The notes beneath the pieces are model-generated. The model was given only the letters and a program-made list of their open reading frames with translations. It had not been told where the DNA came from and did not search any database. From assembly GCF_004153195.1 (NCBI RefSeq), contig NZ_SEMC01000025.1, positions 1 through 35,559 of the forward strand: a stretch of 35,559 nucleotides of DNA, written 5' to 3'. This stretch comes from Sporolactobacillus sp. THM19-2 (GTDB lineage: Bacteria; Bacillota; Bacilli; Bacillales; Sporolactobacillaceae). The translations under genes and the position numbers were made by a program. Below, one piece after another: positions 1 to 35,559 of this stretch. Numbering within the stretch: position 1 is the first letter of the stretch; each line of letters opens with the position of its first letter.

Positions 1-127
1 TCTTAAATGGACAGGGAAGCCGAAAGGCTTTGAAACAAATCCTATAGGAATCCAGGAGTCATTCCAGGTATCCGGATCCAACTGGAAATTCTCTTGGATT
101 GAGCTCTTACTACTAATATACGAGGAG
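1..127. repeat. Left terminal inverted repeat (127 bp)
   Basis: Bases 1-127 are an exact reverse complement of 35433-35559. The match breaks at base 128 (g here, c expected from the other end). The repeat ends in CGAGGAG, which is the ribosome-binding site of the hydrolase gene at the right end. An exact length of 127 is a common k-mer size in short-read assembly, so the contig probably stops inside a longer inverted repeat. The element's identity is unknown; no transposase is visible inside it. Confidence 0.95.
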
Positions 128-289
128 GGTTTATTGTATTCATCTCATATCACTCATTTCCGTATCATATTGAACGCATCAAAAAAGAGAGGCCGTCAAT
201 CCCCTCTGTCATGACGTTTACATGAGGTTATTACATGAAAAGACTGATCCCGTTGCGCCAGGCGCTGTCGAAGCTGATAGCTTATGAAA

Positions 290-334
290 TTAGCGGACGA
301 GACCGGCTCTTCTCAATCTGAGTGATGCTGTCAT
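290..334 (-). CDS. Possible 14-codon leader peptide or truncated gene
   Basis: The minus strand carries TTGCCC (395-400), a 17-base spacer and TATGAT (372-377), a fair sigma-A promoter. A GGAGGG ribosome-binding site (342-347) follows, and seven bases later an ATG opens MTASLRLRRAGLVR and stops. Downstream, near 186-208, a weak 5-bp stem is followed by six T. The unit would give a transcript of roughly 180 bases. It could be a leader, a small RNA with a short frame, or the broken 5' end of a lost gene; the peptide is basic and not membrane-like, so it does not look like a type I toxin. Confidence 0.3.
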   Translation of the reverse strand: MTASLRLRRAGLVR

Positions 335-371
335 AAGACAACCCTCCATTTTTTCAATCCATAACATTTTT

Positions 372-400
372 ATCATAGCAGGTGCAAACCATTTGGGCAA
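372..400 (-). promoter_or_regulatory. Sigma-A-type promoter of the short minus-strand unit
   Basis: TTGCCC at 395-400 and TATGAT at 372-377, separated by exactly 17 bases, read on the minus strand. It precedes the GGAGGG site and the 14-codon frame at 290-334. No larger gene lies downstream before the window end. Confidence 0.45.
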
Positions 401-579
401 TGGAAAATGGATTATGAGCTTTTTGCGATGTTCATTTTTTATCACGCCGATCTAAACCGATGTAACTTTTCCGTATTGCAAAGGTTTGTGATCCCTTTCA
501 AAGCCGCCACAGGCTATCTCCCATCTTGCGGGGATTTTCATCTCACTTACTTGTCATCAGATGTTTTGTCCTGAGCGCA

Positions 580-726
580 AAAGTAAAATAAGCGGAATTT
601 TTCCGATTATGCCAGGAAAAAAGTTTCATTTCCCGTCTTCTGAGTCAATAGGCGGAATCTCTCCGTCTATTTTAGTTATTTTTCATATTAATTACTTAAG
701 TAAGCGGAATTTTTCCGCCTATTCAT
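580..726 (-). repeat. Palindromic intergenic repeat cluster, copy A
   Basis: Three imperfect palindromes of the type TAAGCGGAA-N-TTCCGCTTA lie at about 588-610, 647-671 and 699-724, spaced 52-59 bases apart. Read on the minus strand, the linker after the middle palindrome (ATTGACTCAGAAGAC) is shared with copy C near 31518-31535, so this is the same repeat family in the opposite orientation. The fourth palindrome of the other copies is missing here. Confidence 0.8.
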
Positions 727-953
727 CTGATCATGCGCGAACCTGATTCCCCAGCCGACAAGAGTGGACACCAGGTACTCTCCCTTTCGTATTTTTCATA
801 TGGGGGTAAATTTTTGACCCTGCGACTTCAGATTTGCCCCTGTTTTGGGAGAAAATAACCTCAAAAATCCTTATCATACCCTCTGACACAAGGGGTTCCC
901 CGCATCGCAATGAGCTCGATTCCGACCATTATTTTTCTTACTGGCCTTCATAG

Positions 954-989
954 AAAAACGGCCTGTTGCTGAAAAAGCAACAGGCCGCG
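954..989 (-). terminator. Rho-independent terminator of pepC
   Basis: Perfect 12-bp stem CGGCCTGTTGCT / AGCAACAGGCCG with a short T/C-rich loop on the minus strand, followed by TTTTT. It lies about 30 bases past the pepC stop codon. Confidence 0.9.
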
Positions 990-1021
990 AGTCAATCCAT
1001 CTCTTACAGAGTCAACAGGAT

Positions 1022-2347
1022 TCAGGCAAGTGAATCCCAGGGGGCAAGTTGTACAGGTTCCATATCTGCGATTTTCCGCTGCGCCTCCGTCAGGTATTTG
1101 CGGCGGACAACAACCTCATAAGTGAACGCTTCAAACCAGCTGTCACTCATCACAAAGTAACCTTTTTCACCATTCTTTTCGCCCCAGCTGTTTTCAACCT
1201 TCCACTGCCGGACCTTTTCTCCATCAAGATCAACGCCGGTCAGAGTCATGGCATGTGACACCGAGGCTTCACCGTATCGCAGGCGATCTGCTTTACTCAT
1301 CGTCAGGTCAACATCGAAAAGATCGCCGGTTTTATAAAGCTCCGTATCCAGCAGGCCTTCCTTGCGATTCATCTGTTTCAGTACATCATTTCCAAACCAG
1401 ACGGTCTGCCCATCTTTAAGCTGTGCAACGGCAGCTTTCCGAAGGGCATCCATCTCGACATTGACGAAGATGATCGGCTTTCCCTCAATGATGTTGTCCT
1501 GGGCCGGCATGCTGTAGCTTTTGTTCAGTTCCTTATCCGGTGAATTGGTCAGAACAACATAATCGTCAAGGTCCATATCAAAGTAATCATGAAGGAATGC
1601 TGTCGGGGTCAGATTCTTCTTCAGATGATGTTTTTTATCATCATCCCTGTATTCCAGATCGAATGTGGCCGGCGGCTCACCAACCGCCATCGCGGTCATC
1701 CGGTAGACCTCCTCCAGCATCTTCTGGCGCTGCCCGCTCAGTTCATTTTCATCTGCACCATCCTGCTTTAATTGGCGCAGAACTTTTGCGTCACGACGCA
1801 ATTTCAGATTAAGGGTTTCCCGGAATCCGGTGGTATCATTTGTATTAAACGTCTCAGGCATTGCGTAAGCAGGAACGACCCCGTACTTCTGTATCAGCCC
1901 TGCCGCCATTGCCCATTGACCGCCGTCACCCGCAGGTCCGTCCAGTTCAGTCAGATAAAAACGGACTTCCCTGTCGTTTGCTCCTTTTTCCGCCGTCCTC
2001 AGGATTTTCTCATAAAAGATATTCGCCCGTTCAATTTTATCCCAGAAATAAAGATAAGCCTGTGACAGCTCAAAAGCTTTCACCTTATACTTCTTTGCGA
2101 ACTGATGGCGGAGTGTATTCAGTGTCGCAAACATCCAGCAGCGTCCACTGTTACGCTGGTTCGTCACTTCTCCTGTCTCGACTTCGACTGAAAAAACACG
2201 ATTCAGCTTTTTCCTTGCTTCCGGATTGTAACTGGCTTCAAACACGCCGCTGCGCATCACTGCTCTCTGAATAACCGCCGAACTCGGATGATCCGCAAAA
2301 TGGTTATGTAATGCTTTTATTTCCTGACTGGTTAATGGATGAGACAT
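1022..2347 (-). CDS. pepC: Aminopeptidase C (bleomycin hydrolase family, C1B)
   Basis: Cytoplasmic cysteine aminopeptidase that trims N-terminal residues from peptides imported by the cell. The 441-residue product has the usual length of PepC from lactic acid bacteria. The papain-like triad is visible: C70 in NQRNSGRCWMFA, H365 in EASVSHAMTLTG and N386 in WKVENSWGEKNG. I start at the ATG at 2347 (MSHPLTSQEI) because AAGGAG lies eight to nine bases upstream; the frame is open further upstream but that extension (MCVIFIKED...) has no ribosome-binding site. The gene stands alone with its own terminator. Peptide uptake by the POT transporter at 32297 would supply its substrates, but the two are not linked. 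Confidence 0.95.
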   Translation of the reverse strand: MSHPLTSQEIKALHNHFADHPSSAVIQRAVMRSGVFEASYNPEARKKLNRVFSVEVETGEVTNQRNSGRCWMFATLNTLRHQFAKKYKVKAFELSQAYLYFWDKIERANIFYEKILRTAEKGANDREVRFYLTELDGPAGDGGQWAMAAGLIQKYGVVPAYAMPETFNTNDTTGFRETLNLKLRRDAKVLRQLKQDGADENELSGQRQKMLEEVYRMTAMAVGEPPATFDLEYRDDDKKHHLKKNLTPTAFLHDYFDMDLDDYVVLTNSPDKELNKSYSMPAQDNIIEGKPIIFVNVEMDALRKAAVAQLKDGQTVWFGNDVLKQMNRKEGLLDTELYKTGDLFDVDLTMSKADRLRYGEASVSHAMTLTGVDLDGEKVRQWKVENSWGEKNGEKGYFVMSDSWFEAFTYEVVVRRKYLTEAQRKIADMEPVQLAPWDSLA

Positions 2348-2491
2348 GACAAACTCTCCTTTATAGAAGTCTTCCTTAATAAATATAACGCACACACGCG
2401 ATTAAGCAAGCAGACGTCATCAGCAACACGAATCCTGTCGTATAATAAGAGATAGCGAATTTCAGAGATAAAATAAAGAGGTGCGGTTCGT

Positions 2492-3691
2492 TTGGATAAA
2501 GAGTGGTTTTATTCCACAGGTTCAGAAGTCAGAGGTCCTTTCTCATCTGATCAAATGATTCGCCTCGCTATAGATCAAAAGATTAACAGAAACACGCAGA
2601 TCATCGCCAGAGGGATGACGGACTGGGTGCCCTTCGCCGCGTCGGATCTGCATGCTCTGATGAAAGCACAAAGCGGAAAGAACAGTGCGCAAGCCCCGCA
2701 TGCCACAGGCAGTCTTATCCGTGCCGCTGCCCGACGAATCAGCGAGATGACCGGAGAAACGGGACCGGTCAGCCTGAGTCTGAAAGATATTTTTTCTGAG
2801 GTATTCAAAAAGCATACGAAAGAAGACGGTGAAAAAATATTTATTGCCGGGACCGTCTATACCACGCCAAAAGTGAAAGATATTTCTGCGGATTGGCCGA
2901 AACCCTGGCTGTTCTTCCGCGTGTTTCTCGTCTCAATGATCGTCTACGGATTACTCTATGTGTGTGCCATCAGCCTGAGAAATCCAGTGACGCTTCCGGG
3001 ATTGATTCTGGTTGGTTCCTTCGCTGTCCCCTTTTCCCTGGTCGTCTTCTTTTTTGAAACGAATGTACCGCGAAACATCAGTATATTCAGTGTCGTTCAA
3101 ATGTTTTTTGTCGGCGGGACCGCTTCCATACTGGTCTCCCTGTTTCTTTACAGTATCGTGCCTCTTGATCAGCTGACGATGACCAGCGCAATCGGTGTCG
3201 GAGTGATCGAAGAAACCGGGAAGATGCTCATCGCCGCCTGGTTCATTTACCGGCTCAATTCCCGTTACGTCCTGAACGGACTCCTGATCGGTGCGGCGAT
3301 CGGGGCCGGATTTTCTGCTTTCGAGACCGCAGGCTATGTTTACCTGTTTCAGGCGTTTGGCTTGAGCGATACATCGTTCCTGGACGTGATTTTCGAACGC
3401 TCCTGGACAGCTGTCGGCACCCATACGCTGTGGACGGCCATTGCCAGCGCGGCGCTCATGATCGTCAAACAGGATCAGCCGCTTCACTCCCGTCATTTCA
3501 TGCAGCGGCGTTTCCTGACATTCTTCGCCATTGCTGTTGCTCTGCATGCCGTATGGGATATGCCGATCATGAATGGCTCTGATCTCAAAGTCATTGTGCT
3601 GACTGCAATCGGCTGGTTCATCGTTCTGATCCTGATGAACAGCGGTCTCCGGCAGGTCACGCGAATGATTCACAGCGAAACAGGTCATTAA
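2492..3691 (+). CDS. GYF_2 domain - PrsW-family membrane protease
   Basis: 399 residues. Residues 4-55 look like a GYF_2 domain (WFYSTGSEVRGPFSSDQM ... WVPFAASDL). A polar linker of about 80 residues follows, then eight or so membrane segments from residue 140. The membrane part carries the PrsW/CPBP-like glutamate and histidine motifs: E240-E241 (GVIEETGKM), E278 (FSAFETAGY), H311 (HTLWTA) and H352 (ALHAVWDM). PrsW in Bacillus subtilis cleaves the anti-sigma factor RsiW; which substrate this one cuts cannot be told, and no sigma/anti-sigma pair is next to it. The start is a TTG with GAGGTG eight bases upstream. It is divergent from pepC and followed by a terminator. Confidence 0.85.
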   Translation: MDKEWFYSTGSEVRGPFSSDQMIRLAIDQKINRNTQIIARGMTDWVPFAASDLHALMKAQSGKNSAQAPHATGSLIRAAARRISEMTGETGPVSLSLKDIFSEVFKKHTKEDGEKIFIAGTVYTTPKVKDISADWPKPWLFFRVFLVSMIVYGLLYVCAISLRNPVTLPGLILVGSFAVPFSLVVFFFETNVPRNISIFSVVQMFFVGGTASILVSLFLYSIVPLDQLTMTSAIGVGVIEETGKMLIAAWFIYRLNSRYVLNGLLIGAAIGAGFSAFETAGYVYLFQAFGLSDTSFLDVIFERSWTAVGTHTLWTAIASAALMIVKQDQPLHSRHFMQRRFLTFFAIAVALHAVWDMPIMNGSDLKVIVLTAIGWFIVLILMNSGLRQVTRMIHSETGH

Positions 3692-3697
3692 AGATGA

Positions 3698-3739
3698 GAA
3701 CGGACAGCAGAGTATCTCTGCCTGCCCATTTTTTTATAA
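3698..3739 (+). terminator. Rho-independent terminator after the PrsW-type gene
   Basis: Imperfect stem GGACAG.AGAG / CTCTGCCTGCC around a TAT loop, followed by a run of seven T on the plus strand. It may also serve the converging diguanylate cyclase gene weakly. Confidence 0.75.
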
Positions 3740-3753
3740 TTCTGATTTTATGA

Positions 3754-4839
3754 TTAGAGAAAAAGAGCTGCACGGTTTCCACCATTCCTTTTCGCCTGAT
3801 ACATCGCTCGATCCGCACGTCTCATCAATTCAGGAAGCGCCACATAATCCGTCCTCGGAATCGTTAACCCGAGGCTGATGCTCAGATGAGCGCCAATACC
3901 CCTGGATGTCTGAAACGTGCTGTCATAGATCTTGCGTCTGATCCGCTCGGCCACCTGTTTTGCCTCGTTCTGATCCGTATTCGGAAGAAAAACCCCAAAC
4001 TCCTCACCGCCAAGGCGTCCGATCAGATCCCCTTTTCGCAGGACACTCCGGCTCATATCCGTCACCTGTTTCAACGCCAGATCTCCCATAGCATGACCGT
4101 ATGAATCATTCATGCCCTTAAAATCATCAATATCAAACAGAATGAACGCACAAGGGTATCCATTATCCTGATGCCATTGCAGTTCTGCCTGAACAGACCC
4201 TTCGAAAAATCCCCGATTGGAAATGCCAGTAAGTGAATCCGTGTGTGCAAGGTGTATCAGACGGTGCTCCAACTGTTCGGAGTACCTCAGATAGTAGAAG
4301 GAAGCATAGGACAATCCAGTGAAACTCGCCAGTACATTGGACAGATACATAAAATGCGTCATAGCCGTATTGGTTTCTGTAATGGGTGGGAAAATTTCTG
4401 AAGTATAGAAAAGTAAAAGTGCGACCGAAAAAAGGGTACTGGTCAGCATCAGGCGCAGAATACCTGAAAATCCCGAAAAAAACACAATCGGCACCAGGGC
4501 GAGCAGATAAAAATAGTATCCTTGATCCCAACCGTAGACAATGATGCAGCCTGTCGAATGGGCGACGATCTCAATCGTCCAGATTATACCTGCCAGGCGG
4601 GTCCGGCCCGCACGATTCAGCCGCAGACAGAAAAAGTCAATGATTACAGCCAGTATATTATTTATGAGAACGACCGGATTGCCAAGCATATAGAATATCG
4701 GCATAAATAAAATATGGGCGAGAAAAGTGAAGGAAAACATCGTATGGCAAAAAGCAGAAAATTTTCTGTTTCCCCCGGTTTCTTCGGAAGACAGCTCTGC
4801 CCATTGTTTTTTGGAAACATGTCTCATATCATAAATCAT
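3754..4839 (-). CDS. Membrane-bound diguanylate cyclase (GGDEF)
   Basis: 361 residues. About six hydrophobic segments fill residues 25-190, followed by a short linker and a complete GGDEF domain from about residue 195 (HTDSLTGISNRGFFEGS). The active-site motif is GGEEF at 277-281, and a canonical inhibitory site RxxD (RKGD, 268-271) sits exactly five residues before it, so the enzyme should make cyclic di-GMP and be product-inhibited. No EAL or HD-GYP domain is attached and no effector is nearby. The membrane part probably senses a signal, but I do not recognise its family. The ATG at 4839 directly abuts AGAGG; an ATG at 4827 (MRHVSKKQ) has better spacing, so the first four residues are uncertain. 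Confidence 0.9.
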   Translation of the reverse strand: MIYDMRHVSKKQWAELSSEETGGNRKFSAFCHTMFSFTFLAHILFMPIFYMLGNPVVLINNILAVIIDFFCLRLNRAGRTRLAGIIWTIEIVAHSTGCIIVYGWDQGYYFYLLALVPIVFFSGFSGILRLMLTSTLFSVALLLFYTSEIFPPITETNTAMTHFMYLSNVLASFTGLSYASFYYLRYSEQLEHRLIHLAHTDSLTGISNRGFFEGSVQAELQWHQDNGYPCAFILFDIDDFKGMNDSYGHAMGDLALKQVTDMSRSVLRKGDLIGRLGGEEFGVFLPNTDQNEAKQVAERIRRKIYDSTFQTSRGIGAHLSISLGLTIPRTDYVALPELMRRADRAMYQAKRNGGNRAALFL

Positions 4840-5154
4840 CCTCTGCTCGGGTGATGATCAATAACGGCCCGATGATTCTTACAGACAGCTGCGTTGGCCG
4901 CATCTCATTGATCTTCAATAACAGATGAAACCGCTACCGGTCAGTCTGTTAATCTATTTCACGGATTCAACCCTTTTCCAGTTTTATAGGACCTTTTTAT
5001 TATAACTTAATACCTATTATCCGTGTGAACTATTTTCACCTGTCCGCTTCCGGCAAGGACATCAGACGCATGTCACCGATTCCGGTGTTACAGATCCAGG
5101 GAGGGCAACCCCCCCGGAGCCCTTTTATCACCAGGCGTTGCACTTCAGGAGAAT
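4840..5154. other. Intergenic region without a recognisable gene
   Basis: Between the diguanylate cyclase start and the dehydrogenase terminator. I see no long frame with a ribosome-binding site. It contains an AT-rich patch (about 4978-5030) compatible with a minus-strand promoter for the cyclase gene, and a C-rich run near 5110. Confidence 0.5.
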
Positions 5155-5209
5155 AAAAAGCTCGCCGGCCGGATGCCGATGAACCATCGGATCTCAGCCA
5201 GCGAGCTTG
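5155..5209 (-). terminator. Rho-independent terminator of the dehydrogenase gene
   Basis: On the minus strand AAGCTCGCTGG pairs with CCGGCGAGCTT across a long loop that contains a second small hairpin (CCGATGG / CCATCGG type), followed by TTTTTA. It lies about 40 bases after the stop codon. Confidence 0.85.
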
Positions 5210-5249
5210 TATTCATATGGAACGAGTGTCAACGGTTCTGTCCGTTCAC

Positions 5250-6185
5250 TCAGTTAACTTGTTCATTAAACGTCTGGAATTTTTCTTTAATCGTATCTGC
5301 CGAATGTTTGAATTTGGCTTCCTCTTCATCTGTCAGCGGCAGAACCGTAACTTCTTCAATCCCGTTTTTACTGATGATGGCCGGCTGCCCGACATAAGTG
5401 CCGTACTTTTCGCTGTAGCAGGAACAGATGTAGGCGGCATGGGCATCAGAGAGCACCGCCTGGCTCAGTTTAACCGCACAGGTTGCAATGGCCCAGCTGG
5501 TATACCCTTTACCCTTATAGACCTCCCAGCCGCCGCGGCGTGCTGCTTCTTCCAGATCATCCAGATTCAGATCCCGCTGTTTTGCAAGCGCTGTAATGTC
5601 CAGGCCATTTACACGAACCGTAGACCATGCCGTGAACTGGGACTGGCCATGCTCACCATAAACATAGCCGCTGACGTTCTTCGGATCGCAATTAAACTCG
5701 TCGGACACAACTTTCTGCATCCGCGCCGTATCAAGGAAAGTCCCCGTTGCAAAAACCTGCTGACGGCTGAGTCCGGTATTTTCCTGGAAATATTGCGTGA
5801 TCGCATCACATGGGTTCATCGTATCAATGGCAACGCCGTGGAACCCGGAAGCTTTAACTTTAGGGGCAATGTCTTTTACAATTTCTTTGGTGTATACGAA
5901 TTCCGCCCAGCGATTGCCCTGCGCCTGTTTCTCCTGATACGCCAGAATATTACCGGCAGTAATAAACAGGATGTCTGCGTCCGCAAGTTCACTGTAATCA
6001 TTGATTTTAATAATCGTCCGTGTTTCAATCCGGCCCTGCATATCCTGCAGATCAAGCTGTTCCGCCCGGGCCAGTTCCTCATTCTTGTCAATCAGAATCA
6101 GTTCGTCAGCAATTCCTTTTGATACCAGGGTAAAGGCAACGGCCGCGCCAACGTGACCGAGACCAATGATGGCATATTTTCTCAT
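5250..6185 (-). CDS. L-lactate dehydrogenase family, L-2-hydroxyisocaproate dehydrogenase type
   Basis: 311-residue cytoplasmic NAD-dependent 2-hydroxyacid dehydrogenase, full length for the family. It has the N-terminal nucleotide-binding fold (IIGLGHVGAAVA, 6-17), LDTARMQ (151-157, with the catalytic Asp and substrate-binding Arg) and the catalytic histidine H179 in GEHGQSQF. The pattern GEHGxSQFxAWSTVRVxG and the later GGWEVYKGKGYTSWA resemble Weissella L-2-hydroxyisocaproate dehydrogenase more than classic L-LDH. I therefore infer reduction of bulky branched 2-oxo acids, for instance from leucine, rather than mainly pyruvate. The usual SNPVD is TMNPCD here. The ATG at 6185 has AAGGTGGAGA upstream. 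Single-gene unit with its own terminator. Confidence 0.85.
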   Translation of the reverse strand: MRKYAIIGLGHVGAAVAFTLVSKGIADELILIDKNEELARAEQLDLQDMQGRIETRTIIKINDYSELADADILFITAGNILAYQEKQAQGNRWAEFVYTKEIVKDIAPKVKASGFHGVAIDTMNPCDAITQYFQENTGLSRQQVFATGTFLDTARMQKVVSDEFNCDPKNVSGYVYGEHGQSQFTAWSTVRVNGLDITALAKQRDLNLDDLEEAARRGGWEVYKGKGYTSWAIATCAVKLSQAVLSDAHAAYICSCYSEKYGTYVGQPAIISKNGIEEVTVLPLTDEEEAKFKHSADTIKEKFQTFNEQVN

Positions 6186-6284
6186 CTATCTGTCTCCACC
6201 TTTCTGAAATGTGAAAATGTATATCCTTTTTAATTTTAACATAATGATCAATTCATGAGCCCGTTTTCTAATATTTTTCTAAAA

Positions 6285-6833
6285 TCAGAGCATACGGGAA
6301 ATATAATGACGCATGTATTTCCCTGTTTTCTCCATCTCTTTCATGACGACATGAATGCGATGATCATCCAGAAACCAGTTTTGTTTCGTTATCCCCGTCC
6401 GGTCAACGATTGGGCTGACATAGAAAAGCGTGTGCCGAAAGTGAATTTGATAGGTTAACAACGCTCTTCGTGCATGGTAGTTTTTACAGACGAGAATGGC
6501 TTTTTCAGGCATTATACCTTTCTGCTGCAGCACATTCCAGGAATATTCCGCATTCTCAAAGGTATTGGTTGCCTGATCTTCTTTAAGAATTGCCCCGTCC
6601 GGTACACCCAGAGACAGTCCGATTTCCCGTAAAAATGCCCATTCCGTCGTTGGAACGTTCCGACTTTTTCCTCCGGATGGAAGGATGAAGGGAGCTAGCC
6701 CCTGATGATAGAGTTCTGCCGCCCTGACCATTAGCCCGGACTGACCGCTCCCGGGTATCAAAATGATATTTGAGGGTTTAACCGGCGTTTCAAAGAACAT
6801 GAAGTCTGTAATACAGTCAAAGGGATGCGACAT
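6285..6833 (-). CDS. DUF218 / YdcF-like protein
   Basis: 182 residues if started at the ATG at 6833 (MSHPFDCITD), which has GCAGGAGAGA eight bases upstream. The frame stays open upstream to an ATG at 6944, but that extension runs into repeat copy B and is less likely coding. Family marks are IILIPGSGQS near the N-terminus, LPSGGKS, the conserved EDQATNTFENA and the VCKNYHARRA motif. DUF218 proteins such as SanA and YdcF are linked to envelope functions, but the reaction is not known. No signal peptide or membrane segment is seen, so it is probably cytoplasmic. No obvious partner lies next to it. Confidence 0.75.
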   Translation of the reverse strand: MSHPFDCITDFMFFETPVKPSNIILIPGSGQSGLMVRAAELYHQGLAPFILPSGGKSRNVPTTEWAFLREIGLSLGVPDGAILKEDQATNTFENAEYSWNVLQQKGIMPEKAILVCKNYHARRALLTYQIHFRHTLFYVSPIVDRTGITKQNWFLDDHRIHVVMKEMEKTGKYMRHYISRML

Positions 6834-6936
6834 GCGATTCTCTCCTGCTTTCATTAGAATTCCCTTTCCCTTTTTCACTTCCACAGGATTATGGCCAATT
6901 CCTTTATTTCTCCATAAAACGGATATCGGAACCTGG

Positions 6937-7178
6937 TCCGGCATCGCTGCCAGGTAGCTCTATAAATGAGACGGAAGAATTCCGCTTAACTTAGTAAAAA
7001 GGATACCAGGAAACTTCAATAGGCGGAGAGATTCCGCCTATTGTCTCAAATAGCATGAAATTGGGAGGACTTTTCATTGCCTAATCGGAAATCCCCCTCT
7101 TATTAGATTTCGAAACCCGTTCTATTCTGCATTTAAGCGGAAAATCTCCGCTCATGAACCAAGACAATACTATTTACA
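6937..7178 (+). repeat. Palindromic intergenic repeat cluster, copy B
   Basis: About 240 bases with four hairpins: 6970-6990 (CGGAAGAATTCCG), 7017-7043 (AATAGGCGGA / TTCCGCCTATT), 7080-7106 (degenerate) and 7133-7156 (TTAAGCGGAAAATCTCCGCT). It opens with a further GC hairpin around CGGCATCGCTGCCAGG, which is shared exactly with copy C. Order and spacing of all elements match copy C at 31417-31653, with roughly three quarters of bases identical by eye. Confidence 0.85.
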
Positions 7179-7206
7179 GGCACGAGATTTCTGCCGGAAA
7201 TTTTCA

Positions 7207-8157
7207 TTAAACCCATCGCTCAATTATATTGTTGCTTAAACTGCACAGGCCGTCCAGATTATCTTTTTCTAAGGGTATAAAGCCGATCCATCTTAATTCT
7301 TTTTGGAGTCTTTCCGGAAGTTGATCATAGACGTGTTCAAAACTGATGGAATCATTTATACAGAAAAATAACCACAGCGCCTCACCATACATCTGCCATT
7401 GAAGATTAAGGGAGTCGCCTGTTTCAATGAATCGCTTATTCTTACGTTCAACTAATTTCTCCTGCAATGGATCAAGGTCGAAAGGTGCTTTCACATGATG
7501 TGCTCTTAAGTACTCACGGAGCCGGTGAAGAATGGGCGAAAAGTCAGTCATTACCTCGCAATCACGAAGAGGTGCATGTGTCCGAAACGCACGGTACAGG
7601 TCCTGATCCTTCCGAATGCAGGGGATAACGCGGCTTGTGGACAGACTGCCTTCCTTCAGAAATAAATTCAAAAAAGCAGCTTCCGACCAGGCACCCATCG
7701 CTTCATTCGTCGCTGAATAGAAGCGACCAGCCTGAAAAAAACGTTTTGTAGCCAGAATCCTGTCCTGAACAATGGCCTGAACCGTACGAATCATCTTCTT
7801 CTGACCTGCTGATGAATTTAAAAATTTTTTCGCATCACTTTGGACGCAGCTGAGAAGATTGTTTTTGTCTTTAATGATTTTAATTTCATTTAGAAAGCGA
7901 TACGCCCAGGGATTCTGGTAAACAACTTCCAGCCGCGGTATTGGAGAACATTGAACCTGGATCAGAGTATGACGAAATTCAATGTTTTGATCGCAAATCT
8001 GCGTCGAATGATTATAGACTGTCAGATCAAGATCACTGTATCGATCTGCTGTTCCTCTTGCTGCCGAACCGCCAATTGAAACGCAGCATGCACTGGGATA
8101 AAAAGAACCAATAAAGCTCATGGCCAACTGCATTAATTCATGACTTCTTGAATTCAT
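7207..8157 (-). CDS. Nucleotidyltransferase-fold protein
   Basis: 316 residues from the ATG at 8157 (MNSRSHELM), with GGGAG nine bases upstream; the open frame extends 8 codons further without support. Residues 29-44 hold the nucleotidyltransferase signature GGSAARGTADRYSDLDL, with D42 and D44 as likely metal ligands. The remainder is mostly alpha-helical and resembles the C-terminal half of aminoglycoside- or lincosamide-type nucleotidyltransferases only in general layout, so the substrate is unknown. The neighbour upstream (8238-8744) is a P-loop kinase-like protein on the same strand, 80 bases away; the pair may be co-transcribed. Resistance by nucleotidylation is possible but not shown. 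Confidence 0.7.
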   Translation of the reverse strand: MNSRSHELMQLAMSFIGSFYPSACCVSIGGSAARGTADRYSDLDLTVYNHSTQICDQNIEFRHTLIQVQCSPIPRLEVVYQNPWAYRFLNEIKIIKDKNNLLSCVQSDAKKFLNSSAGQKKMIRTVQAIVQDRILATKRFFQAGRFYSATNEAMGAWSEAAFLNLFLKEGSLSTSRVIPCIRKDQDLYRAFRTHAPLRDCEVMTDFSPILHRLREYLRAHHVKAPFDLDPLQEKLVERKNKRFIETGDSLNLQWQMYGEALWLFFCINDSISFEHVYDQLPERLQKELRWIGFIPLEKDNLDGLCSLSNNIIERWV

Positions 8158-8237
8158 CGGAATCAACTCCCGCAGACACACTTTAAGTTATTCTTAGCCG
8201 GTTTGACGCATTTGGACCTGATTTATGCCTTGAACCG

Positions 8238-8744
8238 TTATTTCCTAATCCGGTCAATGATTTTATATGCTGCCTGTTCAGCGGAAAGATGGCTCACGTT
8301 GATTTTCTGTGTCGCTAATTTCTGGTACAGTTCCATTCGCTCATAGCTTTTCTCAAGTGCATCCATCGTTCGGATACCGTTTTGAGCGTCCTTTGCGAAA
8401 TGTTCACGTAATGTTTCTTTTGAGCAGATCAGCGAAAATTCACACAGTTCAAAATCACCATGCAATTGCGAGAGAATCTGGTCAAAAATGGATTCACGAT
8501 GAAGCACCCAACAAAAGACAAGATAGCGAAATGAAGAATTCGCCAAATATGCATTCAGTAAATATGTAATATTGTCCGTAACCATTGCTTTATTTTCTTC
8601 CGAGAAGACCCAGGGATTCATTTTCCAGCACCAGTCGCCATCAAGAAATACACTTGGTGCCAGTTTGTCTGCGACGATTTCCGAAACGGTTGACTTCCCG
8701 ACGCCCATTGTTCCATTAATTATGATCAATTTTTTCAATCTCAT
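8238..8744 (-). CDS. Small P-loop (AAA-type) nucleotide kinase-like protein
   Basis: 168 residues from the ATG at 8744 (GAGGG lies only three to four bases upstream). The Walker A motif is GTMGVGKST at 11-19, followed by a kinase-like DGDWCWKMNPW segment near residue 37. A LID-like region with several Arg/Lys residues follows (EHFAKDAQNGIRTMD). The size and layout resemble shikimate-kinase-like and chloramphenicol-phosphotransferase-like ATPases of unknown substrate. It sits upstream of the nucleotidyltransferase gene on the same strand. A function in small-molecule modification is inference only. Confidence 0.65.
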   Translation of the reverse strand: MRLKKLIIINGTMGVGKSTVSEIVADKLAPSVFLDGDWCWKMNPWVFSEENKAMVTDNITYLLNAYLANSSFRYLVFCWVLHRESIFDQILSQLHGDFELCEFSLICSKETLREHFAKDAQNGIRTMDALEKSYERMELYQKLATQKINVSHLSAEQAAYKIIDRIRK

Positions 8745-9280
8745 CAACCCTCATTCATCTCTTATCCGCGGCCAGTATCGCTGTGTTTTGATATCGTTTA
8801 TACACCCTGACCCTGTCAAAACCCGAAGCCCTTTCTGCGGATCAGTCAGGATGGTACTGATGTGCCGCTGAAAAACTGCTTAAGCACTGCAAAGTTCAAT
8901 AAAGCAAAACTTCGATCCGTGGGGTGCAGACGAGCCCATACAGGCGTTGCGACAGGGCGCCCTCGTTTTAGCCTGCGCGCATCCCCGCTGATTGTCAATT
9001 AAACCCATCGAGCTTCTGCGGGCAGTGGTCCCTCCGGGGCATGTTCGTTTTCTCTCATTGTCCTGAGGTGGGGTCTTATTTCCTTTTAACGCGGGATATC
9101 AATTTCTTCTGTCATCGTCAAATGCTCGGCTGCTCATATCCCGCACTGGCCTGTCATGTTGATTCTATCGGCCTTTTAATCTATAGTTAAATAAGAATTC
9201 ATTGATTTAGCCGCTGCTTTTTATCAGGCGGTTCGATTCGCATAGATGCACAGGCAGCAGTTATTACGCAGAAAAGCGAG
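8745..9280. other. Intergenic region with one inverted repeat
   Basis: 536 bases with no supported gene. GCGGGATAT (9091-9099) and ATATCCCGC (9136-9144) form a perfect 9-bp inverted repeat with a 36-base loop, possibly an operator pair. On the minus strand a frame ending EARWV-stop near 9000 recalls the ERWV-stop of the nucleotidyltransferase end, but the match is too short to call a remnant. Confidence 0.45.
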
Positions 9281-9808
9281 ATGAACCTTGTGAAACTATT
9301 TACAATAATGAATAATCTATTCATTTTTCTGACCATCTCTTTAGTCAACACATACATATCGATAAAGCTGCCCTTATCGATCTTCCACTTTGACAGCTGG
9401 CTGTTCAAAGTAAGAAACTGGGAGAGAAACGGAAGGATCTATCAGGACTTTTTAAGCATAAAAAAATGGAAGAACCGGTTGCCGGAACTCAGTGATTTTC
9501 TTTCATTCCTTTTTTCCAAAAAACAAATGGAGCATCACAGTGCGGATTATCTGTATCGATTTGCACAGGAGACCTGCCGTGCTGAACTTGCCCACTGGTG
9601 TATTATTCTCAGTTCGCTCATTTTCACCCAGTGGAATCCGACCGGCATGTCGCTTCTGATGATCTTTCTTGCTGTCCTGCTTAATCTCCCGTATATCATC
9701 ATACAGCGATATAACCGGCCCAGAATCCTGGCCATCCTCTCCAGCAGAAGAACGGATATTGATAATCATATGGTCCAGGACTGGGAAGTCATCCATAAAG
9801 ATATTTAA
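9281..9808 (+). CDS. Glycosyl-4,4'-diaponeurosporenoate acyltransferase-like membrane protein (CrtO family)
   Basis: 175 residues with an N-terminal hydrophobic segment (7-28) and two more near 105-140. The family pattern is clear: FDSWLFKVRNWERNGRIYQ, KKWKNRLPELS, the acidic/histidine core QETCRAELAHW (about residues 91-101) and NLPYIIIQRYNRPR near 134-148. In staphylococci CrtO puts the final fatty acyl chain on the sugar of staphyloxanthin. No carotenoid genes (crtM, crtN, crtP, crtQ) are present here, so the acceptor may be another glycolipid, perhaps one made by the glycosyltransferase 15 bases downstream. The ribosome-binding site before the ATG at 9281 is weak (AGCGAG). Confidence 0.75.
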   Translation: MNLVKLFTIMNNLFIFLTISLVNTYISIKLPLSIFHFDSWLFKVRNWERNGRIYQDFLSIKKWKNRLPELSDFLSFLFSKKQMEHHSADYLYRFAQETCRAELAHWCIILSSLIFTQWNPTGMSLLMIFLAVLLNLPYIIIQRYNRPRILAILSSRRTDIDNHMVQDWEVIHKDI

Positions 9809-9823
9809 AGGGGAACTATTAAC

Positions 9824-10972
9824 GTGAACAGAATCCTGTTTATCACTTCTAAGCATACTGGCGGTGGGCATCAAAGTATTATTAAAGCACTCAGTCAGCA
9901 GCTTCTTCTTCTTTCCCCGGAAACAGCATTTTCCGTTATCGACGGATTTGAACTCGGCCAAGGGTTTCTCCGGTTTTCCAGCCGCAGTTATGATTCATTT
10001 GCGATTAAATTTCCCGCCTTATGGGGACTGATCTATCAGCTCAGCACACCGTTTAAACCGCTGGTCAATTTATTCATTGCACGAAGTATCAGAAAATCTC
10101 TGTTAAAGCAGATCCATATCTTCCATCCGGATATCATCGTGTCCGTACATAATCTCTTTGTCGGATCTGTGATTCATATTTTACGTCAGGAAGGTCTGGA
10201 CATTCCGGTTATTTCTTTGATTGCTGATCTGGACCATGTCACCAGTCTCTGGGCAGACAAACGGGCGAAATATATTCTCTGCCCGACGGAAGAATCCAGA
10301 CAAAGGATGTTAAAAGCAGGTATGGCAGAAGATCAGCTGATTCTGACCGGGTTCCCGGTCCGCAGAGAATTTTGCGACGCGAACCCTGATGTTCCCTTCC
10401 ACCGGCCGCTTAAAGACCGGAAAGATCTCTCGGTCCTGCTTATCAGTGGAAGTCAGGGGTCGGCCCAGGTAATCAGGATCGCCAGAACGCTGTTAAAGAA
10501 TCAGAATATCCGGATCACGATTATTGCCGGCCATAATGCACATTTAAAAAAAACAATGGAGAAGGCATTATACTCCTCCTCTGCCGGAAACCGGGTTACG
10601 ATCTATGGATTTGTCAGAGAAATGAGCACACGGATGAAGGAAGCAGATCTTCTGATCATACGGGCAAGCCCCAATGTGTTAATGGAGGCCGTCAATCTGT
10701 GCAAACCGGTCATCGTGACCGGTGCATTACGGGGGCAGGAGGCCAAAAACCCTCAATTTGTCTTAAAATATGAGTTAGGTTTTGTTTGCAGAGATGTGGA
10801 CCACCTGCCGAACATCATTTCAGCGTTAATGAAAAATCAGGGTGAACAGCTGAAACAGCTGGCTGAACACCAATACCGGTTTCGAAAGCCGGAGTCTGCC
10901 CGCAGAATCACTGAACGACTGATTCAAACAGCCAGTGAAGCCCACACGTCACGAAGTCTTCCAATCGCCTGA
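9824..10972 (+). CDS. MGDG-synthase-like glycosyltransferase (GT28)
   Basis: 382 residues, starting at GTG with AAGGGGA nine bases upstream. The N-terminus has the processive diacylglycerol glycosyltransferase signature, ITSKHTGGGHQSIIKAL (6-22). An MGDG_synth-type acceptor domain follows (HPDIIVSVHNLF; SLIADLDHVTSLW), and the C-terminal nucleotide-sugar domain contains GFPVRREF, LISGSQGSAQ, IYGFV and VTGALRGQEAKN. It resembles UgtP/MurG-like enzymes that add sugar to a lipid on the inner membrane face. It follows the CrtO-like gene by 15 bases and precedes a flippase-like gene by 47 bases, so one operon for making, acylating and moving a glycolipid is a reasonable inference. Confidence 0.8.
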   Translation: MNRILFITSKHTGGGHQSIIKALSQQLLLLSPETAFSVIDGFELGQGFLRFSSRSYDSFAIKFPALWGLIYQLSTPFKPLVNLFIARSIRKSLLKQIHIFHPDIIVSVHNLFVGSVIHILRQEGLDIPVISLIADLDHVTSLWADKRAKYILCPTEESRQRMLKAGMAEDQLILTGFPVRREFCDANPDVPFHRPLKDRKDLSVLLISGSQGSAQVIRIARTLLKNQNIRITIIAGHNAHLKKTMEKALYSSSAGNRVTIYGFVREMSTRMKEADLLIIRASPNVLMEAVNLCKPVIVTGALRGQEAKNPQFVLKYELGFVCRDVDHLPNIISALMKNQGEQLKQLAEHQYRFRKPESARRITERLIQTASEAHTSRSLPIA

Positions 10973-11019
10973 GAGCTGCCGGCCACAAACCGCCAAAAAG
11001 TTCAGTAAGGAGTCACCAG

Positions 11020-11934
11020 ATGTCAGGGAAAACAAAATTCAAGCTTATTGCAGGAATAATCATCACCATCGTGATCATCTATTATTCGATAAAGTCGCTC
11101 GGAAAACTGGATCTCAGCCTGCTGGAACAATCGAAAATCAACTGGTTCCTTGTCTTTTGTTCCATTGTCATCACAATCTATTCCAATTATGTTCGCGGTC
11201 TGGGCTATACACTGGGTATGGATCCGAACATAGATCGGCTGACTGCCTTTCAGATTGTTGGCATCGGACACGCAGCAAACATGGTCTTACCTCTCCATAT
11301 TGGTGATGGGCTGCGTCTGGCCTTCTTCCCAGCTGGTTACTCCGCGATTCGCCGTACGAAACTGGTGGTGATACCGGCTATCGCCGACTCGATCGCAATC
11401 ATCATGATTTCACTCTTTGCTGTTCCCTTTTCCGGGTTCAAAGACCCTGAAATCATGCGGACGTTATGGATTCTTTTCTTTACATGTATCGCTCTGGCCG
11501 TCGTGTTTCTGGCAAGTATTTTCCTGATTCCGCGCTTCCGCAAATATATGAATGACTACTTAAATATCGGCCTGCTGAAAATGATGTTCTGGGCCTTTTT
11601 ATCCTATCTGCTGCTGCTGATCGCCACATGGCTGGGGCTAGCCGCCTGCGGGTTTGGCCTGTCTGCATCGCTGCGGATGTCACTGGCCGTTTTCGCCACA
11701 ACGAATATTATCGGATTTATTCCCGCCTCACCTGGTGCTGTCGGTCTTTTCGAATATGGGGTCATTATCGGTCTTGCCGGACTGGGGGTCTCGCAGAGCA
11801 CCGCACTGTCGGTCGGTCTCTTGCTTCATGTGAGCCAGTATGCGGCCATGCTTCCGATGGGCATCATCCTGTATATCATTGCCCTGAAAGGTAAATACGG
11901 GAAGGAACTGAAAAAGTTGCTGCAGCAGAAATAA
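11020..11934 (+). CDS. UPF0104 / lysylphosphatidylglycerol-synthase-type flippase domain protein
   Basis: 304-residue integral membrane protein with about eight hydrophobic segments and no soluble domain. It corresponds to the N-terminal membrane part of MprF (LPG_synthase_TM / YbhN family): NYVRGLGYTLG, GHAANMVLPLHIGDGLR near residue 90 and the conserved FIPASPGAVGLFEYGVI near 235-250. Members move lipids or glycolipids across membranes. Its place as third gene after a glycosyltransferase suggests it flips that product. AAGGAG lies seven bases before the ATG. Confidence 0.85.
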   Translation: MSGKTKFKLIAGIIITIVIIYYSIKSLGKLDLSLLEQSKINWFLVFCSIVITIYSNYVRGLGYTLGMDPNIDRLTAFQIVGIGHAANMVLPLHIGDGLRLAFFPAGYSAIRRTKLVVIPAIADSIAIIMISLFAVPFSGFKDPEIMRTLWILFFTCIALAVVFLASIFLIPRFRKYMNDYLNIGLLKMMFWAFLSYLLLLIATWLGLAACGFGLSASLRMSLAVFATTNIIGFIPASPGAVGLFEYGVIIGLAGLGVSQSTALSVGLLLHVSQYAAMLPMGIILYIIALKGKYGKELKKLLQQK

Positions 11935-12499
11935 CGCCGGGCAGTCACGAGCGCGTTGGTAAGCCTTTTTTTGATGGAGTCTGCCGGATGATCCGTCATT
12001 CGTTTGCACAGCGACCCTGAATTGAAAGGCGGACACGGCGGATGCATTCTATTTTCGATCCAGCAGTGCGACTGTCTCGATCAATATAGAATGACATCAC
12101 ATTAAATATTTAACGATCCAGATGATGGCTATCAAAGGTAGGCAACATGTTCAGGTTCAAGTTGGACATTTCCGAAAATAGATGTTCATGCTTGCTGCAT
12201 CTGTTGCAGGAATACCTCCTATTTAAAAAAGCCCGGACGGAATCATTATCCGAGCGGGCTTTTGAGTGGATATATTTACTACTTTGTTATCTGACATAAT
12301 TCTATATACCTGACTTTCCTACAATGAAAAATGAACTCTTTTGGAGGATTACTTTGTTGATGGGAATATGAGCTCATAACAGCAACTTTTTGATTCCACT
12401 GTTATTTTATAGTCGATGTTACAGGAATAAACATAATGAAGTGAAAATGTTACCTGCTGGTAACTTACCCTTAATGCATGAATAGTAGAAAATATCATT
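11935..12499. other. Intergenic region between the glycolipid cassette and the M23 gene
   Basis: 565 bases, gene-free as far as I can see. It contains the terminator at 12228-12262 and a palindrome GTTACC-TGCT-GGTAAC at 12449-12464 just past the M23 stop codon. Base composition becomes clearly AT-richer from about 12.28 kb onward. Confidence 0.55.
12228..12262 (-). terminator. Rho-independent terminator, probably of the M23 gene
   Basis: AAAAGCCCG and CGGGCTTTT flank an inner CGGA/TCCG pairing; on the minus strand TTTTTT follows. It lies about 240 bases past the M23 stop codon. On the plus strand the T-run is shorter, but it could also end the glycolipid operon. Confidence 0.75.
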
Positions 12500-13657
12500 C
12501 TATTGAATATAGTTCGCTGGGTTAACCGCTCCCTTATGTGGTGGTGGAGTCCATGGCCCTATGTATAATTCAAAATGCAGATGAGAACCAAACGATTCCC
12601 CCGTATTACCCATTCCTCCAATGACTTGGCTCTGTGCCACTCGTTCACCTGTAGAAACATTATAAGCATTTAGGTGAGCGTAAACCGTCGTATACAATCT
12701 CCCATTGATTTTATGGGAAAGCATCACCGTATTTCCATAACTGGAAGATCTATAGGCTCTGAATACTATGCCATCCGCAGCCGCCTTTACCGGTGTTCCT
12801 TCACTGTTAGCTATATCTATTCCAGGGTGAAAGCTATTGCCAAACGACCTCTTACCAAACCCTGATGAGATATAACCTTTAGTAGGATTTATAAAAGCCG
12901 ACCGGCTCATAGATAATTTTTTAATTTCTATTGACGGCGACTGTTTATTGACTTCGCGTGTTTGAGCTTTAGTAATTTCTGTTTCTTCTTTATTCATTTC
13001 TTTCTCTTTGATTTTTGAAGCTTCTTTTCTTAATAATGCTAACTCGCTGCGTTGATCTGCCTTTTCATTAAGAAGATCCCTTTCTAATTTTCTTAAATCC
13101 GCCAATCCATTTTGCAATTTTCTTTGTTCCTTTGTTAAAGAAATTCTTTTAGATACCTGATGCTTCTTATCGTTCTCTTGGGCGGTCAGTAATTTTTGAT
13201 CATTTTCATAAATAACTTTCAGTGCAAATAACCGATCAAGAAAATTTCCAAAACTTTCTGCACCTAAAAGTACATCAAGATAGCTTATTACCCCTCCATT
13301 GATGTATATGGAACGAAGTCGTTTTTTTAATAATTTTTCTCTGGCATTGATCTGCCTGGTCAGCCGATTAATTTCCTTATTCAACCACCTGGATTTTTCT
13401 TGACTCTCATCTAATTTGCTCTGCTTGTCCATCACATTTTTTTGTAGTGTTTCAATTTGCTTTTCAGTGGCCTTAATTCGTTTAACTACCACATCTTGTT
13501 GCTTATTGTTGTTTGTTAGTTGTGGATTGTTTGATAGATTCTGTTTAATATCCGTTTGGCGATCAGATGCTGCCTGTACGTTATACGCATTAAAACCAAG
13601 CGTTAATGAAAGTACCATCCCTAAAGTCATAGTCACGTGTAAATAGTTTCTTTTCAC
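12500..13657 (-). CDS. Secreted M23 metallopeptidase with N-terminal coiled coil (EnvC/NlpD-like)
   Basis: 385 residues. A signal peptide covers about 1-30 (MKRNYLHV ... YNVQAAS). Residues 35-235 are a long, charged coiled coil, and the C-terminus (about 255-385) is a LytM/M23 peptidase domain. Its zinc and catalytic residues are visible: H and D in FHPGIDIA, H in TVYAHLNAY and the HxH in GSHLHFELY. It should cut peptidoglycan cross-bridges outside the cell or activate another hydrolase. The gene is richer in A/T than the genes around it, with many AAA/AAT/TTA codons, which suggests transfer from another source. It has no clear link to metal resistance. The start ATG at 13657 is preceded by AAAGGGGAAAG. 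Confidence 0.85.
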   Translation of the reverse strand: MKRNYLHVTMTLGMVLSLTLGFNAYNVQAASDRQTDIKQNLSNNPQLTNNNKQQDVVVKRIKATEKQIETLQKNVMDKQSKLDESQEKSRWLNKEINRLTRQINAREKLLKKRLRSIYINGGVISYLDVLLGAESFGNFLDRLFALKVIYENDQKLLTAQENDKKHQVSKRISLTKEQRKLQNGLADLRKLERDLLNEKADQRSELALLRKEASKIKEKEMNKEETEITKAQTREVNKQSPSIEIKKLSMSRSAFINPTKGYISSGFGKRSFGNSFHPGIDIANSEGTPVKAAADGIVFRAYRSSSYGNTVMLSHKINGRLYTTVYAHLNAYNVSTGERVAQSQVIGGMGNTGESFGSHLHFELYIGPWTPPPHKGAVNPANYIQ

Positions 13658-13846
13658 TAATTTCTTTCCCCTTTAACTTCCTCTCTGTTCTATGGAGTAT
13701 TAGGTGAAAGACCCCCGTTCCGTACTACGTTGAATGATATGTCTGACAACTATCTCTTAAATTTTCAAACCCTTTAAATTTCATTTATATTTTTTATTCT
13801 GCTTTACCCCTTTAGAGCCCCTCAATTGGTCCATTCGAACATTGCG

Positions 13847-14269
13847 CTAAATATAAAACATATTCGGACCTTGAACTTGTGAGCCTGAATCATTATGAAT
13901 CAAATCGTCAAGCGTTGTCCTCTCCAAAATATTACAGACGGCATCGTGAATTTTTGCCCACATTTCACGTTTTGCTAATTCATCTTCTTCAGCGACTTTT
14001 ACAGGTTGAATCGGGCCATCTAACACCCGAATAACATCCGCTGCCGTGATCTCTTTTGGGGTTTTCGACAAAATGTACCCACCGTATGCACCACGTACAC
14101 TGTTTACTAATCCGGCGTTACGGAGAGGGGCGACCAGAAGCTCCAAATAATTTTCGGAAAGATTATAGGCCTTAGCAATTGCATTCAACGACAGTGGTCC
14201 TTTACCCAGATTTTTGGCCAAAGCCATCATAATCGTCAGTCCGTAACGGCCCCTTGTCGAAATCAGCAT
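13847..14269 (-). CDS. Rrf2-family regulator, CymR-like
   Basis: 140 residues from the ATG at 14269 (MLISTRGRYGLT), with GGGAGG ten bases upstream. The winged-helix region (about 1-75) is very close to the CymR pattern: STRGRYGLTIMM, NLSENYLELLV, PLRNAGLVNSVRGAYGGY. The tail also fits (KREMWAKIHDAVCNILERTTLDDL, ending MFYI). CymR controls sulfur and cysteine genes with CysK as partner. The three-Cys cluster for an Fe-S centre found in IscR is absent; there is one Cys near residue 113. Its promoter carries the island's 11-bp repeat box, so this paralogue is probably switched on with the copper genes. Targets are unknown. Confidence 0.85.
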   Translation of the reverse strand: MLISTRGRYGLTIMMALAKNLGKGPLSLNAIAKAYNLSENYLELLVAPLRNAGLVNSVRGAYGGYILSKTPKEITAADVIRVLDGPIQPVKVAEEDELAKREMWAKIHDAVCNILERTTLDDLIHNDSGSQVQGPNMFYI

Positions 14270-14334
14270 CAAAAGGACCTCCCTAAACTGCCCTTAACAT
14301 GACATTAATTAGTTTCGATATTTTCTATTTAAAG

Positions 14335-14384
14335 ATAATAAGCAATAAATGTGTGGATTTTGTTTGGAAACTATGTAGAAATAA
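14335..14384 (-). promoter_or_regulatory. Promoter of the Rrf2 gene with 11-bp repeat box
   Basis: Plus-strand units TGTGGATTTTG (14352-14362), TTTGGAAACTA (14363-14373) and TGTAGAAATAA (14374-14384) are spaced exactly 11 bases. Read on the minus strand the proximal unit ends 12 bases before TATTAT (14335-14340). The same layout recurs at five other promoters of the island. Confidence 0.65.
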
Positions 14385-14406
14385 AATATGTTGTGAGGTG
14401 AAACAC

Positions 14407-14425
14407 CTGCCATTACGTATGGCAG
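14407..14425. promoter_or_regulatory. Perfect palindrome between merA and the Rrf2 gene
   Basis: CTGCCAT-TACGT-ATGGCAG, a 7-bp perfect inverted repeat with a 5-base centre, about 105 bases past the merA stop codon and upstream of the Rrf2 promoter box. It lacks a T-run, so it looks more like an operator or an RNA stem than a full terminator. Confidence 0.4.
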
Positions 14426-14531
14426 CAGTAAAACATCAGTAAAACAACATCATTCTGATTTGAAGTAAATTGTCATCGGAGTTATGTCTTTTTAAATTAG
14501 CCTTAATTTGTTTCGTTAATTATTAATATTG

Positions 14532-16166
14532 TTATCCTGCACAGCAAGACAGCGAAGATATATCTTTGTCAAATGTGAGTGCTGCTAATCTCAGGCCTTC
14601 CGCCATAGTCAAATAGGGTGCAAGACTTTTCTGAAGATCTTCTACAGTCAGCCCGGACTTAATAGCCAAGGTTGCAGCATAAATTACGTCTCCAGCATTT
14701 TCAGCAACAATATGGACGCCCAAGACCTTGAGTGTCTTTGCTTCTGCCACTAATTTAAAGACACCAGTCGTCTCTCGATTAACGATTGCTCTGGGCACGG
14801 TACTTAAAGGCAGAACAGACGTTTTTACCTTAAGGCCTTTTTTTATTGCCTGCTCTTCCGTTAATCCAACCGTGGCAGTTGATGGAGTTGTAAACATAAC
14901 GCTCGGTACAAAGTCTAAGTCAGTTTTTTGACCAAGTCCTCCGACGGCATTGTCTGCAGCAAGACCGCCTTGATAAGCAGCGACATAGACGAATTGCGGG
15001 CCGAGCGTGACATCCCCAGCTGCATAAATACGTGGATTGGTCGTTCTGGAAAATTCATCAATGAGGACTTCACCCCGGGTACCGACCTTAACGTTTGCTG
15101 AATACAGATTTAAGTTTGCTGTGTTCGGTTTGCGTCCTGTTGCGACAAGCAACTGCTCTGCTTCAATAACTTGTTCCTTACCCTCAGTCTTTATATGGAC
15201 TTTCTTTATCTGCCCGTCTTGTTCGATACGCTTGAATTTTATTCCGGTAATAAAATGAATACCTTGTTGTGTTAAAGCTCGTGTTATGGTTTCCGATATT
15301 TCCGGATCATATTTTTTTAATAATTGATTGCTCTGCTGCATCAATGTTACTTCCGTACCTAAATGATGAAAAAGCTGACCTAATTCAAAACCTACATAAC
15401 CGGAACCGATGACCGCAAGACGTTTCGGGATCTTTTTCAGTTCAAGTAAAGTTGTGCTGGTTAAGAAATCCACATGATTTAATCCGGGAATATCGGGTAT
15501 GAGCGGTGAAGCACCGGTGGCGATTAAAAAACGCTTTCCCGTCAGTCGTCTGCCATTCACTTCGATCGTTTTTTCATTGACAAACTTTGCCTCTCCTTTA
15601 ATAAGTTCAAAACCATAAGTTCCAATTAAATTTTCATACTTTTGGATCCGTAATGTTTCAACCAATTCATTTTTTTGCTCAACCAGTTGCGCTAAATCAG
15701 CTTCAGCTGCTGAAGTGTGCAATCCCTTGAATGGATAATTTTTTGCCTGGTTATTGATTTCCCCGGCTCTGAGCAAGGTCTTAGAAGGAACACAGCCGAT
15801 ATTAACACAGGTACCGCCAACTATACCTCGTTCAATCATTGCCACTCTGGCGCCATACTCTCTGGCTTTAATGGCTGAAGCAAAAGCCGCACCGCCAGAG
15901 CCAATAATAATGTAATCGTAGTCGTCTTCTTTATCAGAATCTCCTTCTGATTGGATCTGCATAAAATTTACAGGTTGATAGTGTGCTTCAACTATTGCCC
16001 GTTCCACAGTCTCCTTTTTAATACTAACCGGGAGCCCAAAAAGAGCTTCCCCACGTTGATAATTAACCTTAATGTTTCTTGCACCAATATGTTCCAGAGT
16101 ACTTGCCACACGGTCTTCACACCCGGCACAAGTCATCCCCTGAACAGTCATTCGATACGTTATCAT
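14532..16166 (-). CDS. merA: Mercuric reductase with N-terminal HMA domain
   Basis: 544-residue cytoplasmic flavoenzyme that reduces Hg(II) to volatile Hg(0) with NADPH. An HMA metal-binding domain covers about 1-70, with GMTCAGC at 10-16. A pyridine nucleotide-disulfide oxidoreductase core follows: FAD-binding [13 protein letters not shown] (86-98), redox-active C120 and C125 in [12 protein letters not shown] and NAD(P)-binding [12 protein letters not shown]. The C-terminus ends SLSCCAG, the vicinal cysteine pair typical of true MerA. I start at the ATG at 16166 ([10 protein letters not shown]) because GAGGAGG lies seven bases upstream. It follows merR by 20 bases in one operon. No merT, merP or merB is present. 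Confidence 0.95.
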
Positions 16167-16186
16167 ATGATTTCCTCCTCGTATTC

Positions 16187-16579
16187 TCACATTAAGGATT
16201 CAATAATGGGGCACTCATAAATCTCTTTATTCTCAGGACATCTTTTTTTCAGATCGACAAGCATCTTTTCAAGTTTGTTTAATTCCTCGATTTTATGCTG
16301 TATCTCACCAATCTTGTTAACGGTAAAATCATATATATCTCTGCACTTCACTTCATTGCGGTCAACAACGCCTAACAACTTGTCAATTTCATTCAATGTA
16401 AATCCTAATCTCTTCAACTTTTTAATAAAATTCACTCGGTCCACTGTTTGAGCCTTATAGATACGGTATCCTTTCGCTGTACGAGAGGGAATTGGAATTA
16501 GCCCCAGCCGTTCATAGTACCGGATCGTTTCTTTGTTGACGTAAGTTCGGCTGGCCAGCTGTCCGATTCGTAACCCCAT
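16187..16579 (-). CDS. merR: Mercury-responsive regulator MerR
   Basis: 130 residues from the ATG at 16579 (GAGGTG seven bases upstream; a GTG three codons earlier is less likely). N-terminal MerR winged helix-turn-helix ([20 protein letters not shown]), a dimerisation helix, and three cysteines at positions 79, 114 and 123 in the contexts VKCRDIY, KKRCPEN and YECPII. These are the Hg(II) ligands of MerR and have the same spacing as in Bacillus MerR. It should bind the dyad in its own promoter, repress without mercury and activate merRA when Hg(II) binds. First gene of the merR-merA operon. Confidence 0.95.
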
Positions 16580-16597
16580 TTGTTTCACCTCATATAC

Positions 16598-16629
16598 AAT
16601 ATAAACCCTGTACCAAAGTACAGGGTCAA
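16598..16629 (-). promoter_or_regulatory. MerR-type promoter and operator of merRA
   Basis: A 22-bp dyad ACCCTGTAC-CAAA-GTACAGGGT at 16605-16626 lies between TTGACC (-35, 16624-16629) and TATATT (-10, 16598-16603). The spacer is 19-20 bases, the overlong spacing that MerR-family activators correct by twisting DNA. Confidence 0.9.
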
Positions 16630-16695
16630 CCTTTAATCCTAAACATAACTCCGTATCATGACGGTAATATCATTAATTGGTCTTTTAGAATGGAC

Positions 16696-17859
16696 TCAAG
16701 TGAAAATAGAGCTTTTCAGATTCAAAAAATGGCCGTACGATTTTACTATATTGAATTTCTTGTACAGTTTGCTATAATCTCTTTTTCCTTCTAATACATC
16801 AAAAACTAAGCTTAATAACTTAGGAAAACGAGAAACAATCTTTTGCATCAATTTCGGATTTTTGTAAAATTCCCGGCCAAACTGATCTAATGTACTGAGT
16901 TCGGGCATGATTGTCAGATCAACATCTCTTTGATAGGTTGAGAATGCTTCATTATATCCATCCCTGATCGTCTTTATTAAATGGTCAGCAAGTAATTCAG
17001 CACTCCACAAAGCATAGTAGATGCCCTCTCCGGCAAATGAATCGACCAGTCCGGCTGCGTCTCCGATTAATGCTGTTCGTTGCGCCATGATTGTCTGCCG
17101 GGTACCGCCGGCAGACAAAAAAGATCCTTTCGCACTCAGCAGATCTCCACTCACTTCCTGATGGTTAAGAAATGAATGCAAATATTTCGACATCAATTTC
17201 TGACCTAACGAGTAAGAACCGATACCTGCCGATAGAATTCCATTTTTCGGAAATATCCATATATATCCGTCAGGTACACTGGTATAATCAATGATAACTT
17301 TGTTTTTATATTTTGTGTTTGTTGTCTGGTTACATCTGAATTCATATTCCAATGCCAGAGCTTTCCTGCGTTCCAACATTAACCCGACCTGTTTCGCAAC
17401 GATACTGTTTACGCCATCGGCTCCAACCAAATACCGTCCTGAATATTTCTCATCCCTTGTGAAGACCTCGACCCCTCCACCATACTCGACCACTTTTTTA
17501 ACGAAGGAATCCTCTTTCAGTTCTGCACCACAGTCAACGGCATGTTTCGCCAGTAGTTGATCCAATTCGTCTCTCATTACCATATAAATAAACGGCGTTT
17601 TATGTTTAAACTCCTGAATGTCATGATTTCCTTCCACCGTGACAAATGAAGTGATCTGATCTCGAATAATCGGTGTGATATCAATCGGCATTTTCAGGAA
17701 GGCTCTCTTGGTAACCCCGCCTCCACATACTTTATAACGCGGAAAACTTTGCTTCTCTAAAATTAAAACATGAAGCCCTGCTTCAGCAAGCTTTGCTGCC
17801 AGTGAACTGCCACCGGGACCTGCTCCGACAATAATCACATCATAAACCTTTGAATCCAT
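16696..17859 (-). CDS. Geranylgeranyl-reductase-family FAD-dependent oxidoreductase
   Basis: 387 residues. N-terminal dinucleotide-binding motif DVIIVGAGPGGSSLAAKLAEAG (split here: VGAGPGGSS at about 11-19), then FPRYKVCGGGVTKRA, the family's Cys-Gly-Gly pattern, and the second FAD motif LIGDAAGLVDSFAGEGI near residue 265-285. Members reduce double bonds of isoprenoid chains or act on related hydrophobic substrates such as quinone or lipid precursors. Here it is the last gene of an operon with lgt and a membrane protein, in a copper/mercury island, so a role in modifying membrane isoprenoids or quinones under metal stress is inference. GGAGGA lies before the ATG. Confidence 0.8.
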   Translation of the reverse strand: MDSKVYDVIIVGAGPGGSSLAAKLAEAGLHVLILEKQSFPRYKVCGGGVTKRAFLKMPIDITPIIRDQITSFVTVEGNHDIQEFKHKTPFIYMVMRDELDQLLAKHAVDCGAELKEDSFVKKVVEYGGGVEVFTRDEKYSGRYLVGADGVNSIVAKQVGLMLERRKALALEYEFRCNQTTNTKYKNKVIIDYTSVPDGYIWIFPKNGILSAGIGSYSLGQKLMSKYLHSFLNHQEVSGDLLSAKGSFLSAGGTRQTIMAQRTALIGDAAGLVDSFAGEGIYYALWSAELLADHLIKTIRDGYNEAFSTYQRDVDLTIMPELSTLDQFGREFYKNPKLMQKIVSRFPKLLSLVFDVLEGKRDYSKLYKKFNIVKSYGHFLNLKSSIFT

Positions 17860-17911
17860 TTTAATTCCTCCAGCTTACATCACTTTGAATATAATTAATA
17901 TAATTGCACGA

Positions 17912-18364
17912 CTACCTGTTCGTAACGCCATGATTGTGATCATGAGTGTTTATACTGTCATTGTTGGAATCCTGATTTTGTGTATCTTGTGTATCCGGAG
18001 AAGGCTGAACGAATGTGGCGATCGTTTGGGGGATCGCAGAAAATACAATCACAATTGAAAGAATTGATGAGATAGCATAAACCCACGCGATGGATCGTTC
18101 ATGGCTCCATTTACGTTTTGCAACGAAAATAAATCGGACTGAAATAAGCAGAGAAACAATTAACAGAATCATCTTCAAAAGAGGTGACATATTAAATAAA
18201 AACGCTCCAATCGATGTCAGGCCCACTGAAATTAACAGTACATGCAGCCAATGGTGGGAGGTAGCAAGAATGGCGAACAGAACAGATCCTATTGACTTCA
18301 GCCAAGTTTTCCTCTGACCTGATTTCTTTGCATCCGAATCAGATTCAAGCGCTCGTTTTCTCAT
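17912..18364 (-). CDS. Membrane protein with His-rich tail, unknown function
   Basis: 150 residues with about four hydrophobic segments (roughly 24-45, 50-60, 63-82 and 90-115). An HHW motif lies at the start of the first membrane segments (ATSHHWLHVLLISVG), and the soluble tail is rich in D, N and H (SINTHDHNHGVTNR). The His pairs suggest metal binding. It lies between lgt and the reductase gene with gaps of 38 and 52 bases, so it is probably co-transcribed. I do not recognise a named family. Because the mer operon lacks a MerT/MerC-type importer, this is one candidate for mercury or copper handling, but it has no CC or CxxC motif as MerT/MerC have. Confidence 0.6.
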   Translation of the reverse strand: MRKRALESDSDAKKSGQRKTWLKSIGSVLFAILATSHHWLHVLLISVGLTSIGAFLFNMSPLLKMILLIVSLLISVRFIFVAKRKWSHERSIAWVYAISSILSIVIVFSAIPQTIATFVQPSPDTQDTQNQDSNNDSINTHDHNHGVTNR

Positions 18365-18402
18365 AACTTTTCTCCTCTCTACTCTCTATATTCCCTGTTT
18401 CC

Positions 18403-19194
18403 TTAAATTTTTTCCCCTTGATAATTTTTCGTTTGCCTGTAGCGTCGGATCATAAAACCAATAGCGATTATAATTGTAAGCAGGGCAGTCACTTGAGCTG
18501 TTTTCAAATTAAATACGGTTCTGAGGCTGTCACCTCTCCAGAACTCCAAAGAAAATCTCAAAATTGAGTATAATTCCAGCATCAGAAGGAACAAGAATCC
18601 TTGAAATGGTTTTCTGTGTTTAATCAAAAACAGGATACCCAAAATCACAAGATCGCCAATCGCTTCGAATAAGGGGGTCGGCAATACCGGCGTGCTGCCA
18701 AAGGCGTGGTAGACAAACGTTCCCGGAGGATATGTAACAGCCAGAAACGAATCACTTGGAATACCGTAGGCATCACCTGCGAAAAAATCGGATAAGCGGC
18801 CGATAGACATTCCGAGTATTAACGCCGGAGTGACGATATCCGCTACTTGCCAAACCGGCAACTTATGTTTTTTAGCAAGCCAGATGCCAATTAAAATTCC
18901 ACCAAGAATCCCCCCCTGCAAGGCCAGTCCACCCATCCAAACCATAAGTATTTCTCCTGGGTGAGCCGCATAATAAGGCCATTTAAAAAGTACATACCAT
19001 AATCTCGCCCCTATGACTCCACCCAGTACACAGTAAAGAGCAAATTCAACCATATAATCGGCATTAATATTCTGCTTTCTGGCCTCACGATTCACAATCC
19101 ATAAACCAAGCAGTGTTGAAAGTGCAACTGATACTCCCAAAGTATTGATCGCTATTGGGCCAACCCTAAATAAAACAGGTCCTGGAAACCACAC
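18403..19194 (-). CDS. lgt: Divergent prolipoprotein diacylglyceryl transferase
   Basis: 263-residue integral membrane enzyme that moves diacylglyceryl from phosphatidylglycerol to the lipobox cysteine of prolipoproteins. Seven membrane segments, GARLWYVLFKWPYY, MGGLALQGGILGG, the Lgt signature region GRLSDFFAGDAYGIPSD, and SLEFWRGDS near the C-terminus. In housekeeping Lgt the signature is GRxGNFxNxExxG; here GN is SD and NxE is AGD, so this is probably a second, specialised copy. The island also encodes a lipoprotein multicopper oxidase, a plausible client. Starts at GTG with AAGGA nine bases upstream. Heads the lgt-orf-ggr operon, whose promoter carries the 11-bp repeat box. Confidence 0.85.
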   Translation of the reverse strand: MWFPGPVLFRVGPIAINTLGVSVALSTLLGLWIVNREARKQNINADYMVEFALYCVLGGVIGARLWYVLFKWPYYAAHPGEILMVWMGGLALQGGILGGILIGIWLAKKHKLPVWQVADIVTPALILGMSIGRLSDFFAGDAYGIPSDSFLAVTYPPGTFVYHAFGSTPVLPTPLFEAIGDLVILGILFLIKHRKPFQGFLFLLMLELYSILRFSLEFWRGDSLRTVFNLKTAQVTALLTIIIAIGFMIRRYRQTKNYQGEKI

Positions 19195-19235
19195 GTATCG
19201 TCATCCTTTCCATGAATCTCATTTCTCTAATTTGA

Positions 19236-19285
19236 ATCTTATAGTAAACATTTGTGGAAATGATGTAGAAACGGTAAAGGAAATA
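19236..19285 (-). promoter_or_regulatory. Promoter of the lgt operon with 11-bp repeat box
   Basis: Plus-strand units TGTGGAAATGA (19253-19263) and TGTAGAAACGG (19264-19274), with a weak third (TAAAGGAAATA). On the minus strand the proximal TTCCAC ends 12 bases before TAAGAT (19236-19241), or 10 before TATAAG. Same layout as the copB-like promoter. Confidence 0.65.
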
Positions 19286-19399
19286 ATACCCCGTTCATGT
19301 TTTCTCTATCGGCAGATGTCATTTAGTAGCGTTAATGATTCGACTCTATCTATGAGTAAATTAGAAAAGATGACGATTAATAAACCATAGTCAACTTTT

Positions 19400-20053
19400 T
19401 TACGTTTGTTCTTTTTTTGTAGAATTAATCAAATGAATCCGTGGAATAAATCTGGGCACTCTCTTCATATAATCGATATACTCTTTGCCAAACTCCTGTA
19501 TCATGTTTTGTTCTTCTTTTTTGGCCAGTCTTCTGTACATAATTAATAATGTGGGTGCCATGATCAGCGTAATCAATGTGGGCCACTGTATCAGGAAGCC
19601 AAGGATACTGAGCCCAAAACCAGTGTATTGAGGGTGACGGACAAATCGATAAATTCCATCCTGGACTAATTTTCCATGGCCAGAATGTATTTTTCTCCAA
19701 CCAATCCAAATTATAATTAACCCACCAAAAATAAACACATTGCTTAATGGATGCAGAATTTCAAACAATACCGGAGATCCTCCCGTTAGCGCCACCCAGA
19801 GATGGCCATTTATATGATTGAAGGGATCAAGGACCGGATAATTTTTACCTAAAATCGATGTCAGAATATAAATGGTCAAAGGAAAACCGAACATCTCGCT
19901 GAACAACGCGACTATAAATCCTGTAAATGCCCCTAAGGTTCGCCAGTCCCGCTTCGTTGTCGGCTTAAAAACAGACAGTGCAAATAGTCCAAAGAAAATG
20001 ATGTTAAACAGAACAGCGCCCCATAGACCATATGCGTATTCATTCTCCGGCAA
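19400..20053 (-). CDS. Isoprenylcysteine carboxyl methyltransferase-family membrane protein
   Basis: 217 residues, about five membrane segments. The C-terminal half has the ICMT/PEMT-type catalytic pattern RHPQYTGFGLSILGF (about 140-154), followed by KKEEQNMIQEFGKEYIDYMKRVPRFIP, where the conserved EE and Y-x-x-Y-x-x-R-V-P residues bind S-adenosylmethionine and the membrane. Bacterial members methylate diverse small or lipid substrates; the substrate here is unknown. Start is TTG with GGGGAG eight bases upstream. It is the third gene of the copB-like operon, 35 bases after the cupredoxin gene. NnrU-like proteins are an alternative but the RHPQYTG motif favours ICMT. Confidence 0.75.
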   Translation of the reverse strand: MPENEYAYGLWGAVLFNIIFFGLFALSVFKPTTKRDWRTLGAFTGFIVALFSEMFGFPLTIYILTSILGKNYPVLDPFNHINGHLWVALTGGSPVLFEILHPLSNVFIFGGLIIIWIGWRKIHSGHGKLVQDGIYRFVRHPQYTGFGLSILGFLIQWPTLITLIMAPTLLIMYRRLAKKEEQNMIQEFGKEYIDYMKRVPRFIPRIHLINSTKKEQT

Positions 20054-20088
20054 GACTAAATCTCCCCTCTCAGCTGTTTTTATTTGTT

Positions 20089-20460
20089 TCAGTTTTTAAC
20101 AATAATCTTTCCCTTGAACATGCCCATTTGGCAATTAAAATCATAGGCACCTGTTTTCATAGGAGGAAGATCGACGATCACTTTCTCGCCGGCAGGAAGC
20201 GTTGCGCTTTTCTCAAAATCGGGAAAGACCACCATGCCGTCGCATGCGCCGGTCTCAACTCGAGTAAATTCAAATCGAACTGGCTTCCCGCTCTGTACAA
20301 AAATTCGGGAAGGATTGTAACCATTCTTGACAAGAATCTTTGCTTCCTGGTATCCGGATGCATTGATTTCCGCCTGACTCCCACCTTTTTTCGGTCCCCA
20401 GAAAAACCAGGCTATGACACCCACTAATAACAATCCTCCGATCGTAACAATCCAATCCAA
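20089..20460 (-). CDS. Membrane-anchored cupredoxin-domain protein
   Basis: About 123 residues. One N-terminal membrane anchor (WIVTIGGLLLVGVIAWFFWG), a short linker, then a cupredoxin-like domain outside the membrane: YNPSRIFVQSGKPVRFEF, GACDGMVVFPDF and YDFNCQMGMFKGKI. The two Cys and the Met of CDGMV / NCQMGM are likely copper ligands. Related cupredoxins next to Cu+ ATPases are thought to receive or buffer exported copper. I prefer the TTG at 20460, with GAGGG eight bases upstream; the GTG at 20469 overlaps its own ribosome-binding site. It lies about 18 bases after the ATPase stop codon in the same operon. Confidence 0.8.
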   Translation of the reverse strand: MDWIVTIGGLLLVGVIAWFFWGPKKGGSQAEINASGYQEAKILVKNGYNPSRIFVQSGKPVRFEFTRVETGACDGMVVFPDFEKSATLPAGEKVIVDLPPMKTGAYDFNCQMGMFKGKIIVKN

Positions 20461-20478
20461 TCCAATCACCCTCTTTTT

Positions 20479-22554
20479 TTAACTGAATTTTAATTTTAAT
20501 CCCTTTAAACGATTAGCATTAAGGACAACGGTTAAAGAACTGAAAGCCATCGCGGCCGCAGCGAAAAGCGGCGATAATAAGATTCCGGTGAAGGGATAGA
20601 GGACGCCTAAAGCAACGGGAATGCCGATTGCGTTGTATATAAAGGCACCAAATAAGCCTTCGTAAATGTTTCTCATCGTTGCGCGGCTCACTTTGATTGC
20701 ACTGACGACCCCTTTCAGACTGCCCGAAATTAGAGTAATATCGCTGGCTTCGATTGCGACATCTGTACCGGTTCCGATTGCAATACCGACATCCGCCTGA
20801 GTAAGCGCAGGTGCATCATTAATGCCATCACCAACCATGGCCACCTTTTTGTCCTCTTTCTGGAGATTTCGGACATTCTCAGCTTTATCCTGCGGAAGCA
20901 CCTCTGCCAGTACTCGACCAATACCGACCTGTCTGGCAATCGCATGAGCCGTCCGCTCATTGTCCCCGGTAATCATTACGATTTCAAGGCCCATCGCTTT
21001 CAATTCACGAATAACGGATATCGAATCACTCTTTACCGTGTCTGCAACTGCGACAATTCCCCCAGGTTCTCCATCAATTGCCAGAAACATCGGCGTTTTT
21101 CCTTGATCGGCAATAGATGAGGCATAACGTTGAAAACCGTCCAGCGGAATATTTTTTTCTTTCATCAATTTTAAGTTGCCAAAATAGATTTTCTTCCTGT
21201 CCACAATTCCTTCGACTCCATGTCCCGGGATCGCATTGAAGTCTGTACTTTGAACAACTGTCAGCCCTTCTTCTCTTGCCTTTTCCACTATAGCGGATGC
21301 CAGTGGATGCTCTGAACCTTGTTCAATCGATGCGGTAATCAAAAGAACTTCTTCTTTAGAGAAACTTCCTAATGGAATGATATCTGTCAGGGAAGGCCTA
21401 CCCTCCGTAATGGTACCGGTTTTATCCATAACAATGGTTTCCAGTTTTTGGGCAATCTGAAGTGCTTCTCCTGAACGAATTAAAATCCCATTTTCTGCTC
21501 CCTTCCCAATGCCTGTCGTGAGTGACATTGGAGTGGCCATCCCCAAGGCACATGGGCAGGCAATAATCAATGTCGTCACGGCAACGACCAGGGCGTAAAC
21601 CCATCCGGGCTGCGGCCCAAAATTAAACCAGACGAGATAACCAAGTATGGCTGCGATAATCACCCCTGGTGTAAAGATAGACGAGACCTTATCGACTACT
21701 TTTTGAACCGGTATCCGGGAGCCCTGAGCTTGCTTAACCATCTCGACGATGTTGGCCAGAGCCGAATCTTTTTGTTCCTTGGTCACGAGAAGTGTGAAGC
21801 TTCCCGTTTTATTCAGTGTTCCTCCGAACACTTCATCGCCCTTTTTCTTTTCAACCGGGATGGATTCCCCGGTCAGCATGGATTCATCAATCGCCGACCC
21901 TCCGGAAAGAATGATCCCATCAATAGCAACCTTTTCACCCGGCCGGACGATGATCTGATCGCCGATTTTTATTTCTTCAAGCGGTATCTTGACTTCCTTC
22001 CCGTTCCGAACAACATTCGCTGTCTGCGGCTGCAGAGCGATCAACTTATTGATTGCCTCAGACGAACGCCCTCGCGCTTTGACTTCTAACGCCGATCCAA
22101 GCACAACCAGTGCCGTAACAACCGTAGTCACATCGTAATATACATCGGCCATTTCCGGGCGGGGGAAAATTTGCGGCCAAAACAGGGCAATCATTGAATA
22201 GAGCCACGCTGCCGATACACCGGTTGCGATCAACGTATTCATATTTGCGGAGCGTTGTTTTATGCTCTCCCATGCTCCGATAAAAAATTGTCCGCCACTT
22301 CGAATGACAACATACAGAGCTAACAAACCCATGACCAACCGCGTCCACCAGAGTTGTTCACTGCCCATTGGCAACAGGTCTCCCAGCCCAAATAAATTTG
22401 GATAAGAGACTAAGATAACAGGAACGGATACGATGGCTGCCCGCCACCATTTTCTCATCAAAGAACGATATTCCTGTTCTTCACCGGAACTTTTCTGGTC
22501 GCTCCTTTGTTCTGAATGTGTATGACCTTCCATCATCGTGTCTTCTTCTCTCAC
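20479..22554 (-). CDS. Cu+-exporting P1B-type ATPase lacking an HMA domain
   Basis: 691 residues, eight membrane helices expected. The N-terminus is short and has His/Asp/Glu residues (EGHTHSEQ) in place of an HMA domain. Motifs in order: TGES actuator ([12 protein letters not shown]), CPC in the metal-transport helix ([13 protein letters not shown]), phosphorylation site [11 protein letters not shown], the HP motif SEHPLAS and [10 protein letters not shown]. The later helices have YNAIGIP and [12 protein letters not shown], the residues of Cu+-type (P1B-1) pumps. By layout it resembles CopB, but CopB usually has CPH; here it is CPC. The start is GTG at 22554 with AAGGAGG eight bases upstream. 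First gene of an operon with a cupredoxin and an ICMT-like protein; promoter with three 11-bp repeats. Confidence 0.9.
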
Positions 22555-22698
22555 TTTTCACCCCTCCTTTGAAATTTTAAAAAAACATGGTTAATTTGTT
22601 CTTCTTTAAATGGATGATCCAAACCATCGCTCATGTTTGTTAAATGGTTGTCGACTGCCTGCCATGTACCTTATTGAATAGGTTCCCCTCACTTATAG

Positions 22699-22748
22699 AT
22701 GGTATAGGAAAATCATGTAGAATTTGAGTAGAAAGCATGTAGAATCTG
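22699..22748 (-). promoter_or_regulatory. Promoter of the copB-like operon with three 11-bp repeats
   Basis: Plus-strand units TGTAGAATTTG (22716-22726), AGTAGAAAGCA (22727-22737) and TGTAGAATCTG (22738-22748) follow each other at exactly 11 bases. On the minus strand the proximal TTCTAC ends 12 bases before TACCAT (22699-22704), or 10 before TATACC. The clearest copy of the island's box. Confidence 0.75.
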
Positions 22749-22910
22749 TTTACAACTACTAAATAATAAGGTGCTGATCGATTGATGCCCATTCGTCTCT
22801 TTTAATATGATGAATGTCATGAATTTTATAATCTCGAGTTACATTTGTTGTTGCTCCTTAAGTTTTGTCATCTTTTCATCCGCCTTTAATATCTACAATG
22901 ACTATTAAAC

Positions 22911-22944
22911 AGGGGCGAAAAAACCGAATCGATTTTTCGCCCCT
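22911..22944 (-). terminator. Terminator of the small-protein cassette
   Basis: AGGGGCGAAAAA and TTTTTCGCCCCT form a perfect 12-bp stem with an 11-base loop, about 35 bases past the last small gene. The T-run is part of the stem; it can work in both directions. Confidence 0.8.
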
Positions 22945-22980
22945 GCCGTTGAAATTATCTTTTTCATTTCTAATTTACAT

Positions 22981-23256
22981 TTAATGATGGTGCTCTTTAT
23001 CTTTTTTCATTATTCCCGGCATCATGAACAGATGCATCAATGGGCAAATGAGGACTGCAGCGAGAATAAGCAGATTTGCGGATCCTGCAACGCCGCCTGT
23101 TAAGAATAAACCGACAACCACGGCGATGGGAATGATGAAGCAGATCGCCATCATCAAGCTATGGTTGTGATTATGCGTTCCATGATGATCCAGATTGTTA
23201 TTTCCCTGGTTGTGATTTTCATGGCTCTGATGATCATGATTTCCGCAACAATTCAT
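22981..23256 (-). CDS. DUF2933-like small His-rich membrane protein
   Basis: 91 residues. Starts MNCCGNHDHQSHENH, a Cys-Cys and His-rich head (residues 1-32), then two membrane helices (about 34-52 and 57-80) with the pattern ICPLMHLFMMPGIMKK and a final HHH. Small proteins with CPLMHLFMM are frequent beside copper genes; a role in binding or trafficking copper at the membrane is likely but not proven. AGGAGG lies seven bases upstream of the ATG. Last gene of a cassette of three. Its head is similar to the whole 49-residue neighbour upstream. Confidence 0.75.
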   Translation of the reverse strand: MNCCGNHDHQSHENHNQGNNNLDHHGTHNHNHSLMMAICFIIPIAVVVGLFLTGGVAGSANLLILAAVLICPLMHLFMMPGIMKKDKEHHH

Positions 23257-23293
23257 CGAAATCCCTCCTGAATTCTATTCCTTTATTACTGTT

Positions 23294-23443
23294 TTACGAT
23301 TGGCGCTTCCCCTGATGATGATCATTGTGTCCTTTTAACAGATCCGATTTCTTCTGCGCCTCATGAGTAGGCGTGTGCTGCTGAGTGTGCTGATGGTGCT
23401 CAGATTGATGGTCTTGATGATTGTGATCTCCGCAACATGACAT
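23294..23443 (-). CDS. 49-residue His-rich soluble protein (too short for standard calling)
   Basis: A small frame, ATG at 23443 with AGGAG nine bases upstream, stop TAA at 23294. The product begins MSCCGDHNHQDHQSEHHQ and continues with repeated H, Q and T, ending HHQGKRQS. It has about 12 histidines and a Cys pair and no membrane segment. It matches the first 25 or so residues of the downstream DUF2933-like protein (MNCCGNHDHQSHENHNQ), so it is probably a partial duplicate kept as a soluble metal-binding peptide. It lies 16 bases after the upstream small gene and 37 before the next, in one transcript. Confidence 0.7.
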   Translation of the reverse strand: MSCCGDHNHQDHQSEHHQHTQQHTPTHEAQKKSDLLKGHNDHHQGKRQS

Positions 23444-23459
23444 AAAACATGTCTCCTGG

Positions 23460-23651
23460 TTATTCATTTTTGTTTTTGAGTTGCTGCAGTTGCTCGCGTA
23501 AAAGGTGATTCTGTTCCTTCAGTTCGTTTAATTCAGACGAATTTTTCTGGTGTTTCGAATGATCTGCGTCTGAATGATCCCCCTTCATCATAAACATCAT
23601 GGGAAGCATCATCAGGGGGCAGGCAAGTAAGAGTAGCCATGACCAATCCAT
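23460..23651 (-). CDS. Small membrane protein with CPLMM motif and coiled-coil tail
   Basis: 63 residues. One membrane helix (3-22) with ACPLMMLPMMFMMKG, then a His/Asp patch (GDHSDADHSKH) and a short coiled coil (LNELKEQNHLLREQLQQL). The Met-rich helix is like that of DUF2933 proteins beside copper genes. First gene of the small-protein cassette; its promoter carries two 11-bp repeats and a consensus TATAAT. GAGGAGG lies before the ATG. Confidence 0.75.
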   Translation of the reverse strand: MDWSWLLLLACPLMMLPMMFMMKGDHSDADHSKHQKNSSELNELKEQNHLLREQLQQLKNKNE

Positions 23652-23683
23652 CGATTTCTTCCTCCTCTCGTTCTTTATACTGA

Positions 23684-23722
23684 ATTATAGGCAGGAATTG
23701 TGTGGAATCTGTGTGGAAAACA
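23684..23722 (-). promoter_or_regulatory. Promoter of the small-protein cassette with 11-bp repeat box
   Basis: Plus-strand units TGTGGAATCTG (23701-23711) and TGTGGAAAACA (23712-23722). On the minus strand the proximal TTCCAC ends 12 bases before a perfect TATAAT (23684-23689). This is the cleanest -10 in the set and fixes the spacing. Confidence 0.7.
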
Positions 23723-23754
23723 AGTCTTTATACGAAAAAGAAAATTTGGAGGGA

Positions 23755-23955
23755 CTACCGTTTATTTCGGTAATGAAACCATAAATAGAGGCCGCCGATG
23801 ACGACCACCGGACAGGCGACCCACATGCAGGCTCTGACAAAAGTCCTTCCGAAAGCGAGTAAACTTTCGTGGCCAAAGGCATTAGCGGAGAAGAACAGGC
23901 AGGTCAGCCCCATAATAATTAAAAAAAGGGAAAGAAACCAATCGATTTTTTTCAT
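23755..23955 (-). CDS. Small two-helix membrane protein, unknown
   Basis: 66 residues from the ATG at 23955 (MKKIDWFLSL). Two membrane helices (about 6-25 and 40-60) with the Cys residues FVRACMWVACPVVV. It follows the histidine kinase gene by 23 bases and is probably the third gene of the two-component operon. The frame opens further upstream to a GTG that overlaps the kinase stop codon, but the ATG has GAAAGGA upstream. Family not recognised; the CxxxxxCP pattern in the second helix may bind metal. Confidence 0.6.
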   Translation of the reverse strand: MKKIDWFLSLFLIIMGLTCLFFSANAFGHESLLAFGRTFVRACMWVACPVVVIGGLYLWFHYRNKR

Positions 23956-23978
23956 GGCTGAACGTCGTCCTTTCTCCA

Positions 23979-25358
23979 CTACTTTTTATGAGGAAAACGC
24001 AGAATAAAAGTTGTCCCTGTTCCTTTTTGACTCTTCACATCGACTGTGCCGCCCTGCATCTCAACATACTTCTTGACAATGGACAGGCCGAGACCAGTCC
24101 CGCCATATTTCCGTGCTCTTGACTTCTCCACACGATAAAAGCGGTCAAAAAGATACGGCAGCTCATGCTCAGGGATCCCGATTCCGGTGTCCGATACAGA
24201 TAAAACGGTCGCTTCCTTCTCATCAGTCAGCTGAACAGAAACATGTCCCCTTTCCGTATAACGGATCGCATTTTCAAGCAGGTTCAGCAGCACCTGTTCC
24301 ATGCGCTGACGATCCCCATAAACAGGCGGCACATGATCTTGCAGCTCCAATTGCAGACTTAATTGCTTTTTTTCTGCCTTGAGTCGGACCTTCTGCATAG
24401 CTGTTTTCGCCATTTCTTTGAGATCGAGCGGTTCCAGGGAGAGCGTGATCCGTCCCTCTTCCATCTTTGCAAGGTCAAACAGATCATGGATTAAATGTTC
24501 CAGCCGGACGGATTCCTGATAAATGATCGAAAGATACTGCTTTTTCTCCCTTTCAGAATCCACCAGGCCATCGTTCAGCACTTTGGCATAGCCTTGCAGA
24601 TAAGTCACCGGCGTGCGAAGTTCATGGGAAATATTTGAGAAAAAAGCGCGCCGCGAGTCCCGATATCTTTGCAGACTCGCCGCCAGATCATTAATGGAAC
24701 GTCCGAGCTTGCCGATTTCGTCCCGGCCCTTCACCTGAAGGCGGGTATCCCAGTTTCCCTTTGCCATTTTATCAGTCATTTGCTGCATTTTCAGCAGCGG
24801 GCGGGAAAATAATTTGCTCATGATCACAATCAGACCAAGGGCAAGGAGAAAGGCCCCTAATCCGGAAAGCAGCAGCAGATTTCGCAGTTGCTGCAGAGAC
24901 GCTTCCATGTTTTTCGTTGAAGCCATCACATAGATGGCCGAATGTGTTGCCCCTCCCTTTTGAACGGGCCTGCCAACAATATAAAACTTTCCACGGGCAT
25001 CGCTTCTCAAAAAAGACTCAGCGTGGCCCTCCAGCAGGCGGCGGGTATCCTGCGCTTTGATTAAAGACAGATTTTCTTCTTCACCAGGAAATGTCACGAT
25101 TTTTCCCCGGTCGTTTACCCATAAAACTTCTACATCCGAAAACTCGGCAAAGGTACGAATCATCGATTGAGTGGTGGCTTCACCGGACTCAGCCATCGTA
25201 GTAAAATGAGCGGCGATTTGCTGCGTATCTTCTTTCATCTGCGTATCGTAAAAATTCATAAATAATCGATCAACGGCAAAACCTGAAAATACCAGAATCA
25301 CAATCATCAACGCCATCACTGCCGCACCCAGTTCAAGAGCGATCCGATTGATTTTCAT
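23979..25358 (-). CDS. Membrane sensor histidine kinase of the copper island
   Basis: 459 residues. Membrane helix about 8-28, an extracytoplasmic sensor domain about 30-160, a second helix 161-181, HAMP (182-235), HisKA with H245 in FFSNISHELRTPVTYL, and HATPase_c with NLLENAIRYT, VSDTGIGIPEHEL and YGGTGLGLSIVKK. All catalytic boxes are intact. The sensor domain has few Met and no Cys, so a copper site is not obvious; the context is the only reason to think it senses copper. It overlaps the response regulator stop codon by ATGA, which implies translational coupling. Confidence 0.9.
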   Translation of the reverse strand: MKINRIALELGAAVMALMIVILVFSGFAVDRLFMNFYDTQMKEDTQQIAAHFTTMAESGEATTQSMIRTFAEFSDVEVLWVNDRGKIVTFPGEEENLSLIKAQDTRRLLEGHAESFLRSDARGKFYIVGRPVQKGGATHSAIYVMASTKNMEASLQQLRNLLLLSGLGAFLLALGLIVIMSKLFSRPLLKMQQMTDKMAKGNWDTRLQVKGRDEIGKLGRSINDLAASLQRYRDSRRAFFSNISHELRTPVTYLQGYAKVLNDGLVDSEREKKQYLSIIYQESVRLEHLIHDLFDLAKMEEGRITLSLEPLDLKEMAKTAMQKVRLKAEKKQLSLQLELQDHVPPVYGDRQRMEQVLLNLLENAIRYTERGHVSVQLTDEKEATVLSVSDTGIGIPEHELPYLFDRFYRVEKSRARKYGGTGLGLSIVKKYVEMQGGTVDVKSQKGTGTTFILRFPHKK

Positions 25359-26062
25359 GATTGTCCGGCCTCTGTCTCAAATTTATAGCCGACGCCCCAG
25401 CTTGTCTGGATCGGATGATAGGCCAGGCCTGATCTTTTTAACTTCTCTCTGATATTTTTGACGTGTATATCGACTACTCGGGCATCTCCTTCAAAATCAT
25501 AGCCCCATATTTTTTCGATTAACTGCTCGCGGGACAGGACGCGCCCTTTATTTTCCGCCAGTGTCATCAACAGGTCGAATTCTTTAGGCGTCAAATCAAG
25601 CGGCTGGTCATGAACAAAAATCCGCCGTCCGTCCCTGTCAAGCGTCAGCCCGGGAAAGTGGAGCAGATGATCTTCCGATTGTTGGGGTGAAACGAAAGAA
25701 GCACGGCGAATAAGCGCATGGACACGGGCGATCAATTCTTCCGGATCAAACGGTTTGGTCAGATAATCATCCGCCCCGAGTTCAAGGCCCTGAACCTTAT
25801 CTTTTGTCTCATCCAGTGCAGTCAGCATCAAAATGGGGACCGTCCGGATTTCCCGAATCGATCGACAGACTTCCCAGCCATCCATATGGGGCATCATGAT
25901 GTCAAGGATCACCAGGTCAAAAGATTGATTTTTCATTTTCACAAGGGCTTCACAACCATCAGCGGCTTCAACAGGATCAAATCCAGCTTTTGATAAATAG
26001 ATGCGCAGCAGATTGCGCATCTTCCATTCGTCATCAATGACCAGGATTTTCAGCTTTTTCAT
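25355..26062 (-). CDS. OmpR-family response regulator of the copper island
   Basis: 235 residues from the ATG at 26062 (MKKLKILVIDDE), with AAGG eight bases upstream. Receiver domain with the acidic pair near residues 10-11, phosphorylated D54 (LVILDIMMPHMDG), T in LMLTALDE and K in YLTKPF. The C-terminal winged helix (LTPKEFDLLMTLAENKGRVLSREQL ... VVDIHVKNIREKL) binds DNA as a dimer on direct repeats. I infer that it recognises the 11-bp repeat boxes found at six promoters in this island. Its own promoter shows no such box; read-through from copZ or a weak TATGAT near 26083 may drive it. Confidence 0.9.
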   Translation of the reverse strand: MKKLKILVIDDEWKMRNLLRIYLSKAGFDPVEAADGCEALVKMKNQSFDLVILDIMMPHMDGWEVCRSIREIRTVPILMLTALDETKDKVQGLELGADDYLTKPFDPEELIARVHALIRRASFVSPQQSEDHLLHFPGLTLDRDGRRIFVHDQPLDLTPKEFDLLMTLAENKGRVLSREQLIEKIWGYDFEGDARVVDIHVKNIREKLKRSGLAYHPIQTSWGVGYKFETEAGQS

Positions 26063-26104
26063 GATCATCACCTTTTCTTATCATATAACCCATGTTTTTT
26101 CTCG

Positions 26105-26143
26105 AAAAACAGGTTCATCTCATGCCTGTCATAAACCTGGTTT
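26105..26143. promoter_or_regulatory. Inverted repeat upstream of the response regulator gene
   Basis: AAACAGGTT and AACCTGGTTT, complementary except for one bulged base, with 18-19 bases between. On the minus strand a TTTTTC run follows the stem, so it may be a second terminator after copZ or an operator for the regulator gene. Confidence 0.35.
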
Positions 26144-26233
26144 CCGTTTTCTTCTAACGCCTCATCCCAGCTGAGTCACGTTCCTCACTATCAATCGCAA
26201 CCGGTTCCCGCTCAATTTCTCTCTTAAAGTGTG

Positions 26234-26268
26234 AAAAGGTGCCTTCACCATGCGGCGAGGCACCTTTC
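26234..26268 (-). terminator. Terminator of the copA-copZ operon
   Basis: AAAGGTGCCT pairs with AGGCACCTTT around a 13-base loop, starting a few bases after the copZ stop codon; TTTT follows on the minus strand. Confidence 0.85.
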
Positions 26269-26272
26269 CTGA

Positions 26273-26488
26273 TTAATTATGACCGACTACATCGTAGCCC
26301 TGCTTTTCGACAGCTTCCTTCATGTCGTTAAACCGGACTTTCGTGTCGTCATACTCAACGGCCGCCTGACCTGAAGACAAATCTACTTCAGCAGTTGAAA
26401 CGCCATTCAGGTCTTTCAGTGTCTTCGTCACCAGGCGTTTGCAGTGGTCACCCATCATACCTTTGACATTCAATGTTGTTTTTGCCAT
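26273..26488 (-). CDS. copZ: CopZ-like HMA copper chaperone with incomplete metal motif
   Basis: 71 residues from the ATG at 26488 (MAKTTLNVKG), with AAGGAG ten bases upstream. It has the whole HMA fold of CopZ, with GYDVVGHN at the end. The metal-binding loop, normally GMxCxxC, reads GMMGDHC: the first cysteine is glycine (codon GGT where TGT would be Cys). A single Cys (and the adjacent His) could still bind Cu+ as a dimer or hand it on, or the protein may have become a regulator. It follows copA by 35 bases in one operon. Confidence 0.8.
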   Translation of the reverse strand: MAKTTLNVKGMMGDHCKRLVTKTLKDLNGVSTAEVDLSSGQAAVEYDDTKVRFNDMKEAVEKQGYDVVGHN

Positions 26489-26523
26489 TTGACTCAAACT
26501 CCTTTACTGATTATTTTCCGGCA

Positions 26524-28923
26524 TCAGATTTTCACACGTTTCAGGCGCAAACTGTTTGCAACAACAGAAACAGAACTAAAGGCCATGGCTGCACCGGCAA
26601 CCCATGGTGCAAGGAGTCCGAATGCAGCTACAGGAATGCCGACCGAATTATAGAACAGTGCCCAGAACAGGTTCTGACGAATGTTTCGCATCGTTTTCCG
26701 GCTCAAATCAATGGCTTTTGGAATATGAAGCAGATCGCCGCCGACCAAGGTGATGTCGGCTGCCTCAATGGCAACATCCGTGCCGGTACCGATTGCCATG
26801 CCGATATCCGCCGTAGCAAGCGCCGGTGCATCATTGATGCCGTCGCCGACCATGGCCACTTTCAACCCTTTGTTCTGAAGAACCTTTACTTTCGCTGCTT
26901 TTTCTTCAGGAAGAACTTCGGAAAACACATGGTCAATACCCGCCTGCCTGGCAATAGCCTGCGCCGTTCGCTCGTTGTCACCCGTAATCATATAGACGGC
27001 AAGGCCATGGGCTTTCAATTTTTCAATGGCCTGCTTTGAAGACGATTTAATGGCGTCGGCAACCGCGACGATCCCCTGAAGCCTGCCGTCACTTGCGACA
27101 AACATCGCCGTCTTCCCTTCTGATTCAAGCTGCTTCATTTGCTGCTCGCTATCCGCATAGGCAATGCCTTCCTCTTTCATCAACCGCCGCGTGCCGATCG
27201 CGACCTCTTTTCCGGAGACAACGGCTTTAATACCGTAACCAGCCACTGCTTTAAACTTGTCGGGGGATGAAAGCGCCGGGTGACTTTGTTTACCGAAGGC
27301 GACAATCGCCTGTGCCAGGGGATGTTCACTTGCTGATTCAGCTGAAGCAGCAAGCGACACCAGTTCATTTTGATCAGAACCGTTCAACGGGATAACATCT
27401 GTCACTTCCGGTTTTCCTTTTGTAATCGTCCCGGTCTTATCAAGCAGTATCGCCTGCAGATTGTGCGTCGTTTCGAGATACTCACCCCCCTTAAAGAGAA
27501 TGCCATGCTCAGCTCCTTTGCCGGTTCCGACCATGATAGACGTCGGCGTCGCCAGACCCAGGGCGCATGGGCAGGCGATCACCAGCACACTGATTGCCGC
27601 AACGAGTGCCGGAGCGAACTGACCTGGTGTGACAAACAGAATCCAGACAAGGAAAGCCAGCAGTGCGATGCCGATGACGATCGGCACAAAGATACCCGAA
27701 ATGCTGTCGGCGAGCCGCTGGATCGGTGCCTTGGATCCCTGCGCCTCCTCAACGATTTTGACAATCGAGGCCAGTGCGGTGTCCTTACCTACTTTTTCGG
27801 CCCGCATCGTCAGTGTCCCATTGGCATTCACCGTGGCACCAATGACTTTGTCATCTCTTCCCTTTTCAACGGGAATCGATTCGCCGGTAATCATCGACTC
27901 GTCAACCGATGACTCGCCGTCAGTGACGATACCGTCTACCGGTACTTTCTCTCCGGGTTTGATACGAAGCACGTCCCCGACAGCTACCTGGTCAATCGGC
28001 ACTTTTCGTTCCTGACCGTTCTCAATGACCGTAGCCTCTTTCGCCGAAAGTCCCATCAGTTCCGTGATCGCCGCAGTGGTTCTCCGCTTTGCCCGGCTCT
28101 CAAAATATTTGCCTAAGAGGACAAGCGTGATCAGAATGGCACTCGTCTCGAAATAAAGATCCGGATTGGTAAGCCCGCCGAACTGGAAGCGGAATGTTTC
28201 AAATGCACTGTAAAACCAGGCGGCACTTGTCCCAAGCGCAACCAGTACATCCATATTGGCGCTTTTATTAATCAAAGCCTTTGTCCCGCTGATGTAGAAC
28301 TGCCCGCCGATATAGAACTGGACAATTCCGGCAACAACAAGCTGAAACCACGGATTCATCAACAGATCCGGCATGGGAAGCCCTGTCTGGAACGGCAGAT
28401 GGGCCAGCATGGTGTAGAGCAGCGGAAGTGAGAGAACAGCAGACAGGATCAGTTTCTGCAACTTTTTTCTCAGCTCCCGCTCTTTGGTGTCCTCTGTCTT
28501 TTCTTTTTTGGGAACAGCCTGGTAACCAAGTTTTTTCACGCGGTTATAGATCGCATCAGGATCAACAATCCCGGGTTGAAAAATTACCGTCCCGGACTCT
28601 GTCGCCAGATTGACCTGAGCGGATACAACGCCGGCCATCCGATTCAGTCCCTTTTCGATACGCGCGGCACAGGAGGCACAGGTCATTCCCATAATATCGG
28701 CATCGAGCCTCTTCGTTCGTACGCCATAACCTAACTTTTCTATTTTTTGGACAATATCCGCCGGCTTTGTCTTTTCTTCATCAAGAGTTACTTTTGCCTT
28801 TTCCAGTGCAAGATTAACATTCGCCTGAACACCGTCCATCCTGTTAAGCGATTTTTCAATTCTTGCAGAACAGGAGGCGCAGGTCATTCCTGTAATCCCG
28901 ATTTGTATCGCCTTTGAACTCAT
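26524..28923 (-). CDS. copA: Cu+-exporting P1B-1 ATPase with two HMA domains
   Basis: 799 residues from the ATG at 28923 ([12 protein letters not shown]), with AGGGAG nine bases upstream. Two HMA domains carry GMTCASC (Cys 15/18 and 82/85). The pump core has [15 protein letters not shown] ([13 protein letters not shown]), DKTGT ([12 protein letters not shown]), SEHPLAQ and [10 protein letters not shown], with YNSVGIP and [11 protein letters not shown] as Cu+-selective residues. The frame is open for 41 codons further upstream, but that extension overlaps the CsoR-type promoter, so it is not likely translated in full. It is the main cytoplasmic copper exporter and the second Cu pump in the island. 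Expression is likely under a CsoR-type repressor and, from an upstream promoter, the two-component system. Confidence 0.95.
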
Positions 28924-29017
28924 CCCTCTCATCTCCCTGTATGATGACTTCAGAAAAAATATCATAAACATCCGGAATCGTTTTGTATCCATTAAAGAAT
29001 TACCGTACTTCATGTTC

Positions 29018-29046
29018 ATGATACCCCCATAGGGTATATATGTCAA
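29018..29046 (-). promoter_or_regulatory. CsoR-type operator inside the copA promoter
   Basis: On the minus strand TTGACA (29041-29046) and TATCAT (29018-29023) are 17 bases apart. The spacer and -10 edge hold ATACCC-TATGG-GGGTAT (29021-29037), which is nearly the same as known CsoR operators of Bacillus copZA. A repressor bound here would block RNA polymerase. No csoR gene is in the window. The leader from the expected start (about 29011) to the ATG is about 90 bases. Confidence 0.85.
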
Positions 29047-29099
29047 AGTATCCGATACATGCCTGTCTCTATTTGCACAACTTTCTTAGATTCTCCCTT

Positions 29100-29138
29100 A
29101 TTCTAATAAACAAATGTGTAGATTTTGTCAGGATAGAA
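29100..29138 (-). promoter_or_regulatory. Second, upstream copA promoter with a weak 11-bp box
   Basis: Plus-strand TGTAGATTTTG (29117-29127), then a weak TCAGGATAGAA (29128-29138). On the minus strand ATCTAC ends 12 bases before TAGAAT (29100-29105). The second repeat matches only in part, so this is the least certain of the six boxes. Confidence 0.45.
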
Positions 29139-29170
29139 AAAAATCCTGTCTTTTTTCTTCCGCCATTTTT

Positions 29171-29207
29171 CAATCTTCACAGTTTCCCCACATTTATACG
29201 CTACACT
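29171..29207 (+). promoter_or_regulatory. Promoter of the multicopper oxidase gene with 11-bp repeat box
   Basis: Plus-strand units CAATCTTCACA (29171-29181) and GTTTCCCCACA (29182-29192), the box in the reverse sense as needed for a plus-strand gene. CCCCAC ends 10 bases before TACACT (29202-29207). The ATG at 29237 lies about 24 bases past the likely start. Confidence 0.6.
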
Positions 29208-29236
29208 GAGGGAAACCAGAGAAAGGACGTCGATTC

Positions 29237-30799
29237 ATGAAAAAATTGCTTTTCGCCGCCGTCATCGGGTTCGCCTTATTGATCTTCACGGCGTGTTCTG
29301 CGAATACAGAAAACGGCAATGAAGGAACGGCTCAGCAGGAAGCGGGCGGTGAAACGGCGACATTACCATCACCTCAAATACTAAAGGGACCAAATATCAC
29401 GCTTGTTGCTAAAAAGGGGGCACAAAAGTTAAAGAGCGGCGTCACCGTTCCGGTCTGGACATTTAATGGAACGGCTCCCGGCCCGGAAATTCGCGTGAAA
29501 AAAGGGCAGAAAGTGCGTGTCACGCTTAAAAATGAACTCCCCTCACCTGTTTCCATACACTGGCACGGTTATCCGGTCCCAAATAAAATGGACGGCGTTC
29601 CGGGCGTGACGCAGGACGCCGTTGCACCCGGAAAGAGCTTTACCTATTCGTTTGTCGCTGACAGAGCGGGAACCTACTGGTATCATTCACATCAGGACTC
29701 AGTGAATCAGGTGGATCGGGGATTATATGGCGCTTTTATTGTCGAAGATCCCGAAGAAAAATATGACAGGGAGTACACGCTGATGCTGGATGAATGGGTG
29801 ACCGATAAAAGTCAGATCGACCGCCAGATTAAGTCTATGACTCAGGGAAGCGGCCAAAAAGGCAGTAATGACTCTGGAGGAATGAATCATATGCCCGGGA
29901 TGAACATGGGAGATAATGGCGACATGGATATGGGCAGCATGGGCATGTCCGGAAATATGATGAAAGATAACATGAGCATGTATGACCTGTATACGATCAA
30001 CGGAAGGAGCGGCAACTCAGTGAAACCACTGGACGTTAAAAAGGGCGATCATGTCCGGCTTCGTTTCATTAATGCCGGCTATCTCCCGCACAGTATTCAT
30101 ATCCATGGCCATCGCATCAGGGTTATCGCAACCGACGGGCAGCCGATTAACAAGCCTCAGACCGTTAAGGATCAGGTCATTCCCATAGCCCCTGGTGAGC
30201 GCTATGATGTTTCCTTTATTGCCAACAATCCGGGAAAATGGTACATTGAAGATCATGGAACCGCCAAGGGTACGGACGGAATGAAAGCCGTTATTGACTA
30301 TGAGGGAAGCAAGGCAACAACCGATCGTTCTGATGCCGACTTGTCTTTGCCGGCAATCAGCCTCGACCAATACGGAGCAAGCACAAAACCGACGTTCACT
30401 CTGAACCAGAAATATGATGTGAACTACACGATGGATTTGAACGCTGGCATGGACAACAACGGGATGATCTATACTATTAACGGGAAGACTTTTCCGAATT
30501 TCGATCCAATCAAAGTCAAAAAGGGGGACCGTGTAAAGGTTAAACTGGTCAATCATGATCATATGAATAATCATCCGATGCACCTGCATGGTCATTCTTT
30601 TCAGATCCTCAGTAAAAATGGCAAGCCGATAACCGGTTCACCTGTTTATAAAGATACTTTAAATATGAAGCCGGGAGAAACCGATGAAGTCGCCTTCCTG
30701 GCCAATAATCCCGGAAACTGGCTGTTTCACTGCCACGATCTTCATCATGCAGCGGCCGGTATGATAACAGAAGTCAACTATACAGATGATAGTAAATAG
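29237..30799 (+). CDS. Lipoprotein multicopper oxidase (CueO/CopA-oxidase type)
   Basis: 520 residues. Lipoprotein signal MKKLLFAAVIGFALLIFTAC with lipobox FTAC (Cys 20), so it is anchored outside the membrane. Three cupredoxin domains; the four copper-binding segments are all present: HWHG, YWYHSHQDS, HPMHLHGH and WLFHCHDLHHAAAGM. A Met-rich loop (MNHMPGMNMGD ... MDMGSMGMSG) at about 215-250 replaces the Met-rich insert of CueO and should bind Cu+. It would oxidise Cu+ to less toxic Cu2+ outside the cell. AAAGGACG lies before the ATG. The Lgt encoded in the same island could lipidate it. Cotranscribed with the SHOCT gene 9-20 bases downstream. Confidence 0.92.
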   Translation: MKKLLFAAVIGFALLIFTACSANTENGNEGTAQQEAGGETATLPSPQILKGPNITLVAKKGAQKLKSGVTVPVWTFNGTAPGPEIRVKKGQKVRVTLKNELPSPVSIHWHGYPVPNKMDGVPGVTQDAVAPGKSFTYSFVADRAGTYWYHSHQDSVNQVDRGLYGAFIVEDPEEKYDREYTLMLDEWVTDKSQIDRQIKSMTQGSGQKGSNDSGGMNHMPGMNMGDNGDMDMGSMGMSGNMMKDNMSMYDLYTINGRSGNSVKPLDVKKGDHVRLRFINAGYLPHSIHIHGHRIRVIATDGQPINKPQTVKDQVIPIAPGERYDVSFIANNPGKWYIEDHGTAKGTDGMKAVIDYEGSKATTDRSDADLSLPAISLDQYGASTKPTFTLNQKYDVNYTMDLNAGMDNNGMIYTINGKTFPNFDPIKVKKGDRVKVKLVNHDHMNNHPMHLHGHSFQILSKNGKPITGSPVYKDTLNMKPGETDEVAFLANNPGNWLFHCHDLHHAAAGMITEVNYTDDSK

Positions 30800-30817
30800 A
30801 AGAAGGGTATGATAGAC

Positions 30818-31063
30818 ATGATGGGATGGAACAATGGAATGATGAATGGATTCGGCATTGGAATGGGCTTTATCGGATGGCTTTTACAACTCGCGCTCTT
30901 TATCGCCCTGATTTATCTGGCAGTTGTCCTGGTTAAAAAAGTGAATCACCATCATTCAGGCAACAGCGATCATGCCGAATCGATTTTAAGGGAACGGTTT
31001 GCCCGCGGTGAAATTACCGAAGAGGAATACGAGAAAATGAAAAGAATTTTGCACGAATCCTAA
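30818..31063 (+). CDS. Small membrane protein with SHOCT domain
   Basis: About 81 residues from the ATG at 30818 (MMGWNNGMMNG), with AGAAGGG ten bases upstream; an ATG at 30809 is too close to that site. Met/Gly/Asn-rich head, one membrane helix (about 15-45), His patch (VNHHHSGNSDH), and a C-terminal SHOCT motif ILRERFARGEITEEEYEKMK (about 57-76). Such proteins are common beside copper genes; function unknown, perhaps copper binding or oligomer assembly. The operon ends at the strong terminator at 31149. Confidence 0.8.
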   Translation: MMGWNNGMMNGFGIGMGFIGWLLQLALFIALIYLAVVLVKKVNHHHSGNSDHAESILRERFARGEITEEEYEKMKRILHES

Positions 31064-31446
31064 ATCAACGAAAAACGTTTGAACTGGCCTTCCTGATTTT
31101 GAATTGTGTGCCCCGGCAAAACGCTGCCGGCCTGACACTTGCGATATAAGAAAGCGACCCGGTGCGGGTCGCTTTCTTTTTTAGTGTTATCCTTCCCCAC
31201 TTTTTTGGAGAGTGTACCGGCGGTCACATTGGGGCAGGTGTTCTCCACCAGCTGCGTGATTGCTGGCCGTTTCTTCTCGCAGGTTACCAGGAAAGCGTTT
31301 AGCAGTTCCTGAGCCACTTTGGTGCTCGGCGCATGAAGGTTTTCCCGGACACTGTTGCCCACTTCCCGCTTTGTGTTTATGCCCTGGCGATCCCGGACGT
31401 TGCGCAGAAAAAGGGGCCCGGCATCGCTGCCAGGAGGCCCTGTAAA
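31060..31446 (-). pseudogene. Possible gene remnant with no recognised start
   Basis: Open minus-strand frame of 128 codons that begins after a stop at 31447 inside repeat copy C and has no ATG; a GTG at 31362 is the only start candidate and has no ribosome-binding site. The stretch INTKREVGNSVRENLHAP ... VAQELLNAFLVTCEKKRP reads like real protein, but the C-terminal part crosses the strong terminator at 31149, so only the middle may be old coding sequence. Family not recognised. Confidence 0.35.
31149..31182 (+). terminator. Strong Rho-independent terminator of the oxidase-SHOCT operon
   Basis: AAAGCGACCC and GGGTCGCTTT form a perfect 10-bp stem with a 5-base loop, followed by CTTTTTT on the plus strand. 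It marks the right edge of the metal island. Confidence 0.95.
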
Positions 31447-31653
31447 TTAGACGGAGAAATTCCGCTTAACTTGGTAAAAAGGACAGCAGCGAGCCTCAAT
31501 AGGCAGATAAATTCCGCCTATTGACTCAGAAGACATGAAAAGGGGGAGGTTTCATTGAATAAGCGGAAAACTTCCGCTTATGCTACTCCGAATCCCGTTT
31601 TATCCCGCATTTAAGCGAAAAATTTCCGCTTAAGCAAAACGACTGTATTTACA
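31417..31653 (+). repeat. Palindromic intergenic repeat cluster, copy C
   Basis: Four hairpins: about 31451-31471 (GACGGAGAAATTCCGCTT), 31497-31523 (AATAGGCAGATAAATTCCGCC), 31557-31582 (ATAAGCGGAAAACTTCCGCT) and 31611-31634 (TTAAGCGAAAAATTTCCGCT). The leading GC hairpin (CGGCATCGCTGCCAGG) and the linkers match copy B at 6937-7178 in the same order and orientation. Confidence 0.85.
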
Positions 31654-31769
31654 AATAGCCTTGGTTGACTTACAAAGCCATAAGTGTAAAAAAAACTCCG
31701 GCCTGCAGGCTTTTTCAAGATCAAACCTGCTGGTAAGGAGCTTTCTGCAAAAAATTTCACAAGGTAACT

Positions 31770-32267
31770 TCATGCGTGGTGACTCACCTTACGGGCAATG
31801 ATATCACCGATGAACTGAATAACGAAAACCAGGAGAAGGATGATGATCATCGCCACAAATGTCACATCGTTTTGGAAACGCTGGTAGCCGACACTGACGG
31901 CGAGGTTACCGAGACCACCGCCTCCAACGGCACCAGCCATTGCCGTTAAGCCGATCAGGCTGATCATCGTCAATACAGACACTCGGATAATATCAGCCAG
32001 TCCTTCCCTTAAATAGACTCGAAAAATAATTTCCAATGGACCGGAACCCATTGATTCTGCGGCCTCAATGATTCCCGAGTCTACCTCGACCAATGCGTTT
32101 TGAATCTGCCTCGCATAAAATGGGGAGATTCCAATCACCAGCGGTACGATTGCTGCCGTCGTGCCGATCGTCGTCCCGTCGGTGTAGTTCTCATGTAACC
32201 ATTCCCTGGCGAACGCCGTTGGGCAATTCACGATAAAGGTTTTAGGATTTAAGAGAGACATGGGCAA
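31770..32267 (-). pseudogene. Chimeric remnant: DnaA domain-I fragment fused to 5'-truncated metI
   Basis: Codons 31-165 are the C-terminal part of a MetI-type methionine ABC permease (TTAAIVPLVIGISPFYAR; the EAA loop IIEAAESMGSGPLEII; AMAGAVGGGGLGNLA). MetI usually has about 217 residues; here the first 80-90, with the first membrane helices, are missing. Codons 5-30 instead read NPKTFIVNCPTAFAREWLHE, which fits domain I of the replication initiator DnaA (pattern TIxAPNEFARDWLExxY). The join falls at about 32178 in frame. The only start is a TTG at 32267, with a TGA directly upstream. Neither metN nor metQ is next to it. Almost certainly not a working permease. Confidence 0.75.
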
Positions 32268-32296
32268 TCAGCGAGCGAACAATACCGCCTGTCTAA

Positions 32297-33778
32297 TTAA
32301 TCTACGTCTTTCATAAATCCGTGGATCCAGGGAGAAACAAGATACAGCACGCCGCTAAGAATGAGTACAATGCCGCCTATAACCAGGAAATACAGGACTT
32401 CAGTCTGGCTATTATAAAGCGGAACAACAATTGCATTGATGGCCTGAGCGGTTGCATCAGACAGCAGCCACAGGCTCATCGTCTGAGCAGCGAATGCCTT
32501 CGGTGCCAGTTTCGTCGTGGCCGACAAGCCAATTGGAGACAGGCACAGTTCTCCGAAAACCACGAGCAGGAAGCTGGCAACCAGCCACAGCGCACTGACT
32601 TTAACATCCGTGCCATAGAGAAATCCGGGTAATGCCATAATTAGAAACGAAAGACTGGCAAAAAACAGACCGAAAGCAAATTTTTTGGGTGTGTTTGGCT
32701 GTCTCTTTCCGAGTCTGAACCAGATATAAGAAAAAATGGGGGCGAAAATAATAATAAACACTGGATTTAAGGACTGGAACCACGATGAAGGAATGGTGAA
32801 ATTGCCCAGCGAAAGATCCGTTCTTTCATTTGCAAACGCGGACAGGATGACCGCACCCTGCTCTTGAATCATCCAGAAGAAAATCGATGAGAGAAACAGG
32901 GGGATATACGCATACAGACGTGGTTTTTCTTCCGGCATGGTCTTCTCGCTGTGAAGCATTTTGTAGAAGTATCCGATCGGAAGAAGAATAGCAAGAAACG
33001 TAATGCCCCAGACGAATCCAGTAGCGCTCACCTTGCCGGCTGATCCAAGCAGAATCAGAACCACTATCACCAGAACCGCAGCAGCTATCCCGAGAGACAT
33101 ACTTTTTTTCTCGTGGGCGTTCAGCGGGTTAATCGGTGTACTGTTGGCCAGCTTCGGATTTCTCTTGCTGTTAATCCCGTAAACGATCAGCCCCAGCGCC
33201 ATACCGAATGCCGCACAGCTGAAGCCCAGATGGTAATTGTAATTCTGCCCAAGTGTTCCGGCAATATAGGGCGCAAGAAATGCACCGATATTAATCCCGG
33301 TATAATAAATGCTGAATCCTGCATCTCTGCGAGTGTCATCTGCCTCATACAATTTACCAACCGAAGTTGCAATGGTTGGTTTCAGCAGGCCTGTCCCGGC
33401 AATAATCAGCGCCATCGAGACGAACAGGGCGGGAACACCTGCCGGAATCGACAAGGCGATATGCCCGAACATAATAAGGATGCCCCCGTAAAACACCGTA
33501 CGTCTCATGCCGAGTACCCGGTCGGCAATCCAGCCGCCGGCAATTCCCGACATGTATACGAGCGCTCCGTAGATACTCATTATCGAAGCTGCCAGCCCCA
33601 ATGACAGCCCTAACCCGCCGTTACTGATCTGGTCATACATGTAATAGAGAAGTATAGCCCGCATCCCATAATAAGAAAATCGTTCCCATAGTTCTGTGAA
33701 GAACAAGGTAAATAAGCCTTTAGGGTGACCGAAAAAATTGCTATTTGCATCAGCCTGATTGTGGCTGCCTGTATTCAT
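32297..33778 (-). CDS. dtpT: POT-family proton-coupled di-/tripeptide transporter
   Basis: About 493 residues from the ATG at 33778 (MNTGSHNQAD); a TTG at 33790 lies one base after AAGGAG and the ATG thirteen bases after it, so the start is not certain. Fourteen membrane helices expected. Signature 1 FFTELWERFSYYGMRAILLYY contains the ExxERFxYY motif; PTR2 motif DAGFSIYYTGINIGAFLAP and GGWIADRVLGMR are clear. It imports small peptides with protons; PepC could cut them further. A single gene with no terminator seen; the metI remnant follows 30 bases later. Confidence 0.92.
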   Translation of the reverse strand: MNTGSHNQADANSNFFGHPKGLFTLFFTELWERFSYYGMRAILLYYMYDQISNGGLGLSLGLAASIMSIYGALVYMSGIAGGWIADRVLGMRRTVFYGGILIMFGHIALSIPAGVPALFVSMALIIAGTGLLKPTIATSVGKLYEADDTRRDAGFSIYYTGINIGAFLAPYIAGTLGQNYNYHLGFSCAAFGMALGLIVYGINSKRNPKLANSTPINPLNAHEKKSMSLGIAAAVLVIVVLILLGSAGKVSATGFVWGITFLAILLPIGYFYKMLHSEKTMPEEKPRLYAYIPLFLSSIFFWMIQEQGAVILSAFANERTDLSLGNFTIPSSWFQSLNPVFIIIFAPIFSYIWFRLGKRQPNTPKKFAFGLFFASLSFLIMALPGFLYGTDVKVSALWLVASFLLVVFGELCLSPIGLSATTKLAPKAFAAQTMSLWLLSDATAQAINAIVVPLYNSQTEVLYFLVIGGIVLILSGVLYLVSPWIHGFMKDVD

Positions 33779-34201
33779 GATGTCTGTCAAACTCCTTTAT
33801 CTATAGTATTATTTAGTTGCATGGCGCATCCTGGTATCCGGTCTCTTCCGGGCAAATAACAGGGAATGCTTGTCCTGCCGGAAGAAAACCGCAGATCTGT
33901 TAAAAGATGCGCCGCCCGTGAACGGTAAACTTTCTAAATGAATAAAGCCATTCACACCTGACCGATAAAAATTGATGAGAAATGGAGAAAAAATCGAGCG
34001 ACAGAATGAAATGGATCATAATTTGATAGACCATACTGATAAGGTAATGAGAAGTAAATTCACTCAATTTATAGTGGTTCGAAAAAGAGGCAGAAAACAT
34101 GAACGGAACGTAAAAAGTCAAGCAGTTCAGACAAAACACAAAGCAATAAAGTAAACTTCCATTAGCGCGAGCTGTCTGGCCCAACCTGAGGGGAAACTCC
34201 T
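33779..34201. other. Intergenic region without a supported gene
   Basis: A minus-strand frame at 33900-34229 is open for 109 codons, but it has no ribosome-binding site, Cys/Phe-rich composition unlike its neighbours and no known motif. I see no terminator with a clear T-run here. Confidence 0.5.
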
Positions 34202-34519
34202 TCAATGACAATACCGATAACGCAGACAAAAATTATCTGATCTGTGAAGATATTTTCGTCCACAGACGATTGACTGTGGATTTTCTTCATCTTTAATTTT
34301 CTCTCCGCGAACACCGCAGACGACTCCCGTTATTTTATGGGCGTTAGGGTGGTTCTGCTTCATGGCATTCTTTACAGGGAAGTGGGTAACCCGCTCTTCA
34401 GAAAGTCATCGTCCACAGGCCAGTAGAACCAGTTTGGATTCACGACTGGTGTCATGTTCGATGTTATAGAGGAAAATGCCATCTGCTTTTCGTATCTGAT
34501 CTATTTTTCCAAAATGATG
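34202..34519 (-). pseudogene. Probable pseudogene with one in-frame stop
   Basis: One minus-strand frame of 106 codons is protein-like on both sides of a single TGA at 34406-34408: IRKADGIFLYNIEHDTSRE and KLVLLACGR before it, HFPVKNAMKQNHPNAHKITG and VVCGVRGEKIKDEE after it. There is no start codon at its head (stops TAG-TGA lie just upstream). Family not recognised. It lies directly after the hydrolase stop codon on the same strand. Confidence 0.45.
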
Positions 34520-34544
34520 TCACTATGAAATATCCCTCATTCAC

Positions 34545-35423
34545 CTATTTCCTGTAATCCTTCCTTATAAAAGGCTCTTTTATACATTCGGAAGTGAGCA
34601 GCCTGTACTTCTGCGGATGGCGGTAGGCGTTTCCCTGCGTTTCAAGACTTCTGTACTTCCTGATTTCATCGACAGGAAAATCGGCAATGTAGATTCCCTC
34701 TCGTTCCCCGGCTTCAATAATCAGCGTATCTCTGGAAACGGGTTCGGAAGGCCTGTATGCCATCCCGTCAAACGCAGTGGAATGGCCGTTACAGTCGGGC
34801 TGACCCATCGGATAGTTAACCGTTGCAATACCCACCATATTTTCAAAAGCTCGCGCCCGCAGCTGCGAGATACGGTTAATCTCCATCGGACAGGCATTCG
34901 GCACCAGAATAATCTCGGCACCCTTCAGCATCAAAATTCGCGCGCTTTCCGGAAATTCGCGGTCATAGCAGATCATCGCACCAATCTTTACATTACCCTG
35001 CCCGGTGTCTAAATCGACGACGTAAAAATCATCGCCGGCTGTCAATCTGCATTCGGCACCAAAATCACAGGTGTGTACCTTCGCATAGGTGAGTACCCTG
35101 TTCCCTGAACGATCAAACAGGCAGATCGTGTTCCTTGGCAAAGGCTCGTACTTTTCGAGAAAGGTTATGCCAATTGCCATATTAAGATCCCTCGCAAGCT
35201 TTCCGAATGAACCCGTAAATTCACCAGTGGCCGATACTGCGGTTGCCTTTAATTCATCTATATCTTCCGGTATGTTGTAGCCAACGCTCCACATTTCAGG
35301 GAACAGCGCAATATCCGCGCCCATTTTCTTTGCTTTTCTGCAATATGCTAATCCCTTACGCAGATTGCCATCCATAGTGTCTTCAGGCAGGAGCTGCAAT
35401 AAAGCGACTTTCAAATTTTTCAT
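34545..35423 (-). CDS. Carbon-nitrogen hydrolase (nitrilase superfamily)
   Basis: 292 residues, usual size for the family. The Glu-Lys-Cys triad is visible: E43 (LFPEMWSVGY), K115 (TYAKVHTCD) and C152 (MICYDREFPES). VPNACPMEINRISQLRARAFEN and VNYPMGQPDCNGHS follow as in N-carbamoylputrescine amidase- and omega-amidase-like members; the substrate cannot be fixed. The ATG at 35423 has GAGGAG nine to ten bases upstream, inside the terminal inverted repeat, so its leader and probably its promoter also exist at the other end of the contig. Confidence 0.88.
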   Translation of the reverse strand: MKNLKVALLQLLPEDTMDGNLRKGLAYCRKAKKMGADIALFPEMWSVGYNIPEDIDELKATAVSATGEFTGSFGKLARDLNMAIGITFLEKYEPLPRNTICLFDRSGNRVLTYAKVHTCDFGAECRLTAGDDFYVVDLDTGQGNVKIGAMICYDREFPESARILMLKGAEIILVPNACPMEINRISQLRARAFENMVGIATVNYPMGQPDCNGHSTAFDGMAYRPSEPVSRDTLIIEAGEREGIYIADFPVDEIRKYRSLETQGNAYRHPQKYRLLTSECIKEPFIRKDYRK

Positions 35424-35432
35424 TATCTATTG

Positions 35433-35559
35433 CTCCTCGTATATTAGTAGTAAGAGCTCAATCCAAGAGAATTTCCAGTTGGATCCGGATACCTGGAATG
35501 ACTCCTGGATTCCTATAGGATTTGTTTCAAAGCCTTTCGGCTTCCCTGTCCATTTAAGA
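35433..35559. repeat. Right terminal inverted repeat (127 bp)
   Basis: Exact reverse complement of bases 1-127. It supplies the ribosome-binding site, and perhaps the promoter, of the adjacent nitrilase-family gene. It ends exactly at the contig end, like its partner. Confidence 0.95.

Follow-up and report, generated by a model that had tools for sequence, protein, structure and literature searches.

Phased direct repeats before six promoters of a Sporolactobacillus copper-resistance island, the probable operator-promoter of one regulon under a local two-component system

The copper-resistance island of Sporolactobacillus sp. THM19-2 has been analyzed within a window of 35,559 nucleotides, the whole stretch of contig NZ_SEMC01000025.1 considered here. 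On the minus strand it encodes the copper P-type ATPase CopA (26524..29046), a CopZ-like HMA chaperone (26273..26497), an OmpR/PhoB-family response regulator (25355..26071) proposed as the reader of the box described below, a sensor histidine kinase (23979..25358) and, after the kinase, an orf of 74 amino acids (23755..23979) which is kept beside the kinase in relatives and has no Pfam match at 0.001. The same strand encodes two DUF2933 proteins, one of 63 amino acids (23460..23651) and a His-rich one of 91 amino acids (22981..23256), a CopB-like P-type ATPase of the heavy-metal/copper subfamily (20479..22554), a cupredoxin-domain protein (20089..20469), a PEMT/ICMT-type membrane methyltransferase (19400..20053), a second prolipoprotein diacylglyceryl transferase, Lgt2 (18403..19194; 33% identity with the genome's other Lgt), an Rrf2 protein (13847..14272; 75% identity with a second copy in the genome) and a PcsB-type/M23 peptidase (12500..13657). 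The plus strand encodes a multicopper oxidase (29237..30799) followed by a small SHOCT-domain protein (30809..31063). A hairpin, absent from the terminator-scan list, is visible between copZ and the regulator gene and could limit read-through from copA. The regulator was found to belong to the OmpR/PhoB family and also matched RegX3, MtrA and PrrA structures; the leading entries among its best 25 NCBIfam models were RpaB, MtrA, VanR and PhoB, none above the curated cut-off, so that no named subfamily can be given to it.

Six promoters of the island share an element which, read toward the gene, has the consensus WTCYACA-n4-WTCYACA-n11-TANNNT. The sites were scored with a matrix of 35 columns trained on 18 sites from other genomes, with no copB or copA site among them. 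Five sites are located on the minus strand: the box of the small-protein (DUF2933) cassette (23684..23718; TTCCACA-n4-TTCCACA-n11-TATAAT, score 48.7), which is the most conserved target across species; the box of the rrf2/PcsB-M23 peptidase transcript (14335..14369; TTCCAAA-n4-ATCCACA-n11-TATTAT, 33.4); the box of lgt2 (19236..19270; TTCTACA-n4-TTCCACA-n11-TAAGAT, 27.2); the box of the copB-cupredoxin-methyltransferase genes (22699..22733; TTCTACT-n4-TTCTACA-n11-TACCAT, 23.3); and the weak box of copA (29100..29134; ATCCTGA-n4-ATCTACA-n11-TAGAAT, 26.8). The sixth, of the oxidase, lies on the plus strand (29173..29207; score 31.5) and reads in full ATCTTCA-cagt-TTCCCCA-catttatacgc-TACACT. The rrf2 and copB sites have three in-phase units, the additional TTCTACA being found at 14374-14380 and 22738-22744, respectively, and the other four have two. 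The units are direct repeats, not inverted ones, with a period of 11 bp in all six sites, as had been described in a preliminary description of this DNA, whose sites were all recovered at, or a few bases from, the places it gave. Its spacing of 10 between box and -10 for the oxidase has to be revised: the oxidase boxes of P. lautus (TTCTTCA then TTCAACA), G304 and G227 fit one and the same register, in which the distance is 12, as in the other five sites. The copA site, already called weak there, is indeed the weakest, 4 of the 7 positions of its degenerate distal unit being matched, and in other species the copA boxes score 13.2-16.6 as compared with 13.9 for the best non-site in the window. 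None of the six promoters has a -35 hexamer better than 3/6 at spacings of 16-18, which is what would be expected for a PhoB-type activator.

A scan with this matrix placed exactly these six sites at the top of the window (23.3-48.7; next best 13.9). When each gene class in turn was left out of the training, the six still came first (best non-site 14.5-22.1), with the rrf2/PcsB-M23 box ranked 3 and the lgt2 box 6 in the absence of their own class; the likeness therefore extends across non-homologous promoters. Compared in pairs, the sites are on average 60% identical inside the box, and their flanks 28-29%. Among 200 dinucleotide shuffles of the window a score of at least 23 was never reached and one of at least 20 once, and the window has 22 places matching the literal 18-mer with up to three mismatches, as compared with a mean of 10.3 and a maximum of 18 in 100 shuffles. 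Thirteen small-protein promoters aligned on the box, an anchoring which favours the box columns, gave 1.70 bits per column in the units, 1.61 in the -10, 0.49 in the upstream flank and 1.07 in the downstream flank. Of the 46 distinct island sites found with the two units alone (up to one mismatch), 26 have a TANNNT at offset 12, and so do 10 of the 16 plasmid sites, with no other offset above 3; the background stretches L010-L088 show a small offset-12 excess too (7/51) and contain three places scoring at least 20 in 1.45 Mb.

The box is nearly restricted to the island. In the whole 3.0-Mb genome the 18-mer has two exact copies, before lgt2 and the small-protein cassette, both in the window. 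Allowing two mismatches and disregarding the -10, it occurs at 89 places compared with 61 for the reversed-pattern control; units plus -10, in contrast, form a specific pattern, which within one mismatch is found at five places, four in the island and one inside a Fur/PerR-like coding sequence. It is thus not equally common at unrelated genes. The copA and oxidase sites are the two lying further from this pattern. The off-island matches on contig C14 of this genome and in G307 were set aside, both being inside Fur/PerR-like coding sequences (named from the sequence), as were five other one-mismatch two-unit places (contigs C2, C17, C33, C66 and C67), around which the matrix score is never above 4. 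Neither the second rrf2 copy of the genome nor its other Lgt gene has a box nearby, the best scores being 3.0 and -2.8, respectively.

Across the family the box accompanies the regulator: 53 pattern places were found in 15 genomes with the regulator and 6 in 11 without it, versus 11 and 6, respectively, for reversed-pattern controls, these counts not being independent events, given the common ancestry of the genomes and the near-identity of several islands. The box is present in related islands and at control level where the regulator is lacking. The copA gene was found in all 10 regulator-less genomes searched (12 loci), and no box of at least 13 was seen within 1.5 kb of those loci. It is also present on plasmid stretches with copper genes from Bacillaceae and Paenibacillus, in all five that were retrieved. 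Among 10 order-level genomes whose regulators are 51-57% identical, a place scoring at least 17 lies nearby in only three, and a looser pattern finds sites in six.

The membership proposed in the preliminary description is supported for copper export, the oxidase and the second Lgt and is narrower for the CymR paralogue, which among the regions read stands behind the box only in this species; in relatives that place belongs to the PcsB/M23 peptidase. In 18 regions searched, most of which end before the rrf2 end of the island, rrf2 was found only here and in G310. The regions of G250, G306, G311 and G304 have the homologous peptidase without rrf2, the box directly preceding it in the first three, whereas in G304 the peptidase comes after the DUF2933 cassette. 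This island and that of G250 match in their DNA in the surroundings of both the box and the start of the peptidase gene; here rrf2 lies between the two.

Judging from the sequence, the repeats are probably the operator-promoter of one regulon under the two-component system encoded at 23979-26071, with a copper-sensing kinase and PhoB-like activation. The membrane kinase would sense excess copper outside the membrane and phosphorylate the regulator (25355-26071), which would then bind as a head-to-tail array with one subunit on each 11-bp unit, covering the position of the missing -35, and recruit sigma-A polymerase to a -10 whose distance is fixed, activating transcription rather than repressing it. 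The predicted outputs comprise export (copA-copZ, copB), oxidation (oxidase, cupredoxin) and the DUF2933 proteins, together with the envelope functions Lgt2, methyltransferase and PcsB/M23 peptidase. Since the same box recurs in related islands with the same sensor-regulator pair, joint induction of the genes for copper export, copper oxidation and envelope modification is probable. The regulator may also promote its own synthesis, in some species from a box before its gene and here perhaps by read-through from copA, no box of at least 10 preceding its gene in this genome.

Copper as the signal is our inference, and the same regulon could instead answer silver or general envelope stress, the copper genes being just a part of its output. 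The islands of G305, G124 and G151b, with regulator and box and neither copA nor copB within the fetched stretch, that of G304, with the oxidase and neither ATPase gene, and the boxes of Lgt2, PcsB/M23 peptidase and PspA-like genes fit such a signal. We consider it unlikely, as copper ATPases, CopZ, oxidase and cupredoxin recur as island neighbours and the kinase has H51, M55 and M66 in its putative extracellular part identical in all 17 distinct sequences of the comparison, a set of one His and two Met that would suit Cu(I), though it may be structural. That the box, though real, is read by another protein, for example a second OmpR-family regulator or a conserved regulator from outside the island, is quite improbable. 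Sequence alone names no binder, and a different response regulator could serve because the genome has 25 first-look candidate relatives of this one; against this, the box does not rise above the control level in the 11 family genomes without the regulator, lies near regulator relatives on plasmids of other families, and precedes the regulator's own gene strongly in G124 (42.2) and moderately in G305 (17.3). The regulator gene of G308 has a two-unit site only, with an aberrant -10. The local OmpR-family protein, named as the probable reader in the preliminary description, remains the favoured candidate.

An operator for a repressor sitting over the promoter and relieved by copper, as for CopY or CsoR, would also explain repeats that cover the -35 place, as polymerase could be blocked by a protein bound there. 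This is very improbable: the promoters offer no hexamer above 3/6 for use once the repressor has left, the CopY operator motif TACANNTGTA has no exact match in the window, and neither a CopY/TcrY nor a CsoR repressor is present among the 19 island proteins scanned (E up to 0.001). Chance likeness among A+T-rich promoters can practically be dismissed, and so can DnaA boxes (core TTATNCACA, resembling TTTTCCACA). TTCCACA-type words are common, as the 89 two-unit places show, but the shuffles, training on other genomes, leave-class-out ranking, conservation and constant -10 distance all agree with the earlier argument from fixed geometry, and the window has a single DnaA-like TTWTNCACA word, inside the small-protein box, against a mean of 3.6 in the shuffles.

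With the box as operator-promoter of the two-component system, Gram-positive copper islands gain a concrete, searchable control element, and the poorly understood DUF2933 proteins, second Lgt, membrane methyltransferase and peptidoglycan hydrolase would be tied to one response, so that membership becomes predictable from a 35-base pattern. A wider reading, offered tentatively and at slightly less than even chances, is a Bacillales-wide extracytoplasmic copper response on chromosomes and plasmids, which would couple metal export with envelope remodelling (Lgt2, PEMT/ICMT methyltransferase, a geranylgeranyl-reductase-like enzyme, PcsB/M23 peptidase and PspA-like proteins) under one OmpR-type lineage, the unit drifting from TTCYACA through WTCTTCA to that of C. 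glutamicum CopR.

The E. coli CusR box is an inverted repeat, unlike the direct repeats of all six sites here. The pho boxes of PhoB are tandem direct repeats, and an OmpR/PhoB-family regulator on such repeats over the -35 region is common to both systems, which differ in unit sequence and inducing signal. In a published model a tandem PhoB dimer over the -35 region touches sigma (PMC3348028). Enterococcus copper islands carry tcrYAZB, cueO, cusRS and lgt (PMC4511184), and lgt2 of Listeria/Enterococcus is reported to be co-transcribed with copper-induced lit2 (PMC8275575); copper ATPases, oxidase, two-component system and second Lgt meet in one island as they do here. According to passages of the former paper, tcr has the repressor TcrY and, in E. 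faecalis, regulation by the local two-component system, with cusRS controlling cueO, had been just a proposal (PMC4511184). In the single tcr stretch of E. hirae that was scanned, where no two-component pair is annotated, there is no box above 10. On the copper plasmid of L. sakei J64 (L224) cupredoxins, copper ATPase, two-component system (regulator about 46% identical to ours), lgt, DUF2933 and PspC stand in a row; a box-like site (21.8) lies 61 bases before lgt, overlaps an inverted repeat with a T-run and may be a terminator instead. Nothing above 8.7 was found in the related L. hilgardii stretch. Among the matches listed, no title or abstract opening names this box.

That a copper response regulator can read a direct repeat with an 11-bp period is already known: passages of the CopR study describe such a site in C. 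glutamicum, TGAAGATTTnnTGAAGATTT, from which CopR activates a copper ATPase and oxidase cluster, the two-component genes standing next to those of the copper ATPase and the multicopper oxidase, as in this island (PMC3140484). Read on the other strand, TGAAGATTTnnTGAAGATTT is ATCTTCA-n4-ATCTTCA, with no mismatch to WTCYWCA-n4-WTCYWCA, and ATCTTCA is the distal unit of our oxidase box. The preferred unit here is TTCYACA, and the CopR site reaches only 6.7 on an 18-column matrix, a score attained by 16 of 71082 window places. The same passages give CopR a single genomic site, which precedes the start codon of copR by 59-78 bp and the transcription start of cg3286 by 266-285 bp (PMC3140484), whereas here six promoters are boxed, each box standing 11 bases before its -10.

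Read towards its gene, each of the six promoters (rrf2, lgt2, copB, the small-protein DUF2933 cassette, copA and the oxidase) carries the box WTCYACA-n4-WTCYACA-n11-TANNNT, in which two 7-base units stand 11 bases apart and the -10 starts 11 bases past the second unit (12 past its TTCYAC); at copB and rrf2 a third unit continues the phase. The preliminary description, which set the units at 11 bases and, in five of the six, the -10 at a distance of 12, is borne out, and the oxidase, for which it had given a spacing of 10, fits as well. That value gives way to the register ATCTTCA-n4-TTCCCCA, which brings the -10 to 12 as elsewhere and agrees with the Paenibacillus lautus oxidase box (TTCTTCA then TTCAACA), where such unit forms occupy the same position. 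copA is the least certain member of the six.

Chance resemblance was weighed with a 35-column matrix trained on 18 sites of other genomes (own and same-species genomes excluded), none of them a copA or copB site. Its top six places on both strands of the 35.6-kb window are the six sites (23.3-48.7), the seventh scoring 13.9; with each site's gene class omitted in turn they always filled ranks 1-6, the best other place reaching 14.5-22.1. No place of at least 23 arose in 200 dinucleotide shuffles of the window (one reached 20), and 1.45 Mb of background around other response regulators (79 loci, L010-L088) gave one place of at least 23 and three of at least 20. When only the units were searched, with at most one mismatch, 26 of 46 distinct island sites and 10 of 16 plasmid sites had a TANNNT at offset 12, and any other offset occurred at most three times in either. 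At up to two mismatches the offset-12 peak persisted in the islands (41/239), with no peak in the background (19/586). The background has a small offset-12 peak of its own at up to one mismatch (7/51); of eight such places listed, four share one Alicyclobacillus locus (L042), where one lies upstream of a PspA-like gene, and another precedes a regulator gene (L030); because of this clustering and position some may be real boxes.

The proposed reader of the box, the OmpR/PhoB-family response regulator at 25355..26071 (minus strand), has an orthologue (E up to 1e-75) in 15 of 26 family genomes, including the own genome and G310, a one-contig genome of the same species. When the pattern was counted in all 26 with at most one mismatch, it went with the regulator: 53 places against 11 for the reversed-pattern control in the 15 regulator-positive genomes, and 6 against 6 in the other 11, counts which describe genomes and not independent events since several islands are near-identical copies. 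All 27 exact places belong to regulator-positive genomes, one (G307) falling within a Fur/PerR-like coding sequence; 7 of the 53 places are located outside the islands that were read. Good off-island matches (G000:C14:54411-54445 and L163) lie within Fur/PerR-like genes of two species, where they coincide with codons of a conserved C-x-x-C motif. The regulator-positive G202 (60% identity) has no pattern place and a matrix match of 33.0 before its DUF2933 gene. One regulator-negative genome is merely 75% complete; the copA search covered the other ten, all of which have copA (12 loci), with no box of at least 13 within 1.5 kb (best 12.1, 11.4).

The window corresponds to C27, one contig of a 3.0-Mb draft genome; judged by the regulator protein, its nearest named relative is Sporolactobacillus sp. 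THM7-4 (78%). The copper island extends from 12500 (PcsB/M23 peptidase) to 31063 (SHOCT protein) and holds copA, copZ, a copB-like ATPase, cupredoxin, multicopper oxidase and merA/merR, together with two DUF2933 proteins, a membrane methyltransferase, a second Lgt and an Rrf2 protein. Among its 19 proteins scanned (ORFs within 12500-31063) there is one response regulator and one kinase. Behind lgt2, also in relatives, lies a 150-aa membrane ORF (17912-18364) with a His-rich C-terminus (HDHNHG), whose sole domain match is a sub-threshold DUF2232. Conservation is mosaic at 14532-17859: merA and merR are 98-100% identical to those of other species (G250, G306, G311) and merely 91% and 89% to those of G310, while the adjoining lgt2 is 98% identical to G310 and 80% to other species, a pattern that points to the mer part having been exchanged recently. 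Upstream of merR/merA, between promoter-like hexamers, is the dyad CCCTGTAC-TTTG-GTACAGGG (16604-16627), which we take to resemble a MerR operator.

For the small-protein cassette promoter, 13 sequences were aligned on the box, an anchoring that favours box columns. The units hold 1.70 bits/column and the -10 holds 1.61; the upstream flank has 0.49 and the downstream flank, which includes the ribosome site, 1.07. Related boxes precede lgt2, copB, the oxidase, copA (weak), a SHOCT gene and the PcsB/M23 peptidase, as well as the regulator gene in G124 and, weaker, in G305. In G250 and near-identical islands a PspA-like gene follows the variant TTTTACA-n4-TTCTACA, with a -10-like TGTAAT at 10 rather than 12 (matrix score 12.3), and the G308 regulator follows a similar variant. 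Box-like sites before PspA-like genes, at L128:8902 (G250 C27, Sporolactobacillaceae islands) and L042:5460 (Alicyclobacillus), suggest that membrane-stress proteins are part of the response. One 52-kb contig (G312:C11, L142-L144) carries the regulator-kinase-DUF2933 core twice, 78% and 67% identical to the window, each copy with its own box.

The inclusion of a CymR paralogue in the regulon needs correcting. Within the reach of the regions compared, the box precedes rrf2 only in this species (own genome and G310); in G250, G306 and G311 the homologous peptidase directly follows the same box. The own genome and G250 share matching DNA at the box and at the peptidase start, two stretches that rrf2 separates in the own genome. 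The Rrf2 gene (13847-14272) thereby stands between box and peptidase (12500-13657), and the genome has a second copy of it at 75% identity. Since the peptidase is directly boxed in those genomes and rrf2 interposed here, the cell-wall hydrolase is more likely the older target and rrf2 more likely a passenger or recent recruit.

Beyond the family, boxes occur on 5/5 copper-gene plasmid stretches picked out of the regulator's best plasmid matches (Alkalihalophilus pseudofirmus OF4, Paenibacillus lautus, Metabacillus, Peribacillus, Cytobacillus; regulators 50-60% identical), before genes recorded as DUF2933, oxidase, cytochrome-oxidase-assembly, CcmE, C39 peptidase and peroxiredoxin, among others. 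Places of at least 17 were found in 3/10 order-level genomes with regulators at 51-57% (G053, G260, G266), and a looser unit-plus-TANNNT site in 6/10. The box is thus, by these sequence comparisons, confined to part of the regulator lineage, its unit degenerating, and not every 50% homologue has it. Before lgt on a Latilactobacillus sakei plasmid (L224:14060-14125), two opposed box-like pairs make up an inverted repeat with a T-run after it, a candidate terminator, operator or both.

At spacings 16-18, the best -35 in any of the six promoters matches TTGACA at no more than 3/6 positions, and the repeats overlie the -35 place. PhoB has been modelled as a tandem dimer that covers the -35 region and contacts sigma (PMC3348028); since the repeats here likewise cover the place of a poor -35, the element is taken as an activator site. 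In the putative extracellular part of the kinase (23979..25358, minus strand) H51, M55 and M66 are the same in 17/17 distinct sequences and could bind Cu(I); no Cys column is conserved there. A positive loop is likely where the box precedes the regulator gene. The own regulator gene has no box in front, and read-through from copA would need to cross a hairpin between copZ and the regulator that is absent from the terminator-scan list.

PMC3140484 describes CopR of Corynebacterium glutamicum as binding TGAAGATTTnnTGAAGATTT, with mutations of three base pairs of this site abolishing binding, and as activating gene clusters with copper ATPase and oxidase. The site has period 11, as the units here, and its opposite strand, ATCTTCA-n4-ATCTTCA, fits the degenerate unit of the present box. 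For Enterococcus faecalis copper islands, one with an lgt gene, cusRS control of cueO has been proposed without a site, as far as the available text of PMC4511184 goes, and in Listeria and Enterococcus lit2, co-transcribed with lgt2, is reported to be copper-induced (PMC8275575). No description of the box was found among the literature matches listed, most subscription papers lying beyond the search's reach. The kind of system is already known; what is new here is the regulon together with its box.
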